Origin: an uncultured Oscillospiraceae bacterium
GTDB lineage: Bacteria; Bacillota; Clostridia; Oscillospirales; Oscillospiraceae
DNA: 64,000 bases
Reading direction: 5' to 3'
NCBI GenBank assembly: GCA_944385365.1
Contig: CALWWW010000007.1
Coordinates: 40,337-104,336 of the forward strand
Position numbers and translations under genes: made by a program. Shown in pieces: positions 1 through 64,000 of the stretch; position 1 is the first letter of the stretch; each line of letters starts with the position of its first letter. Under the pieces are notes generated by a model, which was not told where the DNA came from, searched no databases, and saw only the letters and a list, made by a program, of their open reading frames with translations.

Positions 1-1
1 C

Positions 2-115
2 GTCAAGGACAACATCAAAACCATACGAGACATCGAGGCCCAGTACCTGTCTGCCATCGAGGATGAGCAGCGGGCCCTGGCCCTCATCGACGAGGGGGAG
101 TATCAAGGTGAGTAA
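2..115 (+). CDS. Partial phage head-tail gene, 3' end only
   Basis: The reading frame is open from the window edge and ends at TAA 113-115, giving 37 C-terminal residues that are charged and helical (IEDEQRALALIDEGEYQGE). It overlaps the start of the next gene by a few bases, as phage structural genes often do. Position just before the tail-terminator-like gene and the major tail protein suggests a head-tail joining protein of the HK97 gp10 kind. That is inference from gene order, since the fragment itself carries no diagnostic motif. Confidence 0.55.
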   Translation, partial: VKDNIKTIRDIEAQYLSAIEDEQRALALIDEGEYQGE

Positions 116-479
116 AACCACAGCGCTGCGGGCGGTCCTCACCGCCCGGCTGCAGTCCATCTGCCCCCGGGTCTACTACGGGCAGGCAGATCTCAACGCT
201 GCCCGCCCGTATCTCGTTTATACCCTGGAGCAGCTGGGCCAGGAGGATGATATGCACCGTCTGGAACTGGAAATCAACGTTACCGACTATGGCGTTGACA
301 CAGCGACCGTGGAAACCATTGCCGACAGCATTATGGATGCGTTCGACAAGTGGTACTACATCGACGACGCTATTCAGTTTGCGGCCTATCCAGACCGGTG
401 CCAGTCGGTCACAGAGGATGACCGGAATGTTATCCGCCGCCGGCTGCTTATCGAGCTGCACTTCTATGAGAGGAGATAA
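108..479 (+). CDS. Putative phage tail terminator / tail completion protein
   Basis: A 123-residue protein. I place the start at GTG 108, which has a GGGGGAG ribosome site at 94-100 and yields VSKTTALRAVLTARL at the N terminus. The ATG at 63 lies inside the upstream gene and has no such site. The size, the position immediately before the major tail protein, and the pattern of an N-terminal helix followed by beta strands (RPYLVYTLEQ, HRLELEINVTDYG, RRRLLIELHFYE) fit the tail terminator / DUF3168-like proteins that cap the tail tube. Family membership is inferred from order and size, not from a conserved motif. Confidence 0.6.
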   Translation: MSKTTALRAVLTARLQSICPRVYYGQADLNAARPYLVYTLEQLGQEDDMHRLELEINVTDYGVDTATVETIADSIMDAFDKWYYIDDAIQFAAYPDRCQSVTEDDRNVIRRRLLIELHFYERR

Positions 480-483
480 TAAC

Positions 484-1065
484 ATGGCTTTTACGGGCTT
501 TACGGCCAATACCGCAAAAAAGCTCTTGCTGGATGCAGGAGCCTTTGTCAAAGATTATGACCCGTCCACCGATACCTGGGATACCATCAAGGACACCAAG
601 GTCATCGGTGCCACACAGGGAGGCGGCAGTTTTTCCGCCGTGCCCACCGTCCGGCGCATTGAGATCGACGGCGTCAAGGGCGCTGCCAAGGGCCTGGAGG
701 CTCTGGACGAGTGGGTGGTCACTATTACTGCTAACGTCAAGGAGGTCAGCGCGGAGGCGATTGCCCTGGCCCTGGCATCCAGCACCAGCGCACCGGCAGA
801 CCAGCCGGAGGGATACACCAAGATCACGGCCAACAACGCCATTGATCTGGATGACTACCTGGAGAATATCACATGGATCGGCCGCCTGTCCGGCAGCGAT
901 AAACCGGTCATCATCGTGGTTAAAAACGCCCTTAATACCAACGGCCTCAGCCTGACCATGGCCGATAAAGCCGAGGGCGTTATCGCCTTGACGTTCACCG
1001 GACACTATGACCCGACGGAGCTGGACAGCCCGCCCTTTGAAATCTACTACCCGGAGGTGGCGTAA
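484..1065 (+). CDS. Major tail (tube) protein
   Basis: A 193-residue protein starting at ATG 484 behind AGGAGATAATAAC. Siphovirus tail tubes polymerise from one beta-sandwich protein of about this size. This sequence has the expected features: a short N-terminal arm (MAFTGFTANTAKKLLLDAGA), a beta-rich body, and a C-terminal stretch ending in FTGHYDPTELDSPPFEIYY, which resembles the ends of Clostridia phage tube proteins. The next gene begins directly after its stop (TAA then ATG at 1066), and the chaperone and tape-measure genes follow, the standard order in long-tailed phages. I expect this to be an abundant virion protein. Confidence 0.75.
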   Translation: MAFTGFTANTAKKLLLDAGAFVKDYDPSTDTWDTIKDTKVIGATQGGGSFSAVPTVRRIEIDGVKGAAKGLEALDEWVVTITANVKEVSAEAIALALASSTSAPADQPEGYTKITANNAIDLDDYLENITWIGRLSGSDKPVIIVVKNALNTNGLSLTMADKAEGVIALTFTGHYDPTELDSPPFEIYYPEVA

Positions 1066-1428
1066 ATGAGAAAGCTGAATACCACTGATGTGTTTAACTT
1101 TTGCCGACTGGTCAAGGCTACGGAGGCCCGGGAGCAGCTGCGGGGCATCGTTTACAGCGTGGCCAAGCAACGGGAAGCCGGGAATGAAACGCCCGTGGAT
1201 TTGACCCAGGTGGGCGTGGACGGCATCCTGGCTATTGTCGAAGCCGCCGTTGATCCCAAGGCCGAAGCCATGGCCTACAAGTTTCTGGCCGGGCCGCTGG
1301 AGTGTACGCCGGAGGCGGTGGCGAATATGCCTCTGGAGGAACTGCTGCCGACGCTGCAGCGTCTGGCCGAGGACAATAATCTGACGACTTTTTTCTCGTA
1401 TGCCTCCGGTATTCTTGGGAAGAACTGA
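1066..1428 (+). CDS. Tail assembly chaperone, upstream (G-like) frame
   Basis: A 120-residue, mainly helical, acidic protein located between the major tail protein and the tape measure. In lambda-like phages this slot holds gpG, made together with a frameshifted gpGT, both needed to fold the tape measure but absent from the virion. Here too a second frame follows and a canonical -1 slippery heptamer lies ten codons before the stop (1389-1395). Normal termination at TGA 1426-1428 gives this short form. About 110 residues would be shared with the long form. Assignment rests on position, length and the frameshift signal. Confidence 0.72.
   Translation: MRKLNTTDVFNFCRLVKATEAREQLRGIVYSVAKQREAGNETPVDLTQVGVDGILAIVEAAVDPKAEAMAYKFLAGPLECTPEAVANMPLEELLPTLQRLAEDNNLTTFFSYASGILGKN
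1389..1395 (+). promoter_or_regulatory. Programmed -1 ribosomal frameshift site T TTT TTC
   Basis: In the zero frame the codons read acT TTT TTC, a perfect X XXY YYZ heptamer. Slipping back one base continues through 1395-1697 with no stop codon, fusing the first 110 residues of the upstream frame to 100 residues of the next one, about 210 in all. Tail assembly chaperone genes of long-tailed phages are classic users of such sites. Efficiency and any downstream stimulatory structure cannot be judged by eye. Confidence 0.78.
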
Positions 1429-1697
1429 CCGCTCTTTTGTACCGGAGCTATCACGACCCAGCTGCCATTCTGGAAATGGATGCCGAGGAGGGCATGGCCC
1501 TGCTGCAAAACGCGGCAGAGCGGGAACAGGAACTGATGCTTTTTGCCCGCTGGGTAGCCGGTCCTCAATACTCTGTCAGCTTTGACGAGTTCAAGGCACA
1601 GCTGTCCAGGCCTCCGGAAAAACCGGCAGCGGCTATCCTGGAGGATGTGGGCAACATTATGACGGCATGGGAGGGACAGCGCAATGGAGATATTTAA
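1395..1697 (+). CDS. Tail assembly chaperone, frameshifted (T-like) extension
   Basis: This frame is open from the slippery site at 1389-1395 to the stop at 1697 and reads LVCLRYSWEELTALLYRSYH at its beginning. If translated alone it would have to start at TTG 1437, which has no ribosome binding site, so I read it as the C-terminal half of a -1 frameshift fusion with the 1066-1428 gene. The 100-residue extension is helical and charged. It overlaps the tape-measure start (ATG 1684), which suggests translational coupling. By analogy with lambda gpGT the fusion would hold the tape measure during tail assembly. Confidence 0.7.
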   Translation, partial: LVCLRYSWEELTALLYRSYHDPAAILEMDAEEGMALLQNAAEREQELMLFARWVAGPQYSVSFDEFKAQLSRPPEKPAAAILEDVGNIMTAWEGQRNGDI

Positions 1698-3570
1698 GCT
1701 GTTCGGCTCAATTCTGGTCAACACCGACGAGGCAGAACAGTCCATTAGCAAAGTGGATAAGAAAGCTGGAGGCTTTGCCTCCAAACTTGGCAGCGGTATC
1801 GCAACCGCTGCCAAGTGGTCGGCGGGTCTTATAGGTGCTGCGGCTTCTGCTTCTGCCGGTGTGGTGGGTGCCATTAGTCAAATGGACGAAGCCACAGAAG
1901 AGTATCGTACTGCAATGGGCAAGCTAAATGCTGCATTTGAAGCAGCCGGTTCCGACGCCGATATGGCCTCCTATGCGTACGGTGAATTTTATAAAATTCT
2001 GGGTGATGTAGATACTGCCACAGAAGCCAGTCAGCTTTTGGCACAGCTTTCTACAGACGGGGAAGATATTGCATATTGGACACATATTGCAGCAGGTGCT
2101 TATGCAGCGTTTGGCGACGCTCTGCCTATTGAGGGATTGATCGAGGCTGCAAATGAGACGGCAAAAGTTGGCGAAGTTACAGGCAGTTTGGCAGATGCGC
2201 TGAATTGGGTTGGCTTGAGCGAAGAAGACGTTAATAAAAAGCTGTCTGAGCTTTCTAGCGAGACTGAACGTGCAGATTACATTATGAATTTGCTAATGGA
2301 TACTTATGACAGTACAGCGGATTCTTTTTGGGAAAACAATGAGCAGTTAGTCAAATCTCGTGAAGCGCAAACACAGCTAAACAATGCAATGGTTGATGCG
2401 GGAGAAACGATTGCAGAGTTAAAATCTCAATTTTCTTCCATGGGGACAGGGTTGTTGACACAACTAATGCCAACAATTCAATCCATCTTGGATATTATTC
2501 AGGAAAATATGCCGCTAGTACAGCAAATCTTTGAACAAATTGCCCCGGTCATAGTGGGTATGGTGGAGGCCCTGCTGCCTCATTTGCTGAGTCTGGTGGA
2601 TACGGTGCTACCAGTTTTTGTGGAGCTTTTAAACTTGCTGGTGCCGGTGTTTGTTGAGATTGTCGAGACCATTCTTCCGGTGGTAATTAGCCTCATAGAA
2701 ACACTGCTGCCGCCACTGATGGACATTATTGAGACGTTGCTACCGGTTTTGCTGGACTTGCTGCGTCCTATTTTGGATCTGCTACAGCCCATAATTGATT
2801 TGCTGTCTCCCTTGCTGGAGCTGGTAGTGGCATTTCTGGAGCCATTGACGCAGCTGCTCGGTGATATTTTGACACCGATTATTGCTAAGGCTACGGAGAT
2901 TGCCGAAAAAATTATTGGTAAAGTTACAGAGGCCCTCAAGGGCATTGCAGACTATATGAAGAGTTTTATCCCGAACATGATACAGTCCGGAAAAGACCTG
3001 TTCAATGGTCTTTGGGACGGCGCAAAAAACATCTGGGACAGCATTCAATCCTGGACCACAGAAAAACTTGGGTGGATTTTAACTGCTGTATTGGAAAAAG
3101 CCGGGCAAATTGTTTCTCGTGTTAAAGATTCTTTGCAGAATTTGTTGGGTGCTTTGACAGGATTTGTACCTAACATGGTCCAGGCAGGCAAAAAGCTGTT
3201 TAACGGTCTATGGGATGGCGTAAAAGGCATTTGGAGCAGTATGCAGTCATGGGTTACTGAAAAAATCAACTGGCTGCTGGATAAAATCACATTTTGGGAC
3301 AACAGCAAATCGGCCATGGCTGACGGCTCCCACGCCTCCGGCCTGCCCTATGTCCCCTATGACGGCTACCGGGCCATCCTGCACCGGGGCGAATCCGTGC
3401 TTAATGCTGCCGATACATCCAGCTTGCTGGAGAATATCAAGGCCCTGGCTGCTACCGGGGGGAGCAGTGAGCCAATTACCATTGTAGTCAAGACCACACT
3501 GGATGGGAAACAGATTGGTGAAAGCGTCACAAAATATCAAAGAAATCAGGCAAGGGCGGTGATGGGCTGA
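1684..3570 (+). CDS. Tape measure protein
   Basis: A 628-residue protein that sets tail length. The N terminus (about residues 1-60) has the glycine/alanine-rich helix typical of tape measures (GSGIATAAKWSAGLIGAAAS). Residues about 255-400 form an extended hydrophobic array with a recurring LLPxxxxLIETLLP pattern, probably helices packed in the tail lumen. Two near-copies of an FIPNMxQxGKxLFNGLWDG block begin near residues 428 and 494. The C terminus (SHASGLPYVPYDGYRAILH) is a recurrent end in Firmicutes tape measures. Bases from roughly 1,900 to 3,300 are clearly more AT-rich than the flanking tail genes, which suggests mosaic exchange. The start overlaps the chaperone frame. Confidence 0.88.
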   Translation: MEIFKLFGSILVNTDEAEQSISKVDKKAGGFASKLGSGIATAAKWSAGLIGAAASASAGVVGAISQMDEATEEYRTAMGKLNAAFEAAGSDADMASYAYGEFYKILGDVDTATEASQLLAQLSTDGEDIAYWTHIAAGAYAAFGDALPIEGLIEAANETAKVGEVTGSLADALNWVGLSEEDVNKKLSELSSETERADYIMNLLMDTYDSTADSFWENNEQLVKSREAQTQLNNAMVDAGETIAELKSQFSSMGTGLLTQLMPTIQSILDIIQENMPLVQQIFEQIAPVIVGMVEALLPHLLSLVDTVLPVFVELLNLLVPVFVEIVETILPVVISLIETLLPPLMDIIETLLPVLLDLLRPILDLLQPIIDLLSPLLELVVAFLEPLTQLLGDILTPIIAKATEIAEKIIGKVTEALKGIADYMKSFIPNMIQSGKDLFNGLWDGAKNIWDSIQSWTTEKLGWILTAVLEKAGQIVSRVKDSLQNLLGALTGFVPNMVQAGKKLFNGLWDGVKGIWSSMQSWVTEKINWLLDKITFWDNSKSAMADGSHASGLPYVPYDGYRAILHRGESVLNAADTSSLLENIKALAATGGSSEPITIVVKTTLDGKQIGESVTKYQRNQARAVMG

Positions 3571-3932
3571 TGTATCCATTTGTAATTAACGGAAAAGACT
3601 TTTCCAAGCTGGTCAATAAGTATGGGGTTGTGGAACGGCTGGAACCTGTACTGGGCGGCAGCATTCAGGACCTGGACGGAATCACACACAGCAAAGTTAT
3701 CCGATGGCGTCGGAACGTCACGTTCCCGATCAACCCGCTGACCGACGCACAGGCGGCGGAATTGCACGCCGAATTAACCGCTGATCCGCTGGTGGTGACC
3801 TACTTTTCTCCCAATTCCAATGAGTCTGTCAGCTGCAGGATGCAGCCGCCGACGTTGGAGCATGAGCTGGGCCTGGTTAATGGCAACAAACGCCATTGGC
3901 TGGGCGGTACGCTGAATCTGGCAGAGGTGTAG
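3570..3932 (+). CDS. Putative distal tail / tail-associated protein
   Basis: A 120-residue protein whose ATG overlaps the tape measure stop (TGATG), so the two are probably translationally coupled. It sits where siphophages place the distal tail protein or a small tail-tip adaptor. I see no enzymatic motif. The sequence is beta-rich, with MYPFVINGKDFSKLVNKYGV at the start and a conserved-looking NGNKRHWLGGTLNLAEV end that recurs in Clostridia prophage proteins of unknown function. The role in the tail tip is inferred from position only. Confidence 0.5.
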   Translation: MYPFVINGKDFSKLVNKYGVVERLEPVLGGSIQDLDGITHSKVIRWRRNVTFPINPLTDAQAAELHAELTADPLVVTYFSPNSNESVSCRMQPPTLEHELGLVNGNKRHWLGGTLNLAEV

Positions 3933-3934
3933 CA

Positions 3935-4585
3935 ATGGGGGCCGTAGAAATCCGCGCCATTATTGACGGTACAACGTATGAGCAGGGAAAAATCACATCC
4001 TGCCGTGTGACCAGTGGCCTTTTTTCCGGGTCGACATTTTCCATTGGCGGCTGTGTTGCAGCACAAATGGAGATCACGCTGCGGCATCCTGCCTCAATTG
4101 CCCGTGGTGCCAGCATTGCGCTGCAGTGCCGATCGGGTCCGTCTGATCCATGGATTCCGCAGGGCATCTATTTTATTGATACCCGCACACATGACGCAGC
4201 CACGGACACGCTGACGCTCAGCTGCTACGATGCTATGCTCAAGGCGGAGCAGCAATGGCTGCAACCTGGGTACGAGTTAAAAAACTGGCCCATGCCGCCA
4301 ATGACCGCCGTGGAGGACATTGCCGGACGGATGGGCGTAACCATCGACGGGCGGACTGTGCTGGACCCTCAATTCCCTGCGGAGTATCCCGTGGATGAAT
4401 ACGGCGATCTTACCATGCGGGAAGTGCTGTCCTATCTGGCCATGGCCAATGCGGGAAACTGGATTATCGCGCACTCCGGAGAATTGCTGCTTGTGCGGAT
4501 GCAGGATATTCCACCTGAGACGCATTATCTGATAACCGAACGTGGCGCGGCAATCCGCTTCGGGGAGGTGAGACTGCTTGTCTGA
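3935..4585 (+). CDS. Putative tail hub / baseplate protein, N-terminal part
   Basis: A 216-residue protein from ATG 3935, a few bases after the previous stop. It is beta-rich at the N terminus (EIRAIIDGTTYEQGKITSC), followed by a segment resembling the gp27-like hub fold (DTLTLSCYDAMLKAEQQW, then TAVEDIAGRMGV and TMREVLSYLAMANAGNWII), which is typical of phage tail proteins with XkdQ/gp37-like hubs. The gene ends inside the start of the next one, with an 8-base overlap. Hub proteins in related phages are often one longer polypeptide, so these two genes may be a split version of it. Confidence 0.55.
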   Translation: MGAVEIRAIIDGTTYEQGKITSCRVTSGLFSGSTFSIGGCVAAQMEITLRHPASIARGASIALQCRSGPSDPWIPQGIYFIDTRTHDAATDTLTLSCYDAMLKAEQQWLQPGYELKNWPMPPMTAVEDIAGRMGVTIDGRTVLDPQFPAEYPVDEYGDLTMREVLSYLAMANAGNWIIAHSGELLLVRMQDIPPETHYLITERGAAIRFGEVRLLV

Positions 4586-6125
4586 TAAGTATTATATTGG
4601 ACGCCGCACGGACGGAATGGAGCGCTACCAGGAGTTTTTGCCAATCTCTAAGGTTATTGCCCGCAATGGTACCGACACAGGATTTACAGCCGGTGACGAT
4701 ACGGGACGGACACTGGAATTTACCTCTCCGTGGGCTTCTCAGGCCATGGCCGAGTCGGTGCTGGCCTCCGTCAAAGGGTATGTATATCGTCCATTTGAGG
4801 CCCAAAATGCGCTGCTCGACTTGTCGGCCATGCCGGGGGATACGGTCACGGTGGACGGAATGTACAGTCTGATCGGCAACAGAGACATTCAGTACAGTGG
4901 TTTGTCTCCTGTGACCATATCCGCACCCGAGGATGAAGAACTGGATCATGAATACCCCTATGTATCCCAGACACGGCGGGAGGAGGACAGACTAATACAG
5001 GGTGCGTATTCTCTAATCCGCAAAACGGCCGAAAGTATTCTGCTGGAGGTCGGTGGCATTGGTGAACAGGTATCTAAAATTGAACAATACATTGACAGCA
5101 TTACGCTGTCCGTGTCCAACGGAGATACCAGCAGCACCATATCGCTGAAAGCGGGAGAAGCGGTAATCTCCAGCCAGAATATCACGTTTTCCGGGTTCGT
5201 GACGTTCACCGGTCTGTCCAGCGGCACTACCACGATTGACGGGGCCTGCATCAAGACCGGTACAATCGACGCAGAGCGGCTAAATCTGACGGGGGCCATC
5301 ACCTTTTCGGATTTGAACGAGTCCACGCAAAATAAGATTGACACCGCCGGGTCCTCTGCGTTTCAAGCGATAAATCTAGCAAACAGCGCGTTGAATACTG
5401 CAAATCAGGCAAACCGTATCGCTGAATCAGCACAGTCGTCCGTGGATGCCTGGACGTATGAGGGAACAACGTATATCGATGGAACGCAGCTCATGACAGG
5501 AACGGTCACTGCAAGCGCTCTAAAAGGCGGAACGCTATCCATATTGGACAGCAGCGGCAGCGTCGCGGCGTACTTCTATCCCACAGGAGCGTCGTCTTTC
5601 CCTGGACGCAAGCTGCAAATTGACAGCGGCGCTTTGAGTATCAGCGCCAGCTCCGGCGCTGTGTATTTGGAATCCTCCAACGACGCTTTTTTGACGCTCG
5701 GTGGAGAATACCGTCTGGCCTCGTTCGGCTGCGCAATCGGCGCGGCGACAGACGGGGGCTGGGCTTGCGGAACTGGTGCCAACAGATGGAGCCAGGTGTG
5801 GGCTGTAAACGGAACAATACAAACCTCCGACAGAAACCAGAAGTACGAAATTGAGTACGGGCTGGAGCGGTTCGCCCCGATATTCGATTTTCTGAAACCC
5901 TGCTCCTACCGGCTTATCGGAGATAACCACGACCGGGTCCACATGGGCTTGATCGCGCAGGACGTGGAGCAAGCCATGGCCGAAGTCGGAATTGACAGCA
6001 TGGATTTCTCCACCCTGGTCATAGACCAGGGCCGATACGCCATCCGTTACACAGAACTAATTCCTCTCCTTATTTTGGAGGTACAAAAGCTGAAACAGGA
6101 GGTAGCACAGTGGAAGAGAAGCTGA
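4578..6125 (+). CDS. Tail fibre / tip protein with C-terminal S74 intramolecular chaperone
   Basis: A 515-residue protein starting at TTG 4578 with GGGGAGG at 4562-4568 at good spacing. The first 110 residues continue the hub-like region. Residues about 130-330 are beta-repeat and coiled material (TGTIDAERLNLTGAITF, AINLANSALNTANQAN). The C terminus, from about residue 417, has the peptidase S74 / endosialidase chaperone signature: TSDRNQKYEIEYGLERF, then HMGLIAQDVEQAM. These domains trimerise fibre proteins and cut themselves off at the serine of the SD motif. I therefore expect a trimeric tip or fibre that matures by autoproteolysis. Confidence 0.75.
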   Translation: MSDKYYIGRRTDGMERYQEFLPISKVIARNGTDTGFTAGDDTGRTLEFTSPWASQAMAESVLASVKGYVYRPFEAQNALLDLSAMPGDTVTVDGMYSLIGNRDIQYSGLSPVTISAPEDEELDHEYPYVSQTRREEDRLIQGAYSLIRKTAESILLEVGGIGEQVSKIEQYIDSITLSVSNGDTSSTISLKAGEAVISSQNITFSGFVTFTGLSSGTTTIDGACIKTGTIDAERLNLTGAITFSDLNESTQNKIDTAGSSAFQAINLANSALNTANQANRIAESAQSSVDAWTYEGTTYIDGTQLMTGTVTASALKGGTLSILDSSGSVAAYFYPTGASSFPGRKLQIDSGALSISASSGAVYLESSNDAFLTLGGEYRLASFGCAIGAATDGGWACGTGANRWSQVWAVNGTIQTSDRNQKYEIEYGLERFAPIFDFLKPCSYRLIGDNHDRVHMGLIAQDVEQAMAEVGIDSMDFSTLVIDQGRYAIRYTELIPLLILEVQKLKQEVAQWKRS

Positions 6126-6271
6126 AACAGGCCTATGAATTGCTGTCCAGAATCCCGGTAACCGGTGACGCGGTTGACGTTATGGCAGCGGTTCGCGCAT
6201 TACTAAGAGATGCCTACAAGGAGGTGCAGGAACTTGGCCGACAAGGCAATACAGGACCTTCCGAGAGTTGA
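6110..6271 (+). CDS. Small phage tail-region protein, 53 residues
   Basis: Starts at GTG 6110 with ACAGGAGGT at 6095-6103 and ends at TGA 6269-6271. It overlaps both neighbours: the 3' end of the S74 protein and the start of the fibre gene. The sequence (MEEKLKQAYELLSRIPVTGD, then AVDVMAAVRALLRDAYKE) is helical and charged. Small proteins with this IPVTGDAVDVMA-like pattern occur between fibre genes in Clostridia prophages, but I know no function. Overlap at both ends and a very strong ribosome site support it being real. Confidence 0.6.
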   Translation: MEEKLKQAYELLSRIPVTGDAVDVMAAVRALLRDAYKEVQELGRQGNTGPSES

Positions 6272-7544
6272 CCGACTGGAGGTTGATGACCTTCTTGTAG
6301 TCGGTGACGCCAGCAACGGATATAACGCCCACGCCGCCACCGGAGCGATCATGCGTATTTTGGTTAAGGAGCAGGCCAGTGAAGCCGTTGCAGAAATTGA
6401 GTCCAAAGTCAGCGAAGCGTCACAGGCCGCTACGTCAGCGGCTGGGTCAGCAGATGCAGCGCAACAGTATGCGCAAAACGCTACTGACAGCGCAGAACAG
6501 TCTGCCACGTCAGCACAGCAGTCCGAAACCAGTGCAACTGACGCGCAGGGTTATGCTAACAGCGCATCTGAGAAAGCTACACTGTCGCAGTCTTGGGCTG
6601 TTGGTGGCACAGGGAGCCGCGAGGACGAGGACACTGACAACGCTAAATACTGGGCCGAGCAGGCACATAACGCCGCAGGCGGCGGGGTAACGACGTTTAA
6701 CGGAAGAACGGGTGCTGTTATTCCACAAGCCGGAGATTATACACCGGACATGGTCGGCGCTGTTGGGGTGGTTATCGGTGTACCAGCCGGAAACATTCCA
6801 ATGTTTACAGACAGTGGAACGTTACAAAACAGCGGAAAAAAAATAACAGATTTTGAACCATCGGCATTGATTCATGATTTATCTCTTTACGTCAATTCTT
6901 TTTCCGGCGACGACAAAAACAACGGTCTTTCTGCCGAACACCCGAAAAAAACCATTCAATCCGCCGTTGACGTTATTCCGAAGCTACTGACCGGAGGGCG
7001 GGCGTTAATTAACATTTCCCCCGGAGAATACGAAGAAGATGTGTACATTCGTGGGCTTACCGGCGTTGGTTCGGTGCAGGAATCCGTTTACCTGTCTTCC
7101 ACTGGAGCCGCGGAGGAAACGTCGATCGTAGGATCAATCAAGATTGCCGGAACAGCGCCGGTATGGATAAGAAATTTAACAATCAAGTCCGGCGGCAAAG
7201 ATGTCCCATTGCTGGACTGCTACTTTTCAAGCGTATCAGTGACAGGATGTGTCCTTGATGCAGCCAATATTAGCGGAACCTCTGCGGCGGTAAAGTCAAC
7301 AGTCGGTAATCTAAATATGAGAAACTCGTCTATAAGCAATGCAAAAAGTTTAGCAATGTCGGCGAGTGGTATTTTGATTGCGCTGGGATTGACCGGTAGC
7401 GGAAACAAAACTGGCATACAAAATTCGGATGCGATTGGCAGAGCCGGAATCGTTTCTGTAAACAAACTTAGCCAGGACTTTGCAGAAACTATATTTGTTA
7501 AGGTTGGTGGCGGATTTATCGTAGAAAACGGGGTAGTGGTATGA
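6234..7544 (+). CDS. Tail fibre / receptor-binding protein with beta-helix region
   Basis: A 436-residue protein. I choose TTG 6234, which has AAGGAGGT at 6218-6225, over ATG 6210, which has no site. Residues about 45-125 are an alanine/serine/glutamine-rich coiled stretch (QAATSAAGSADAAQQYAQN). Next is the common fibre segment SQSWAVGGTGSREDEDTDNA with YWAEQA, then a GGGVTTFNGRTGAVIP linker seen in many tail fibres. The C-terminal half looks like a right-handed beta-helix (NGLSAEHPKKTIQSAVDVI, ALINISPGEYEEDVYIRG), the pectate-lyase-like fold used for surface polysaccharides. Receptor binding is inferred. No catalytic motif is evident. Confidence 0.75.
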   Translation: MADKAIQDLPRVDRLEVDDLLVVGDASNGYNAHAATGAIMRILVKEQASEAVAEIESKVSEASQAATSAAGSADAAQQYAQNATDSAEQSATSAQQSETSATDAQGYANSASEKATLSQSWAVGGTGSREDEDTDNAKYWAEQAHNAAGGGVTTFNGRTGAVIPQAGDYTPDMVGAVGVVIGVPAGNIPMFTDSGTLQNSGKKITDFEPSALIHDLSLYVNSFSGDDKNNGLSAEHPKKTIQSAVDVIPKLLTGGRALINISPGEYEEDVYIRGLTGVGSVQESVYLSSTGAAEETSIVGSIKIAGTAPVWIRNLTIKSGGKDVPLLDCYFSSVSVTGCVLDAANISGTSAAVKSTVGNLNMRNSSISNAKSLAMSASGILIALGLTGSGNKTGIQNSDAIGRAGIVSVNKLSQDFAETIFVKVGGGFIVENGVVV

Positions 7545-8125
7545 CTGTAATCTATTTAAATCAAACCTATGACTGCACAAAAGCAGTCAGATTCGAAAAT
7601 AAAGCGATACTATATCTGATTGACGGAAATACCATTGAGTTTGTCGGCGTATCGAAAAGTGCGTGGAGCCAATTCCAGTTTGAGAGCGGTGACTGGTATC
7701 AGCCGCCTCTGGATGAGATCAAGACCAGCAAGATCGTAGACCTATCCGCAGCCTGCAACGCTGCCATCGTGGCCGGTATGAACGTACAGACCAGCCAGGG
7801 CACGGAGCATTTCTCCCTAGAGGAGACCGATCAAATCAACCTGTCAACGGCGCTTACTGCCGTGCAGGCCGGGGCCGCATCTTATCCGTATCACGCCGAC
7901 GGTCGGCTGTGTCGGATGTTTACGGCGGCAGAGATTCAGTCTATTGCTCAGGCCAGCGTTCAGCACAAGCTGTACCACACGACCCTCTGCAATCATCTGC
8001 TGACATGGGCGCGCCGGGCGGAGACTGCGGAGGAACTGTCCGGGATTTCCTACACGGCGGACAATCTCCCGGATGATTTGGCAGCCAACATGGCGGAAGT
8101 TTTGGCATCCGCTTCGTCCCTATGA
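7541..8125 (+). CDS. Tail fibre accessory protein, DUF4376-like
   Basis: A 194-residue protein whose ATG overlaps the fibre stop (ATGA). The N terminus is short and beta-rich. The C-terminal part contains KIVDLSAACNAAIVAGMNVQ and later LCNHLLTWARRAETAEELSG, the layout of DUF4376-type proteins found directly behind tail fibres. These are thought to be fibre components or assembly helpers. Coupling to the fibre and the shared position support that role, but nothing catalytic is visible. Confidence 0.6.
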   Translation: MTVIYLNQTYDCTKAVRFENKAILYLIDGNTIEFVGVSKSAWSQFQFESGDWYQPPLDEIKTSKIVDLSAACNAAIVAGMNVQTSQGTEHFSLEETDQINLSTALTAVQAGAASYPYHADGRLCRMFTAAEIQSIAQASVQHKLYHTTLCNHLLTWARRAETAEELSGISYTADNLPDDLAANMAEVLASASSL

Positions 8126-8559
8126 GCCGGGTGGGCCGCCGGGTCCTGTCCATACTCCTTTGGACTTGGGGCGGCACGGTGTACTTTTTGATGGAGGTTG
8201 CCTGGAAGTCCGCCACCGGCCACCCGGAGCGGATCAGCTGGACCATGCTGGTGTTATCCATCCTCCTGTCCATCCCCCTGGAGCGCTTTGGCGCGGAGCT
8301 GCCCTGGGAGATGCCCTTGATGCTCCAGGCTGCCATCTGCACTGTGGCCATTACCGCCACGGAACTGGTGGCCGGGCTGATCCTCAATACCTGGCTGGGC
8401 CTGGGCGTCTGGGATTATTCCCATCTGCCCCTCAATTTTTGGGGCCAAATCTGCGCCCAGTATACCCTGCTCTGGTACATTCTGTGCCTGATCTTTATTC
8501 CTGTATTCGACTGGCTGCGCTATGCAGTCGAAGACGGCGATAAGCCGCATTATACATAA
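8122..8559 (+). CDS. CmpB-like integral membrane protein (putative ABC-transporter type IV family)
   Basis: A 145-residue membrane protein overlapping the previous stop (ATGA). Four hydrophobic segments are visible, roughly residues 8-26, 40-57, 68-88 and 108-130. The motif LNTWLGLGVWDYSHLPLNFW followed by GQICAQYTLLWY matches the CmpB/YwbE-like membrane family (PF06541), which is recurrent next to lysis genes in Clostridia prophages. It is not a transporter by itself. A role in lysis timing or superinfection exclusion is possible but unproven. Confidence 0.65.
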   Translation: MSRVGRRVLSILLWTWGGTVYFLMEVAWKSATGHPERISWTMLVLSILLSIPLERFGAELPWEMPLMLQAAICTVAITATELVAGLILNTWLGLGVWDYSHLPLNFWGQICAQYTLLWYILCLIFIPVFDWLRYAVEDGDKPHYT

Positions 8560-8572
8560 GTGAGGCGATTGC

Positions 8573-9886
8573 ATGATTACTGTTATTCCCAAGGCATCCA
8601 TCCGTAAAATCGGCCTGTATGTCAACACAGGCCGCAAGACCATGACCACGATCCAGCAGGAGACCGGCTGCACCTACATTCTAAACGGTGGCCTGTTCGA
8701 CATGTCCAAGTTTCAGGCCATCAACCATCTAACTGTGGACGGCAAGGTGTTGTCGGCCAACGGCAACCCCTACGGCTACGGCATCAAGGGGACCACGATG
8801 ATTTTTAGCTACGGCAACAATGTCAAGGCTGACAATTTCCTGGGCGCGTATCCCGTCCTGGTACGGGACGGCAAAGCCACCGGCGCGGCGGCTCCCGTGG
8901 GCCTGGAGGGATACCGGCCCCGGTCGGCGGTAGGCGTAACGGCAGACGGTGACATTGTCCTGCTTTGCGAGCAGGGCAACCGGGCCCTGGACGGCATCGC
9001 CCAGGAGCTGGTGGAGATGGGTTGTGATACGGCCATCAATCTGGACGGCGGTGGATCGGCCCAGTGTATTTTTGACGGCGAGGCCCTCAAGGCGTCCCGC
9101 ATTGTCCATAACTATCTACTGATCTGGACAGGGGAGCAGGAGGACAAGCCCACCAATGAGGAAAAGGAGAAATGCGACATGCTGAACGTGCTTTTGATCG
9201 CTGGCCATGGTGCCGGTGATCCGGGTGCCGTCTCCGGCTCCTGGAAAGAAGCCGACGAGACCCGGTCCGTGGTGTCCAACCTGGTCACGCAACTGGATGG
9301 CATCTGCAACGTGGATGTCTACCCCACCGAGCGCAACGCTTATAAGGACCTCAAGACGGGGAAGCTGGTGGTTGAATGGAGCAACTACGACTATGTGTTG
9401 GAAGTCCACTTCAACGCCTTTGACGGTGCTGCCAGCGATGGTAAGACCAAGGGTGTCGAGTGCTACGTCACCCAGGCTGAGCCTGGTACAGCTGTCGAGG
9501 AAGCCATCTGCAAAAGCATTGCCTCTTTGGGGCTGGCTAACCGGGGCGTGAAACGGTTCAACTGGGACGTCATCCGGGCGGCGCAGTTGGCCGGTGTCAG
9601 CTCTGCGCTGCTGGAGGTCTGTTTCCTGGACGATCCCGATGATATGGAGATCTACCAGGCCAATAAGGCTGCCGTGGCCACGGCCATCGCCGCTGGTATC
9701 GTCTCCGGATTTGGTATCCAGGCCCAGCCCCCTGCGCCGGAGCCGACACAGCCCTGGTATCAGGAGGCAATGGATTGGGCCAAGGCTATGGGGCTGATGG
9801 ACGGGAACCGTCCACTGGACAACGTGACCCGGGCGGAACTGGCCACAACATTGTATCGTATGTACAAGTTGCTGGGAGGTGCATGA
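8573..9886 (+). CDS. Endolysin: phosphodiester-glycosidase-like domain fused to N-acetylmuramoyl-L-alanine amidase
   Basis: A 437-residue protein. Residues about 8-185 match the NAGPA (phosphodiester glycosidase) fold: TYILNGGLFD at 34-43, YRPRSAVGV at 114-122 and AINLDGGGSAQ at 154-164. Residues 203-385 are an Amidase_3 domain: IAGHGAGDPGAVSG supplies H212, KEADETR supplies the glutamate ligand, LEVHFNAF supplies H279, and LLEVCFLDD carries E348. Residues about 394-431 (WYQEAMDWAKAMGLMDG) look like one S-layer-homology repeat, a possible wall anchor. The gene precedes the holin. The amidase should cut peptidoglycan stems. The substrate of the first domain is unknown. Confidence 0.85.
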   Translation: MITVIPKASIRKIGLYVNTGRKTMTTIQQETGCTYILNGGLFDMSKFQAINHLTVDGKVLSANGNPYGYGIKGTTMIFSYGNNVKADNFLGAYPVLVRDGKATGAAAPVGLEGYRPRSAVGVTADGDIVLLCEQGNRALDGIAQELVEMGCDTAINLDGGGSAQCIFDGEALKASRIVHNYLLIWTGEQEDKPTNEEKEKCDMLNVLLIAGHGAGDPGAVSGSWKEADETRSVVSNLVTQLDGICNVDVYPTERNAYKDLKTGKLVVEWSNYDYVLEVHFNAFDGAASDGKTKGVECYVTQAEPGTAVEEAICKSIASLGLANRGVKRFNWDVIRAAQLAGVSSALLEVCFLDDPDDMEIYQANKAAVATAIAAGIVSGFGIQAQPPAPEPTQPWYQEAMDWAKAMGLMDGNRPLDNVTRAELATTLYRMYKLLGGA

Positions 9887-9888
9887 TT

Positions 9889-10368
9889 ATGGAAAACATT
9901 AAGGCTTTTAAGGCAGCTCTGACCGCTCTCTGCGCTGCGCTGACAACGCTCTGGGGGTGGTTTGGCTGGCTGGTAGTGGCCTGGATTGCCTGCATGGCCA
10001 TCGACTATCTGACCGGCAGCGCTGCGGCACTCCGAGCAGGCAACTGGTCAAGCCATACGGCCAGAGATGGGCTGTGGCACAAGCTGGGGTCCATTGTGGC
10101 CGTCCTGGCCGCTGGTATCCTGGACTTGGTCCTTGGGCATTTGCTGGAGAATGTGCCCATATCATTGCCCTTTGAGTATACTGTGTTTCTGTGCCCCCTG
10201 GTGACTATTTGGTACTTACTCACAGAGGCCGGGTCCATTGTTGAGAATGCCGGTGCCTTGGGCGCGCCAATTCCCAGTTGGCTCATGAAGGCCATTGAGG
10301 TGTTTAAGGATAAGGTGGACGCCGAGGCAGGTGGGACCGATACCGAGCCGGACGAATTGGATAAATAA
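9889..10368 (+). CDS. Phage holin
   Basis: A 159-residue membrane protein. I choose ATG 9889 because GGAGGT at 9875-9880 is 8 bases away. ATG 9883, which overlaps the endolysin stop, is only 2 bases from that site. Hydrophobic segments lie near residues 10-42, 65-85 and 95-115, and the tail is acidic (GGTDTEPDELDK). The pattern LVVAWIACMAIDYLTGSAAA and VTIWYLLTEAGSIVENAGAL is typical of the toxin-secretion/phage-lysis holin family (PF05105). It should form membrane lesions that release the endolysin. Confidence 0.8.
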   Translation: MENIKAFKAALTALCAALTTLWGWFGWLVVAWIACMAIDYLTGSAAALRAGNWSSHTARDGLWHKLGSIVAVLAAGILDLVLGHLLENVPISLPFEYTVFLCPLVTIWYLLTEAGSIVENAGALGAPIPSWLMKAIEVFKDKVDAEAGGTDTEPDELDK

Positions 10369-10371
10369 CGC

Positions 10372-10405
10372 AACACCCCCGCCGGTTACCCGGTGGGGGT
10401 GTTTT
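10372..10405. terminator. Bidirectional intrinsic terminator after the lysis genes
   Basis: The stem AACACCCCCGCCGG / CCGGTGGGGGTGTT (one G-U pair) with a 4-base loop is followed by TTTTT on the + strand. On the - strand the same hairpin overlaps the last codons of the zinc-ribbon/AP2 gene. It separates the late operon from the converging accessory operon. Confidence 0.8.
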
Positions 10406-11129
10406 TCTGCGCCTCGATTGCCTTGGCTGCCTCCTCGATGGTATCAAAAGTGCCGATATGCTTATTTTGGTATCGAGCAACCCAGCGCGTTCCATTGCGG
10501 CTGCGGGAGACGCCGGGAACTCCGGATTGTTTAGACAGTCGTTCGGCCACCGCTTCCAGAGTGGGGGCAGGGGAGCCACGTCGTTTGTGATCGGCCAAGG
10601 CTTGCTTATAGGATTTTAGAATTTTTGCGCATTCCGTCGAGCAAGTGACGGTGGGTTCTGCGCTATAAAATACCTTTTGGCAAACCTTGCAGACCCTACG
10701 TTTTTGGGCAATCTCTTTTTTCCGGGCTGCTGCCTCCTCGCGGTGAGCCGCCATCCATGCACGGCTCTGCGTCCGGTCTATCTCCCGGACAGCATCGGGG
10801 GCGCACTGCGGGCAGTAGCGTTGGAGTCCTCCCGTGACCGTGTACTCCTTTCCGCAGATTTGGCAGATATCCGTGCTGCCAATTTGTCGAGCATTCCCGG
10901 CCTTGGCCCGGGCCTTGTACTCCCGGTTGGCTGCCTTGGCCCGTTCGGCCCGGCAGTCCGGACAGTACCAGGCCCGTGGGCCACCGGAAAAAATGGTCCC
11001 ACAGGTCCGGCAGACGCGATCTCTCAACGTTGAGGCGGCTTTTAGCTCCTTGTGACAGTTTGGACACAGAGCAGATTCTCCTGCGGCTTGCACAATCTGG
11101 CCGCAGCTCCAGCATTTGATCGTCCTCAT
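10386..11129 (-). CDS. Four zinc-ribbon motifs plus AP2-like DNA-binding domain
   Basis: A 247-residue protein in the leftward accessory operon. Cysteine pairs form four zinc-ribbon-like motifs: C6/C9-C22/C25, C40/C43-C56/C59, C89/C92-C106/C109 and C147/C150-C163/C167. A basic helix joins the last two. Residues about 203-241 (SGVPGVSRSRNGTRWVARY, then HIGTFDTIEEAAKAIE) are an AP2-like beta-sheet DNA-binding domain of the kind seen in phage HNH-AP2 homing nucleases. No HNH or other nuclease motif is visible, so it may be a DNA-binding regulator or a nuclease relic. The start overlaps the upstream gene's stop. Confidence 0.7.
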   Translation of the reverse strand: MRTIKCWSCGQIVQAAGESALCPNCHKELKAASTLRDRVCRTCGTIFSGGPRAWYCPDCRAERAKAANREYKARAKAGNARQIGSTDICQICGKEYTVTGGLQRYCPQCAPDAVREIDRTQSRAWMAAHREEAAARKKEIAQKRRVCKVCQKVFYSAEPTVTCSTECAKILKSYKQALADHKRRGSPAPTLEAVAERLSKQSGVPGVSRSRNGTRWVARYQNKHIGTFDTIEEAAKAIEAQKNTPTG

Positions 11130-11551
11130 TTTGCCAACAGATGCTCCACATAAGCACTGAGGCCCATGCCAGCTTTGCTGCTGTCCCGCTTAAGACGCTC
11201 AACCAAGCTTACGGGCAACGACAAATTGATGGTGGTCTTGCTGTCGTCCTCGACGACAGCGCCAAAGGCTGCCTCGTAGGCCTCGGCAGCCAAGTGTTCC
11301 TCTGCCCACTGTCGGGCCTCCTCATAGGAGACGGGCAGAATCTTCTCGCCACCGGCCCAGCTATTGCCGCCAACGCTGGTGGCGTACTTTGTCCGGGCAC
11401 CACCGGAACCGTGGAGGAAAAACTCCCCGGTGCGCTTGCGGTACAGGACCTCTTCAATGTAGTCAAAGTCGGTCGGCAGACCGTTTTCATAGCGGCCCAC
11501 CTCCTTAGCGGATGTGGTGTCATAGACTTTGCCGTTGATAATCTTTTTCAT
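11126..11551 (-). CDS. Ribbon-helix-helix domain protein
   Basis: A 141-residue protein from ATG 11551 (complement), with GGAGGT upstream and an ATGA overlap with the preceding gene. The C-terminal ~36 residues (TINLSLPVSLVERLKRDSSK, then LSAYVEHLLAK) form an Arc/CopG-type ribbon-helix-helix that usually binds operator DNA as a dimer. The N-terminal part (GKVYDTTSAKEVGRYENGLP, then GEFFLHGSGGARTKYA, then EEARQWAEEHL) belongs to a small phage/plasmid family of unknown function. It could autoregulate the operon whose promoter contains a 9-bp inverted repeat at 12,197-12,236. Confidence 0.65.
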   Translation of the reverse strand: MKKIINGKVYDTTSAKEVGRYENGLPTDFDYIEEVLYRKRTGEFFLHGSGGARTKYATSVGGNSWAGGEKILPVSYEEARQWAEEHLAAEAYEAAFGAVVEDDSKTTINLSLPVSLVERLKRDSSKAGMGLSAYVEHLLAK

Positions 11552-11808
11552 CAAACTTCTACCTCCCACGCGCCGCCATCGCGCTGCTCGACAATGGCGA
11601 CGATGGAGCGATAGCACTCGGCAGGATCATCTTCGCCGCCCTCCCAGGCGTCAGCGATAGGGTCGCCGCCGCGCTTGAGTTCCTCCAGCGTGGACATGAC
11701 CAGGTCGCGGTGGTTGCTGCACAGGTAGTAGACGCAGGTCTCGCCGTCCAGGACTGCCAGAACCAGGAATCCTCCGTTGGTATCAAAGCGCTCGTAATTG
11801 TACTTCAT
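11551..11808 (-). CDS. Small hypothetical protein, 85 residues
   Basis: An acidic 85-residue protein (MKYNYERFDTNGGFLVLAVL at the start, GGAWEVEV at the end) between the 115-residue gene and the ribbon-helix-helix gene. It is preceded by AGGAGGTAACACC and its TGA overlaps the next ATG, so it is in the same operon. No known motif is seen. Expression coupling and a clean ribosome site make it likely real. Confidence 0.55.
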   Translation of the reverse strand: MKYNYERFDTNGGFLVLAVLDGETCVYYLCSNHRDLVMSTLEELKRGGDPIADAWEGGEDDPAECYRSIVAIVEQRDGGAWEVEV

Positions 11809-11824
11809 GGTGTTACCTCCTAAA

Positions 11825-12172
11825 TTAAGCGTACTTGGCGCACAGGGCGTTCAGGGTTTCGCGGCTGCCAGTCCAAGCCTTGTTGTTCTTGTCCCAGTCA
11901 AGGCCGAACTCACGCATCATCTGGCGGACGGGGAAAGTGTTGCCGGTGACAGTCAGCTTGTCCATGTCGATGTTGACCAGTACGGGGTGCATCAGAGTGC
12001 CGCCGACCTGCACGTTGCGGACGATACCGGTGAACTCGCGGGCGGCCTCCTTGGCCTCGGCCCACGCCTGGCGGAGCGCCCAGGAAAAACTCTTGGGGGT
12101 GGTCCACTTCTTGGCCATGCGGAAGAACTCCCAGGCCTTTTTCATGATCTCGGAAAGATTGAACTTTTTCAT
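11825..12172 (-). CDS. First gene of prophage accessory operon, hypothetical, 115 residues
   Basis: Begins with MKKFNLSEIMKKAWEFFRMA and is preceded by ACAGGAGGTCACC. The first half is basic and helical (two KAW-F-like repeats). The second half (LVNIDMDKLTVTGNTFPVRQ, then KAWTGSRETLNALCAKY) looks like a small alpha/beta domain. Proteins with this 'SEIMKKAW' opening occur in Clostridia prophages and integrative elements without assigned function. It is directly downstream of a strong promoter, so it should be the best-expressed member of the operon. Confidence 0.55.
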   Translation of the reverse strand: MKKFNLSEIMKKAWEFFRMAKKWTTPKSFSWALRQAWAEAKEAAREFTGIVRNVQVGGTLMHPVLVNIDMDKLTVTGNTFPVRQMMREFGLDWDKNNKAWTGSRETLNALCAKYA

Positions 12173-12196
12173 TTTGGTGACCTCCTGTGTGGTGTT

Positions 12197-12240
12197 CTTT
12201 GTTGTGCCTATATAATATCATAGAGTTACAACAAAGTCAA
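12197..12240 (-). promoter_or_regulatory. Promoter with embedded 9-bp inverted repeat (candidate operator)
   Basis: On the - strand: -35 TTGACT (12,235-12,240), 17-bp spacer, -10 TATTAT (12,212-12,217). A perfect inverted repeat CTTTGTTGT / ACAACAAAG (12,197-12,205 and 12,228-12,236, 22 bases apart) brackets the -10. TTACAACAA also recurs near 12,341, further upstream. This looks like a repressor-controlled promoter for the four-gene accessory operon. Confidence 0.7.
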
Positions 12241-12281
12241 TATAAATATGCGGTTTACGCAAAATATTTTTCTAGGGGCAA

Positions 12282-12318
12282 AACAGCCCAACCGGTCAAT
12301 CGGTGGGGCTGTTGTTTT
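12282..12318. terminator. Terminator-like hairpin upstream of the accessory operon
   Basis: The stem AACAGCCC-A-ACCG / CGGT-G-GGGCTGTT with loop GTCAA ends in GTTTT on the + strand and TTTTG on the other. No + strand gene precedes it, so it may insulate the prophage end from neighbouring transcription. Confidence 0.5.
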
Positions 12319-12456
12319 AAATTTTCACTTATTTTTTCCCTTACAACAATTATCATAGATTTACCTTAATTTCAGGATAATGATAAAATAAAAGAAAAAT
12401 ACAGAATTTCGTATTTGTATTTATAATAATTTACAGTAATTTTATAAAATATAGTA
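12319..12456. other. AT-rich prophage end, no gene seen
   Basis: Strongly AT-rich sequence between the accessory promoter and the attachment core, unlike the GC-rich host DNA that begins right after it. It probably contains integrase arm-binding sites, as attachment flanks usually do, but none can be named from sequence alone. Confidence 0.4.
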
Positions 12457-12480
12457 GTTCGAATCCTTCACCCGCTGCCA
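12457..12480 (+). other. Right prophage attachment site: 3' end of a tRNA gene
   Basis: GTTCGAATC followed by a sequence ending CACCCGCTGCCA is the T-loop and acceptor 3' strand with CCA of a tRNA. The bases to its left do not pair to make a T-stem, so only the 3' fragment is present. This is what remains at one end when a phage integrates into a tRNA 3' end. The intact tRNA should be at the other prophage end, outside the window. A 3' G before CCA and a closing A1-U72 pair would fit tRNA-Trp, but the identity is unproven. Confidence 0.78.
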
Positions 12481-12515
12481 AATCCCCGACTGCAACAGCG
12501 GTCGGGGATTTTTTT
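12481..12515 (+). terminator. Terminator of the original tRNA transcript
   Basis: The stem AATCCCCGAC / GTCGGGGATT with a 10-base loop and a run of seven T follows the tRNA 3' end immediately. It would have been the host tRNA terminator before integration. Confidence 0.8.
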
Positions 12516-12577
12516 AATTTTTCTTTGCCCGTACGGTCTGCAAAACCATGGTCCGAACGGGTCCCATGGCGGCGGCC

Positions 12578-12606
12578 TTGACAGAGCGCGGTTCCTGTTG
12601 TAACGT
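12578..12606 (+). promoter_or_regulatory. Promoter of pepT
   Basis: -35 TTGACA, 17-bp spacer, -10 TAACGT, about 55 bases before the pepT start, in otherwise gene-free DNA. GGAAAGGAA near 12,640 is the likely ribosome site. Confidence 0.55.
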
Positions 12607-12659
12607 AGTTCTATCGGGCCCCAGGGTCCGGATTTTACAGGAAAGGAATCCTTTGGAAT

Positions 12660-13877
12660 ATGAGAGCATACGAACGACTGATCCGCTACGCCAAAATTTA
12701 CACCACCTCTGACCCCAAGAGCGAGACGTTCCCCTCCACGGCCCGCCAGCTGGACCTGGCCAAGCTGCTGGTGGAGGAGCTGCACCAGTTGGGCGTCGCC
12801 GACGCCCGTGTGGATGAAAACGGCTACGTCTATGGTTCCATCCCCGCCACGCCCGGCTGTGAGAACAAGCCCGCCCTGGGTCTGATTGCCCATATGGATA
12901 CGGCCCCCGATGCCCCCGGCGAGAACGTCAACCCCATTCTCCATGAGAACTACGACGGCAGCGACGTGGTCCTGGGCGGCGACACGGTGCTGACGGTGAA
13001 AAAATTCCCGTTCCTGGCCGATCTGAAAGGGGAGACCCTGATCACCGCCGACGGCACCACTCTGCTGGGCGCCGATGACAAGGCCGGCGTGGCCGAGATC
13101 ATGACGGCGGTGGAGCGGATTCTGTCCGGCAATATGGCCCATGGCAAGGTGTGCATCGGCTTCACCCCCGACGAAGAGGTGGGCCAGGGCGCGGACCGCT
13201 TCGATATTCCCGCCTTTGGCGCGGACTATGCCTATACTGTGGACGGCGGCGACGTGGGCGGCATCGAATATGAGAACTTCAACGCCTCTTCCGCCGATGT
13301 GGAGATTCACGGCTTCTCGGTCCACCCCGGCGACAGCAAGGACAAGATGATCAACGCCCTCAATGTGGCCATGGAGTTCCACGCCGCATTGCCGGCCATG
13401 GAGCGTCCGGAGCACACGGAGGGCCGGGAGGGCTTCTACCATCTGTGCCACATGAACGGCAATATCAGCGAAGCCAAGCTGGAATACATCCTGCGGGACC
13501 ACGACGCCGACAAGCAGCAGAACAAAAAGGACTATCTGCTGCTGGTGGCCAAGCGGCTCAATGACAAGTACGGCGAGGGCACCGTCACTGTGACGCTGGA
13601 GGACCAGTACCGGAACATGCTGGAGCAGATTCTGCCCCATTTCCATCTGGTGGAGACGGCCCAGGAGGCCATCCGCAGAACGGGCCTGGAGCCGGTGGCG
13701 GTTCCGGTCCGCGGCGGCACCGACGGCGCACGGCTCAGCTGGATGGGCCTGCCCTGTCCCAATCTGGGTACCGGCGGCTTCAATTACCACGGCACCGCCG
13801 AGTGCATTACTGTGGAGCGGATGGATAAGGCGACGGAGATTTTGCTCCATATCGTGGAGCTGTTCGCCGCAAAATAA
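12660..13877 (+). CDS. pepT: Peptidase T (tripeptide aminopeptidase)
   Basis: A 405-residue cytosolic zinc peptidase of family M20B, full length for PepT. It removes the N-terminal residue from tripeptides. Metal ligands and catalytic residues are visible: IAHMDTAPD with H78 and D80, LLGADDKAGVAEI with D140, FTPDEEVGQGADRFD with the catalytic and ligand glutamates E172/E173, VDGGD near 195, and the C-terminal GGFNYHG histidine. The C-terminal GGTDGARLSWMGLPCPNLG block is characteristic. It stands alone behind its own promoter, and repeat A1 begins at its stop codon. It probably digests peptides imported by the two Opp systems in this window. Confidence 0.95.
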   Translation: MRAYERLIRYAKIYTTSDPKSETFPSTARQLDLAKLLVEELHQLGVADARVDENGYVYGSIPATPGCENKPALGLIAHMDTAPDAPGENVNPILHENYDGSDVVLGGDTVLTVKKFPFLADLKGETLITADGTTLLGADDKAGVAEIMTAVERILSGNMAHGKVCIGFTPDEEVGQGADRFDIPAFGADYAYTVDGGDVGGIEYENFNASSADVEIHGFSVHPGDSKDKMINALNVAMEFHAALPAMERPEHTEGREGFYHLCHMNGNISEAKLEYILRDHDADKQQNKKDYLLLVAKRLNDKYGEGTVTVTLEDQYRNMLEQILPHFHLVETAQEAIRRTGLEPVAVPVRGGTDGARLSWMGLPCPNLGTGGFNYHGTAECITVERMDKATEILLHIVELFAAK

Positions 13878-14108
13878 AAGTTTTACTCGATTTTTTTCAA
13901 AAAATCGCGGGGTCCAGGGGCAGCGCCCCGGTCGCGCCGCGCACGGCGCGAAATACCCGCTGGCCGCAGCCAGCGAAACACCCGCCTGCCGCAGCGGGCG
14001 AAATCCCCAATCGTCCCAAAGCGCCATCCGCAGATGGCGCAATCCCCGCGGCAAAGCCGCAAGGCCGCCGTCCCCACCCCATAAAGGGTGGCGGACGGCG
14101 GCCTTTTT
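13874..14108 (+). repeat. Modular hairpin repeat A, copy 1
   Basis: Head: AAAGTTTTACTCG, then the hairpin CGATTTTTTTC-AAAAAATCG, then GGGGCAGCGCCCC. Body: three hairpin modules (GCCGCGCACGGC, GCTGGCCGCAGCCAGC, GCCTGCCGCAGCGGGC) each followed by an AAAYWCCC-type linker, a spacer CGTCCCAAA, and two more hairpins (GCCATCCGCAGATGGC, GCGGCAAAGCCGC). Tail: a long GGCCGCCGTCC / GGACGGCGGCC hairpin ending in TTTTT. The same layout recurs at 40,652, 41,195 (reversed) and 63,623. It starts at the pepT stop codon and could act as its terminator. Confidence 0.9.
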
Positions 14109-14120
14109 GATTGCAGAACG

Positions 14121-14156
14121 AAAAAAGCCCGGAGCCGATTGGCTCCGGGCTTTTTT
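14121..14156. terminator. Bidirectional terminator between pepT and the opp operon
   Basis: AAAAAA-GCCCGGAGCC / GGCTCCGGGC-TTTTTT with a GATT loop works on both strands. It follows repeat A1 on the + strand and the oppA-like gene on the - strand. Confidence 0.85.
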
Positions 14157-14173
14157 GCATTGCAAAAAACTGA

Positions 14174-14279
14174 TGTACCATTTTCTCGCCCCTGCGGGGC
14201 AACCGAAAATGATGTACAAAACTTCATGCGCGTTCCAGGTTTACTTTAATTGTGGTGCGCTGAAAGCGCATGAAGTTTT
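14174..14279. repeat. Two nested inverted repeats downstream of oppA
   Basis: Outer arms AAAACTTCATGCGC (14,218-14,231) and GCGCATGAAGTTTT (14,266-14,279) are a perfect 14-bp inverted repeat. Just left of them, arms TGTACCATTTTC and GAAAATGATGTACA enclose a GCCCC-TGC-GGGGC hairpin. They lie in the oppA 3' region and may stabilise or end the leftward transcript. Confidence 0.6.
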
Positions 14280-14295
14280 AAGGGGTTACTTCCAA

Positions 14296-16164
14296 TTAGC
14301 CCTCGATGGTGCAGTACATGAAGTACTTGTAGCCCAGGGGGTTGGAGTAGAAGCCCTTGACACTGCTGTCCAGCATGTAAATGTCGGTGTAGAAGTACAG
14401 GGGCACGATGCAGCCGGTCTCCATCAGCATGTCTTCGGCCAGGTGCATCATCTCGTAGCGGACCTCGTTGTCCGTGCAGGACTTGATGTTGGAGATCAGC
14501 ACGTCGTAGGTCTCAGCCCAGGTGGCGTTCTCGGCCTTGTAGTCGATGCCGTAGGGGGTCAGGTCCAGGCTGTAGCCGGCCACAGAGGCATGGTCGCCCT
14601 TGCCGTACTGGACGTCGTTGTTGCCGGAACCGGAGGTCCACATATCCAGGAAGGAGATGGGATCGTTGTAGTCAGCCAGCCAGCCGTTACGGGCGATGGA
14701 GTAACCGCCGTCCTTACGGGTGTTCAGGAAGGTGTTCCACTCCTGGTTCTCCAGGTTCAGGGTGATGCCCACGCCGGACAGAGCGCTGGCCAGATACTCA
14801 CCGATGGCCTTGTGGCTGTCGCCGGTGTTGTACAGGTAGGTCAGAGCGGGGAAGTTGGTGAACTGCTGGGTGGACTCGTCGAAGTCATAGTACTTCTTCA
14901 GCGTCTCGATGGCGCTGGCGAAGTTGGACTCGTAAGCCTCGGGGGACACGTCGTAGTAGCCGGGATAGTCGTTGCCGCCGGCGGTCTCATAGAACTCGGT
15001 GCCGTCGGGGTTGGTAACGCCCATGGCAACGAAGGAGGAAGCAGGCTTCTGGCCGCCCTGTGCCACGCTCTCCACAATGTAGTTGCGGTCGAACAGCAGG
15101 GAAATGGCGTTGCGGATCTCAGCCTTGGCATTCTCAGCCTCAGCGCCGGTCAGACCGGAACCCTCGGGCAGAATGTCCTCGTTGATGTTCCAGCAGACAT
15201 AGTAGGTGCCCAGCTGGCCGGTGACGAAGTACTCGTCGGGATAGGTGGCCTGCAGGTTGGCGATTTCGTTGGTGGGCACATCGTCGATGAGCTGCCAGCT
15301 GCCGTTCTCGAAGTTGGTCAGCATGTTGTTGTTGTCATCGGACAGGTAGAAGTCGATCTGGGGCATGGTGATCAGATCGGCGTCCACATAGTGCTCGTTC
15401 TTGGTCAGGGTGATGACGCTGTTGTGCTCCCAGCCGGTCAGCGTGTAGGGACCGTTGGAAACATAGGTGGAGGGGTCGGTAGCCCAGGCTTCGTTGGCGA
15501 CCACGTCCTCACGGACCGGGTAGTAGGTGGGGAAAGCCAGCAGCTCATTCCAGTAGGAAACAGCATTGGCCAGGGTGACGACGATGGTCTTCTCGTCGGG
15601 AGCCTGGACGTTCAGCTTGGCGTCGGGGTTGACGAAGTTGCCGTCGGCGTCGGTCTCCCAGATTTCGTCGTAGCCGTCCACGACCTCGAACATGTAGCCG
15701 TAGTCGGCGGCCAGGTCCACAGAAGCGGCGCGGTTCCAGGCAAAGACAAAGTCATCGGCGGTGACGGGTTCGCCGTCGGACCAGGTCAGGCCGTCGCGCA
15801 GGGTGTAGGTGTAGGTGACGGTGCCGTCTTCGTTGGGAACGCCTTCCACCAGCTCTTCGGCGGCGTCGGCAACGATCTGCAGGGTGCCGTCCTCGGCCTG
15901 CTCCCAGGTGGCCAGACCGGAGAACAGGTGCACCACCATGGTAGCGCCGTCAACGGTGGAGTTCAGAGCGGGATCGATGGTGTCGGGCTCAGAGGCCAGG
16001 CAGACGGACAGGACACTGCCGTCGGCGGTGGTGGCGGTGCTGCCGTTGTTCTCCGTGGTGGCGGAGCCGTTGTCGGCAGTATCGCCGGTGGTGTCCTTGC
16101 TGCCGCAGGCAAACATGGACACGGACATGGTCAGCGCAAGGACCAATGCCACAAACTTTTTCAT
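14296..16164 (-). CDS. oppA: Oligopeptide ABC transporter substrate-binding lipoprotein
   Basis: A 622-residue protein of the SBP_bac_5 family that binds peptides outside the membrane and delivers them to OppBC. The start is ATG 16,164 (complement) with GGAAG upstream; an earlier in-frame ATG at 16,212 lacks a site. The N terminus MKKFVALVLALTMSVSMFAC is a lipoprotein signal with its lipidated Cys, followed by a long Ser/Thr/Gly linker. SBP_bac_5 landmarks include DGLTWSDGEPVTADDFVFAW, YVSNGPYTLTGW and AIGEYLASALSGVGI. It is the last gene of oppBCDF-A, and a hairpin precedes it. Peptide preference cannot be read from the sequence. Confidence 0.9.
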   Translation of the reverse strand: MKKFVALVLALTMSVSMFACGSKDTTGDTADNGSATTENNGSTATTADGSVLSVCLASEPDTIDPALNSTVDGATMVVHLFSGLATWEQAEDGTLQIVADAAEELVEGVPNEDGTVTYTYTLRDGLTWSDGEPVTADDFVFAWNRAASVDLAADYGYMFEVVDGYDEIWETDADGNFVNPDAKLNVQAPDEKTIVVTLANAVSYWNELLAFPTYYPVREDVVANEAWATDPSTYVSNGPYTLTGWEHNSVITLTKNEHYVDADLITMPQIDFYLSDDNNNMLTNFENGSWQLIDDVPTNEIANLQATYPDEYFVTGQLGTYYVCWNINEDILPEGSGLTGAEAENAKAEIRNAISLLFDRNYIVESVAQGGQKPASSFVAMGVTNPDGTEFYETAGGNDYPGYYDVSPEAYESNFASAIETLKKYYDFDESTQQFTNFPALTYLYNTGDSHKAIGEYLASALSGVGITLNLENQEWNTFLNTRKDGGYSIARNGWLADYNDPISFLDMWTSGSGNNDVQYGKGDHASVAGYSLDLTPYGIDYKAENATWAETYDVLISNIKSCTDNEVRYEMMHLAEDMLMETGCIVPLYFYTDIYMLDSSVKGFYSNPLGYKYFMYCTIEG

Positions 16165-16193
16165 TTTTGGTACTTCCTTTCCAAAAAGATATC

Positions 16194-16218
16194 CAATATG
16201 CACAGAGTGCACATATTG
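16194..16218 (-). promoter_or_regulatory. Intercistronic hairpin before oppA
   Basis: CAATATG-CAC-AGA-GTG-CA-CATATTG forms a stem-loop in the short gap between oppF and oppA. Such structures often protect or terminate part of a transcript so that the binding protein is made in excess. That role is inferred here. Confidence 0.4.
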
Positions 16219-16236
16219 ACGGGAGGGGGATTACGC

Positions 16237-17214
16237 CTAGTCCATATGGTGGCAGGCAACAAAGTGTCCGCTGGACACCTCGCGGAATTCCGGCATAGAC
16301 TCGGCGCACAGCTTGGTGGCGTGGGGGCAGCGGGTCCGGAAGGGACAGCCGGAGGGGGCGTTGAGGGGGCTGGGAATGTCGCCGGTCAGCATAATGCGCT
16401 GGTTGGCCCGGGCGATCTTGGGATCGGGCACCGGCACCGCCGACAGCAGGGACTTGGAGTAGGGATGCAGGGGATGGTTGTAAATCTCCTCGGCATCGGC
16501 CAGCTCCACCATCTTGCCCAGGTACATGACGGCGATGCGGTCACTGATGTGACGCACCACCAGCAGGTCGTGGGCGATGAACAGGTACGTCAGACCCAGC
16601 TTCTCCTGGAGCTCGTCGAACATGTTGATGACCTGGGCCTGAATGGACACGTCCAGGGCGGAAACGGGCTCGTCGCAGACGATGAAATCGGGGTTCACGG
16701 CCAAGGCACGGGCGATGCCGATACGCTGGCGCTGGCCGCCTGAGAACTCGTGGGCATACCGGGAGGCGTGCTCACTGTTGAGGCCCACGTGGCCCATGAG
16801 CTCCAGAATCCGCTCCCGGCGCTCCTCCTTGGAGGAGTAGAGCTTGTGGACGTCCAGGGGCTCGCCGATGATATCGGAGACGGTCATACGGGGATTCAGG
16901 GAGGAGTAGGGGTCCTGGAACACCATGGTGGCCTTCTTGCGGAACTCGTTGATGTCCTCCTTGGTGGCAATGCGCTTGCCGTTGTACCACACCTCGCCGG
17001 AGGTGGGCTTGTAGAGGTGCAGGATGGTGCGTCCCACGGTGGTCTTGCCGCAGCCGGACTCGCCCACCAGACCCAGGGTTTCACCCTTGCGGATGGAGAA
17101 GGAGACGCCGTCCACCGCCTTCAGCGGCTTGGACTTGAACAGTCCCATATTGATATTGAAGTGCTGCTTCAAGTCCTTGACTTCCAGCAGCGGCTGATTC
17201 ATCAGATCACTCAT
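16237..17214 (-). CDS. oppF: Oligopeptide ABC transporter ATP-binding protein OppF
   Basis: A 325-residue ATPase that powers peptide import with OppD. Walker A is GESGCGKTT at 51-59, the Q-loop is VFQDP near 98-102, the signature is FSGGQRQRI near 157-165, and Walker B is FIVCDEP near 177. The C terminus has the oligopeptide-transporter extension with the cysteine motif [15 protein letters not shown] (oligo_HPY domain), which distinguishes it from generic ABC ATPases. The start overlaps the oppD stop by 4 bases, so the genes are coupled. Assignment as F rather than D rests on the Walker A form and order. Confidence 0.9.
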
Positions 17215-18233
17215 TGGGCGTCACTCCCTTCGTTGGTGTTGTCCAGCGACAGCTCGCCGGATTCCAGGCCCAGCTTGACGTTCATCCAGCAGGCGGCCTG
17301 GTGCATGTCGTTGATCTGCATACGCTGGCAGCGCTCCCGCAGGCAAATCTTCATGGCTGCGTCGCAGCGGGGGGCAAAGGGGCAGCCCGCGGGCATGTTC
17401 AGCAGATCGATGGGGGTGCCGGTGATGGGCCGCAGCTTCTGGCCCGCCGTCTCCGCCGAGGGGATGGACCGCATGAGGCCCTTGGTGTACTCGTGACGGG
17501 GATTGTAGAAAATCTCGTCGGCGGTGCCCTGCTCGCAGATGGAACCGGCGTACATGACGATGACCTCGTCGCACATCTGGGCCACAACGCCCAGGTCGTG
17601 AGTAATCATAATGATGGCCATGCCCAATTCCTTTTGCAGCTGCTGCATCAGCTCCAGAATCTGAGCCTGAATGGTCACGTCCAGGGCCGTGGTGGGCTCG
17701 TCGGCAATCAGAATGTCGGGCTCACAGGCCAGGGCCATGGCAATCATAATACGCTGGCGCATACCGCCGGAGAACTCGAAGGGATACTGCTTCATGCGCT
17801 TTTCCGGCTCGTTGATGTTGACCAGCCGCAGCATTTCAATGGCCCGTTCCTTGGCCTGCTGCTTGTTGCGGTTGGTGTGCAGGAGGATGGCCTCCATGAG
17901 CTGGTGGCCGATGGTGTAGGTGGGGTTCAGGGAGGTCATGGGGTCCTGGAAGATGATGGACACCTTGTTGCCGCGGACCGTCTTCATCACCTTTTCACCG
18001 GCGCCCACCAGCTCCTGGCCGTCCAGCTTAATGGAGCCGCCGACGATTTTGCCGGTGGAGGCCAGAATCTGCATGATGGAGTAGGCGGTGACGGACTTGC
18101 CGGAACCGGATTCGCCCACGATGCCCAGAACCTTGCCGTGGTCCAGATTGAAAGACACGCCGTTGACGGCCTTTACTTCACCGGCGTCGGTGAAAAAGGA
18201 GGTATGGAGGTCTTTTACTTCAAGCAATGCCAT
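17211..18233 (-). CDS. oppD: Oligopeptide ABC transporter ATP-binding protein OppD
   Basis: A 340-residue ATPase paired with OppF. Walker A is GESGSGKSV at 40-48, followed by [15 protein letters not shown], the signature [15 protein letters not shown] and Walker [13 protein letters not shown]. This is the typical D-subunit wording (FSGGMRQR). The C terminus carries [14 protein letters not shown], the conserved cysteine cluster of oligopeptide ATPases. It lies between oppC and oppF with a 4-base overlap to oppF. Location is the cytoplasmic face of the membrane. Confidence 0.92.
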
Positions 18234-18254
18234 AGTGGTTCATACGCTCCTTTC

Positions 18255-19316
18255 TCAGCTGTTGAGCTTGGGATCAAAGGCATCGCGCAGACCGTCGCCG
18301 AAGAGGTTCAGGGACAGCACGATGAGAGAGATCACAATAGCGGGGAAGATCAAACGGTAGGGGTACGAGCTGAGACCGTTGAGGGCCTCGGAGGCCAGAG
18401 AGCCCAGGGAGGGCATGGGGGCGTTGACGCCCAGGCCCAGGAAGGACAGATAGCTCTCGGTAAAGATGGCGCTGGGGATTTGCAGGGCCGTGGAAATGAT
18501 GATAACGCTGATGCAGTTGGGAATCAGGTGCTTGGTGATGACCCACTTGCCGCGGGCGCCGGTGGCCTGAGCGGCCAGGACGTACTCCTGCTCGCGGAGG
18601 GACAGAATCTGACCGCGAATCAGACGGGCCATGGAGACCCAGTACAGCAGGCCGAAGACGATAAACAGGCTGATCATGTTGGTGCCCAACTGGGCCAGCA
18701 CTGTGCCTTCCAGCTTCGACTCCAGCGCCTGTTTCAATACCGTTGCCAACAGAATGATCATCAGCATATCCGGCAGAGAGTAGATGATATCGACGATACG
18801 CATGATGACCAGGTCCACCTTGCCGCCGCAGTAGCCGGCGATGGAGCCGATGGTCATGCCGATGACAAGCACGATGATGCTGGCAAAGAAGCCGACGGCC
18901 AGGGAGACGCGGGCGCCGTAGATGACACGGATAAAGTAGTCGCGTCCGGCGGCGTCGGTACCGAAGATGTGGGGGAAGACGGACTCGCCGGCTTCGATCA
19001 TCTTCTGTTCTGTGGCGCCGTACTCAAAGGGCGCCAGATTGTTATAGGAAGCGTCCACGGGCTTGCCGGGAACCACGCCCAACGCCTGATCGTAGGAGTA
19101 GGGCCAGAACATGGGCAGGAAGATGGACATGAGGGCGATAATTACAATAATGAAGAAGCAGACCGTGGCGACCTTGTTCTTCAGCAGACGCTTGACGCCG
19201 TCCTGGAAGAACGTGGACGAGGGACGCATCTGCACCATGTATTCTTTTTCGGCCTCGGTGGCAGGGATGAAATCATCCATTTTAACGTGGAGGCTCGGAA
19301 ATTTTTTCTTATCCAT
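18255..19316 (-). CDS. oppC: Oligopeptide ABC transporter permease OppC
   Basis: A 353-residue inner-membrane permease. An N-terminal cytoplasmic tail (MDKKKFPSLHVKMDDF) leads to TM1 (VCFFIIVIIALMSIFLPMFW) and a large extracytoplasmic loop containing the OppC-type IFGTDAAGRDYFIRVIYGAR. The core ABC permease domain follows, with the EAA-like motif YVLAAQATGARGKWVITKHL. Six membrane segments are expected. Spacing to oppB is 23 bases and to oppD is 21 bases, so one transcript is likely. Confidence 0.92.
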   Translation of the reverse strand: MDKKKFPSLHVKMDDFIPATEAEKEYMVQMRPSSTFFQDGVKRLLKNKVATVCFFIIVIIALMSIFLPMFWPYSYDQALGVVPGKPVDASYNNLAPFEYGATEQKMIEAGESVFPHIFGTDAAGRDYFIRVIYGARVSLAVGFFASIIVLVIGMTIGSIAGYCGGKVDLVIMRIVDIIYSLPDMLMIILLATVLKQALESKLEGTVLAQLGTNMISLFIVFGLLYWVSMARLIRGQILSLREQEYVLAAQATGARGKWVITKHLIPNCISVIIISTALQIPSAIFTESYLSFLGLGVNAPMPSLGSLASEALNGLSSYPYRLIFPAIVISLIVLSLNLFGDGLRDAFDPKLNS

Positions 19317-19339
19317 AATTAAAACTGTCAGCCTCCTGG

Positions 19340-20266
19340 TTATTCCAAATTGATACGGGGATCGACGACTTTATAAAGAATGTCGGTGATCAGGTTCATT
19401 ACGACGATGAGGGTGGCCAGCACGATGGTGGTGCCCATGACCAGGGGGTAATCGCGGTTGGTAATGCTGTTGACGAAGTCACGGCCGATGCCGGGCACGG
19501 CGAAGATTTTCTCCACCACCAGGGAGCCGGTGACGATGTAGGCCAGCATGGGGCCCAGATAGGTCAGCACGGGAATCAGGGAGTTTTTCAGCGCATGGCC
19601 GAAGATGATGCGGTAACCGGCCACGCCCTTGGCCCGGGCGGTGCGGATGTAGTCCTGACCCAGCACGTCCAGCATGGAGGAACGGGTCAAACGGGTGATG
19701 TAAGCGGCAGGGTAGAGGGCCAGCGTGATGACCGGCAGAATCAGACCCGACGCCGTGGTACCGTTGGCCGGAAGGATGGCCAGCTTGACGGCAAAGAGCG
19801 TCAGCAGCAGCGAACCCATAATAAAGGAGGGCATGGAGACGAAAGCCGTGGTGATGACCATGATAACCTTGTCGATGATCTTGTTGCGGCGCAGGGCGGC
19901 AACGGAACCCAGGACGATGCCCACCACGGCGGCACAGGCAGCGGCGATGACGCCCAGCTTGGCCGAGACCTTGAGGCCGGTGCTGATGATGTCAATGACA
20001 TCACGGCCGCGCTGTTTCAGAGAGGGGCCGAACTCCAAATGCAGAACGTCTTTCAGATAGGTGATGTACTGCTCAAACACCGGCTTGTCCAGGCCGTATT
20101 TGGCTTCCATGGCCGCCTGGGCAGCGGGGGTGACGGCTTTCTCGCTGAGGAACGGGCCGCCGGGGATGATGCGCGTGACAAAGAACGTCACGGTGATCAC
20201 CACCCATACGGTCAAAATCGCCAGCAGAATTCGTTTGAGGATGTACATCAGGGTTTTTGAATTCAC
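19340..20266 (-). CDS. oppB: Oligopeptide ABC transporter permease OppB
   Basis: A 308-residue permease and the first gene of the leftward opp operon. The start MNSKTLMYILKRILLAILTV is followed by a first membrane helix and the OppB-type loop (AAMEAKYGLDKPVFEQYITY). The EAA-like motif YIRTARAKGVAGYRIIFGHA is followed by LKNSLIPVLTYLGPMLAYI. The C-terminal PGIGRDFVNSITNRDYPLVM is diagnostic for OppB/DppB permeases. With OppC it forms the channel. A 25-bp palindrome lies about 57 bases upstream of its start. Confidence 0.92.
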   Translation of the reverse strand: MNSKTLMYILKRILLAILTVWVVITVTFFVTRIIPGGPFLSEKAVTPAAQAAMEAKYGLDKPVFEQYITYLKDVLHLEFGPSLKQRGRDVIDIISTGLKVSAKLGVIAAACAAVVGIVLGSVAALRRNKIIDKVIMVITTAFVSMPSFIMGSLLLTLFAVKLAILPANGTTASGLILPVITLALYPAAYITRLTRSSMLDVLGQDYIRTARAKGVAGYRIIFGHALKNSLIPVLTYLGPMLAYIVTGSLVVEKIFAVPGIGRDFVNSITNRDYPLVMGTTIVLATLIVVMNLITDILYKVVDPRINLE

Positions 20267-20322
20267 AGGGGGTTCACCTCATTTCAAGTTTGTGGAGAAA
20301 GCCGCTTTTTTGCAACAAAAAG

Positions 20323-20347
20323 TCATGCAAGGGTGACCCTTGCATGA
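20323..20347. promoter_or_regulatory. Perfect 25-bp palindrome in the opp leader
   Basis: TCATGCAAGGGT-G-ACCCTTGCATGA, 12-bp perfect arms around one base, located in the oppB upstream region. In the leftward transcript it is followed by CTTTTTG. It may be an operator, or a hairpin that attenuates transcription before oppB. Sequence alone cannot separate the two. Confidence 0.6.
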
Positions 20348-21795
20348 TACAGGCTCCCATCCGAATGCTATCTCAAACCCAAGATACTTTACTAGATTAT
20401 TCAGACATCTGCGTAAAAAAGCAAGTAAAAATCCTTTCTTTTTTCAAAAAACCGCCAATATGCGATCAAATAATGCGATTTTTAGATTTAGCGAGAAAAA
20501 GTACCAAAGAATTGTCCGTGACGGACGGATGGGGAGAGCTTGCAAAACGGAATAATTATCCGCAACAGAATGAGGAAAGAATCTGTCGCTCCAACGGAGA
20601 CAAATGGTTGTATGCAGTGTAAAAGATTTGTCAACAAAAAATTCTGCAAACGAAAAACACGGCGGTTTTGTAATGTAGCATGGAACATGACAACAGAAAC
20701 ACGATGGACTGGGAGAAAACGGTGTCCGCCTGACAAAGACGATTTTGGTGAACGGTAATTGAAATGCCAACTTTTTTCCATAAAACCGGCAGGGAAGTCC
20801 GGCGGGTCCGCCGGGAAAATTCCCAACGTCCGGGGCCGTTGCCCCTGGGAAAAGTCCAACAAAAACCAAGAAAACAGCAGGAGCCATCGGGGCTGCCGGA
20901 AGGAAGTTTACCGCCGATTTGGAACCTGCGGCAGCTTCGGAGGGCAAAAAACAGGCAAATCATACAATGTGTAGGAGGATTTCTCGTTGGGCATCCCGCG
21001 GCGGACAGTGGAAATCCTGGAAAAGCCGACGAAGTTCCAAAAAGAAACGGACGCCATTTTGTGGAAAGTGATGAAAAACAAAACTGGTGCAACCGTATGG
21101 TTGAACCCGCCGGAAGCGATGCCCACGGGACGAAAACGACAGATGGACGGACGGGACCGGCGGGGAGAATTTTCCTGCTGTTTTTGGGCGTCCGCTGGAA
21201 AGTTGGCCGGAAAACAGAACGGTTTTCCGGAGAAAAACCGGGAGAAACCGGACGGAACAACGGGAAATCCCACAGGCCGTTCCCAAAGGGGTCACGGCGG
21301 GAGTATGGGAAAATCTGCAAGAGAAATTGTACAAAAAAATAAGAGACCGCCGCCGACGGCCCGGCCCAGGGAGCAGGGGCCGGACCGTTGGCGGCGGACC
21401 GGGGAGCAGGAGGGAATTTCCGGCAATATGAACCAATTTCTATTTTCTGCCCGCCAATGGTAAAAAACATCTTGCAAGTGGAAAAAGAATTGTGTATTAT
21501 CAATTTGGACAGAAAAACTCAACTTTTAATCCGTAAAAAGTTATCGAAACATTTGTAGCGAGTTCTTTGTCACACGTTGGAAACAGGGAGGGGGCAGGGG
21601 TGGCAGCCCCGGAGATGCTGCCGGTTGCAAGGGTCCCGCCGGAGGGGGAAATCACCGTTCTACCCGGCGGAACGGGACAAAAACCAGTAAAAAGTTGAAA
21701 ATTCCTGAAAGACAAATTGTATGAGGATTTGCACCGCCTTTTGGGGTGGTATTGGGGCGAACGGACGCCACATCAAAAAAGAGGAGTGAGTGATT
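20348..21795. other. 1.45-kb gene-free, purine-biased, hairpin-rich stretch
   Basis: No frame here has both a convincing product and a normal start. The + strand is unusually rich in A and G over long runs, so the - strand shows long pyrimidine-derived open frames (Phe/Ser/Pro/Arg-rich) that look artefactual. Several strong hairpins are present, for example CCGGAAAAC / GTTTTCCGG near 21,203-21,226 and a ~20-bp stem around 21,343-21,396 (CCGCCGCCGACGG...CCGTTGGCGGCGG). A TTG at 20,987 with GGAGGA upstream gives a 158-residue frame without recognisable features. A structured RNA or a decayed gene are both possible. Confidence 0.5.
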
Positions 21796-23091
21796 TTGAA
21801 GAGAAGGGCGAAGGGTATCTTTGTTGCCGCCAATAAAAACACGGCCAACTGTACGCCCGTGGAACTGAAGGTCCCGCCGCGGGTCCGGCTGCCGCTGGCG
21901 CTGCTGGGTACCAATTCCAGCTCGTTCACGGTGAAAAAGGGCGACACGGTGACCGTGGGCCAGCCCATTTCCACCTATGGCAGCGGCATCGGCGTGCCGC
22001 TCCATGCCACGGTGTCCGGCACCGTGGAGGGCATTGAAAAGCTGCGTCTGGCCACGGGCTATGTGGTGGACTCCCTGGTGATCGCCTCCGACGGCAAACA
22101 GACCGTCTGGGAAGGCGTCAAGCCGCCGGAGGTTCCCGATGCGCCGTCGTTCCTGGAAGCCATCCGCAACAGCGGCCTGGTGGGTCTGGGCGGCGCGGGC
22201 TTCCCCACCTGGGTCAAGCTCAACGCGTCGGTGGACCGTCTGATCATCAACGGTTCCGAGTGCGAGCCCTACTGCACCGCCGACCATGTGACCATGCGGG
22301 ACTACGCCGCCGATCTGGCCGAGGGCATCGCCATCGTCCAGTCCCGGCTGGCCATTGAAAAGACCATCATCGGCGTCAAACATCCGCCCCAGGCGCTGCT
22401 GGACGCCTTCTCCCAGATTCCCAATGTGGAGATTCAACAGCTGCGGGAGTTCTACCCCGTGGGCGCGGAAAAAATGCTGATTCTGGAGACCACAGGCCGT
22501 ATCGTCCCCGGCGGCAAGCTGCCCAAGGACGTGGGCTGCATGGTCCTCAATGTCAACACCGCCGTGTTTATCGCCCGGTACTTACGGACCGGTATGCCCC
22601 TGGTGCAGAAGCTGGTCACCGTGGACGGCTCCGCCGTCCGGACGCCGGGACTGGTCATCGCTCCCATCGGCACGCCGGTGGAGGCATTGTTCCAGGCTGT
22701 GGGCGGCTTCGTCCAGGAACCGGCCAAAATCATCTCCGGCGGCCCCATGATGGGCACGGCCCTGCCGGACCTGGAGTTCCCCCTGCTGTGGAACTGCGGC
22801 AGCCTGCTGGCCCTGGGCGCCAAAGAGGCCGTCAAGCCCGATTCCACCGCCTGCATCCGCTGCGGCCGCTGTGCCCAGCACTGTCCCATGAACCTCATGG
22901 CCTTTGAGATGACCGAGGCATTCGCCCGCAAGGACGTGGACCGGCTGCGCCAGATCGGCGCCAGCCTGTGCATGGAATGCGGCTGCTGCGCCTACGTCTG
23001 TCCCGCTCATCGGGATTTGGTCACCAGCCATAAGCTCATGAAACGGTTCCTGGCCACACAGCCCAAGAAGGAGGAGGCGAAATCATGCTGA
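21796..23091 (+). CDS. rnfC: Rnf complex subunit C
   Basis: A 431-residue peripheral subunit of the Rnf ferredoxin:NAD oxidoreductase. It carries NADH/FMN-binding and two [4Fe-4S] clusters. I prefer TTG 21,796, 9 bases after GAGGAG; GTG 21,790 is only 3 bases away. The glycine-rich FMN/NAD region GLVGLGGAGFPTWVKLN is followed by NGSECEPYCTADH. The C-terminal ferredoxin motifs are CIRCGRCAQHCP and CMECGCCAYVCP. It is slightly shorter than proteobacterial RnfC, as is usual in Clostridia. It is the first gene of rnfCDGEAB, and its stop overlaps the rnfD start. Confidence 0.93.
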   Translation: MKRRAKGIFVAANKNTANCTPVELKVPPRVRLPLALLGTNSSSFTVKKGDTVTVGQPISTYGSGIGVPLHATVSGTVEGIEKLRLATGYVVDSLVIASDGKQTVWEGVKPPEVPDAPSFLEAIRNSGLVGLGGAGFPTWVKLNASVDRLIINGSECEPYCTADHVTMRDYAADLAEGIAIVQSRLAIEKTIIGVKHPPQALLDAFSQIPNVEIQQLREFYPVGAEKMLILETTGRIVPGGKLPKDVGCMVLNVNTAVFIARYLRTGMPLVQKLVTVDGSAVRTPGLVIAPIGTPVEALFQAVGGFVQEPAKIISGGPMMGTALPDLEFPLLWNCGSLLALGAKEAVKPDSTACIRCGRCAQHCPMNLMAFEMTEAFARKDVDRLRQIGASLCMECGCCAYVCPAHRDLVTSHKLMKRFLATQPKKEEAKSC

Positions 23092-23984
23092 AACTCATGG
23101 TCGTATCGTCCGCACCCCATATCTGGGGCAAGGACAGCACCCATACCATCATGCGCGATGTGCTCATCGCCCTGGTGCCCGCCCTGCTGGCCTCCATCTG
23201 GATTTTCGGCATCCGGACGCTGGCCGTCACCATCGTCTGCGTGGGCGTGGCCATGCTGGCTGAGGACCTGTTTGAACGGGTCACGGGCCGTCCCAATACC
23301 ATCAACGATCTGTCCGCCGCCGTCACCGGCACCCTGCTGGCCTTCTGCCTGCCCTGGGATATTCCCTATTGGGTGGCGGGCCTGGGCAGCGTCATCGCCA
23401 TTGTGGTGGTGAAGCAGCTCTTCGGCGGCATCGGTCAGAACTTCGCCAACCCCGCCATCACCGCCCGCGTCATCCTGCTGCTCTGCGGCTTCGGCGGGGC
23501 CATGACCACCTTTACGGTGGACGGCGTCACGGCGGCTACCCCCCTGGCCGACGGCGCGGTGTATCCCGGCCTGTCCGCCATGCTCCTGGGCACCCGCGGC
23601 GGCAGCCTGGGTGAGACCTGCACCATTGCGCTGCTCCTGGGCGGCGCGTACCTGCTGTACCGCCGGGTCATCACCTGGCACATCCCCGTGACCTACCTGG
23701 GCACAGTCTTTGTGGTGTCCCTGCTGGCCGGTCAGAATCTGGGGGTGCAGATGTTCGGCGGCGGCCTGATGCTGGGCGCGTTCTTCATGGCCACCGATTA
23801 CACCACGTCTCCCATGACCGACAAGGGCAAGCTGATCTACGGCGTGGGCTGCGGCCTGCTGACCATGATGATCCGCCTGTGGGGCTCCGTCCCCGAGGGC
23901 GTCAGCTACGCCATTCTGCTGATGAACATTCTCACGCCCCACATCGACCGTGTGGTGCGCATGAAGCCCCTGGGAGGTGCGTGA
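23085..23984 (+). CDS. rnfD: Rnf complex membrane subunit D
   Basis: A 299-residue membrane protein of the NqrB/RnfD family. It belongs to the ion-translocating core and normally carries a phosphoester-bound FMN on a threonine in an SGAT-like context. Hydrophobic segments are numerous (VLIALVPALLASIWIFGI, LAVTIVCVGVAMLAEDL). The conserved FGGIGQNFANPAITARV and MATDYTTSPMT blocks are visible; the latter supplies the FMN-threonine region. It is an integral membrane subunit. The start overlaps the rnfC stop and the end overlaps the rnfG ribosome site. Confidence 0.92.
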   Translation: MLKLMVVSSAPHIWGKDSTHTIMRDVLIALVPALLASIWIFGIRTLAVTIVCVGVAMLAEDLFERVTGRPNTINDLSAAVTGTLLAFCLPWDIPYWVAGLGSVIAIVVVKQLFGGIGQNFANPAITARVILLLCGFGGAMTTFTVDGVTAATPLADGAVYPGLSAMLLGTRGGSLGETCTIALLLGGAYLLYRRVITWHIPVTYLGTVFVVSLLAGQNLGVQMFGGGLMLGAFFMATDYTTSPMTDKGKLIYGVGCGLLTMMIRLWGSVPEGVSYAILLMNILTPHIDRVVRMKPLGGA

Positions 23985-23985
23985 T

Positions 23986-24519
23986 ATGACGGCAACAAAA
24001 AAGAGTTCCCTGGTGGCTCCCGTGGTGGTGCTGACCGTCATCGCCTTTGCCATCGCCGCCATTCTGGCCTTTGTCAACGATCTGACGGCCCCCGTCATCC
24101 AGGCCCAGGAGGAGGCCGCCGCCCAGGCGGCATTGCTGGAGGTCATGCCCGACGGCACCGACTTTACCGATGTCACCGGCCTGGAGCTGCCGGAAAACGT
24201 GGTCAAGATTCAGCAGGCCGGCAACGGCGCCGGTTACGTCTTCACCACCTACGGCAAGGGTTTCGGCGGAAACATTCAGGTCATGGTGGGCATTGACCCG
24301 GAGGGCGCCATCACCGGCACCAAGGTTCTGACCCACGGCGAGAGCGCCGGTATCAGTGACCCGGTGGTGGGCGACGGCTCCGAATTCCAGCAGCAGCTGC
24401 CCGGCGTCACGGACGTTTCGGAGATCGAAGCCGTCAGCGGCGCTACCAAGTCCTCCAACGGCATGATCGCCGCCATCGAAGCGGCCTTTGACGCCCTGGC
24501 CCTGGTGAACGCAGAATAA
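23986..24519 (+). CDS. rnfG: Rnf complex FMN-binding subunit G
   Basis: A 177-residue protein with one N-terminal membrane helix (VAPVVVLTVIAFAIAAILAF) and an extracytoplasmic FMN-binding domain. The covalent FMN site is the threonine T154 in VSGATKSSNGM. The KGFGGNIQVMVGIDPEGAI and THGESAGISDPVV blocks are typical of RnfG/NqrC. I start at ATG 23,986, 7 bases after GGAGGT (23,973-23,978). A GTG at 23,977 overlaps that site and is unlikely. It passes electrons between RnfC/B clusters and RnfD flavins. Confidence 0.93.
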   Translation: MTATKKSSLVAPVVVLTVIAFAIAAILAFVNDLTAPVIQAQEEAAAQAALLEVMPDGTDFTDVTGLELPENVVKIQQAGNGAGYVFTTYGKGFGGNIQVMVGIDPEGAITGTKVLTHGESAGISDPVVGDGSEFQQQLPGVTDVSEIEAVSGATKSSNGMIAAIEAAFDALALVNAE

Positions 24520-24531
24520 GGAGGCGGAGAA

Positions 24532-25215
24532 ATGAAGAAAGAATGTCAAAAACAGTCCGGCCTCGATATTTTGCTTCGGGGCATTATCAAGGAGAATCCC
24601 GTGTTGGTCCTGGTCCTGGGCACCTGCCCGTCCATGGCCACCTCTACATCCGTCAGCACCGCCGTGGGCATGGGCCTGGCGGCCACCATGGTGCTGCTGT
24701 GCTCCAATATGCTGATCTCCCTGCTGCGGAAGGTGATTCCCGACACGGTGCGCATTCCCTGCTATATCGTCGTCATCGCCGGTTTCGTCACCGTGGTGCA
24801 GATGCTGGTCCAGGCGTACTTTAAAGACTTGTACGACTCTTTGGGCGTGTTCCTGCCGCTGATCGTCGTCAACTGCATCATTCTGGGCCGCGCCGAAATG
24901 TTTGCCAGTAAAAACGGCGTCTTCCACTCGGCCCTGGACGGCCTGGGCATGGGCCTGGGCTTCACCCTGACCCTGACGGTCATGGGCACCATCCGTGAAG
25001 TCCTGGGCTCCGGCTCCTTTGCGGGCCACGAGCTGCCCTTCTTCTCCGAGTATAATATCCCCATCCTCAGCCAGAGCCCCGGCGGCTTCTTCGTCTTCGG
25101 CTGCCTGATTGCTTTGGTTGCCAAGTTGACCCATGGCCGCGTCAAGCACGAGGCCACCGGCTGCGGCGCTTGCCCCCACCGGACAGTCTGCGGCAAACTG
25201 GGAAAGGAGGCATGA
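24532..25215 (+). CDS. rnfE: Rnf complex membrane subunit E
   Basis: A 227-residue integral membrane protein of the NqrD/RnfE family. The N-terminal cytoplasmic part (KKECQKQSGLDILLRGIIKE) leads to NPVLVLVLGTCPSMATSTSV, the conserved half-helix containing a cysteine that may help carry an iron centre shared with RnfA. A second conserved element is LPLIVVNCIILGRAEMFA. About six membrane helices are expected. The ribosome site GGAGG lies 7 bases upstream. RnfE and RnfA form the inverted paralogous pair at the centre of the pump. Confidence 0.92.
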   Translation: MKKECQKQSGLDILLRGIIKENPVLVLVLGTCPSMATSTSVSTAVGMGLAATMVLLCSNMLISLLRKVIPDTVRIPCYIVVIAGFVTVVQMLVQAYFKDLYDSLGVFLPLIVVNCIILGRAEMFASKNGVFHSALDGLGMGLGFTLTLTVMGTIREVLGSGSFAGHELPFFSEYNIPILSQSPGGFFVFGCLIALVAKLTHGRVKHEATGCGACPHRTVCGKLGKEA

Positions 25216-25218
25216 TGT

Positions 25219-25818
25219 ATGGACTTCAAGAATCTGCTCTTTATCATGCTCAGCGCCGTTTTTGTCAATAACTATGTGCTGCAGCGGTTCCTGGGTATCT
25301 GCCCCTTCCTGGGCGTGTCCAAAAAGCTGGACCAGGCCGCCGGTATGTCCATCGCCGTCATCTTCGTCATGCTGCTGGCTACCGCCGTCACCTGGCCCAT
25401 CCAGACGTACTTGCTGGACCCCAATAACCTGGGCTATCTCCAGACCATCGTCTTTATCCTGGTCATTGCCGCCCTGGTGCAGCTGGTGGAAATCGTCCTC
25501 AAGCGCTACATCCCCGCCCTGCACCGTTCCCTGGGCATCTACCTGCCGCTGATCACCACCAACTGCGCCATCCTGGGCGTAACGGTGCTGAACATTCAGG
25601 AAAAGTACAACTTTGCCGAGGCCATGTTCAACTCCTTCGGCTCCGGCCTGGGCTTCTTCCTGGCCATGGTGCTGTTCTCCGGCATCCGCATCCGTACCGA
25701 GCACTGCGACGCGCCCAAGTCCTTCAAGGGCCTGCCCATTACGCTGGTGTCGGCGGCCATTCTGGCGGCGGCATTCCAGGGCTTCGGCGGCGTTATCAAC
25801 AGCCTGTTCGGCCGATAA
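25219..25818 (+). CDS. rnfA: Rnf complex membrane subunit A
   Basis: A 199-residue membrane protein, full length for RnfA/NqrE. The start MDFKNLLFIMLSAVFVNNYV and the following LQRFLGICPFLGVSKK carry the conserved cysteine half-site that pairs with RnfE. IYLPLITTNCAILGVTVLN is the second signature. Six transmembrane helices are expected. It follows rnfE after 3 bases and precedes rnfB after 16. Together with RnfD and RnfE it forms the path for Na+ or H+. Which ion is used cannot be decided here. Confidence 0.93.
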   Translation: MDFKNLLFIMLSAVFVNNYVLQRFLGICPFLGVSKKLDQAAGMSIAVIFVMLLATAVTWPIQTYLLDPNNLGYLQTIVFILVIAALVQLVEIVLKRYIPALHRSLGIYLPLITTNCAILGVTVLNIQEKYNFAEAMFNSFGSGLGFFLAMVLFSGIRIRTEHCDAPKSFKGLPITLVSAAILAAAFQGFGGVINSLFGR

Positions 25819-25834
25819 GGAGGGGGAACGGATT

Positions 25835-26686
25835 ATGATGAACATCATTTTGACCGCCGCCGTGGCGGTGGCCGTCATCGGTCTCGTCTGCGGCGTCATC
25901 CTGGCCGTGGCCTCCAAGGTCATGGCCGTGGAGGAAGACCCCCGGTTCCCGGCCATCCGTGCCGCCCTGCCCGGCGCCAACTGCGGCGCTTGTGGCTACG
26001 CGGGCTGCGACGGCTATGCCCAGGCATTGGCCTCCGGCAAGGAGACCCGCCCCAATATCTGCGTCCCCGGCGGCGCGTCCTGTGCCGCGGAAATCGCTTC
26101 GGTGCTGGGCATCGAGGCCGGTGAGGTGGAAAAGCGCGTGGCTGTTGTCTGCTGCGCCGGTGACTGCACCAAAACCGACGTCCGCATGAATTACCAGGGC
26201 GTCAAGAGCTGCGCCGCAGCGCGGCTGCTGTTCGGTGGACCGGACGCCTGTGCCTTCGGCTGTCTCGGCAACGGCGATTGCATGGCCGTCTGTCCCAACA
26301 ACGCCATCCGCATCGAAAAGGGTGTGGCTGTGGTGGACCGGGACCTGTGTACCGGCTGCGGTCTCTGCGCCCACGTCTGCCCCAACCGCGTCATTGGTAT
26401 TTTCTCGGCCAAACAGCAGGTGATCAACGTCTGCTCCAACCTGGAGCGCGGCAAGGCCGTGGTGGATGTCTGCAAGGCCGGCTGCATCGGCTGCACCAAG
26501 TGCAGCAAGGTCTGCCCCAACAACGCCATCAAGATGGACAATGCCCTGGCCCGCGTGAATCCCGTGCGGTGTACGGCCTGCGGCAAGTGCGTGGAAGCCT
26601 GCCCCACAGGCAGCGTCAAGTTTGTCTTTGGCGGTCCCAGACCGCAGCCGGAACCGGAGGAAACCCCGGTGGAGGAAGCTGTCTGA
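25835..26686 (+). CDS. rnfB: Rnf complex iron-sulfur subunit B
   Basis: A 283-residue protein and the likely ferredoxin entry point. It has one N-terminal membrane helix (ILTAAVAVAVIGLVCGVILA), then the four-Cys Fes domain (GANCGACGYAGCDGYAQAL with C50, C53, C58, and C76 in NICVPGG). Next come several ferredoxin motifs: CLGNGDCMAVCP, CTGCGLCAHVCP, CIGCTKCSKVCP and CTACGKCVEACP. ATG 25,835 has AAGGAGGGGG upstream. It ends the rnf operon and a hairpin terminator follows. The C terminus is Pro/Glu-rich. Confidence 0.94.
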   Translation: MMNIILTAAVAVAVIGLVCGVILAVASKVMAVEEDPRFPAIRAALPGANCGACGYAGCDGYAQALASGKETRPNICVPGGASCAAEIASVLGIEAGEVEKRVAVVCCAGDCTKTDVRMNYQGVKSCAAARLLFGGPDACAFGCLGNGDCMAVCPNNAIRIEKGVAVVDRDLCTGCGLCAHVCPNRVIGIFSAKQQVINVCSNLERGKAVVDVCKAGCIGCTKCSKVCPNNAIKMDNALARVNPVRCTACGKCVEACPTGSVKFVFGGPRPQPEPEETPVEEAV

Positions 26687-26699
26687 CCGTCCTATACAG

Positions 26700-26735
26700 A
26701 AAAAAAGCAGCATGGTTGACCATGCTGCTTTTTTT
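26700..26735. terminator. Bidirectional terminator between rnfB and rubrerythrin
   Basis: AAAAAA-GCAGCATGGT-TG-ACCATGCTGC-TTTTTTT: strong stem with A and T runs on both sides, serving both converging genes. Confidence 0.88.
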
Positions 26736-26763
26736 ATATGTAGCAATCCGAGGGAAAGGGGGA

Positions 26764-27327
26764 TCAGATGGTTTTCTTAAAGGAGGTTTCCTCAAAAGAA
26801 CCGATGGCGCCGCAGACCTCGCAGACGTCGGGGCGATGCTCGAAGGTAGCACCGCAGAACTGACAGCGGTAGCCCTGGACCGTGACGGTCTTGGGAGCGG
26901 CGACGGGGGCGCTGGCGGTTTCAGCGGCTGCGCCGGCTTCCTGCAGCTGCACCAGAGCCTGCATAAAGCGCATTTCATGGTCCTTTTCGATCTTGGCGAT
27001 ATTTTCAAAGAGAAGGGCAATGTCCTCAAAGCCCTCCTGACGGGCCTGGGCGGCAAAATCGGGATACATGCTGCTCCACTCGCCATACTCACCGGCGGCG
27101 GCGGCCTGGAGATTCTCAGTGGTATTGCCGATGCCCATCAGCTTCTGATAGAGCAGCTTACCGTGCATGGCTTCGTTGGTGGAGAGGCTGTCGAAAAGGG
27201 CAGCGATTTCCGGGTGATTCTCCTGCTTGGCGCGCTGGGCAAAAAAGGTGTACTTGTTACGGGCCATGGACTCGCCCTGGAAGGCGGCCAGCAGATTTTT
27301 TTCGGTCTGTGTTCCCTTAATGCTCAT
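26764..27327 (-). CDS. rbr: Rubrerythrin
   Basis: A 187-residue cytosolic peroxide-reducing protein. The N-terminal diiron ferritin-like domain shows QGESMARNKYTFFAQRAKQE, NEAMHGKLLYQKL and AKIEKDHEMRFMQAL, with the glutamate and histidine ligands. After an Ala/Pro linker (residues about 135-148) the rubredoxin domain has YRCQFCGATFEHRPDVCEVC. I choose ATG 27,327 (complement), 8 bases after GGAGG; ATG 27,333 is too close to it. Its promoter contains a PerR/Fur-like palindrome. It lies back-to-back with the rnf operon, consistent with oxygen-stress defence in an anaerobe. Confidence 0.95.
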   Translation of the reverse strand: MSIKGTQTEKNLLAAFQGESMARNKYTFFAQRAKQENHPEIAALFDSLSTNEAMHGKLLYQKLMGIGNTTENLQAAAAGEYGEWSSMYPDFAAQARQEGFEDIALLFENIAKIEKDHEMRFMQALVQLQEAGAAAETASAPVAAPKTVTVQGYRCQFCGATFEHRPDVCEVCGAIGSFEETSFKKTI

Positions 27328-27344
27328 TGTCATTGCCTCCTTGC

Positions 27345-27394
27345 AATAATAAGTATTGTTATTGATATTATATACCAGTATTCCAAGATGTCAA
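27345..27394 (-). promoter_or_regulatory. Rubrerythrin promoter with PerR/Fur-like palindrome
   Basis: On the - strand: -35 TTGACA (27,389-27,394), 16-bp spacer, -10 TATAAT (27,367-27,372). Between the -10 and the ribosome site lies the near-palindrome AATAATAAGTATTGTTATT (27,345-27,363), which resembles the 7-1-7 operators of PerR and Fur. Peroxide or iron control is therefore plausible. Confidence 0.7.
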
Positions 27395-27440
27395 GTAGGT
27401 AAACTGGGGAATTTTTCTTATATTTTTCTTGCGAATCCCA

Positions 27441-27479
27441 TAAAAAAATAAGCTCCCGGTCCCAACAGGGGCCGGGGGC
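27441..27479 (-). terminator. Terminator of the 71-residue protein gene
   Basis: GCTCCCGGTCCC and GGGGCCGGGGGC pair around AACA, and the leftward transcript continues into seven U. A weaker hairpin GCCGGA/TCCGGC overlaps the gene's stop codon just before it. Confidence 0.75.
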
Positions 27480-27504
27480 ACAGTGGGAAAAAGACAGGCC
27501 GGAT

Positions 27505-27720
27505 TTAGTCCGGCTTTTCAAGAATGACAAACGATACCAGTGTTTCCTTGTGGAGATAGTGCTCCAACTTGGGGTCCACCTCCACCGTCTGGGTGTTCAT
27601 CTGCGAGATGACCCAACCTTCTTCCAGCAGCTTGTTAAGATGCACCAGATACGGATTGCGGTTGACATCGGTTTGTTCTGTTACGTCGCGGCTGTTGCTG
27701 ATGTAGACTACTTTTTGCAT
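27505..27720 (-). CDS. Small conserved-looking protein, 71 residues, unknown
   Basis: The start at ATG 27,720 (complement) follows GGAGGGG at good spacing; the longer frame to 27,846 has no site. The sequence MQKVVYISNSRDVTEQTDVN, then LNKLLEEGWVISQMNTQTVE, then TLVSFVILEKPD has the shape of a small alpha/beta domain. The 'LNKLLEEGWxI' pattern occurs in DUF4177-like proteins, in which one helix packs on a short sheet. Function is unknown. It has its own terminator pair. Confidence 0.55.
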   Translation of the reverse strand: MQKVVYISNSRDVTEQTDVNRNPYLVHLNKLLEEGWVISQMNTQTVEVDPKLEHYLHKETLVSFVILEKPD

Positions 27721-27782
27721 GGAACCCCTCCAGTTTCCGGTGATTTGGGAATAAAGTGTTGTGGTATGGCAGGCCGATGCCG

Positions 27783-28127
27783 TCAGACCTGATGCTTTTT
27801 CGCTGTATTCAGTGAAGAGATTAAAATCCTTTTCAGCTCGGTGCATCGTTCCAGAGTGGAACTGTCATCATAAAAGCCGCTTTCAATGAGCAGCTCCAAC
27901 CAGTATTCGCTCTCTGCACATTCTTTTAAGGCAATTTGCAGTTTTGCAATGAAATCGGCGCGGCCATGGGCATAGAATGCCTCCCGTACATTGGCGCCGA
28001 TACTGGTTCCGGAGCGGATGAGCTGATTGGTGAGAATACATTCCCGTTTTGAGTGCTTGATTTCGTTGCAAACTTTGATAATTTCTAAGGCAAATGCTTT
28101 GGATTTTTCTTGAAGCGGACTGGGCAT
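27783..28127 (-). CDS. Four-helix-bundle protein (23S rRNA IVS-type family)
   Basis: A 114-residue protein from ATG 28,127 (complement) with GAGGTG upstream. The sequence SKAFALEIIKVCNEIKHSKR, then LIRSGTSIGANVREAFYAHG and FIAKLQIALKECAESEYWLE is the classic four-helix-bundle family (TIGR02436/PF05635), named from copies inside 23S rRNA intervening sequences. Free-standing copies like this one are common in gut Clostridia and Bacteroidota, and some are linked to retroelements. No rRNA and no reverse transcriptase is near it here. It may bind nucleic acid. Confidence 0.85.
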   Translation of the reverse strand: MPSPLQEKSKAFALEIIKVCNEIKHSKRECILTNQLIRSGTSIGANVREAFYAHGRADFIAKLQIALKECAESEYWLELLIESGFYDDSSTLERCTELKRILISSLNTAKKHQV

Positions 28128-28176
28128 GGTTGTCACCTCAAATATAAAAATCCGTGCCGCTCCTGCGGCACACCAC

Positions 28177-28269
28177 ACTTATTCACTTTTCACTATTACT
28201 TCTTCACTCCAAAAATCCCGGGCAGGCAGTAGAAGCCAGTGAAAAGTGAAGAGTGAATAGTGAATAAGT
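28177..28269. repeat. Inverted pair of AGTGAAN heptamer arrays
   Basis: The right arm (28,238-28,269) is AGTGAAA, AGTGAAG, AGTGAAT, AGTGAAT, AAGT. The left arm (28,177-28,208), read on the other strand, is AGTGAAG, AAGTAAT, AGTGAAA, AGTGAAT, AAGT. Each arm is 32 bases, the arms are 29 bases apart, and together they can form a long imperfect hairpin upstream of the four-helix-bundle gene. Confidence 0.75.
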
Positions 28270-28303
28270 AAAAATCCCGAACGCATTTGCATTCGGGATT
28301 TTT
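28270..28303 (-). terminator. Terminator of tRNA-Leu
   Basis: AAAAATCCCGAA and TTCGGGATTTTT pair around CGCATTTGCA directly 3' of the tRNA in the leftward direction. The U run is in the leftward transcript. Confidence 0.75.
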
Positions 28304-28389
28304 GGTGCCGCTGACCGGGATCGAACCGGTACGGTGTTGCCACCGAGGGATTTTAAGTCCCTTGCGTCTGCCTGTTTCGCCACAGCGGC
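28303..28389 (-). tRNA. tRNA-Leu, anticodon UAA
   Basis: 87 nt with encoded CCA. Acceptor GCCGCTG pairs with CAGCGGC, discriminator A. The anticodon arm AGGGA-CTTAAAA-TCCCT gives anticodon TAA. A long class II variable arm (CGGTGGCAACACCG) and T-loop GGTTCGATCC are present. Class II variable arm plus UAA fixes it as leucine. A good promoter lies just upstream. Confidence 0.95.
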
Positions 28390-28397
28390 GTGAACAT

Positions 28398-28427
28398 ATC
28401 ATACCATTTACCATAATGAATTGTCAA
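28398..28427 (-). promoter_or_regulatory. Promoter of tRNA-Leu
   Basis: On the - strand: -35 TTGACA (28,422-28,427), 18-bp spacer, -10 TATGAT (28,398-28,403), about 9 bases from the tRNA 5' end. Confidence 0.75.
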
Positions 28428-28610
28428 GAAAAATCCGACAAACGGTGAAATACCACCCATATTTTTTGAGAGAAACCAGTCGAAGATTGACAGGGCACAG
28501 CCAGGGTATTATGATAATGTATAATACCCTGGCAGAACCGCCGGACTGGGAAAGCCATGCGCGGCATCCGCACAGTACCGCGGGATTCCAGGCAAAAAGG
28601 AGGAGCAATC

Positions 28611-29549
28611 GTGGAACGATTTTGCACATACTGCGGCAAACCGCTGCCGGAGGACGGCGTATGCGGCTGCCAGCCGGACACAGAGGAGACAACGTCGCTG
28701 GATACGCCGCGGGAGAGCGCACCGGTGGCAGAGCCGCAGGCTGCGGAGGAGACTGCGGCCCAGGAGACCTGCACCCAAACGGACATGGCCCAAGACCTGC
28801 CCATGTTTCAGCCGGCTCCGGCCAGCGAGAATCTCTATTGGAAAAAATTAAAAGAGCCCATGGGACGCCTGAAATCGTTTCTGCTGGACTACTGGCGTGA
28901 CCCCATCAAGGCGACCACCGGCGTGCTCAAGGCACGGGACTCGGCGCTGGCTGTGACCATGATGGTGCTTCATGTGGTCCTGGCCGGGCTGGTGCTGTTT
29001 GTTGCCAGCAGCAAACTGTTACATACCATTGTGGAATCGGCTGCCGGTGCGTCCGGCGGACGGACAGACATCTATGTGCCGCTGTTCACCACCTGGATGG
29101 TGGGGGCACGGATTGCCATTATTGCGCTGGCCCTGTCCGTTCTGGCGGTCTTCGTGCAAATCAAGCTGACACGGGTCAATGCCGGATTTTATTATGTCCT
29201 GTTGGCGGTGGGTGTGAATACGGTATTCAGCAGCGCCGCTCTGCTCCTGGCGTTGTTGCTCATTCTCTTTGGATGGTGGATGGGCGCGACCCTGGCACTG
29301 GTCCTTGGCGCGGTGTTCTGGTGCGGTTTGATGACGCTGCTGCTGGTGAAAATCTTCGGTTTGCCCATGACCGGCTCCCATCTGACCATGGCGGCGGTGC
29401 TGATGACGGTGGTAATCTCCATGACCGTCTGCACCGGCGGCAAACTGTGCGAACAGGCGACCGCGGGCATGTATGTGGCGGGCCAATCCCTGGAAGACAG
29501 GCTGGACGACTGGACGGATTCCTTCGGCAGTCTCAATGATCTGTTTTGA
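28611..29549 (+). CDS. Zinc-ribbon membrane protein, unknown function
   Basis: A 312-residue protein from GTG 28,611, directly after AAAGGAGGAG. Residues 4-19 hold a short zinc-ribbon (FCTYCGKPLPEDGVCGC). Residues 20-90 are acidic and disordered-looking (EETTSLDTPRESAPVAEPQ). The rest has about five membrane segments (MMVLHVVLAGLVLFVA, IAIIALALSVLAVFV, FYYVLLAVGVNTVFSSAALL, ATLALVLGAVFWCGLMTLLL, TMAAVLMTVVISMTV). This zinc-ribbon plus membrane layout is common in Firmicutes (YIP1- or DUF-type proteins) without known role. It converges on the aconitase gene. Confidence 0.7.
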   Translation: MERFCTYCGKPLPEDGVCGCQPDTEETTSLDTPRESAPVAEPQAAEETAAQETCTQTDMAQDLPMFQPAPASENLYWKKLKEPMGRLKSFLLDYWRDPIKATTGVLKARDSALAVTMMVLHVVLAGLVLFVASSKLLHTIVESAAGASGGRTDIYVPLFTTWMVGARIAIIALALSVLAVFVQIKLTRVNAGFYYVLLAVGVNTVFSSAALLLALLLILFGWWMGATLALVLGAVFWCGLMTLLLVKIFGLPMTGSHLTMAAVLMTVVISMTVCTGGKLCEQATAGMYVAGQSLEDRLDDWTDSFGSLNDLF

Positions 29550-29560
29550 AATATTGGAAT

Positions 29561-29596
29561 AAAAAATCGTGGATGCCGCGGCATCCACGATTTTTT
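29561..29596. terminator. Bidirectional terminator between converging genes
   Basis: AAAAAATCGTGGATGCC / GGCATCCACGATTTTTT with a tiny loop; A and T runs on both sides serve both genes. Confidence 0.88.
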
Positions 29597-29600
29597 GCGC

Positions 29601-31838
29601 TTATTTGGCGTAGTAATTGATGAGGCAGCCGGAGAGGATGATATCCCGATCCTCCGCCGTCAGGCGTTCCAGCTTCAAAGGAATGGTGCTGGAGATGCCG
29701 TTCTGAATCAACGTGGCGTCTATGGACTCCGCGCCGGATTCCAGGGCGGCCTTGATGCCGGGGATGTACAGCTTGTCGCCGGGCTGAATGTTATACTGGG
29801 CAATGTCCGTCACGGTGAACGGCACCATGCCCCAGTTGATGACATTGGAGCGATACCGCTTGGTGGCGAAGTCCTCGCACAGGTTGGCGCAGCCGCCCAG
29901 AACCCGCTGGCAGGAGGCCGCCTGCTCCCGGGCGGAACCGTCGCCGGGCCGGATGGACATGACCACGCTGCCCAGGCCCGTGGTTTTGGCGTCGTGACCG
30001 TCCAGAGCGGCGGCGACTTCAGGGGCATCGGGGTTCTCCCGCCGCAGCTGCTCCACGGCCAGCACGGCTTTGGCACGGCCCACATACTGGGGGTCCTTGC
30101 GGCTCAGGGCGAACTCCGACAGCTTGAGGGGATTGGAACGGTAGGAAGAGGTTTCACCGGAGGGAATCAGCTCGTCGGTGGTGGTGACGGGATCATAGAT
30201 GGCCGACGCCACGGTGAGATAGAGGTTCTCCGGCATGGGAATCTGGCTGGGCCAGTCGGCAATGTTGGGGCCGAAGACCAGTTCGGCGTCCTTCTGGGGA
30301 TGGCCCACGCCGTGGTAAACGCGGCGGTAGGCGGAATCGTCAAAGTGGTATTCCACAAAGGACTCGTCCGGCTCCAGACCCAAATCCATGGCGGAGGTGA
30401 TGGCGCCGCCGTTGAGGGAGGAAGCGGCAATGGAACGGGCGTCCATCAGTGCCACATAGGACACCTGGCCGTCGCCGGGCTTGGAGCCCTCCCGGTTGGG
30501 GAAGTTGCGGGTGGAATGGCGGATGGAGAACGCGCCGTTGGCGGGCACGTCGCCTGCACCGAAGCAGGGACCGCAGAAAGCCGACCGGACGGAGACGCCG
30601 GAGGCCATGAGCTTGGCCAGATCGCCGGTGCGGGCCAGCTCCATCATGACGGGCTGGCTGGCCGGGTAGGCGCTGAGCCAATAGGCGTCGGAACCGATGG
30701 GAGTACCATTGAGAATCTGGGCCGCTTTCCGCAGATTCTGGTAGGTGCCGCCGGAACATCCGGCAATGACGCCCTGATCGGCATAGAATTTGCCGTTGCG
30801 AATCTTCCGCAGCAGGCTTTCGGGCTTGGTTTTCAGCTCCAGCTTCAGCATGGTGTCCTCGTCCACCTTGTGGAGAATGTCCTCCAGGTTGGCGTTGAAC
30901 TCCCGGATGGTGAAGGCGTTGGAGGGATGGAACGGCAGGGCAATCATAGGCTCCACTTTGGAGAGGTCTACCTCGATGACGCAGTCATAGTATGCGCCGT
31001 CGGCAGGGGAGAGGGCCTTGTAGTCGCTGCCGCGGCCGTGGGCTTCCAGAGACTTTTTTACCGTCTCGTCGGTGCACCAGATGGAGCTGAGGCAGCTGGT
31101 CTCCGTAGTCATAACGTCGATGCCGCTGCGGTAGTCCATGGCCAGATTGGCCACACCGGGGCCGAAGAACTCCATGACGCCGTTTTTCACGGTACCCTGG
31201 GAGAACGTCGCGCCGATCAGGGCAATGGCCACGTCCTGGGGACCGACGCCGGGCCGGGGCGCGCCGGTGAGATAGATGGCAATGACACGGGGATAGGCAA
31301 TGTCATAGGTCTTGTTCAGCAGCTGCTTGACCAGCTCCGGGCCGCCCTCGCCGATGGCCATGGTGCCGTAAGCGCCGTACCGGGTGTGGGAGTCGGAGCC
31401 GATGATCATTTTGCCGCCGCCGGCGTACATCTCCCGCATGTAGCTGTGAATGACCGACTGGTGGGCCGGGACAAACTCGCCGCCGTACTTCTTGGCGGCG
31501 CTGAGACCGAACACGTGGTCATCTTCATTGATGGTGCCGCCCACGGCACAGAGGCTGTTGTGGCAGTTGGTCAGCACATAGGGCAGGGGAAACTCGGTGA
31601 GACCCGAGGCACGGGCCGTCTGGATGATGCCCACATAGGTGATGTCGTGGGAAGCCATGGCGTCGAATTTGATTTTGAGGAAGTCCATGGACCCGGAGGT
31701 GTTGTGCTGGGACAGAACGCCATAGGCCATGGTGCCGGTCTTGCCGGTATCGGGACGCAGACCGGCGGCGATGCCGGCCTCTTCGGTCAGGAACTGGCCA
31801 TTGCGGTAGAAATGGCCGCCGTTGTGGACGGTAATCAT
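29601..31838 (-). CDS. Aconitase-family hydratase (YbhJ-like)
   Basis: A 745-residue protein of the aconitase/homoaconitase superfamily, closest in layout to E. coli YbhJ rather than AcnA/AcnB. Cluster and active-site regions are recognisable: TNCHNSLCAVGGTINEDDHV, MIIGSDSHTRYGAYGTMAIG, TETSCLSSIW, and SAFCGPCFGAGDVPANGAFS with the two cysteines of the [4Fe-4S] ligand pair. The C-terminal swivel domain holds the NVINWGMVPFTV arginine/serine loop. It stands alone, with no citrate synthase or isocitrate dehydrogenase nearby, so its substrate is uncertain. It is transcribed from a promoter overlapped by a 19-bp palindrome. Confidence 0.85.
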   Translation of the reverse strand: MITVHNGGHFYRNGQFLTEEAGIAAGLRPDTGKTGTMAYGVLSQHNTSGSMDFLKIKFDAMASHDITYVGIIQTARASGLTEFPLPYVLTNCHNSLCAVGGTINEDDHVFGLSAAKKYGGEFVPAHQSVIHSYMREMYAGGGKMIIGSDSHTRYGAYGTMAIGEGGPELVKQLLNKTYDIAYPRVIAIYLTGAPRPGVGPQDVAIALIGATFSQGTVKNGVMEFFGPGVANLAMDYRSGIDVMTTETSCLSSIWCTDETVKKSLEAHGRGSDYKALSPADGAYYDCVIEVDLSKVEPMIALPFHPSNAFTIREFNANLEDILHKVDEDTMLKLELKTKPESLLRKIRNGKFYADQGVIAGCSGGTYQNLRKAAQILNGTPIGSDAYWLSAYPASQPVMMELARTGDLAKLMASGVSVRSAFCGPCFGAGDVPANGAFSIRHSTRNFPNREGSKPGDGQVSYVALMDARSIAASSLNGGAITSAMDLGLEPDESFVEYHFDDSAYRRVYHGVGHPQKDAELVFGPNIADWPSQIPMPENLYLTVASAIYDPVTTTDELIPSGETSSYRSNPLKLSEFALSRKDPQYVGRAKAVLAVEQLRRENPDAPEVAAALDGHDAKTTGLGSVVMSIRPGDGSAREQAASCQRVLGGCANLCEDFATKRYRSNVINWGMVPFTVTDIAQYNIQPGDKLYIPGIKAALESGAESIDATLIQNGISSTIPLKLERLTAEDRDIILSGCLINYYAK

Positions 31839-31873
31839 TGGAATGCGCTCCTTTACTACATTGTCGTATTGAA

Positions 31874-31912
31874 TGATATGTGTATCATATCAGGAATTGC
31901 GGCCATTTGCAA
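31874..31912 (-). promoter_or_regulatory. Promoter and palindromic operator of the aconitase-family gene
   Basis: On the - strand: -35 TTGCAA (31,907-31,912), 17-bp spacer, -10 TATGAT (31,884-31,889). The perfect inverted repeat TGATATG-N5-CATATCA (31,874-31,892) covers the -10, a typical repressor position. Confidence 0.7.
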
Positions 31913-31997
31913 GAAAAACCGTGACACCCTGCAAAATTGTCGTGGTTCGGAGGAGATACAGAATCAAAAATTACGCTTTTCCGGGATAACACCCAAA

Positions 31998-32159
31998 GGC
32001 AGCTCTCCCATCATTTGGCAAGAGTACTCGGCGAGAGATTTTGCTTCCAATGAAAGTATGAAAAGCGAAGGAATACTGGATGTATTTCGAGCGTTTCATA
32101 CTGCACAGTGGGAGCAAAAGAGCCGCCGAGGAACGCAGACACAATGATGGGGAGTTGCC
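31998..32159 (-). repeat. Covarying hairpin element B, copy 1
   Basis: 162 nt, read on the - strand. Outer arms GGCAACTCCCCATCATT and AATGATGGGAGAGCTGCC pair with a bulge. Inside are the family constants GTGTCTGCG at the 5' side and CTCTTGCC at the 3' side, the near-direct repeats CTCGGCG/CTCGCCG, a stem AGTATGAAA/TTTTCATACT, and a tip hairpin AATAC-ATCCA-GTATT. Copies at 34,450 and 63,656 share the constants but have different, still complementary stems. Confidence 0.75.
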
Positions 32160-32784
32160 GATATAAAGATGCACCCGACAACATAAGACTGTTGCCGGGT
32201 GCTAGATAACTTCAATATTCAAATTGTTACTCCTATTCTCTTTGTGTACCTTATTTCTACTGTTTACGGAATGAAACGTAGTCGCGTAATCGATACCATC
32301 CGGTAAGGACCATTGCGGGAAAACACCGAACATCTATATCCAACAAACAACAAAGATGGAATCGGCTGTGATCCACTCGAGGTACAAAAGCGATGTGTGG
32401 ATATTCGTACTTGATTGAGATTACAGTCTGACAGGCCAACTGCCCCAAATGGAATCCAGCAACTTCACATGGTGGTCAGCGACGGCAGCTCTTCGCGCTG
32501 GGAAACAAATTGTCTCGGGTACGTCTGATAAAGGGTGTTGTTCCATCGTTCACAAACCCATTGCCGATACACGGCCATCACGCCCGGTCAATTCTTCTTC
32601 ATCGGTAATCCGACACACGGAACATACGGTGCGACCTACAAGATCAGGACTGCTGTGGCTGCGCTATTCCCAACTGCATGCCACCAAAAGGGATTGGGGT
32701 TGGACTGCGGCTGTTTAGTACATTGGACTCTCCTCCTTTTCTGGTTTGATGTGCTTGTTTGTTGTTTGTGCCTTCAGTATATCA
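32160..32784. other. Gene-free spacer, nothing assignable
   Basis: No frame has a ribosome site together with a plausible product. A 13-bp imperfect hairpin (GCACCCGACAACA / TGTTGCCGGGTGC) lies at about 32,170-32,203. Base composition is lower in GC than in the neighbouring genes, so this may be old degraded mobile DNA, but I see no transposase remnant that I can name. Confidence 0.4.
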
Positions 32785-32820
32785 GAAAAATCCTGCTTGT
32801 CAACGGGTGACAAGCAGGAT
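32785..32820 (-). terminator. Terminator of the selenium operon (yedE-tusA-DUF3343)
   Basis: ATCCTGCTTGTCA / TGACAAGCAGGAT, perfect 13-bp stem around ACGGG. In the leftward direction it is followed by TTTTT. Confidence 0.88.
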
Positions 32821-32884
32821 CTCTGTTCTGTACAAAATGACGGGCATCAAATTGTTTAACTTGATGCCTTTGGTGAAAATGCTG

Positions 32885-33127
32885 TCATTGACTGTCGCAG
32901 GAGAACAAAAGTCCATAGGAGCCGTCCTGTTCCTCGTAGACTGCTTCCAGGTCCGCGTCCAGCAGGGCGCGGCAGGGGCCGGCGGCTTCGTAGCGGACAC
33001 AGGTGCCGCAGGAGGAGCTGAGGGCACGGGGCACCGGCGTCATCCGGGCGGCAATATGGTGGTCCTGGAGGGTCTGACAGGTGAGCATGGCGCTCAGATG
33101 GGTGTGGAAGGTGGCGACGTACTGCAT
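32885..33127 (-). CDS. DUF3343 protein, putative Se/S carrier
   Basis: An 80-residue protein of the DUF3343 family, often annotated as a putative selenium/sulfur carrier-like protein. It shows the family pattern: an N-terminal beta strand with YVATFHTHLSAMLTCQTLQD, then VPRALSSSCGTCVRYEAAG with the conserved CGTC cysteines, and FSCDSQ at the end. It is the last gene of the leftward yedE-tusA operon, one base after the TusA-like gene, and family members are typically found beside yedE and selD. Handling of persulfide or perselenide by the CGTC cysteines is inferred. Confidence 0.8.
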   Translation of the reverse strand: MQYVATFHTHLSAMLTCQTLQDHHIAARMTPVPRALSSSCGTCVRYEAAGPCRALLDADLEAVYEEQDGSYGLLFSCDSQ

Positions 33128-33128
33128 A

Positions 33129-33335
33129 TCACTTGGTCAGCGTCAGGGCGAATTCTTCGTTGTCCTGCTCCTGCACGGAGACGCGGTAGCCCTGGTTCGA
33201 GGCGTAGCGGGTGATATTTTCCACGGCGCACTGGTTGTCCACCAGCACTTCCACCGTGGCGGGCGCGCCGTCCTTGACGGCCTTTTGCACCATGACCACG
33301 GGCATGGGACAGGCGAGACCTCTTGCATCGATCAT
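33129..33335 (-). CDS. TusA/YedF-like sulfurtransferase
   Basis: A 68-residue SirA/TusA-fold protein. The start MIDARGLACPMPVVMVQKAV contains the CPMP motif whose cysteine (C9) carries persulfide or selenide in this family. The rest (ATVEVLVDNQCAVENITRYA, then YRVSVQEQDNEEFALTLTK) completes the small alpha/beta fold. It is a stand-alone TusA domain; in other Clostridia it is fused in the selenium protein YedF. The start overlaps the yedE stop (ATGA), so the two are coupled. Probable role: passing reduced selenium or sulfur on. Confidence 0.85.
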   Translation of the reverse strand: MIDARGLACPMPVVMVQKAVKDGAPATVEVLVDNQCAVENITRYASNQGYRVSVQEQDNEEFALTLTK

Positions 33336-34426
33336 TTCTGCTTTCCTCCTCTGTAGAGATTGGCGATGGAGATGACGGCCAGGACCACCAGGCCCAGGAC
33401 CACGGCAATGCGTCCGGCGGGGGCCACGCCGCCAGCGGTGAAGACGCCGTCGGTCATGGCGTCGGCGTTGCCGGCCAGACCGAAGTTGTGGGCAAAGGCT
33501 GCGCCCACGATCATGCCCAGGATGGTCACGGCGCTGTCGCCGTTGCCCTCACCGGCCAGGATCAGCTGCCGCAGGGGGCAGCCGCCCAGGAGAATGGAGC
33601 CCCAGCCCGCCAGGGCCATGCCCAGAAAACTCCACACATAGTCGTGATGGGCCACGGGCTGCACAGCGTTAGCAGGGTTAAACTGGCCCAGAATCAGATT
33701 GCCGATCAGAACCGTTACAAAGATGGCCAGGAAGCCGGTCAGCAGGTGGAAATCCTTGAACAGCACCGTGTCGCGGATACCGCCGGCCATGCACAGGCGG
33801 CTGCGCTGGGCCAACGCGCCCACCACGAGACCGGCAATCAGGGCGATGGGAAGCGCGGCGTGCATGGAGCCGGGGCCGGTTTCAGAGAAGTAGAGAAACG
33901 CGGGCTTGATCAGCAGCAGCACCAGCAGGAAAATCATAATGGCTGGGAGGACGAAGCCCTCGGACTTTTTGACCTTGTAGGCACGGCCAAGAGAAAATCC
34001 TTTTTTCAGGAAGAGGACGCCCACCAGAATGCCGACGATGAAGCCCAGCAGGCCCGCAATGGCAGTCAAGTCGCCGCCGCCCAGCCGCAGGACCATCCGC
34101 AGGGGGCAGCCCAGGAAGGCCAGAGCGCCCACCATGACAAACGCGCCGATGACGAACCGCAGGGCGGGGGTGGAACCGGCGCGGCCCGTAAATTCACCCC
34201 GGACCAGGGCCATAATGCAGGCGCCCAGGACGAGACCGATGATCTCGGGACGGATGTACTGGACCTTTGCCGCCGTGTGGAGACCCACGCCGCCGGAGAT
34301 ATCCCGGAGGAAACAGGCGATACAGAAGCCCATATTGCCGGGGTTGCCGGCCTTGGTCAGCACCAGGGCCGCCAGGCCCGTGACGACGCCCGTGAGAATC
34401 ACGAGCCACGGTATTTTTTTTGTCAT
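33332..34426 (-). CDS. yedE: YedE-like putative selenium transporter
   Basis: A 364-residue integral membrane protein of the YeeE/YedE family, here the selenium-associated subgroup. I start at ATG 34,426 (complement), with AAGG six bases upstream. About nine to ten hydrophobic helices are present. Two family signatures repeat: FLGCPLRMVLRLGGGDLTAI and LLGGCPLRQLILAGEGNGDS, each with the GCPLR motif, and the pore cysteines CIACFLRD and SRLCMAGGIRD. Related YeeE proteins take up thiosulfate. Import of a selenium species is inferred from the operon with TusA-like and DUF3343 genes and from nearby selD. Confidence 0.85.
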   Translation of the reverse strand: MTKKIPWLVILTGVVTGLAALVLTKAGNPGNMGFCIACFLRDISGGVGLHTAAKVQYIRPEIIGLVLGACIMALVRGEFTGRAGSTPALRFVIGAFVMVGALAFLGCPLRMVLRLGGGDLTAIAGLLGFIVGILVGVLFLKKGFSLGRAYKVKKSEGFVLPAIMIFLLVLLLIKPAFLYFSETGPGSMHAALPIALIAGLVVGALAQRSRLCMAGGIRDTVLFKDFHLLTGFLAIFVTVLIGNLILGQFNPANAVQPVAHHDYVWSFLGMALAGWGSILLGGCPLRQLILAGEGNGDSAVTILGMIVGAAFAHNFGLAGNADAMTDGVFTAGGVAPAGRIAVVLGLVVLAVISIANLYRGGKQK

Positions 34427-34449
34427 TGTCATCCTTCTTTCTTTTTTCA

Positions 34450-34515
34450 GGCAGTCCCACACCATTGTGTCTGCGGCCCTCGCCGAGTGCTCTTGCCAAA
34501 TGGTGTGAGCCTGCC
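34450..34515 (+). repeat. Covarying hairpin element B, copy 2 (short form)
   Basis: 66 nt. Outer arms GGCAG..CACACCAT and ATGGTGTG..CTGCC pair. The loop keeps the family constants GTGTCTGCG and CTCTTGCC but has only one CTCGCCG, whereas copies 1 and 3 have two with about 86-95 bases between them. It lies within the predicted 5' leader of yedE (transcribed leftward). Confidence 0.72.
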
Positions 34516-34519
34516 TTTT

Positions 34520-34562
34520 GTTATTCTTGTATGAGAATAACGTATCGTACAGGAAAAAGCAA
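34520..34562 (-). promoter_or_regulatory. yedE promoter with 22-bp operator
   Basis: The palindrome GTTATTCT-N6-AGAATAAC (34,520-34,541) contains the leftward -10 TATTCT (34,534-34,539). The -35 TTGCTT (34,557-34,562) is 17 bp away. The same palindrome, -10 and spacing occur at 37,610-37,652. It resembles ModE boxes (GTTAT...ATAAC) and is probably bound by the ModE-like regulator of this cluster. Confidence 0.72.
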
Positions 34563-34622
34563 GTTTTACTTTCCTGTTCCAGTGTGTTACACTGGAGAAA
34601 ATCACAGGAGGAGGAATCCCGT

Positions 34623-35765
34623 ATGGAGACAGTCTATCTGGACAACGCCGCCACATCCTTTCCCAAGCCGCCCCAGGTGCCCCGGCAGATGGCCCGGTAT
34701 CTGGAGGAGGTGGGGGCCACGGTGAACCGGTCCGTCTACGGCGCAGCCCAGGCGGCGGGCATGGTGGAGTTGCGTCTGCGGCAGCGGCTGTGCCGCCTGT
34801 TCCACTTTGGGCCAGTGACCCATGCCGTGCTGACGCCGGGCAACACCTGGGGCCTGAATCTGATGCTGGCGGGCTTTCTGCGGCCCGGGGACCACTGCGT
34901 GGTGTCCTCCATGGAGCACAACGCCGTCATGCGGCCCTTGCAGGCGCTGGCCAAACAGGGCGTGACGTTTACGAGAGTGCAATGTGACGCCTTGGGGCGG
35001 CTGGAACCTAAGGATGTGGAGCGGGCCTTGCGGCCCGACACCCGTCTGGTGGTGCTGGCCCACGGCTCCAACGTGTCCGGCACGGTCCAGGACGCGGCGG
35101 CGGTGGGGGAGATCTGCCGCCGGTATGGAGTTCCGTTCTGTCTCGACGGGGCCCAGACGGCGGGCCATCTGCCGGTGGATTTCACTTCTCTGGGCCTGTC
35201 GGCCCTGTCGGTGCCGGGCCACAAGGGCTTGCTGGGGCCGTCGGGCATCGGGGCGTTACTGCTGGACCCGGCTTTTGCCCAACGGCTGACGCCCACGGTT
35301 TCCGGCGGCACCGGCAGCGCGTCCGATTCCGAGGAGATTCCCGCCTACATGCCGGACCGATTCGAGCCGGGGACCCCCAACGTACCGGGTATTTACGGTC
35401 TGGAAGCGGCCCTGGCGTTTTTGGAGGAAACGGGCGTGGAGACCGTCGCCGCCCACGACCGGGCGTTGACGGCCCGGTTCCTGGACGGCGTCCGGTCCAT
35501 TCCCACTGTTTCCGTCATCGGTCCCGATGCGGTGGAGGGCCGGGTGGGGGTGGTCAGTCTCGATTTTCCGGGCCGGGACAACGCCGAGGTGGCGGAAGCA
35601 CTGGAGCGGGAGTATGGGATTCTTACCCGCTGCGGGCTCCACTGCGCCCCGTCGGCCCACAAGACCCTGGGGACGTTCCCCAGGGGAACCGTGCGGTTCT
35701 CCTGGGGCTGGTTCTCCACGGAAAACGATATCGACCGGGCCTTGGAAGCCGTCAGAGCAGTTTGA
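34623..35765 (+). CDS. Class V aminotransferase, cysteine desulfurase (selenium-linked type)
   Basis: A 380-residue PLP enzyme from ATG 34,623 with CAGGAGGAGG upstream. It takes sulfur (or selenium) from cysteine or selenocysteine. Landmarks: YLDNAATSFPKPPQV at the N terminus, LTPGNTWGLNLMLAGFL, SMEHNAVMRPL, the aspartate/histidine LDGAQTAGHLPVDF, and the PLP lysine in SVPGHKGLLGPSGIG. The catalytic loop cysteine lies in ILTRCGLHCAPSAHKTLG, a form typical of the EF2568-like desulfurase family found with selD and yqeB. Its 3' end overlaps selD tail to tail by 14 bases. Confidence 0.85.
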   Translation: METVYLDNAATSFPKPPQVPRQMARYLEEVGATVNRSVYGAAQAAGMVELRLRQRLCRLFHFGPVTHAVLTPGNTWGLNLMLAGFLRPGDHCVVSSMEHNAVMRPLQALAKQGVTFTRVQCDALGRLEPKDVERALRPDTRLVVLAHGSNVSGTVQDAAAVGEICRRYGVPFCLDGAQTAGHLPVDFTSLGLSALSVPGHKGLLGPSGIGALLLDPAFAQRLTPTVSGGTGSASDSEEIPAYMPDRFEPGTPNVPGIYGLEAALAFLEETGVETVAAHDRALTARFLDGVRSIPTVSVIGPDAVEGRVGVVSLDFPGRDNAEVAEALEREYGILTRCGLHCAPSAHKTLGTFPRGTVRFSWGWFSTENDIDRALEAVRAV

Positions 35766-36789
35766 TGCAGGGGCCGTCCGTATACTCGCCCACGACGCCC
35801 ACCCGCTGGGCGCTGGGGACCACCGGCTGCAAGGCTGCCAGCAACGCGTCGGCGTCGGCGGGGTCCACGGCCATGAGCAGACCGCCCGCCGTCTGGGGGT
35901 CGTAAAGCATATCCTGAACGGCCAGGGGCACGTTGCCGCCGTCTACGGCACATTCAGCAAATTTCCGGTTGCGGTACATGCCCTCCGGCAGAATGCCCAT
36001 CTCCGCCAGCTCCAGCGCGGCGGGAATCAGGTCCATGGCGGCGGTGTCCACGGTCACCGAAACATCGCTGCCCTGGGCCATCTCCAGCAGGTGGCCCAGG
36101 AAGCCGAAGCCCGTCACGTCGGTGCAGGCGTGGACGTTGTATTGCACCATCTGGTCCCGGGCGCTTTTGTTCAGCGTCGTCATCAGCTTGTGGGCCAGGG
36201 CAAGGGCGTCGGCAGGGCACAGATCGGCCTTGGCCGCCGTGGTCAGAATGCCGATGCCCAGGGGTTTCGTCAGCAGCAGCACGTCGCCGGGTTTTGCCCC
36301 GCTGTTGGTGAGCATCTTGTCCGGGTGGACAAAGCCCGTGACGGCCAGACCGTATTTGGGCTCCGGGTCCAGAATGCTATGGCCGCCGGTGATGATGGCC
36401 CCAGCCTCGTAAACCTTCTCATAGCCGCCCCGCAGCAGCTGGTGAACGGCGTCCTTGGGCATCTTTTCCGGTACGCACAGGAGATTCAGCGCCAGTTTCG
36501 GATCGCCGCCCATGGCGTAGACGTCGGACAGGGCGTTGGTGGCGGCAATCTGGCCGAATAAATAGGGGTCGTCGGCAATGGGCGGGAAAAAGTCCACGGT
36601 CTGGACCAACGCCAGCTCGTCGGAAATCCGGTACACCGAAGCGTCGTCGGATTTGTAGAAGCCCACCAGCAGATTTTCGTCCCGATGGACCAGCAAGCCC
36701 TCCAGCAGCTGGGCCAGAACGCCTGCGCCCACCTTTGCGCCGCATCCGGCACAGGAGGCCAGTTTCGTCAGTTTGACTTCCGATTCCAT
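35752..36789 (-). CDS. selD: Selenide, water dikinase
   Basis: A 345-residue enzyme making selenophosphate from selenide and ATP. The N terminus ESEVKLTKLASCAGCGAKVG holds the catalytic pair C16 and K19 in AGCGAK. The codon is TGC, so this SelD uses cysteine and not selenocysteine. ATP/metal binding: VQTVDFFPPIADDPYLFGQI, NALSDVYAMGGDPKLALNLL and GGHSILDPEPKYGLAVTGFV. It is cotranscribed behind yqeB (ATG directly before its end), without selA/selB in the window. That pairing points to the selenium-cofactor trait of molybdenum hydroxylases. Confidence 0.95.
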   Translation of the reverse strand: MESEVKLTKLASCAGCGAKVGAGVLAQLLEGLLVHRDENLLVGFYKSDDASVYRISDELALVQTVDFFPPIADDPYLFGQIAATNALSDVYAMGGDPKLALNLLCVPEKMPKDAVHQLLRGGYEKVYEAGAIITGGHSILDPEPKYGLAVTGFVHPDKMLTNSGAKPGDVLLLTKPLGIGILTTAAKADLCPADALALAHKLMTTLNKSARDQMVQYNVHACTDVTGFGFLGHLLEMAQGSDVSVTVDTAAMDLIPAALELAEMGILPEGMYRNRKFAECAVDGGNVPLAVQDMLYDPQTAGGLLMAVDPADADALLAALQPVVPSAQRVGVVGEYTDGPCIKLL

Positions 36790-37587
36790 TTATATCCCGC
36801 CTTTCTTCGATGCAAAATGGAGAATGGCTTCCAGAACGCCGCCGCCCACGGCCAACGCCTTGTCGGAAGCACAGAAACAGTGGTCCAGGGCACAGCGGGG
36901 GTCCACGTCGCCGGATTTCATGCCCTTGTGGACCGGGGTGCCGTCGGACAGCAGTCCCCGGAGGATACCGCCGATGGTGCAGACCATGGGCACGCCGTCC
37001 ACGGTGGCCGCCACGTCTCCGGCTTCCACCGTATCGCCGATGGCCCGGACGCAGCGGAACACGCCGTCGGCGGGAGCCCGCAGAACCCGTTCCCCGGCAA
37101 AGCCGCCGATGAGACCGGGAACGCTGGTGTTGGGCTGGGCGCTGCCGTCGTAGATGACCCGGCCCAGATAGTGGCCCCGCATGGTCTCCACCACGGCGTG
37201 GCAGTCCACACCGGCGGTGAAGCCGGGACCCGCCGCCACCACAATGGGGGCGTCGGTGATTTTGGTGCCCAGATTCCGCTTGGCCAGAATGACGTCGGCC
37301 ACGGCGTCGGGGTGCAGGGCGGCGATGGCCGTGCCTTCCGGGTCGGCCAGAATGGGAATGTGGCCCTCGGCCAGAACGGCGGCGGCCTGATCGGGCGTTT
37401 CAATGGCTACGGCGGTGACATCCTCCACCGTGCAGCGGCCATGGACGATGGCTTCGGAAAAACAGACGGTGCGGCGGATGGCCGTGGGGTGTGGCAGATC
37501 GGTCATGACCACCGACAGCCCGGCCCGGTGGAGCCGCAGTGCTGTACCGGTGGCCAGATCGCCCGCGCCGCGAATCAATACCAGCAT
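36790..37587 (-). CDS. yqeB: YqeB, selenium-dependent molybdenum hydroxylase maturation protein
   Basis: A 265-residue protein of the EF2563 family, always found with selenium-dependent molybdenum hydroxylases and selD. I start at ATG 37,587 (complement) with GAGGAAG upstream, giving MLVLIRGAGDLATGTALRLH, a Rossmann-like opening. Further conserved blocks are VDCHAVVETMRGHYLGRVIY, GIAGERVLRAPADGVF-like and ILRGLLSDGTPVHKGMKSGD with DVDPR. It ends directly at the selD start, so the two form an operon. Exact chemistry is unknown; it is thought to help place selenium at the Mo cofactor. Confidence 0.88.
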   Translation of the reverse strand: MLVLIRGAGDLATGTALRLHRAGLSVVMTDLPHPTAIRRTVCFSEAIVHGRCTVEDVTAVAIETPDQAAAVLAEGHIPILADPEGTAIAALHPDAVADVILAKRNLGTKITDAPIVVAAGPGFTAGVDCHAVVETMRGHYLGRVIYDGSAQPNTSVPGLIGGFAGERVLRAPADGVFRCVRAIGDTVEAGDVAATVDGVPMVCTIGGILRGLLSDGTPVHKGMKSGDVDPRCALDHCFCASDKALAVGGGVLEAILHFASKKGGI

Positions 37588-37609
37588 AAAAACTTCCTCA
37601 TTTCGTTTC

Positions 37610-37652
37610 GTGATTCTTTTGTAAGAATAACACTGATCTGGCCGGAGGTCAA
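37610..37652 (-). promoter_or_regulatory. yqeB-selD promoter with 22-bp operator
   Basis: GTGATTCT-N6-AGAATAAC (37,610-37,631) covers the leftward -10 TATTCT (37,624-37,629). The -35 TTGACC (37,647-37,652) is 17 bp away. It matches the yedE operator at 34,520 in length, flanks and position relative to the -10. Confidence 0.72.
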
Positions 37653-37655
37653 CGG

Positions 37656-37684
37656 TTGACGGCGGGAAAAAGCCGTGGTACACT
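37656..37684 (+). promoter_or_regulatory. Promoter of the ModE-like regulator; predicted leaderless start
   Basis: -35 TTGACG (37,656-37,661), 17-bp spacer, -10 TACACT (37,679-37,684). The ATG at 37,691 is 7 bases after the -10 end, where transcription should begin, and no ribosome site precedes it. Confidence 0.65.
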
Positions 37685-37690
37685 ACACCT

Positions 37691-38056
37691 ATGAAACAGA
37701 CGGAATTACACCCTGTGGTGCGGATACAGCTTTATACGGATGACAAGTGCTTCGGGCCTGGCATCGCCCAGCTGCTGGAGCTGGTGGCGGAGCGGAAGTC
37801 CCTGCGGGCGGCGGCCCAGTCCATGGGTATGGCCTATTCCAAGGCCTGGACCGTGGTGCGCCGCTGTGAGGAATCGCTGGGGTACCCCCTGCTGCTGTCG
37901 TCCACCGGTGGCCGCCATGGCGGCGGCGCGGAACTGACCGACGAGGCCCGGACCATGCTGGCAGGCTACCGGGCCTATTGCCGCGCCCTCAATGAGGCGG
38001 CGGAACGGCTGTTTCCGGACTATTTTCCCGGCTCCACCAATCCCGACGGACAGTGA
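37691..38056 (+). CDS. ModE-like winged-helix regulator (single DNA-binding domain)
   Basis: A 121-residue protein corresponding to the N-terminal ModE/LysR-type winged helix without the molybdate-binding (MopI) domains. Sequence blocks: VRIQLYTDDKCFGPGIAQLL, then ERKSLRAAAQSMGMAYSKAW (helix-turn-helix), TVVRRCEESLGYPLLLSSTG (wing) and GGRHGGGAELTDEARTML, all characteristic of this family. The SMGMAYSKAW turn is highly conserved. It is divergent from yqeB-selD and likely binds the GTTATTCT/AGAATAAC operators at 34,520 and 37,610. Without a sensor domain, its signal is unclear. Confidence 0.85.
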   Translation: MKQTELHPVVRIQLYTDDKCFGPGIAQLLELVAERKSLRAAAQSMGMAYSKAWTVVRRCEESLGYPLLLSSTGGRHGGGAELTDEARTMLAGYRAYCRALNEAAERLFPDYFPGSTNPDGQ

Positions 38057-38106
38057 CGGCGTTTTGAAACGCTGCAACACGCCGCCGGGGACGGGCCTGC
38101 ATTGCT

Positions 38107-38133
38107 GAGCGCTGCCGCGGCGGCGCTCTTTTT
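38107..38133 (+). terminator. Terminator after the ModE-like gene
   Basis: AGCGCTGCC / GGCGGCGCT with a minimal loop, followed by CTTTTTCTT. Confidence 0.7.
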
Positions 38134-38151
38134 CTTGTGACGGAGGAAGTT

Positions 38152-38742
38152 ATGGTACGCATTCGACTGGCGCGGGAATCGGATATTCCCGGCATTCTGG
38201 ACATCTACGGGCCGTACATTTTGCATACGCCCATCACCTTTGAATACACCGTTCCCACGGTGGAGGACTTTACCAACCGGTTCCGGACCATCACCGCCGT
38301 CGGCCCCTGGCTGGTGGCCGAGGAGGACGGGAACCTGTTGGGCTATGCCTATCTGGACCGGGCTTTTGAGCGGGTGGCCTACCGCTGGGCCGCCGACTTG
38401 TCGGTGTATCTGCGGCCCGAGGCCGCCGGAAAGGGCTTGGGCCGCGTCTTTTACACACTGTTGGAGCGCATGGGGGCCATGCAGGGATATCAGGTGCTGT
38501 ACGGTCTGGTGACCAGTGAAAATGAGAATAGCTGCCGGTTCCATGAGGCCATGGGCTACCGGCTGACGGCGGTGCTGCCGGATTGCGGCTACAAGCTGGG
38601 CCGGTGGCACGGCGTCCACTGGTACGAGAAGCGGCTGTGCGCCCCCTGTGACCCCGGCGCGTTTCCCAAGGCCGCGCCGGATATGGATTGGTCCGGCCTC
38701 TGTCTGGACGGTGTGCCCGATGGCTGGGAGGTGGCGCTGTGA
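38152..38742 (+). CDS. GNAT N-acetyltransferase (phosphinothricin acetyltransferase-like)
   Basis: A 196-residue acetyl-CoA-dependent acetyltransferase from ATG 38,152, with GGAGGAA upstream. The layout matches the Pat/YncA branch of the GNAT fold: IRLARESDIPGILDIYGPYI at the start, then TPITFEYTVPTVEDFTNRF, WAADLSVYLRPEAAGKGLGR with the acetyl-CoA pyrophosphate loop (RPEAAGKGLG), YGLVTSENENSCRFHEAMGY and LGRWHGVHWYEKRL. Family members acetylate phosphinothricin, methionine sulfoximine or other amino-acid-like substrates. The real substrate here is unknown. It overlaps the following GTPase start, indicating coupling. Confidence 0.85.
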   Translation: MVRIRLARESDIPGILDIYGPYILHTPITFEYTVPTVEDFTNRFRTITAVGPWLVAEEDGNLLGYAYLDRAFERVAYRWAADLSVYLRPEAAGKGLGRVFYTLLERMGAMQGYQVLYGLVTSENENSCRFHEAMGYRLTAVLPDCGYKLGRWHGVHWYEKRLCAPCDPGAFPKAAPDMDWSGLCLDGVPDGWEVAL

Positions 38743-40649
38743 ATGTGACGCTGGGGATTCTGGCCCAGGTGGACGGCGGCAAAACCACCCTGTCGGAACA
38801 GCTGCTGTACCGGGGCGGGGCGCTGCGGTCCGTGGGCCGGGTGGATGACGGCGGGGCCTGCATGGATTTTACCGCCGTGGAGCGGGCCAGGGGCATTACG
38901 GTGTTTTCGGCCCAGGCCGTGTTTTCCCACGGGAATAACCGGTATTTTCTCCTGGATACGCCGGGCCACGGCGACTTTTCGCCGGAAATGGAACGGTGTC
39001 TGGCGGCGCTGGACGCGGCGATTCTGGTGATTGGCGCGTCGCTGCCCATTCCGGCCCGGACGGAACGGCTGTGGCAGCTGTTGGAGCGGCGGAATATCCC
39101 CGTCCTCTGCTTCCTCAATAAAACCGACCTGGCCGGGGCCGACCCCGACGGCGTTTTGGAACAGTTGGGCCGGTGGAGCGACGGGTTCTGCGAGTTCAGC
39201 GGCGGACTGACCGACGAAGTGCGGGAGCAGGTGGTCATGACCGACGACGCCCTGTTGGAATCGTATCTGGAGGGGACGCTGGACGACGGCGCGTGTTGGG
39301 AAGCCGCCGGGCGGGCCTTCCGGGTGCGGCGTCTGTTTCCGGTGTACCGGGGCAGCGCCCTGAAAGGGGAGGGCATCGACGAACTGCTGGACGGTCTGGA
39401 CCGGCTGTGCCGGACGGACTACGACCCCGACGGCTCTTTGGAGCTGCTGGCCTATCAAATCCGGCGGGACAAGCAGGAGCGGGTTTGCTGCTGCAAGATT
39501 TTGTCGGGAACGCTGCGGCCCCGGCAGATGGTGAACGGCGAAAAGGTCCACCAGCTGCGCCGCCAGATGGGCGGCAAATGGGAACAGATTGCCGAAGCAC
39601 AGGCCGGGGAACTGGTGTCGGTGACGGGCCTTTCCGACCTGCGGGCCGGAGACCGGGCAGGGGAGACGCTGCTCCATCGGGAACCGGCGGCCCCGCCGCC
39701 GCTGCTGGTGGAGGTCCGGGCCGACGCGGTCCCCACCCGTCTTTTGGAGATATTCCGGCAGCTGGAGGACGAGGAGCCCACCCTGGCCGTCCGGTGGAAT
39801 GAGGGGCTCCATCAGCTCCATGTGGCCGTGGCCGGAGAGATGCAGCTGGACGTGCTGACCCAGACGGTCAAAGAGCGGTACGACCTGGACGTGACCTTTG
39901 GGGAACCGGCGGTGGCCTATCGGGAGACCATTGCAAAACCGGTCCGGGGCTGCGGCCACTTTGAACCCCTGCGCCATTACGCGGAGGTCCAGCTGCTGCT
40001 GGAGCCCAACCCCAGAGGGGCGGGCGTCACCTTTGAAAGCCGCTGTTCCACCGATGATCTGGCGCTGAACTGGCAGCGGCTCATTGAAACCCATGTGTTG
40101 GAAAAGGCACATGTGGGGGCCATGCTGGGCGCGCCCCTGACCGATGTCAATGTGGTGCTCCTGGGGGGCCGGGCCCACGATAAACACACCGAGGGCGGCG
40201 ATTTCCGGCAGGCTGTTTACCGGGCCATCCGCCACGGCCTGTTCCACGCGGAAAACCTCGTGTTGGAGCCCTGGTACCGGTTTACCATCCAGGCCGACCC
40301 GTCCACGGCGGCCAAACTGCAAACGGAGATTTCCCGCATGGGCGGCACCTGCGACCTGCCGGAGACGGTGGGCGCCTGGACGCGGCTGACGGGCCGATGC
40401 CCCGTGGCCCCCATGCTGCCGTTCAGCCGGGAGTTTGCCACGAAAACCCGCGGCGGCGGCAGCTTGCAGCTGGAGCCGGACGGTTATGAGGTCTGTCCCG
40501 ATGGGGAGGCTGTGGCCGCCGCTTCCGGATATGACCGGGAGCGGGATACGGAGAATCCCACCGATTCCATTTTTTGCAGCCACGGCGCGGGACATAGCGT
40601 ACCCTGGCAGGAAGCGGCAAACCATATGCACGTAACAGTCCGGGAATAA
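38739..40649 (+). CDS. EF-G/TetM-like translational GTPase
   Basis: A 636-residue GTPase related to ribosome-protection proteins (TetM/TetO) and EF-G. I start at GTG 38,739, which overlaps the acetyltransferase stop, six bases after GGAGGT. G motifs: G1 AQVDGGKTT (residues 9-17), where most family members have AHVDAGKTT; G2 ERARGITVF; G3 DTPGHGDF with the catalytic His; G4 NKTD. Domains III-V follow (LHVAVAGEMQLDVLTQ, ETIAKPVRGCGHFEPLRHYA). It is shorter and more divergent than classical Tet proteins, so resistance should not be assumed. Repeat A2 begins three bases after its stop. Confidence 0.8.
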   Translation: MNVTLGILAQVDGGKTTLSEQLLYRGGALRSVGRVDDGGACMDFTAVERARGITVFSAQAVFSHGNNRYFLLDTPGHGDFSPEMERCLAALDAAILVIGASLPIPARTERLWQLLERRNIPVLCFLNKTDLAGADPDGVLEQLGRWSDGFCEFSGGLTDEVREQVVMTDDALLESYLEGTLDDGACWEAAGRAFRVRRLFPVYRGSALKGEGIDELLDGLDRLCRTDYDPDGSLELLAYQIRRDKQERVCCCKILSGTLRPRQMVNGEKVHQLRRQMGGKWEQIAEAQAGELVSVTGLSDLRAGDRAGETLLHREPAAPPPLLVEVRADAVPTRLLEIFRQLEDEEPTLAVRWNEGLHQLHVAVAGEMQLDVLTQTVKERYDLDVTFGEPAVAYRETIAKPVRGCGHFEPLRHYAEVQLLLEPNPRGAGVTFESRCSTDDLALNWQRLIETHVLEKAHVGAMLGAPLTDVNVVLLGGRAHDKHTEGGDFRQAVYRAIRHGLFHAENLVLEPWYRFTIQADPSTAAKLQTEISRMGGTCDLPETVGAWTRLTGRCPVAPMLPFSREFATKTRGGGSLQLEPDGYEVCPDGEAVAAASGYDRERDTENPTDSIFCSHGAGHSVPWQEAANHMHVTVRE

Positions 40650-40651
40650 AA

Positions 40652-40882
40652 AGATAAAAGTTTTACTCGATTTTTTTCAAAAAATCGCGGGGTCCAGGGG
40701 CAGAGCCCCGGTCGCCCGTCGCAACGGGCGAAACACCCGCGCCGCGCACGGCGCGAAATTCCCGCTGGCCGCAGCCAGCGAAACACCCCAAGCGTCCATA
40801 GCGCCATCCGCAGATGGCGCAACCCCCGGCGAAGCCGAAGGCCGCCGTCCCCACCCCATCGCGGGTGGTGGACGGCGGCCTT
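40652..40882 (+). repeat. Modular hairpin repeat A, copy 2
   Basis: Same head as copy 1 (GATAAAAGTTTTACTCG, CGATTTTTTTC-AAAAAATCG, GGGGCAGAGCCCC). Body modules: GCCCGTCGCAACGGGC, GCGCCGCGCACGGCGC, GCTGGCCGCAGCCAGC, spacer AAGCGTCCATA, then GCCATCCGCAGATGGC and CGGCGAAGCCG. Tail: GGCCGCCGTCC / GGACGGCGGCC. Begins three bases after the GTPase stop, in the same direction. Confidence 0.9.
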
Positions 40883-41194
40883 ATGTCGTACCGTGCCCGA
40901 TGACGTACCCGCCCCACAAACCACGCGGGGCAGTCCGTCCATGTTCGTAGGGCGGCACCTGCGTGTGCCGCCGTGCCGTACCGGGTTACGTTGACCGGTG
41001 CATGGGGGCGAATGCGTAACCGTTTCGTAGGACGCGGCATCCTTGACGCGTCCATGGCGCATTCCGTCCGGGGCCGTCAAGGATGCCGGCCCCTACGTTG
41101 AGGATGGCCGATGGTGCATACCGGCGGCGGGACACATAGGTCCCGCCCTACGTTCCAAAAACGATGGTGCTGTGGAGTTCCTCGACAGTAACAT
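40883..41194. repeat. Second repeat family (C): four CGTAGG-flanked hairpins in mirror order
   Basis: No gene. Between A2 and A3 lie two units reading CGTAGG then a hairpin (GGCGGCAC-CTGC-GTGTGCCGCC from 40,946; GGACGCG..CGCGTCC near 41,029) and two reading hairpin then CCTACG in the opposite sense (GGGGCCG..CGGCCCC near 41,071; GGCGGGAC-ACATAG-GTCCCGCC near 41,125). GCATCCTTGACG in the second unit is the complement of CGTCAAGGATGC in the third. The whole is a symmetric, inverted composite. Confidence 0.75.
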
Positions 41195-41427
41195 AAGGCC
41201 GCCGTCCACCACCCGCTGACGGGGTGGGGACGGCGGCCTTCGGCTTTGCCGGAGAGTTGCGCCATCTGCGGATGGCGCTTTGAACGCTGGAGTGTTTCGC
41301 GCCGTGCGCGGCGCGGGGGTTTCGCCCGCTGCGGCGGGCGGGAATTTCGCTGGCTGCGGCCAGCGACCAGAGGCGCTGCCTCTGGACTCCGCGATTTTTT
41401 GAAAAAAATCGAGTAAAACTTTTATCT
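41195..41427 (-). repeat. Modular hairpin repeat A, copy 3 (reversed)
   Basis: Read on the - strand: head GATAAAAGTTTTACTCG and CGATTTTTTTC-AAAAAATCG, then AGAGGCAGCGCCTCT, with compensatory changes relative to the other copies. Body: GCTGGCCGCAGCCAGC, GCCCGCCGCAGCGGGC, GCGCCGCGCACGGCGC, spacer AGCGTTCAAA, GCCATCCGCAGATGGC, CGGCAAAGCCG. Tail: GGCCGCCGTCC..GGACGGCGGCC. It follows the GntR gene (- strand) by 26 bases, co-oriented with it. Confidence 0.9.
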
Positions 41428-41453
41428 TTTTTGCTTTTACGTTTGGGGATGGA

Positions 41454-42161
41454 TTAGCCGTCCTGGGCGGCTTCCTGCATCAGGGAAAGGCGGTAGACCC
41501 GTTCGCCGTTCTTGGTGTAATGGCTGTCCAGCACGCGGCAGGCTTCCTGCAAATCCCGCTTCTGAACAGCGGCCAGAATCTGCTCATGAGCCATAACCAG
41601 ATTGCCGCGGGTGGGATGGTCAATGCGGTCGGCAAACGGGGAGTGGTTGGCGTTGTGAATGGACAGGAACATGGCGCCGTTCAGGGGCGTCAGCAGTTCC
41701 CACATCTTCACCAGCCGGTCCATCTGACTGGCCAGGACAATCTGCCGGTGGAACCGGGTGTCGGCCATGATCTTGGGATACATGGGGTCCTGGTCGGAAA
41801 AGGACCGCATTTCCGCCAGGGCGTTTTCCATGATGAACAACCCCTCGTCGCTGATGGTACAGTTGCATTTTTCCAGGGCCATCTTTTCCAGATTGCCCCG
41901 GAGATAGAACACCTCGTAGGCGTCCCTGGGTGACAGCAGCGCCACGGTGCAGCCCCGGTTGGGCTGGTAGTCCACCAGCCCCTCCACCGCCAGCTGCTTC
42001 AAGGCGTCCCGGACGGGACCACGGCTGATGCCCAGCGTCTGGGCAATGTCTGTCTCCACCAGCTTCTCCTGGGCCCGGAGTTCGCCGTTGATGATCTGCT
42101 CCCGCAGATAGTGCAGCGCGATCTCCGCATAGCTGCAGGGGGCGTCGGCGGCTATCTTCAT
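41454..42161 (-). CDS. GntR family (FCD-type) transcriptional regulator
   Basis: A 235-residue regulator from ATG 42,161 (complement). The N-terminal winged helix reads SYAEIALHYLREQIINGELR, then LVETDIAQTLGISRGPVRDA and LKQLAVEGLVDYQPNRGCTV, the GntR/FadR pattern. The C-terminal all-helical FCD domain (EVFYLRGNLEKMALEKCN, DTRFHRQIVLASQMDRLVKM, HEQILAAVQKRDLQEACRVL) usually binds small organic acids through metal-coordinating Asp/His residues, some visible here (D..FH). It follows the DegT-like gene and is divergent from the second opp operon, which it probably controls through ATTGT/ACAAT sites. Confidence 0.88.
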   Translation of the reverse strand: MKIAADAPCSYAEIALHYLREQIINGELRAQEKLVETDIAQTLGISRGPVRDALKQLAVEGLVDYQPNRGCTVALLSPRDAYEVFYLRGNLEKMALEKCNCTISDEGLFIMENALAEMRSFSDQDPMYPKIMADTRFHRQIVLASQMDRLVKMWELLTPLNGAMFLSIHNANHSPFADRIDHPTRGNLVMAHEQILAAVQKRDLQEACRVLDSHYTKNGERVYRLSLMQEAAQDG

Positions 42162-42213
42162 ATCATCAGACCTTTCTCTATCGTTTTTTCTGTCTGTCGG
42201 ATGGTCGGGAGCC

Positions 42214-43251
42214 TCAGGCGCGGGACGCCTGCGCATAGGCCCCCAGGGCGTCGGTAATGCGTCCCATATCGGCGGGGGTATAGCGCTGGTCGCAGGGTAC
42301 GGCAACAATATGGTCGTAGATGTACGCCACGGTGTCGTGGCCCGTCAGGTCCACCACCTCGGCTTTGGGCCAATAGACGGTGGAGCGGATGTCGCGGTCT
42401 TTCAAAAATTCCTGCAGATGGGGCCGGTCGTCGGCATAGAGCACGAAGTGGCTGGGCACCGTACCCTCCGGAAGAGAAGAGAACACGGGGGAAAATCCCT
42501 GGGGCGTCTGGGGCATCCCGTCCAGCAGCGCCTGGAAATTCTCCCGGCGGCGGCGGGAAATGGTCTCCAGGTCCGCATAGCGCAGAATGTGCTCCGAGGT
42601 TTCGTCGCCGCTGTGGCAGTCGAACATTTGCCGCAGCAGCATTTCACCCTCCCAGAATACGTCGCCGTCGCCGGTCTCGATGGCCTTGCGCCGCAGCTCC
42701 AGATGGGTGGGGTCCACCGGCAGGCAGGGCACCGTAAAGGAGCCGCCGTACTTGATGGCAAAGCCGCCGCAGGGGACGCCCATCCATTTGCGGAAGCTGC
42801 CCGCCACATAGTCGCACAAGGGGTCGATGCCGTCGGCGGACAGAATGGAATGGGTGGCGTCTTCAAAGATGGTCACGCCCCGGTCTTTGCACCGGCGGAC
42901 AAAGTCGTGGTCATAGTTGGAAAAGCCATAGTAGCCGCAGAGGGACAAAACGCTGATCTCGTCCAGCACCGCCGGGTCAAACACACTGTGCAGCTGCCGG
43001 TCCACCTCGTAAAACCGCAGCTGGTACCCGGCTTTCAGAAAGGGAGCCAGCACCGTCTCACAGGTGTACATGGGGACGTACGCCACCTTCCGCGTGTCCC
43101 GCTGGGCCAGGTCCAGCAGGCAGCGGTAGATGCCGCAGCGGCCCGACATCATAAAAGACACGTCGCTGCCGGATGGACAAATTCTCGAAAAAAATCCATT
43201 AGCAGTAGAAAGTGCTAATTCGTTAGAAAAAATTCCTCCAATGGTGCCCAT
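42214..43251 (-). CDS. DegT/DnrJ/EryC1/StrS-like PLP-dependent enzyme
   Basis: A 345-residue protein of the type I PLP fold, close to the DegT sugar/amino-sugar aminotransferase family. It has SFMMSGRCGIYRCLLDLAQR at the substrate-side start, YVPMYTCETVLAPFLKAGYQ, DEISVLSLCGYYGFSNYDHD, TIFEDATHSILSADGID (the Asp of the PLP ring), and the Schiff-base lysine in AGSFRKWMGVPCGGFAI. It is shorter than typical DegT proteins (~370-400). No sugar-nucleotide genes are adjacent. It pairs with a GntR regulator, beside a peptide transporter and two hydrolases, so an amino-acid-derived substrate is as likely as a sugar. Confidence 0.7.
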   Translation of the reverse strand: MGTIGGIFSNELALSTANGFFSRICPSGSDVSFMMSGRCGIYRCLLDLAQRDTRKVAYVPMYTCETVLAPFLKAGYQLRFYEVDRQLHSVFDPAVLDEISVLSLCGYYGFSNYDHDFVRRCKDRGVTIFEDATHSILSADGIDPLCDYVAGSFRKWMGVPCGGFAIKYGGSFTVPCLPVDPTHLELRRKAIETGDGDVFWEGEMLLRQMFDCHSGDETSEHILRYADLETISRRRRENFQALLDGMPQTPQGFSPVFSSLPEGTVPSHFVLYADDRPHLQEFLKDRDIRSTVYWPKAEVVDLTGHDTVAYIYDHIVAVPCDQRYTPADMGRITDALGAYAQASRA

Positions 43252-43399
43252 AACTCTATACCTCGAATCTCACTGTTGATTTGTCAGAAAAAACCGTTCA
43301 AACACCGCATGAATGGGGGGATATTGGCCCGATTTATTCTACACCATTTATTATAATATGAAGTCGACGAAAAGGAAAGAGCGTTTTATAAAGAAATAT

Positions 43400-43433
43400 A
43401 TTGTTGACAATTTATTAAAAATTGTATTATAAT
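43400..43433 (+). promoter_or_regulatory. Promoter of the second opp operon with ATTGT/ACAAT sites
   Basis: -35 TTGACA (43,404-43,409), 18-bp spacer, -10 TATAAT (43,428-43,433). ATTGT-TG-ACAAT (43,400-43,411) overlaps the -35. ACAATTT-N5-AAATTGT (43,407-43,425) covers the spacer. Three half-sites in this arrangement suit a GntR/FCD repressor, and such a gene is adjacent. Confidence 0.75.
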
Positions 43434-43516
43434 TTCGACAACGTTGCAGGGCAGCAGGGGCCGGCCGCCTGTCCGAAACGAATCCCGATCAGAAGACATG
43501 GGAGGTTGTCCAAAAA

Positions 43517-44467
43517 ATGTTCAAGTACATCGTCAAGCGACTGCTGATGCTGATACCCGTCATCATCGGCGTCACGTTCATCGTGTTCTTTATTCTGAAC
43601 CTGTCCCCCGGCGATCCGGCGGCCATCATCCTTGGCGATCAGGCCACGGCGGAGGCCCTGGAGATGAAGCGGGAAGAGCTGGGTCTGAACGATCCGCTGC
43701 TGGTTCGGTACGTCGACTATATGGTCGGCCTGGCCCACGGTGATCTGGGCCTGTCCTACCGCAACAGCATTTCGGTTTGGGATCAGGTCATCGACCGCCT
43801 GCCCAATACGGCCCTGCTGGCGGCCTGCGGCATCCTGGTGGCGCTGGTCATCGGCATCCCAATCGGCATTATATCGGCACGAAAACAGTACTCCCTATTG
43901 GATAACATATCCATGGTGGGCGCGCTGGTGGGCGTGTCCATGCCCAACTTCTGGTCGGGCCTGCTGCTGGTTATGATTTTCTCGGTCCATTTGGGATGGC
44001 TGCCGTCCCAGGGCATGGGTTCCGGGTTCGGCCCCCTGGTCCTGAGCCTGATTCTGCCCTCCGTGACCCTGGGCATGAACTCGGCGGCCATGGTGGCCCG
44101 TATGACCCGGTCCTCCATGCTGGAGGTCATCCGGCAGGACTACATCTCCACGGCCCGGGCCAAAGGCGTCAGCGAGCGTGTCGTCACCTTCCAGCACATG
44201 CTCCGCAACGCCCTGATTCCCATTATCACTGCCGTGGGCCTGCAGTTCGGCAACCTGCTGGGCGGCGCCATGCTGGCCGAGACCGTCTTCTCCTGGCCGG
44301 GCCTGGGCCGTCTGATGGTGGAAAACATCAAGTCCAAGGATATCCCCATGGTCATGGGCTGCGTGGTGGTCATGGCCACCATGTTCACCCTGGTCAATCT
44401 GGTGGTGGATATCATCTACTCCTTTGTAGATCCCCGCATCAAATCGCAGTATAAGAAGGGACGGTGA
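43517..44467 (+). CDS. Second oligopeptide ABC transporter permease OppB-type
   Basis: A 316-residue membrane permease with GGAGGT upstream of ATG 43,517. It opens MFKYIVKRLLMLIPVIIGVT and has the B-type loop (EALEMKREELGLNDPLLVRY), the EAA-like segment YISTARAKGVSERVVTFQHM with LRNALIPIITAVG, and the B-type end FSWPGLGRLMVENIKSKDIP. It starts a five-gene operon identical in order to the first Opp system but on the + strand. Sequence differs clearly from OppB at 19,340, so this is a paralogous system, not a recent duplicate. Confidence 0.9.
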   Translation: MFKYIVKRLLMLIPVIIGVTFIVFFILNLSPGDPAAIILGDQATAEALEMKREELGLNDPLLVRYVDYMVGLAHGDLGLSYRNSISVWDQVIDRLPNTALLAACGILVALVIGIPIGIISARKQYSLLDNISMVGALVGVSMPNFWSGLLLVMIFSVHLGWLPSQGMGSGFGPLVLSLILPSVTLGMNSAAMVARMTRSSMLEVIRQDYISTARAKGVSERVVTFQHMLRNALIPIITAVGLQFGNLLGGAMLAETVFSWPGLGRLMVENIKSKDIPMVMGCVVVMATMFTLVNLVVDIIYSFVDPRIKSQYKKGR

Positions 44468-44473
44468 TCAGCC

Positions 44474-45364
44474 ATGGAAAAGACCAAAACCAACACCCAA
44501 CGCTCTCTGTGGCAGGACGCCTGGAGACGCTTCCGCAAGAACCGCACGGCCATGGCCGGTCTGATTTTCCTGTGTCTGCTGGTCCTTATCGCCGTCGCCA
44601 CCGTGGTCATCGATGTGGTGACCCAGAAGGAGTTTTACAACACCTACGTCACCAGCCAGAACCTGGTGGAACGCCTGAAAGGCCCCAGCCTGGAGCACCC
44701 CTTCGGCCAGGATGAGTACGGCCGCGATATCCTCATGCGTATGCTGTGGGGCGTCCGCTACTCCCTGTTCATGGGCGGCATCGCCATTATCTTTTCCCTG
44801 ATCGTCGGCGGCGCCCTGGGCGCCCTGGCCGGTTACTACGGCAAGGTCATCGACACGGTGCTCATGCGCTTTATGGACATTCTGCTGGCCATTCCCTCCA
44901 TGCTGCTGGCCACGGCCATCGTGGCCGCCCTGGGCACCAGCCTGGTCAACGTCCTCATTGCCATCGGCATCGCCTATATCCCCACCTTCGCCCGGACGGT
45001 CCGCGCCTCGGTGCTGACGGTGAAGGACCAGGAGTTCATCGAAGCGGCCCGTTCCATCGGCTGCAACGACCGGGAGATCATCTTCAAATACATTGTCCCC
45101 AACGCCATGGCGCCCATCATCGTGCAGGCCACCCTGGGTCTGGCCGGCGCCATCCTCTCCATTGCCGGTCTGTCCTTCCTGGGCCTGGGCATCCAGCCGC
45201 CCACGCCGGAGTGGGGCGCCATGCTGTCCAACGCCCGGAACTACTTCCGCGACGCCTGGCATGTGACCGTCATCCCCGGCCTCGGCATCATGCTGACCAT
45301 TCTCTCCCTGAACCTCATGGGTGACGGTCTGCGCGACGCCCTGGACCCCCGCATGAAGAACTGA
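44474..45364 (+). CDS. Second oligopeptide ABC transporter permease OppC-type
   Basis: A 296-residue permease from ATG 44,474, six bases after the previous stop. TM1 is AGLIFLCLLVLIAVATVVID. The extracytoplasmic C-type segment includes EHPFGQDEYGRDILMRMLWG, which is the OppC/DppC hallmark (FGTDExGRDxxSR). The EAA-like motif is FIEAARSIGCNDREIIFKYI, followed by VPNAMAPIIVQATLGLAGA, and the end is GDGLRDALDPRMKN. It should form the channel with the preceding permease. Confidence 0.9.
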   Translation: MEKTKTNTQRSLWQDAWRRFRKNRTAMAGLIFLCLLVLIAVATVVIDVVTQKEFYNTYVTSQNLVERLKGPSLEHPFGQDEYGRDILMRMLWGVRYSLFMGGIAIIFSLIVGGALGALAGYYGKVIDTVLMRFMDILLAIPSMLLATAIVAALGTSLVNVLIAIGIAYIPTFARTVRASVLTVKDQEFIEAARSIGCNDREIIFKYIVPNAMAPIIVQATLGLAGAILSIAGLSFLGLGIQPPTPEWGAMLSNARNYFRDAWHVTVIPGLGIMLTILSLNLMGDGLRDALDPRMKN

Positions 45365-45396
45365 GCACCCTTTGGAGACTAAGAGGAGGTACCGAT

Positions 45397-46374
45397 ATGT
45401 CGGATATCTTATTGGATATTAGAGACCTGAGCATCATCTATGCGACGGATGACGGCGTCACCGAGGCCCTCAACGGCGCCTGTTTACAGCTGCGCAAGGG
45501 CGAGTCCCTGGGTCTGGTGGGCGAGACCGGCGCGGGCAAAACGACCCTGGCCCGCGGCATTATGCGTCTGATTCCCAATCCCCCCGGAAAAATCGTTTCC
45601 GGTCAGGTGTTTTACGACGGCCGCGACATTATGGAGCTGTCGGAAAAGGAGATGTGCGCCCTCCGCGGCCGTCAGATCTCCATGATCTTCCAGGACCCCA
45701 TGACATCCCTGAACCCGGTTATGACTGTGGGCGAGCAGATTCGGGAGGTCATCATCACCCACCATCCCAACCTGTCCAAGGCGGAGAGCCGCAAGCAGGC
45801 CGAGGAGATGCTGGAAATGGTGGGCATTGTGGCCAGCCGCTACGACGACTATCCCCACCAGTTTTCCGGCGGCATGAAGCAGCGCGTGGTCATCGCCATC
45901 GCATTGGCCTGCAACCCCCAGCTGCTCATTGCCGACGAGCCCACCACGGCCCTGGACGTGACCATCCAGGCCCAGGTCCTGGAGATGATCCACGGCCTGA
46001 AGGTCAAAAACAACACGGCCATGCTGCTGATTACCCACGATCTGGGCGTTGTGGCCCAGAACTGCGACACCGTGGCCATCATTTACGCCGGTGAAATCGT
46101 GGAATATGGCACCTTGCAGCAGGTGTATAAGAACATTCTGCACCCCTACACCGAGGGCCTGTTCGGCTCCGTGCCCCGTCTGGAGACCAACAGCAAGCGT
46201 CTGGCCGCCATCGACGGCATGATGCCCGACCCCACGGCGCTGCCCAAGGGCTGCAAGTTCGCCGAGCGCTGCAAGTACGCCACCGACCGGTGCCGTGCGG
46301 AGCTGCCGGACATGTACGAGCTGGAGGACGGCCACAAGGTGCGCTGCTTCCGGTATGAGAAGGAGGCGCAGTGA
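45397..46374 (+). CDS. Second oligopeptide ABC transporter ATP-binding protein OppD-type
   Basis: A 325-residue ATPase with AGGAGGT upstream. Walker A is GETGAGKTT (42-50), the Q-loop region is [20 protein letters not shown], the signature is FSGGMKQRVVIAIAL and Walker B is [12 protein letters not shown]. The C-terminal oligopeptide extension has CKFAERCKYATDRC. This is the D-type subunit of the second system. It ends one base before the OppF-type gene starts. Confidence 0.92.
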   Translation: MSDILLDIRDLSIIYATDDGVTEALNGACLQLRKGESLGLVGETGAGKTTLARGIMRLIPNPPGKIVSGQVFYDGRDIMELSEKEMCALRGRQISMIFQDPMTSLNPVMTVGEQIREVIITHHPNLSKAESRKQAEEMLEMVGIVASRYDDYPHQFSGGMKQRVVIAIALACNPQLLIADEPTTALDVTIQAQVLEMIHGLKVKNNTAMLLITHDLGVVAQNCDTVAIIYAGEIVEYGTLQQVYKNILHPYTEGLFGSVPRLETNSKRLAAIDGMMPDPTALPKGCKFAERCKYATDRCRAELPDMYELEDGHKVRCFRYEKEAQ

Positions 46375-46375
46375 T

Positions 46376-47353
46376 ATGGCGGGAACCACCAATGAAATCC
46401 TGCGGGTGGAGCACTTAAAGAAATACTTCCCGGTGCCCAACGGCATGCTCCACGCCGTGGACGATATCAGCTTCACCCTGGAACGGGGCAAGACGTTGGG
46501 CGTTGTGGGCGAGTCCGGCTGCGGCAAGTCCACCATGGGCCGCGCCATCCTGCGGCTCCATGAGCCCACCTCCGGCTCCGTGGTCTTCGACGGCCAGGAC
46601 GTGGTGGCCATGAACAAGGCCCAGCTGAAGGCGCTGCGCCGCGACATGCAGATTGTCTTCCAGGACCCCTTCGCGTCCCTGAATCCCCGTATGACTGTGG
46701 GCGAGGCCATCGCGGCCCCGCTGCTGGTGCAGAAGCTGTATGAGCGCAAGGACAAGGACGGCATCCAGAAGCGGGTCCGGGAGATCATGGACATGGTGGG
46801 TCTGGCCCCGCGCCTCATCAACACCTATCCCCATGAGCTGGACGGCGGCCGCCGCCAGCGTATCGGCATCGCCCGTGCATTGGCCCTGAAACCCAAGTTC
46901 ATCGTCTGCGACGAGCCGGTTTCGGCCCTGGACGTGTCCATTCAGGCGCAGATTCTGAATCTGATGCAGGATTTGCAGGACAATCTGGGATTGACCTATC
47001 TGTTTGTCACCCACGACCTGTCGGTGGTCAAATACATCTCCGACGACATTCTGGTCATGTATCTGGGCCAGATGGTGGAGAAGGCCCCGGCCGATAAGCT
47101 GTTCAGCAAGCCCATGCACCCCTATACCCAGGCGCTGCTGTCGGCCATCCCCATTCCGGACCCGGACAAGCCCATGAACCGCATCACCATGAAGGGCGAG
47201 ATCACCTCGCCGGTGAACCCCGGCACCGGCTGCCGCTTTGCCAAGCGCTGCCCCTATGCCACCGAAGCCTGCACCAGCCAGGACATGGTCCTGACGGAGC
47301 CGGAAGCGGACCATTTCGTCACCTGCCTGCGGGTGCAGCGGGGCGAAATCTAA
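46376..47353 (+). CDS. Second oligopeptide ABC transporter ATP-binding protein OppF-type
   Basis: A 325-residue ATPase from ATG 46,376. Walker A is GESGCGKST (45-53), the Q-loop region is [20 protein letters not shown] and Walker B is [12 protein letters not shown]. The ABC signature is unusual: LDGGRRQRI instead of LSGGQRQRI, so the serine is aspartate. The partner subunit keeps a normal signature, a pattern seen in asymmetric ABC pairs. The C-terminal cysteine cluster is CRFAKRCPYATEAC. Operon position and extension identify it as OppF-type. Confidence 0.9.
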   Translation: MAGTTNEILRVEHLKKYFPVPNGMLHAVDDISFTLERGKTLGVVGESGCGKSTMGRAILRLHEPTSGSVVFDGQDVVAMNKAQLKALRRDMQIVFQDPFASLNPRMTVGEAIAAPLLVQKLYERKDKDGIQKRVREIMDMVGLAPRLINTYPHELDGGRRQRIGIARALALKPKFIVCDEPVSALDVSIQAQILNLMQDLQDNLGLTYLFVTHDLSVVKYISDDILVMYLGQMVEKAPADKLFSKPMHPYTQALLSAIPIPDPDKPMNRITMKGEITSPVNPGTGCRFAKRCPYATEACTSQDMVLTEPEADHFVTCLRVQRGEI

Positions 47354-47439
47354 CCTTTTGTCATTGTCGCGTGATTGCAGCGCGATTGTGAACCCGGCCC
47401 GCAAGGGCCACGACAAACTGCATTTTAGGAGGAAAGAAC

Positions 47440-49011
47440 ATGAAGAAGAACCTTCTGCGGCTGGTCGCCGCGACGCTGGCTCTGTGCACCATGATGGGCA
47501 TGGCCGCCTGCGGCAGCAAGGACGCCGGTACCACCGACGGCACGACCACCACCGGCGACACCGCCTCCACCGGCGGCTACAAGGATACCCTGGTCTGGGC
47601 CCAGGGCGCCGACGTGACCTCTCTGGACCCCCATCAGGGCAAGGAGACCCCCTCGGTGGAAGTGACCTGCCAGATCTTCGACACCCTGGTGACCGTGGAC
47701 CCCGAGACCAATGAGATCGTGGGCCAGATCGCCGAGAGCTGGGAGCAGACCGACGACCTGACCTATGTCTTCCAGATCCGCCAGGGCATCAAGTTCCATG
47801 ACGGCAGCGACCTGACCGCCGAGGACGTCAAGTTCTCCCTGGAGCGCGCCATCAACTCCGCCGCCGTCTCCTATATCGTCGACTTCATCGACACCGTCAC
47901 CGTGGACGGCGACTACACCGTCACCGTCAAGACCAAGGAGCCCTACGGCCCCGCTCTGCGCAATCTGGCCATTCCCTTCGCCGCCATCGTGCCCAAGGCC
48001 GTGGTGGAGGCCGACGAGGATGCCTTCATCCTCAACCCCATCGGCTCCGGCCCCTACACCTTCGTCGAGTGGAAGCAGGGCGACCACATCACCCTCAAGG
48101 CCTTTGACGACTACTATGCCGGCAAGCCCCAGACCGAGAATCTGACCATGCGCGTCATCCCCGAGGCCTCCCAGCGTTCCATCGCCCTGGAGACCGGCGA
48201 GGTCGATCTGTCTTACGATCTGGCCGTCAACGACATCTCCCGCATCAACGAGAACGACGCCACCACCGTCTATGAGGTTCCCTCTCTGAGCTGCTGGTAC
48301 GTCTCCATGAACATGAACAAGGAGCCCTTCAGCAATCCTCTGGTCCGTGAGGCTCTGAGCTACGCCATCGACCGCCAGACCCTGGTGGACACCATCAATG
48401 CCGGCAGCGGCGAGCCCGCCGATGCCATCATCGCCCCCGGCGTCTTCGGCTACTACTCCACCGGCGTCCGGGAGTACAACCCTGAGAAGGCCAAGGAGCT
48501 GCTGGCTGAGGCCGGTTATCCCAACGGCTTCGACTGCTCCCTGTGGGTCAACGACAACCAGTCCCGCATTGAGATGTGCCAGGCCATGATGAACATGTTC
48601 CAGCAGGTGGGCGTCAATGTGAACCTGGAGGTTCTGGAGTTCGGCAGCTATATCAGCCGTACCACCAACGGTGAGCACGACATGGCCTACTTCGGCTGGA
48701 CCACGTCCAGCGGCGACGCCGACTACACCTACTACTCCCTGGAGCACTCCTCCCAGCAGGGTGCCGCCGGCAACCGTTCCTTCATCAACGATCCCGAAGT
48801 GGACGCCCTGGTGGAAGAGGCCAGAAGCACCAGCGACGAGGCCACCCGTCAGGAGCTCTACAAGGAGCTGGCCATCAAGCTGGACAGCATCAACAACAAC
48901 CTGAACATCTTCTACAGCTCCATCAATGTGGGCGCCAGCAAGAAGGTTGAAGGTTTTGTGATGGACGCCAACGGCTACCACAATCTGGATACCGTAAAGG
49001 TCGCCCAGTAA
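47440..49011 (+). CDS. Second peptide ABC transporter substrate-binding lipoprotein
   Basis: A 523-residue SBP_bac_5 protein. The lipoprotein signal MKKNLLRLVAATLALCTMMG ends in MAACGSK, followed by a Gly/Thr linker. Landmarks: TSLDPHQGKETPSVEVTCQI, GIKFHDGSDLTAEDVKFSLE, NPIGSGPYTFVEWKQGDHI, NPLVREALSYAIDRQTLVD and LLAEAGYPNGFDC. At 523 residues it is the usual DppA/OppA length, about 100 shorter than the first system's protein. Membrane-anchored outside the cell. It probably binds a different peptide class, perhaps one processed by the following two hydrolases. Confidence 0.9.
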   Translation: MKKNLLRLVAATLALCTMMGMAACGSKDAGTTDGTTTTGDTASTGGYKDTLVWAQGADVTSLDPHQGKETPSVEVTCQIFDTLVTVDPETNEIVGQIAESWEQTDDLTYVFQIRQGIKFHDGSDLTAEDVKFSLERAINSAAVSYIVDFIDTVTVDGDYTVTVKTKEPYGPALRNLAIPFAAIVPKAVVEADEDAFILNPIGSGPYTFVEWKQGDHITLKAFDDYYAGKPQTENLTMRVIPEASQRSIALETGEVDLSYDLAVNDISRINENDATTVYEVPSLSCWYVSMNMNKEPFSNPLVREALSYAIDRQTLVDTINAGSGEPADAIIAPGVFGYYSTGVREYNPEKAKELLAEAGYPNGFDCSLWVNDNQSRIEMCQAMMNMFQQVGVNVNLEVLEFGSYISRTTNGEHDMAYFGWTTSSGDADYTYYSLEHSSQQGAAGNRSFINDPEVDALVEEARSTSDEATRQELYKELAIKLDSINNNLNIFYSSINVGASKKVEGFVMDANGYHNLDTVKVAQ

Positions 49012-49020
49012 TCGACCTTT

Positions 49021-49054
49021 GGGGCCGTCAGTACCCTTGACGGCCCCAATTTTA
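49021..49054 (+). terminator. Terminator or attenuator between the binding protein and the hydrolases
   Basis: GGGGCCGTCA / TGACGGCCCC around GTACCCT, followed by AATTTT. The short U run suggests partial read-through, which would keep the downstream hydrolases at a lower level than the binding protein. Confidence 0.6.
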
Positions 49055-49096
49055 CCGCATATTCTCTATGATTGATTCAGAAAGGACGAATTTTCC

Positions 49097-49858
49097 ATGA
49101 GACTGAGCAACATGACCTGGCCCCAGGTCGAAACGTACTTCAAGAGCAACGACATGGTCCTCATCAGCATCGGCAGCATCGAGTGCCACGGCCGCCATAT
49201 GCCCCTGGGCACCGACACCCTGATTCCCGACCATCTGCTGGAGAAGATCGAGCAGAAGAGCGACGTCCTCATCGCCCCCACCATTCCCTATGGCGCCTGC
49301 CAGAGCCTGTCCGATTTCCCCGGCACCATCGACATCGACTGCGACATCCTCTACCAGTTCTGCGATCAGATTTTCAAGAGCCTGTACAAGCACGGCGCGA
49401 GAAAGTTCGTCTTCCTCAACGGCCACGGCGGCAACATCAAGACCATTGAGCGTCTGGCTCTCGACTATGAGAAGAAGGGCTGCCTGGTGGCCATGCTCAA
49501 CTGGTGGCTCATGGCCTGGGACCTGAACCCCGCCTGGAAGGGCGGCCACGGCGGCGGCGAGGAGACGGCTGCCATCCTGGGCATCGACCCCTCCCTGGTG
49601 GACAAGAGCGAAATCGGCGGCGAGCTGAAGTTCTACCACCTGAGCGACAACCTCAAGGCCACCGGCTTCCGTTCCGTGGAGTTCAAGGGCGTCTCCGTGG
49701 AGATTCCCAGAAGCATTACCCATATCACCGACAGCGGCTGGATCGGGCCCGATCATCCCAACACCGCCACCGAGGAGTGGGGCCGCGAGATGCTGCAGGC
49801 GTCCGCCGACTACATCGTGGAGTTCATGGAAGAGTTCAAGAAGGTCAAGCTGGGCTGA
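49097..49858 (+). CDS. Creatininase-family amidohydrolase
   Basis: A 253-residue metal-dependent amidohydrolase. The family signature is SIGSIECHGRHMPLGTDTLI, with E and H of the E-x-H motif and the following Asp as metal ligands. NGHGGN follows near residue 115, then GGHGGGEETAAILGIDPSLV with the second-site histidine and glutamate. Members open small cyclic amides: creatinine, mycofactocin precursors, or formamidopyrimidine-type rings. A peptide-transport operon suggests a peptide- or amino-acid-derived ring as substrate, but this is inference. Confidence 0.85.
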   Translation: MRLSNMTWPQVETYFKSNDMVLISIGSIECHGRHMPLGTDTLIPDHLLEKIEQKSDVLIAPTIPYGACQSLSDFPGTIDIDCDILYQFCDQIFKSLYKHGARKFVFLNGHGGNIKTIERLALDYEKKGCLVAMLNWWLMAWDLNPAWKGGHGGGEETAAILGIDPSLVDKSEIGGELKFYHLSDNLKATGFRSVEFKGVSVEIPRSITHITDSGWIGPDHPNTATEEWGREMLQASADYIVEFMEEFKKVKLG

Positions 49859-49876
49859 GCCCGGAAAGGAAACGCT

Positions 49877-50953
49877 ATGGATAAGAAAACCACTCTGGAG
49901 ATGATCGCGGCCATTTCCAACGCCAACGGCGTCTCCGGCTTTGAAGATGACGTGGTGGCCGCCATCCGGCCCTATGCCGAGGGTCTGGGCGAAACCCACA
50001 TGGACCGTATGCGGAACTTCTACATCCGCCGCCAGGGCAACACCGGCAGCCGTCCCGTGGTGCAGCTGGACGCCCACAGCGACGAGGTGGGCTTCATGGT
50101 CCAGGCCATCTGCCCCAACGGCACCCTGCGCATCATTCCCATGGGCGGCTGGGTGACCCACAACATTCCCGCCCACAAGGTCTGGGTCCGCAACCGCTGG
50201 GGCAAGTACATCCCCGGCCTCACCGCCAGCAAGCCGCCCCACTTCATGAGCGAGGCCGAGCGGAAGGCTCCTCTGGACATGTCCAACATCACCGTGGACG
50301 TGGGTGCCACCTCCCGGGAGGAGGCCATGGAGGTCTACGGCATCCGCATCGGCGAGCCTGTGGCCCCCGATGTGACCTTTACCTATGATGAGAACACGGA
50401 CCTGATGGTGGGCAAGAGCTTCGACTGCCGTCTGGGCTGCGCCGCCATCCTCAAGACGCTCCACACCCTCCAGGGCAAGGACCTGAAGGTGGATGTGGTG
50501 GGCGCCTGCGCCGCCCAGGAAGAGGTCGGCGTCCGCGGCGCTACCGTCACGTCCCAGGTCATCAAGCCGGACATTGCCATCGTCTTTGAGGGCTGCCCCG
50601 CCGACGACACCTGTGTGGAGCCCTACATGGTCCAGACCGCCATCAAGCGCGGCCCCATGCTCCGCCATGTGGACGCCCGGATGATCACCAATCCCCGGTA
50701 CCAGCGCTACGCCCTGGACCTGGCCGAGCAGCTGAACATCCCCGTTCAGGAGGCCGTCCGCGCCGCCGGTTCCACCAACGGCGCAGCCATCCACCTGACG
50801 GAAAAGGCCGTACCGGTCATCGTCATCGGCGTGCCCGTCCGCTACGCCCACACCCACTACGGCATGTCGGCCTACGCCGATTTCGACAACGCCGTGAAGC
50901 TGGCCTGCGAGATTCTCACCCGTCTGGACGCGGATACCATCGCTGGATTCTGA
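49877..50953 (+). CDS. M42 family metallo-aminopeptidase
   Basis: A 358-residue cytosolic peptidase of the M42 (FrvX/glutamyl aminopeptidase-like) family with two metal ions. Metal ligands: LDAHSDEVGFMV with His and Asp, KSFDCRLGCAAIL where FDCRLG carries the bridging Asp (usually DNR), AQEEVGVRGA with the catalytic and ligand glutamates, and YAHTHYGMSAYADF with the final His. M42 enzymes form dodecameric shells that trim short peptides. It is the last gene of the second opp operon, and a strong terminator follows. Confidence 0.92.
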   Translation: MDKKTTLEMIAAISNANGVSGFEDDVVAAIRPYAEGLGETHMDRMRNFYIRRQGNTGSRPVVQLDAHSDEVGFMVQAICPNGTLRIIPMGGWVTHNIPAHKVWVRNRWGKYIPGLTASKPPHFMSEAERKAPLDMSNITVDVGATSREEAMEVYGIRIGEPVAPDVTFTYDENTDLMVGKSFDCRLGCAAILKTLHTLQGKDLKVDVVGACAAQEEVGVRGATVTSQVIKPDIAIVFEGCPADDTCVEPYMVQTAIKRGPMLRHVDARMITNPRYQRYALDLAEQLNIPVQEAVRAAGSTNGAAIHLTEKAVPVIVIGVPVRYAHTHYGMSAYADFDNAVKLACEILTRLDADTIAGF

Positions 50954-51007
50954 GCACCTCGTTCGGGTATTGCTGTAATGGAATGAAGTCCTTTTTTCCG
51001 GGACACC

Positions 51008-51042
51008 GCCGCCTCCGCCGCAAGGTGGAGGCGGCTTTTTTT
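51008..51042 (+). terminator. Terminator of the second opp operon
   Basis: GCCGCCTCC / GGAGGCGGC around a 10-base loop, followed by seven T. Confidence 0.85.
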
Positions 51043-51188
51043 GCGTTTTTCGGCCTGCCGGACGGGAAAATTCCCGCTGCTTCCCGGGGAATATCCGCAT
51101 AGAAGCCCCAAAGTATTGGACATAATACACAGAAATATGGTGTTAAAAATAGCGATAGTAAATGAAATACCAGTTTTATCGTCAAAAA

Positions 51189-51230
51189 AGGACACCAGTC
51201 CTATAATCGCATTGGGGCCCGTGCTATAAT
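51189..51230 (+). promoter_or_regulatory. Candidate promoter of the nucleoside operon, Crp/Fnr-like spacing
   Basis: A -10 TATAAT (51,225-51,230) has no good -35. The inverted repeat AGGAC-N4-GTCCT (51,189-51,202) would centre near -41.5 if transcription starts about 7 bases after the -10, the usual class II activator position. CTATAATCG occurs twice, 23 bp apart. A Crp-like gene is within the operon. Confidence 0.5.
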
Positions 51231-51329
51231 CGAGACAGAAAGAGACAACAGTCCAGTTGATTCTGCGGACCGGATGGTCCGCGACACATACGACACGTTT
51301 CTGACACACAATTTTAGGAGGATGAACAC

Positions 51330-52565
51330 ATGAAAAAAAGAATCCTGACCGCGCTTCTTGCCATCGCCATGCTGATGTCCATGGCTGCCTGCGGCGACAA
51401 GGACACCAGTACCCCCAGCAGTGACAATGCCGAGACCGGCGCGCAGACCGGTACGGAGACCGGCGGCGATACCGCTGCTGCCACCGACATGAACATCGCC
51501 ATGGTCACCGACTCCGGCGACATCACCGACCAGAGCTTCAACCAGACCACCTACGAGTCCGCCAAGGCCTGGGCCGAGGAGAACGGCGTTCCCTTCAACT
51601 ACTACAAGCCCGAGAGCGACTCCACCGAAGCCCGTAACGCCAGCGTCGATCAGGCCGTGGCCGCCGGCGCCAACGTGATTCTGCTGCCCGGCTACCTGTT
51701 CGCCGCCACCGTCGTCGATCAGGCCGAGATGTATCCCGATGTCAAGTTCATCGCTCTGGACGTGGGCGCCGGCGACATTCTGGAGAACGCCGTGGGCGAG
51801 GGCTACACCTACAACCCCGACGACTATGATGTGACCCAGTACTACAACACCGACAACGTCTACTGCGCCACCTATCAGGAGGCCATTTCCGGTTACATGG
51901 CCGGTTATACCGCCGTCAAGCTGGGCTACAAGCACCTGGGCTTCCTGGGCGGCATGGCCGTTCCCGCCGTTACCCGCTTCGGCTACGGCTATGTGCAGGG
52001 CGCTGACGCCGCTGCCAAGGAAATGGGCATCGAGAGTGAGGTCACTGTCGAGTACGTTGTGGGCGGCCAGTTCTACGGCGACGCCGACATCACCGCCTAC
52101 ATGGACACCTGGTACAACTCCCGTGACGTAGAGGTCGTCTTCGCCTGCGGCGGCGGCATCTACACCTCCGCTGCCGAGGCTGCTCAGAAGGCCGGCGGCA
52201 AGGTCATCGGCGTTGACAGCGACCAGGCTCCCATCATCGACGCTTCTTACGGCGAAGGCATCACCGTTACCTCCGCCATGAAGGGCCTGTCCACCACCGT
52301 CAAGAACATGCTCACCGCCATCAAGGACGGCCAGTGGGGCGAGCACGTGGGCAAGATCGAGAGCCTGGGCCTGATTTCCGAGACCGTGGAAGAGAACTAT
52401 GTCCAGCTGCCCATCAAGTCCACCCAGTGGAGCGACACCTACACCGAAGACGATTACCGCGCTTTGGTGAAGGATATGTATGACGGCAAGGTTACCGTCT
52501 CCGACGATATCTCCGCCATGCCCGCTTCCTCCATCACTGTCAACGACTACGGCAGCATCAAGTAA
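51330..52565 (+). CDS. BMP-family nucleoside-binding lipoprotein
   Basis: A 411-residue BMP/PnrA-type solute-binding protein that captures purine or pyrimidine nucleosides. The lipoprotein signal MKKRILTALLAIAMLMSMAA precedes CGDKD, then a Thr/Gly/Asp-rich linker. BMP landmarks: IAMVTDSGDITDQSFNQTTY, QAVAAGANVILLPGYLFAAT, EAISGYMAGYTAVKLGYKHL, GFLGGMAVPAVTRFGYGYV and FACGGGIYTSAAEAAQK with VIGVDSDQ. The strong GGAGG upstream and the hairpin after it suggest excess expression over the transporter genes. It is the first gene of the nucleoside operon. Confidence 0.92.
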   Translation: MKKRILTALLAIAMLMSMAACGDKDTSTPSSDNAETGAQTGTETGGDTAAATDMNIAMVTDSGDITDQSFNQTTYESAKAWAEENGVPFNYYKPESDSTEARNASVDQAVAAGANVILLPGYLFAATVVDQAEMYPDVKFIALDVGAGDILENAVGEGYTYNPDDYDVTQYYNTDNVYCATYQEAISGYMAGYTAVKLGYKHLGFLGGMAVPAVTRFGYGYVQGADAAAKEMGIESEVTVEYVVGGQFYGDADITAYMDTWYNSRDVEVVFACGGGIYTSAAEAAQKAGGKVIGVDSDQAPIIDASYGEGITVTSAMKGLSTTVKNMLTAIKDGQWGEHVGKIESLGLISETVEENYVQLPIKSTQWSDTYTEDDYRALVKDMYDGKVTVSDDISAMPASSITVNDYGSIK

Positions 52566-52582
52566 ATCACCGGCAACCGAAA

Positions 52583-52611
52583 GGGAGTGGGGCGTTCCCG
52601 CTCCCTTTTTT
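52583..52611 (+). terminator. Partial terminator after the BMP lipoprotein gene
   Basis: GGGAGTGGG / CCCGCTCCC around GCGTT, followed by six T, between binding protein and ATPase genes. Confidence 0.75.
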
Positions 52612-52652
52612 AAAAAGAAACCTGCACACTAACAGGGGGGTGTATGTAAAGA

Positions 52653-54186
<1,534 letters not shown>

Positions 54187-54197
<11 letters not shown>

Positions 54198-55326
54198 CCG
54201 CAAGAGAGAAAGCCTTCTGCGCAACAGCGGCGTTCAGACCATCATCGGCTCCCTGCTGTGCATCGCCATCGGCCTGCTCATCGGCTATGTGGTGCTGCTG
54301 ATCATCAACCCCGCCGGTGCGGGCGGCGCAATCGCCGCCATTTTGAAGAACTACTTCTATTATCCCAGCCATGTGGCGGTCCTGAAGTACCTGGGCACTA
54401 CCCTGGTCAAGGCGTCGGCCCTGCTGGTGTGCTCCCTGTCCGTCCTCTTTGCCTGGAAGGTGGGCCTGTTTAACATCGGCGTCGCCGGTCAGTACGTCAT
54501 CGGCGCGGGCGCGTCCCTCTACTGCGCCCTGGGCCTGGGCCTGCCCTGGTATGTGTGCCTCATCGCCGCCATGGTCTGCGCGGCCCTGGTGGGCGGCATC
54601 TCCGGTGCCCTGAAAGCCTACTTTAATGTCAACGAGGTCATCTCCTGCATCATGCTCAACTGGATTGGCCTCTATGCCGTCAACATGCTCCTGAACACCG
54701 TCAAGGAGCAGTCCACCCCCTATACCAAGTCCCTGGCCAGCGCCAACAGCAGCGCCCTGCTGCCCAACGTGGGCCTCGACAAAATTTTCTCCAACAACGA
54801 ATATGTCACCATCGGTATTATCTTTGCCGTCCTGGCCGCCATCATCGTCTGGGTGCTCCTGGACCGCACCAAGTTCGGCTTTGAGCTGAAGGCCACCGGC
54901 CTCAACAAGCACGCCGCCAGGTACTGCGGCATGCGGGAAAAGCGCAACATCATCCTGGCTATGATGATCTCCGGCGCGCTGGCCGGTCTCGGCGCGGCAG
55001 TCCTGTTCCTCTGCGGCATCGAGCAGTGGATGGTTCAGATGACCAGCATCCCCGCCATGGGCTTCAACGGCATCGCCGCCGCGTTCCTGGGCGGCTCCCA
55101 TCCCATCGGCGCGATTTTCTCCTCCTACTTCATCCAGCACATCACCAGCGGCGGCAGCTACGTGGATAAAGCCATGTACAGCGCCCAGATTTCCGACCTG
55201 ATTTCCGCGTTCATCATTTACCTCTGCGGCTTCGTCTTCTTCTTCAAGGGCTGGCTGGGCCGGCTCCTGGACAAGCGGGATGAAAAGCGGGCCGCGGCCC
55301 AAGAGAAAGGAGGCAAGGCCCAATGA
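54187..55326 (+). CDS. Nucleoside ABC transporter permease 1
   Basis: A 379-residue permease of the BPD_transp_2 type. I start at GTG 54,187, nine bases after AAAGGAGG, overlapping the ATPase stop by 11 bases. Membrane segments include GSLLCIAIGLLIGYVVLLII and FAWKVGLFNIGVAGQYVIGA (containing the conserved GLFNIGVAGQ motif), then AYFNVNEVISCIMLNWIGLY. The C terminus is basic (DKRDEKRAAAQEKGGKAQ). This is the YufP/NupP-like subunit. It forms the pore with the next gene product. Confidence 0.9.
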
Positions 55327-56264
55327 TCTTGCTGCTGCAATATACTTTGATCTTTGCCTCGGTGCTGGTTCTGGTGGCCCTGGGCGGCTGCTTCTCCGAG
55401 CACAGCGGCGTCATCAACATCGGTCTCGAAGGCATCATGGTAATGGGCGCCCTGGGCGGCGCGCTGACCATGAAGTATCTGCCCCCCGATCTGAACGCGG
55501 CCCTGGTGATTCTCATTGTCATCCTGGCCTGCGTCGTGGTGGGTATGCTCTTCTCCCTGCTGCTGGGCGTGGCGGCCATCCGCTTCAACGCCGACCAGAC
55601 CCTGGTCGGTACCGCTCTGAACCTGCTGGGCCCCGCCGCCGCCGTGGTTCTGGTCCGCGCCATCAACATGGCCGAGGACATCAACAACGTCTCCACCACC
55701 GTGGCTTACGGCACGGCGAAAAAAGCCTTTACCACCAACATTGGCAGCTTTGAATTCAACTGGTTTATGCTAGTGGCCCTCCTGGTCCTCATTGCTTCGT
55801 ATATCGTCCTCTACAAGACCCGCTTCGGCCTGCGGCTGTGCGCCTGCGGCGAGCATCCCCAGGCGGCCGACTCCGTGGGCATCAACGTGTACAAGATGCG
55901 CTATGCCGGTGTGCTGATCTCCGGCGCATTGGGCGGCCTCGGCGGTCTGGTCTACATCACCGCCGGCGTCAGCGAATGGAAGTTTGAAAACGGCGTGGCC
56001 GGCTTCGGCTTCCTGGCTCTGGCCGTTATGATCTTCGGCCAGTGGAAACCCATCAACATCGGTCTGGCGGCGCTGCTCTTCGGCCTGTTCCGCGCGCTGT
56101 CCAATGTGTACACCGGCTTCGATGTGCTGGTGGCCCTGAACCTGCCCAACACCGTTTACAACATGCTGCCCTATATCATTTCCCTGATTGTGCTGGTGTT
56201 CGTCTCCGGCAAGTCCAAGGCCCCCAAGGCTGAGGGCATCCCCTATGATAAGGGCCAACGTTAA
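55323..56264 (+). CDS. Nucleoside ABC transporter permease 2
   Basis: A 313-residue permease starting in ATGA overlap with the previous gene. It has the sister motif HSGVINIGLEGIMVMGALGG (family INIGLEG), then RFNADQTLVGTALNLLGPAA, GLRLCACGEHPQAADSVGIN and YITAGVSEWKFENGVAGFGF. Eight to nine hydrophobic helices are visible. This is the YufQ/NupQ-like subunit, completing a BMP-type nucleoside importer with the three preceding genes. Confidence 0.9.
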   Translation: MILLLQYTLIFASVLVLVALGGCFSEHSGVINIGLEGIMVMGALGGALTMKYLPPDLNAALVILIVILACVVVGMLFSLLLGVAAIRFNADQTLVGTALNLLGPAAAVVLVRAINMAEDINNVSTTVAYGTAKKAFTTNIGSFEFNWFMLVALLVLIASYIVLYKTRFGLRLCACGEHPQAADSVGINVYKMRYAGVLISGALGGLGGLVYITAGVSEWKFENGVAGFGFLALAVMIFGQWKPINIGLAALLFGLFRALSNVYTGFDVLVALNLPNTVYNMLPYIISLIVLVFVSGKSKAPKAEGIPYDKGQR

Positions 56265-56303
56265 GCAAATTTCCCATCTCTCAGCGAAAGGAGCTCTCCT
56301 TCC

Positions 56304-57086
56304 ATGAAAAACTATTCCGAGGACGCCAGCCGCCAGTACCATATCCAGGTGGCCAGCGGTGAGATCGGCCGCTATGTGATCCTCCCCGGCGACCCCAAGC
56401 GGTGCGCCAAGATCGCCCAGTATTTCGACGACCCGGTGCTCATTGCCGACAACCGGGAGTATATCACCTATACCGGAACGCTGGATGGCGTCAAGGTCAG
56501 CGTCACTTCCACCGGCATCGGCGGCCCGTCGGCCTCCATCGCCATGGAAGAGCTTTACCGCTGCGGTGCGGATACCTTTATCCGCATCGGCACCTGCGGC
56601 GGTATGCAGCTGGACGTCAAGAGCGGTGACGTGGTGGTGGCCACCGGCGCCATCCGCATGGAGGGTACCAGCCGGGAATACGCTCCCATGGAGTTCCCCG
56701 CCGTCCCCGACCTCAATGTGACCAACGCATTGGTCAACGCCGCCCGGTCCATGGGATATCCCTTCCACACCGGCGTGGTCCAGTGCAAGGATTCCTTCTA
56801 CGGCCAGCATGAGCCGGAGACCAAGCCCGTCAGCTATGAGCTGATGAACAAGTGGGAAGCCTGGAAGCGTCTGGGCTGCATGGCTTCGGAGATGGAGTCG
56901 GCGGCGCTGTTCATCGTCGGCAGCTATCTCCATGTGCGGGTGGGCTCCTGCTTTCTGGTGGTTGCCAACCAGGAGCGGGAAAAGCTGAATCTGCCCAATC
57001 CCGTTGCCCACGACACCGATATGGCCATCCGCGTGGCCGTGGAGGCCATCCGCGACCTGATCCGCCAGGACCGGGAACAAAAATAA
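56304..57086 (+). CDS. udp: Uridine phosphorylase / NP-I family nucleoside phosphorylase
   Basis: A 260-residue hexameric phosphorylase splitting uridine (or other nucleosides) to base and ribose-1-phosphate. Landmarks: [17 protein letters not shown] (phosphate site), [40 protein letters not shown] (Arg and Gly loop), [11 protein letters not shown] and [17 protein letters not shown], where EMES binds the ribose. QCKDSFYGQ and the GTCGG form favour uridine phosphorylase over DeoD-type PNP. It lies in the nucleoside uptake operon, with ribosome site GAAAGGAG upstream. Confidence 0.9.
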
Positions 57087-57107
57087 CCGAGTAAAGGAGT
57101 TTTTTCC

Positions 57108-57773
57108 ATGGATCATAAAGAAATCCTCCGCCATGTGGACCACACCCTGCTGACGCAGACGGCCACCTGGGAAGAAATCCGCAAAATCTGCGACGACGCC
57201 GTGGAATACAGCACCGCTTCCGTCTGCATTCCGCCCTGCTACGTGAAAAAAGCCGCCGAGTACCTCCGGGGCCGGATTCCCGTCTGCACCGTTGTGGGCT
57301 TCCCCAACGGCAACATGACCACCGCCGCCAAGGAGTTCGAGACCAAGGATGCCCTGGCCAACGGCGCAGAAGAGATCGACATGGTCATCAACATCGGTTG
57401 GCTCAAGGACGGCCGCTATGAGCTGGTGGAAAACGAAATCCGCACCCTCAAGGCCGCCTGCGGCAAGAAGATTCTCAAGGTCATCATCGAGACGTGTTTG
57501 CTGACCGACGAGGAAAAGATCAAAATGTGCGAACTGGTCACCAAGGCCGGTGCGGACTATATCAAGACCTCCACGGGCTTCTCCAAGGCCGGAGCTACGT
57601 TTGCCGATATTGAACTGTTCGCCAAGCACATCGGCCCCAACGTGAAAATGAAGGCCGCCGGCGGCATTTCCTCCCTGGAGGACGCCGAGAAGTTCCTGGA
57701 GCTGGGCGCGGACCGTCTGGGTACCAGCCGCATCGTAAAGCTCATCCGCCAGGAAGAGGCCACGGGCTATTGA
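57108..57773 (+). CDS. deoC: Deoxyribose-phosphate aldolase
   Basis: A 221-residue class I aldolase cleaving deoxyribose-5-phosphate to glyceraldehyde-3-phosphate and acetaldehyde. It starts [20 protein letters not shown], typical of Deo[41 protein letters not shown] with the catalytic Asp, [15 protein letters not shown], and the Schiff-base lysine in [15 protein letters not shown] are all present, followed by [20 protein letters not shown] with the second catalytic lysine. It is full length and complete. It draws on products of the phosphorylases and the mutase in the same operon. Confidence 0.95.
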
Positions 57774-57787
57774 GCGGGGGAACGCGT

Positions 57788-58207
57788 ATGGACAAAAGCC
57801 GCATTCAGGAACTGATTCAGCGGGCCATGGAACAGATGCGCTTTTCCTATGTGCCCTATTCCAATTTCCGGGTGGGCGCGGCGCTGCTGACCAGGGACGG
57901 TAAGATCTATACGGGCTGCAACATTGAGAACGCCGCCTATGGTCCCACCAACTGCGCCGAGCGGACCGCCTTTTTCAAGGCCGTCAGCGAGGGTGAACGC
58001 CAGTTCGACGCCATCTGCATCGTGGGCGGTCCCGACGGTGTCCTCAAGGGCTATACGGCCCCCTGCGGCGTCTGCCGTCAGGTGATGATGGAGTTCTGCA
58101 ACCCGGAGACCTTCCAGATCATTCTGGCCGTCTCCACCGAGGACTACCGCATCTACACCCTCAAAGAGCTGCTGCCCCTGGGCTTCGGCCCGGACAACCT
58201 GGCATAA
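57788..58207 (+). CDS. cdd: Cytidine deaminase
   Basis: A 139-residue zinc enzyme converting (deoxy)cytidine to (deoxy)uridine. ATG 57,788 follows GCGGGGGAA. Landmarks: [20 protein letters not shown], then [20 protein letters not shown] (the TNCAE zinc-cysteine and catalytic glutamate) and [14 protein letters not shown] with the PCxxC zinc cysteines. Its length is normal for the homotetrameric type. It channels cytidine into the uridine phosphorylase step. Confidence 0.95.
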
Positions 58208-58232
58208 CTTCCTATCGCAAAGGGGATACGCA

Positions 58233-59423
58233 ATGAAACGATACAACCGCATTTTTACCATTGTGCTGGACTCCCTGGGCATCGGGCAGATGCCCGACGC
58301 CGCCCGCTTCGGCGACGAGGGCGCCGACACCCTGGGTCACATCCTCGACCATATGGGCACCCTGGACATGCCCAATCTGCGGAAGCTGGGTCTGCTGGAC
58401 CTGCACACCGGCGGTCAGATGACCGGCACCGGCGCGCCCATGGCCCGCTGCCTGCGGCTGTCCGAGGCCAGCAACGGCAAGGACACCATGACGGGCCATT
58501 GGGAAATGATGGGCATTTACACGGAAAAGCCCTTCCAGACCTTCACCGATACGGGCTTCCCGCCGGAACTCATTGCCGAGCTGGAAAAGCGCTGCGGCAA
58601 GCGGGTCATCGGCAACAAGAGCGCCAGCGGTACGGCCATCATTGACGAGCTGGGCCTGGAAGAGATCAACACCGGGGCCATGATCGTCTATACCTCCGCC
58701 GATTCGGTGCTGCAAATCTGCGGCCACGAGGAGACCTTCGATCTGCAAAACCTGTACCGCTGCTGTGAAATCGCCCGGGAGCTGACGCTGCGGGACGAGT
58801 GGAAGGTGGGCCGCGTCATTGCCCGGCCCTATGTGGGCAACAAGCCCGGTGAGTTCCGCCGTACCAGCAACCGCCACGACTACGCATTGAAGCCCACGGC
58901 CCCCACGGCCCTCAATGCGCTGAAGGACGCCGGTCTGGATGTCATTGCCATCGGCAAGATCAACGACATTTTCTGCGGCGAGGGCGTCACGGAGTCCTTC
59001 CACTCCGACAGCTCCGTCCACGGCATGGAACAGACCATCGAAGCGGCGGGCCGGGACTTCAAGGGCCTGTGCTTCGTCAATCTGGTGGATTTCGACGCCC
59101 AGTGGGGCCACCGGCGCAACCCGGAGGGCTACGGCCACGAGATTGAAAAGTTCGACAAAAACCTGGGCGTCCTGATGGAAAAGCTGGGGGAGGACGATCT
59201 GCTGCTGCTGACGGCGGACCACGGCAACGACCCCACGTTCCACGGCACCGATCACACCAGAGAGTATGTGCCCCTGCTGGCCTGGTCCAAGTCCATGGAC
59301 CGGGGCGGCCTGCTGGAGCAGCAGAACAGCTTTGCCGTCGTCGGCGCAACCATTGCCGACAACTTCGGCCTGGCCATGCCCCAGGGCTCCATCGGCACTT
59401 CGATTCTCAGCCAGCTGGGTTAA
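58233..59423 (+). CDS. deoB: Phosphopentomutase
   Basis: A 396-residue manganese enzyme of the alkaline phosphatase superfamily that interconverts (deoxy)ribose-1- and 5-phosphate. Metal and phosphate sites: [20 protein letters not shown] with the first Asp, [15 protein letters not shown] with the phosphorylated Thr, [39 protein letters not shown] and [19 protein letters not shown] with the remaining metal ligands. It links phosphorylase products to DeoC. Full length, in the operon between cdd and the Crp-like regulator. Confidence 0.95.
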
Positions 59424-59456
59424 ACGCCCCATTGCCCGCAGAAGGAGGGATGATCC

Positions 59457-60185
59457 GTGGGCTACAAAACCATCGACGAGGCCCTGCCCTTCCTGAAAGG
59501 GGTGGACCCGGACCGGCAGGCCCAGTTCCGGGAGTATTTCAAAACCGCGCCCCTGTGGCTGATGGAGTCGTTCCAGATTGAGGAGATGGAGAAAAACACC
59601 GTCTTCATTCGGGAGAACGACCCGGTGGATTATATCTACTTCGTGGGAAAAGGCATTATCGAGGCCATTGAATACCGGTTTTTCGGTATCACCTATGAAT
59701 TTATGCGCTTTGATAAGGTCTACGCCATGGGCGGCATGGAGTTCATCATGGATTTGGACACCTACAAGACCACCCTGCGGACCGTCACCCGCTGCACCAT
59801 GGTCAAGCTGACCCGCAGCGCCTTTGAGCGGTGGATGCGCAGCGATATCCAGGCCCTCAAGCACGAGGCCTGTCTGGTGGGCGAGTACCTGCTGGAACAG
59901 GGCCGCAAGGGCCGGGCCCTGCTGTTTTTGCAGGGGTCCGACCGGCTGGCCATGCTCTTTGTGGAGCGCTACGAGCGGTACGCCAGAAACGGCGTCCTCC
60001 ATGTCCGCGGCGGCCAGCAGTCCCTGTCCAACGCCACCGGGCTGTGTCTCAAAACCATCAACCGCTCCATCAAAAAATTTGCCGAACAGGGATTGATCAC
60101 CAAGGAGGGTACCAAGCTCTCCGTCTGCCACGACCAGTATCTGGCTTTGAAACAGATTGTGGCCAATGTGGTGGATTCTGAATAA
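59457..60185 (+). CDS. Crp/Fnr family transcriptional regulator
   Basis: A 242-residue regulator. GTG 59,457 is seven bases after GGAGGG. The N-terminal part is a cyclic-nucleotide-binding-type beta roll (EKNTVFIRENDPVDYIYFVG), but the phosphate-binding RGExxGE motif is replaced (DKVYAMGGMEFIMDL), so the effector may not be cAMP. A long helix and the C-terminal winged helix follow (GGQQSLSNATGLCLKTINRS, then IKKFAEQGLITKEGTKLSVC). It has no FNR cysteines. Being inside the operon, it may sense a nucleoside or pathway product and activate the operon promoter. Confidence 0.85.
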   Translation: MGYKTIDEALPFLKGVDPDRQAQFREYFKTAPLWLMESFQIEEMEKNTVFIRENDPVDYIYFVGKGIIEAIEYRFFGITYEFMRFDKVYAMGGMEFIMDLDTYKTTLRTVTRCTMVKLTRSAFERWMRSDIQALKHEACLVGEYLLEQGRKGRALLFLQGSDRLAMLFVERYERYARNGVLHVRGGQQSLSNATGLCLKTINRSIKKFAEQGLITKEGTKLSVCHDQYLALKQIVANVVDSE

Positions 60186-60203
60186 AGAAATGAGGTTTTT
60201 TCC

Positions 60204-61025
60204 ATGAATCCTGTCTATGAGAAGCTGATGACCTGCCTCAAGAGCGTGCAGGAAAAGGTCTCGTTCCAGCCGGAAGTGGCCCTGATCCTGGGCTCCGGCC
60301 TGGGCGACTACGCCGACGAAATCCGCGTGGAGCACACGGTGGATTACAACACCATCGAGGGCTTCCCCGTGTCCACCGTGGCCGGTCACAAGGGCCGCTT
60401 CGTCTTCGGCTATGTGGAGAATGTGCCCGTGGTCATCATGCAGGGCCGCGTCCACTTCTACGAGGGCTATCCCATGTCCGACGTGGTGCTGCCCACCCGG
60501 CTCATGGGCCTGCTGGGCGCGAAAAAGCTGGTGCTGACCAATGCCGCCGGCGGCGTCAACTTCGATTTCCGCCCCGGTGATTTTATGATGATCACCGATC
60601 AGATTGCCACCAACGTGCCCAGCCCCCTGCTGGGCGCCAACCTGGAGGAGCTGGGCCCCCGGTTCCCCGACATGAGCGAGGTCTACAGCCGCCGGATGCA
60701 GGATGCCATCCGCGCCGTCTCCAAGGAGCTGGAGATTCCCGTCCGGGAGGGCGTGTACCTCCAGCTGACCGGCCCCAGCTATGAGACCCCCGCCGAAATC
60801 CGCATGTGCCGGACGCTGGGCGCCGACGCCGTGGGCATGAGCACCGCCTGCGAGGCCATGGCCGCCCGCCACATGGGCATGGAAATCTGCGGCATCTCCT
60901 GCATCACCAATCTGGCCGCCGGTATGACCGAGGGCCGTCTGGACCATGCCGAGGTCCAGGAGACCGCCGACCGGGTGGCCAAGCAGTTCAAGAAGCTGGT
61001 CACCGGCGTCATCACCCATATTTGA
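60204..61025 (+). CDS. punA: Purine nucleoside phosphorylase (trimeric, inosine/guanosine type)
   Basis: A 273-residue phosphorylase of the trimeric PNP family. Landmarks: VALILGSGLGDYADEI (phosphate site), VDYNTIEGFPVSTVAGHKGR with the phosphate His, VPVVIMQGRVHFYEGYPMSD, LTNAAGGVNFDFRPGDFMMI, LTGPSYETPAEIRMCRTLGA with the Glu and Tyr of the base site, and AVGMSTACEAMAARHMGMEI. It cleaves inosine and guanosine. Together with udp it covers purine and pyrimidine nucleosides. It is the last gene of the operon, followed by a hairpin terminator. Confidence 0.93.
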   Translation: MNPVYEKLMTCLKSVQEKVSFQPEVALILGSGLGDYADEIRVEHTVDYNTIEGFPVSTVAGHKGRFVFGYVENVPVVIMQGRVHFYEGYPMSDVVLPTRLMGLLGAKKLVLTNAAGGVNFDFRPGDFMMITDQIATNVPSPLLGANLEELGPRFPDMSEVYSRRMQDAIRAVSKELEIPVREGVYLQLTGPSYETPAEIRMCRTLGADAVGMSTACEAMAARHMGMEICGISCITNLAAGMTEGRLDHAEVQETADRVAKQFKKLVTGVITHI

Positions 61026-61043
61026 CCGCTTTTGCACGGAAAC

Positions 61044-61074
61044 GAGCGCCGGCAGCCGCAGGCGCTCTATTTTT
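61044..61074 (+). terminator. Terminator of the nucleoside operon
   Basis: GAGCGCC / GGCGCTC around GGCAGCCGCA, followed by TATTTTTA. Confidence 0.75.
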
Positions 61075-61075
61075 A

Positions 61076-61408
61076 TCAACCGGCCCCCGGCGGGAGTTTT
61101 TCAACGCCTGCAGCCGAAAAAACGTGGGAAAGACAACGGTACAATCTAAAAAAATGGTGTAAATTTGTCGTTAAAAATTTGTGTTATGCGGGTTTGCGGA
61201 AATCGGCATCCCCGGTGCCGTCCTTACAGAAAAAATGGTGTGAAATCTGTGTCAATGGGTTAGAATGGAAAAATTGCAAAAAACCATGGCATAATGTGCA
61301 ACAGTATGCTACAATCGTATGGGACAAATGCCTCACTTGCTTATCATACAATATTCTGATCCGCAGGCGGGACGATGTCCAATCGCAGAGAGCGAGGAGC
61401 GTTCAAAG
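61076..61408. other. Upstream region of the chemotaxis gene with two long direct repeats
   Basis: No gene seen. AAAAAATGGTGTAAATTTGT (about 61,149) and AAAAAATGGTGTGAAATCTGT, written here in two parts as AAAAAATGGTG and TGAAATCTGT (about 61,230), are near-identical direct repeats about 81 bp apart. TACAAT near 61,310 is a possible -10. A regulator binding both repeats is conceivable. Confidence 0.4.
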
Positions 61409-63574
61409 ATGAATGAGAAAAGACGAAACGGAATCCGTTCCATCCAAAGTTCCATGATTTTGGTGGTCGTTCCCATTGTGGTGGCTGCCATGGTGCTGTT
61501 GTCACTCATCGGCCATATGTCGGCGGTGAAAATCATCCGCAGCGGCTCGGAACGGGAAATGACCCAGTCCCTGGATGTTGCCACCGAGTATATCAGCGGC
61601 GCCCTGACTAAAAATCAGTTGGTGGCGGAGACGCTGGCTCGGGCGGTGGAGTCCGTCCACAAACAGCAGGAGGCCCTGCAGGCTTCCCAGGGAGTCACGT
61701 ATGCCATGGATGAGGCCATTTATCGCGGACTTCTGACGGATTTTGTCGACAGCAATGACGACACCTTCGGCGGTGGCATCTGGTTTGAGCCCTACGCCCA
61801 CCGGCCGGACCGGGAGTATTATTCGCCCTACTGTATGCGGGAAAGCGGCGTGGTGCAGTATGTGGACGACTACACCCTGGGAGACGGCATCTACTATACG
61901 GATCAGAGCTGGTATACTTCCGCCACCAACACCACCCAGAGCGTTGTGTGGTCGGAGCCGTACTATGACAGCTTCGCACAGATTTCCATGGTGACGGCTT
62001 CGGCGCCCATCTACCAGAACGGTGTGCTGCTGGGTGTGGCGACGGCGGACGTGGATTTGACCAGTATGCAGCGGATGGTGACCGATCTGGACATTGTTGC
62101 CGACGGCCGTGCCTTCCTGCTGGACGCCAACGGCGTCTACATTGCCCATGAGGACAGCGCCAAGCTGCTGGAGCAGAACATTCTGGAAGAGTCCAACGCA
62201 TCTCTGGCGCAGCTGGGCCGGGAGATTCTGAAGAATGGCACCGGCACCGGCTCCTATACCGAAAATGGCGAGACGTATCTGGCCTGGTACCAGCAGATTC
62301 CCGAAAGCGGCTGGTATATCGTTTCCACGGCCTCCGAAGATGCGCTGATGGCCAGCACCGACGCCCAGGGCACGACGCTGACCTGGAGCTGCATCGGCTT
62401 CTCCGTGGCGCTGTTTGTGGTGCTGCTGGTGTACCTGCGCTATCGCATTATCCATCCCCTCAACGCCCTGGACCGCACCGCCCGGCAGATTGCCGCCGGT
62501 GATCTGTCTGTCTCGGTGGACCACAATGCAAAATATGAGTTCGGCCGGGTCAACGCCTCTCTGGAGACCATGGCGGCCCAGCTGCGGCTGTACATCGACT
62601 ACATCCGGGAGATTTCCCAGGTGCTGGGCCAAATGGCCGACGGCAACTTCGATTTCAAACTGCACAACCGGTATACCGGTGAGTTCGCACGGGTCCAGGA
62701 GGGCCTGCTCAATACGCAGAAGCGCATTTCCGACACCCTGGGCTCCATTTATACGGCGGCCAGCGAGGTCAGCGCCGGTGCCGAGCAGATGGCCAACGGC
62801 GCACAGATTCTCAGTCAGGGCGCCACGGAGCAGGCCAGCTCCATCGAACAGCTGGCGGCGGCGGTTCAGGGCGTGTCCCGTGAGATCGGTGAGAACGCCC
62901 GCCGCACCGAAGAGGCCAGCAACCACGGCCGTACCGCCGGAGAGCATCTGGGCCAGAGCCAGGAGAAGATGCGGGAGCTGGTGGCGGCCATGGCGGAGAT
63001 CAAGGAGACCTCCGCGGAGATTCAGGGCATCATCAAGACCATCGACGATATCGCGTTCCAGACCAACATTCTGGCCCTGAATGCGGCGGTGGAAGCCGCC
63101 CGGGCCGGTATGGCGGGCAAGGGCTTCGCCGTGGTGGCCGACGAGGTGCGCAGCCTGGCCGGAAAGTCGGCGGAAGCCTCCCAGAGTACCCAGGAAATGA
63201 TTCAGAAGTCCATCCACGCGGTGGAAAACGGCAGCGAACTGGCAACCAGCGCCGAAAAGATGCTGGAGGAGACGGCCAAGTATGCCAACGAGATCATCGA
63301 AACCATCGGCGGCATTGCCGAAGCTTCGACCCAGCAGGCCCAGGAGATCACCCAGATCACCCAGGGCTTGGACGAGATTTCCAGCGTTGTGCAGACCAAC
63401 TCCGCCACGGCGGAGGAGAGCGCGGCGGCCAGCCAGGAGCTGACGGGCCAGGCCACGCTCCTCAAGAATCTGACCAAGCGGTTCCGTCTGGCCAACCGGT
63501 CCATGGACGACGAGCCGGAGCAGGTTCCCGCCGCAGCCAGCAAGTCCTCCGCCGACAGCTACGAAAAATACTGA
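61409..63574 (+). CDS. Methyl-accepting chemotaxis protein with dCache-type sensor
   Basis: A 721-residue transmembrane receptor from ATG 61,409 with GAGGAG upstream. TM1 (about 17-38: [20 protein letters not shown]) and TM2 (about 322-343: [19 protein letters not shown]) bracket a ~280-residue outside domain. That domain has the dCache pattern, for example [40 protein letters not shown] and [20 protein letters not shown] follows ([20 protein letters not shown]), then the signalling coil with the conserved tip [20 protein letters not shown]. CheA/CheW would bind the tip. The ligand is unknown. No chemotaxis kinase or flagellar gene is in view. Repeat A4 follows its stop. Confidence 0.92.
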
Positions 63575-63622
63575 GTGTTGTAAAACAACAGTTGCCGTCG
63601 CGGAATGGCCGTAATAGAACAA

Positions 63623-64000
63623 AGATAAAAGTTTTACTCGATTTTTTTTCTGACGGGGCTGCCCGCCACCCGTGTGTCTGCGGTGCTCGCCGGGCCTTTT
63701 CCGCCATAGCTGCGGTGTGGTTTCTTGCCATACATCCAGTATGGCTGCGAACTCACACCTTGCTCTGACGAAAAATTCCTCGCCGACCACTCTTGCCAAC
63801 GGGCGGCGGGCAGCCCAAAATCGCGGGGTCCAGGGGCAGCGCCCCGGTCGCGCCTCGCAAGGCGCGAAATACCCGCCCGCCGCAGCGGGCGAAACTCCCG
63901 CTGGCCGCAGCCAGCGAAACACCCCATCGTCCCCAAGCGCCCGTCGCAACGGGCGCAATCCCCAGGGCGTAAGCCCTAAGGCCGCCGTCCCCACCCCATA
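63623..64000 (+). repeat. Modular hairpin repeat A, copy 4, interrupted by element B and cut by the window end
   Basis: The head GATAAAAGTTTTACTCGA is followed by T8 and then the 161-nt element B3 before AAAATCGCGGGGTCC resumes. Body: GCGCCTCGCAAGGCGC, GCCCGCCGCAGCGGGC, GCTGGCCGCAGCCAGC, spacer ATCGTCCCCAA, GCCCGTCGCAACGGGC, AGGGCGTAAGCCCT. The tail GGCCGCCGTCC is cut at 64,000. It lies 48 bases after the chemotaxis gene, same direction. Confidence 0.88.
63656..63816 (+). repeat. Covarying hairpin element B, copy 3, nested in repeat A4
   Basis: 161 nt with perfect terminal arms GGGCTGCCCGCC / GGCGGGCAGCCC, extended by one mismatch and CCCGT/ACGGG. Family constants GTGTCTGCG and CTCTTGCC are present. 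Two CTCGCCG direct repeats (63,686-63,692 and 63,779-63,785) flank an inner part with stem GGTGTG/CACACC and tip CCATAC-ATCCA-GTATGG. It occupies the loop of the A4 head hairpin. Confidence 0.78.

What the first reader, a model, noticed from the sequence alone, without database searches (positions are those of the whole stretch)
31998..63816. Repeat family B: three copies with different but self-complementary stems (covariation)
B1 (31,998, - strand), B2 (34,450) and B3 (63,656) share the constants GTGTCTGCG, CTCGCCG and CTCTTGCC. The outer stems differ: CTCCC.ATCATT/AATGATGGGAG, CACACCAT/ATGGTGTG, and GGGCTGCCCGCC/GGCGGGCAGCCC. Inner stems also differ but pair: AGTATGAAA/TTTTCATACT versus GGTGTG/CACACC; AATAC-ATCCA-GTATT versus CCATAC-ATCCA-GTATGG, with an invariant ATCCA loop. 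Compensatory change with fixed loops is the mark of a selected structure: a structured RNA, or a single-strand mobile element recognised by shape.
Basis: seen in the sequence. Interest (0 to 1): 0.88.

Follow-up and report, generated by a model that had tools for sequence, protein, structure and literature searches.

The report
Mobile element carrying folded RNA core
The three copies belong to a large family of tiny jumping DNA elements, common in gut Clostridia, that carry an internal piece evolving as a fold of one particular strand, so a "gene-less" element seems to carry an RNA of unknown function.

Summary
B1, B2 and B3 are copies of a non-autonomous IS5-type element (MITE) of about 161 bp; this genome has 53 core matches (B2, whose core is deleted, is not among them). 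Evidence: terminal inverted repeats; exact 4-bp target duplications in 16 of 81 free-standing copies, 1.7 expected; one insertion with empty sites in two related species; IS5-group insertion sequences with similar ends elsewhere in the family.

A plain MITE does not explain the inside. A ~114-nt core is found in 170 of 400 genomes of the family, 82 of 341 of the class and 20 of 348 of the phylum, in some lineages between unrelated outer ends. In 59 non-redundant cores 38 of 39 predicted pairs show compensatory change. An internal loop, AA facing GCA, occurs twice. Orientation to neighbouring genes is random. Rfam has no match. An RNA role is inferred, not shown.

The parts
31997..32160 (-).
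   Evidence: R1 121.3 bits; truncated copy with matching flank L053 in G006 (by eye)
32020..32135 (+). core of B1 on the strand with better pairing
   Evidence: R2 97.8 bits, + strand; fold z -11.7
34449..34516 (+). B2, deletion derivative: both terminal repeats and the outer internal loop kept, core deleted; the better-folding strand is -
   Evidence: R1 54.4 bits with 93 model positions missing; not found by core model R2; fold z -5.8 on the - strand
63656..63816 (+).
   Evidence: R1 194.5 bits; family A flank shared by 20 of the 25 strict-pattern copies (counted by eye; L023 by its right flank only)
63681..63794 (-). core of B3 on the strand with better pairing
   Evidence: R2 115.2 bits, - strand; fold z -9.1

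Best explanation
B elements are MITEs moved in trans by IS5-group transposases. The transposase acts at the terminal inverted repeats (GGCAACACCGCACAATT or GGAACCTCTGAATAAAT types) and leaves a 4-bp duplication (7 of the 16 exact ones are of YTAR form). Shown here: ends, duplications, an empty site at one locus, and autonomous insertion sequences with similar ends in the family. Shown here: covariation, wobble asymmetry, conserved internal loops. Inferred: the selected molecule is RNA, made by read-through from whatever promoter lies beside the copy, and its AA/GCA internal loops are a binding or tertiary-contact motif. My working guess for the benefit is that the folded transcript is recognised by a host RNA-binding protein or nuclease in a way that makes insertions tolerable or helps the element spread. 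I put about 0.3 on that specific role.
For: 53 core matches in G000. TSD 16/81 against 1.69 expected by mispairing flanks. Empty site: CTAA once in G006 and G002, twice around the G000 copy. IS5-group IS with ends GGCAGCACCGCACAATT / TTCTGTGCGGTATTGCC flanked by CTAA/CTAA, transposase above the NCBIfam IS5_4 cut-off (331.5 vs 140 bits). Ends of the two main B types recognised by eye at 9 of 14 IS loci examined (8 among the two best-scoring end pairs, with 2-5 mismatches between ends; the ninth, L338, is the L159 element, for which that script returned nothing). Core covariation on an alignment not fitted to a model: 38/39 pairs with two-sided change, covariation score 0.661 vs 0.186 shuffled and 0.087-0.182 slid. 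Opposite strand more stable in 58/59 cores, 44/44 genus copies and 53/53 full non-redundant copies; shuffles of the same cores give 4.6 of the 13.3 kcal/mol mean difference, and 56 of 59 cores exceed their shuffle mean, 43 with z above 2.
Against: No expression data were available and no promoter inside the element was looked for beyond one consensus scan. No autonomous IS5 partner was found in the window's own genome. IS5 and B presence are not significantly associated in the family sample (19 of 33 vs 151 of 367 genomes, lists matched by hand on the assumption that both drew the same 400; Fisher p = 0.097). 65 of 81 free-standing copies show no exact 4-bp TSD at the tested boundary. Counted per sequence, the wobble lean across genera disappears if column 39-84 is kept (21 copies A.C-rich, 20 G.U-rich, 18 ties) and is clear only without it (32, 4, 23). 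Strand specificity could also reflect a single-stranded DNA step. Copies were collected with a structure model, which favours well-paired copies, although that model was built on the other strand. No other palindromic repeat was run as a control for the asymmetry.
Confidence: 0.8

Rival explanations
1. An ordinary palindromic MITE with no function inside. Arms stay complementary because mispaired hairpins are corrected from one arm to the other during replication, and relatedness does the rest.
For: It is a mobile palindrome. Arm-to-arm correction can imitate compensatory change. Insertions are random with respect to gene orientation.
Against: Correction should erase internal mismatches, yet the AA/GCA loops persist across genera (25 and 39 of 59 exact) and the same loop letters are seen in copies from other families of the class. 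As far as I can reason, correction has no cause to prefer G.U on one strand of the element.
Confidence: 0.12
2. The selected form is single-stranded DNA: the hairpin of one strand is bound by a transposase or host factor during transposition or replication.
For: Strand-specific stability also holds with DNA energy parameters (58 of 59). The genome has Y1-type transposases (3 hits).
Against: Ends and target duplications are those of an IS5 transposase, which is known to cut double-stranded DNA (recalled). No B element lies in the Y1 loci L060 and L061. The core also occurs with other outer ends.
Confidence: 0.1
3. A host cis-regulatory RNA such as a riboswitch or leader.
For: Strong covariation with conserved loops; B2 lies about 20 nt upstream of the yedE start codon on the - strand.
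Against: Upstream gene on the better-folding strand in 48 of 102, downstream in 52 of 102 (simple ORF picking). Dozens of copies in G000 and G006. Gene classes of the neighbours were not tested systematically.
Confidence: 0.02

Closest known systems
Bacterial MITEs that make long hairpin RNAs: ERIC/IRU, NEMIS/Correia, RUP (PMC2229807, passages) and YPAL (PMC2267715, passages)
   Same: About 100-200 bp, terminal repeats, target duplication, multicopy, long stem-loop transcripts
   Different: Here the inside is conserved by structure across a class, with strand-specific wobble and a repeated internal loop, and with several different outer ends. The passages I saw make no such claim; the term 'compensatory' does not occur in either text.
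IS5-derived MITEs such as BrickBuilt of Porphyromonas gingivalis (PMC4596501, passages)
   Same: Ends shared with resident IS5-family elements
   Different: No conserved structured core in the passages I saw
MRSC-65-2, a mobile/repeat structured motif with over 20,000 representatives (PMC11109978, passages; figure and supplement not seen)
   Same: Single long stem with strong covariation, dozens of copies per genome, sometimes near a transposase gene; inconsistent gene orientation is that paper's mark of the category
   Different: Its stated repeat UYCCGG occurs in only 6 of 59 of our cores. The supplement of that paper could hold our element under another name; I could not look.
REP/REPIN elements with RAYT transposases (recalled; PMC3116915 seen in a search listing only)
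   Same: Multicopy palindromes, sometimes in inverted pairs
   Different: No B element in the RAYT-like loci; terminal repeats and 4-bp duplications instead

Membership tests
MITE (non-autonomous transposon) | Terminal inverted repeats, no coding capacity, under 200 bp | tested here: met
   Copies of about 150-163 nt with terminal stems, B2 68 nt; too short for a transposase gene
MITE (non-autonomous transposon) | Target-site duplication | tested here: met
   16/81 exact 4-bp vs 1.69 expected at the repeat boundary; 2 bp at offset 0 also raised (29 vs 10.6), some other 2-bp and 5-bp offsets slightly
MITE (non-autonomous transposon) | Empty site in relatives | tested here: met
   L144 insertion absent in G006 and G002; one locus tested
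IS5-mobilised | Autonomous IS5 element with similar ends in the same family | tested here: met
   L159 and others; movement itself not tested
IS5-mobilised | Autonomous partner in the same genome | tested here: not met
   G000: no PF01609 match, none to the IS5 transposase; assembly 91% complete in 64 contigs
REP/REPIN | Adjacent RAYT gene | tested here: not met
   Y1 loci L060 and L061 (3.2-3.3 kb each) hold no B element
Known Rfam RNA family | Match to a covariance model | tested here: not met
   None at B loci in the window or in six loci at E<=5; in 14 divergent loci only sub-threshold miRNA models overlap two cores, L382 and L386
MRSC-65-2 | Conserved UYCCGG repeat | tested here: not met
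   6 of 59 cores on one strand, 5 on the other; two or more copies in 1
ERIC | Sequence homology to ERIC | not tested
   ERIC was not compared; it is listed with TA at its termini (PMC2229807, passage)

The most novel reading that the evidence does not exclude
The core is an ancient portable RNA shared by many transposon families of the phylum. It has been captured by, or hops between, elements with unrelated ends, either alone or as an inverted pair that gives one functional hairpin on each strand. It would be a selfish RNA module whose fold, with repeated AA/GCA loops, helps its carrier persist by binding a conserved bacterial protein.
Probability: 0.4. Interest if true: 0.85.

Novelty: new variant of a known kind. 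Interest (0 to 1): 0.66.

Why it matters
MITEs are usually thought to need only their ends. Here the inside is conserved by structure across a bacterial class, on one strand, while the ends vary. That makes it directly testable whether a mobile element without genes carries a working RNA, and what protein reads it. The family is abundant in gut Clostridia and has no Rfam match in the loci scanned, so it also matters for annotation and for RNA discovery, where the wrong strand of a palindromic repeat is easily taken, as happened here.

Tried and rejected
Rejected: Rfam membership; Y1/RAYT mobilisation as the main route; cis-regulatory host RNA (no orientation bias); insertion into terminator hairpins, my early reading of B2 and of the family A flank, replaced once terminal repeats and duplications were seen. 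The G032 strict-pattern hit (L026) shows no element around it and was set aside. A plasmid search with 6.2 kb around B1-B2 found nothing. The paper search by five sequence strings found none; other paper searches gave related kinds only. That this element is not in print is claimed only for these searches and for the passages seen of PMC8040213, PMC2864571, PMC8632094, PMC11109978, PMC2267715, PMC2229807, PMC10969869 and PMC4596501; no paper was read whole and no supplement was seen.

Rows dropped before counts: A5-derived counts leave out 10 of 95 rows (opposite-strand rows of places already counted, L182 which is the place of L199, a short and a hybrid copy in L146), leaving 85 copies and 59 non-redundant cores at 85% identity. 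One search leaves out rows under 145 nt, rows near locus ends, duplicates by flank, and 7 distinct copies recognised by a simple string test as lying in family A. One search took 137 rows of A3 and A4, dropped 20 named duplicates or opposite-strand rows and skipped 15 more for short flanks or a missing neighbour; a few orthologous pairs remain among the 102. Of 30 fetched IS loci, 14 were examined for ends.

Weak points: gene calling was simple open-frame picking; 44 of 102 copies were spanned by some open frame of 120 aa or more, probably spurious in these palindromes but not tested. The wobble and fold tests use related sequences, so p-values are optimistic. Family, order, class and phylum counts are of drawn samples that include G000, scored with strict filters.
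Full report
What was checked. The window lies in a 2.58-Mb, 64-contig draft genome (G000). The strict pattern of the finding occurs 25 times in it, with 0 hits for the reversed control pattern, and in 4 of 40 genomes sampled, G000 included; one of the four, G032, looks like chance because no element surrounds the hit. An alignment of 44 distinct full copies from three genomes of the genus (A1) gives 56 pairs, of which 30 show a change on both sides; 0 of 500 shuffles reach that and slid controls give 5-12. A covariance model R1 built from A1 finds only B1, B2 and B3 in the window.

What it is: a MITE. R1 matches across the family show one architecture: terminal inverted repeats, commonly AGGCAACACCGCACAATT...AATTGTGCGGTGTTGCCT, around a related interior. 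Among 81 free-standing copies, the 4 bp on each side at the repeat boundary are identical in 16, against 1.69 expected when flanks of different copies are paired; a 2-bp match at the neighbouring offset is also raised (29 vs 10.6). One copy in G000 (L144, duplication CTAA) is missing in G006 and G002, where the same flanks meet at a single CTAA. In G155 an insertion sequence with an open 351-aa transposase gene has ends GGCAGCACCGCACAATT and TTCTGTGCGGTATTGCC and is flanked by CTAA on both sides; the protein exceeds the NCBIfam cut-off for IS5_4. A search with it finds relatives at E<=1e-20 in 33 of 400 family genomes. At 9 of 14 such loci examined I recognised ends of the two main B types: GGCAACACCGCACAA-like at transposases 71-100% identical to the query, GGAACCTCTGAATAAAT-like at transposases 47-48% identical (eight from the script's best pairs, the ninth is the L159 element itself). 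The window's own genome has neither a PF01609 match nor a match to this transposase. B1 and B2 carry eroded forms of the same terminal repeat; B2 has lost the core.

The interior is the surprise. In several families of the order R1 matches only about model positions 26-139. There the core sits inside other inverted-repeat elements with different outer ends, and at 5 of the 20 loci fetched R1 also matches a neighbouring second hairpin in inverted orientation. With a core model R2 matches at E<=0.001 occur in 82 of 341 genomes of the class and 20 of 348 of the phylum, 16 of those outside the class. Divergent copies keep loop letters such as AAGG, CGCAG, CAAG and AACG, and 4 of 23 loci searched there hold two adjacent inverted cores. 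Five viral contigs also matched.

Which strand. I aligned 59 non-redundant cores with MAFFT, without fitting to any model. On the opposite strand (A7) it predicts 39 pairs at -42.09 kcal/mol, 38 with compensatory change; 91.2% of cells pair, against 65.5% when letters are shuffled and 36-52% when the pairing is slid. Wobble is part of the reason. A·C on one strand is G·U on the other. The opposite strand folds better in 58 of 59 cores, 44 of 44 genus copies and 53 of 53 full non-redundant copies. Shuffled versions of the same cores give 4.6 of the 13.3 kcal/mol mean difference; 43 of 59 cores have z above 2. The terminal stem of 51 free-standing copies leans the same way (39 A·C, 17 G·U; 23 copies vs 6, 22 ties). 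I see no reason why arm-to-arm correction or a double-stranded DNA role should give such a lean, but I ran no other palindrome as a control.

A motif. On the favoured strand the core contains the same small internal loop twice in opposite orientation: C-AA-G facing C-GCA-G. The exact loop letters are present in 25 and 39 of 59 cores, while flanking pairs covary. By eye the outer part of the full element (GGCAAGAG facing CGCAGAC) looks like a third copy.

How it probably works. Shown: mobilisable ends, target duplication, insertion as a unit at one locus, an autonomous source of transposase in the family, conservation of a one-strand fold. Inferred: that the fold acts as RNA, that the transcript comes from flanking promoters, and that the loops are read by a protein. 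Orientation relative to neighbouring genes is random: upstream gene co-directional in 48 of 102, downstream in 52 of 102, so it is not a leader of particular genes. The simplest benefit would be at the level of the element: a transcript recognised by a host factor so that insertions are tolerated or copies persist. This part is a guess.

Against known things. Bacterial MITEs with long hairpin transcripts are well known (PMC2229807, PMC10969869, PMC2267715; passages), IS5-derived MITEs too (PMC4596501, passages), and a 2024 survey has a class of mobile structured motifs; its example MRSC-65-2 (PMC11109978, passages) has strong covariation and is stated to carry UYCCGG, which our cores lack (6 of 59). 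Rfam 15 gave no match at the loci scanned. PMC8040213 (passages) reports 250 palindromic candidates among 3161 in human microbiomes; ours could be one of them, since supplements could not be read. I therefore call it a new variant of a known kind rather than something without precedent.

Noticed in passing
window 63628-64000; L001-L025, L060 1-200: Family A: (T)AAAAGTTTTACTCGATTTTTTTC plus AAATCGCGG, a hairpin, then an array of short hairpins of the form CGC..CGCA..GCG with differing stems. It occurs with B inside its first hairpin (B3 and 19 other strict-pattern copies, by eye) and without B (L022, L046, L060).
   Followed up: partly
G000:C32:18409-18681 (L060) and G000:C11:41311-41556 (L061): Two Y1 (RAYT-like) transposase genes seem to contain small GTAG-type palindromes (GTAGGGCGGG...CCCGCC), as if REPs had inserted into them (by eye).
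   Followed up: no
L194-L213, L384, L386, L391, L397: Elements with inverted pairs of hairpins have terminal repeats that look like the T-arm and 3' end of a tRNA (for example GGGTTCGACTCCCGTATGCCTA). The tRNA likeness is by eye only.
   Followed up: no
L146:3314-3472: Hybrid copy in G047: one type of B element appears to have inserted at a CTAA in the terminal repeat of another type, followed by a deletion joining the two (by eye).
   Followed up: partly
window 34429-34516: B2 lies between yedE (selenium transporter, TIGR04112) and a cysteine desulfurase family gene; on the - strand it ends about 20 nt upstream of the yedE start codon.
   Followed up: partly
L100: 255-417, 1501-1663, 1956-2118: Three B copies within 1.9 kb in one genome (G236).
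   Followed up: no
L333-L337 (IMG/VR contigs): Five viral contigs carry the core; in three the match is cut off by the contig end.
   Followed up: partly
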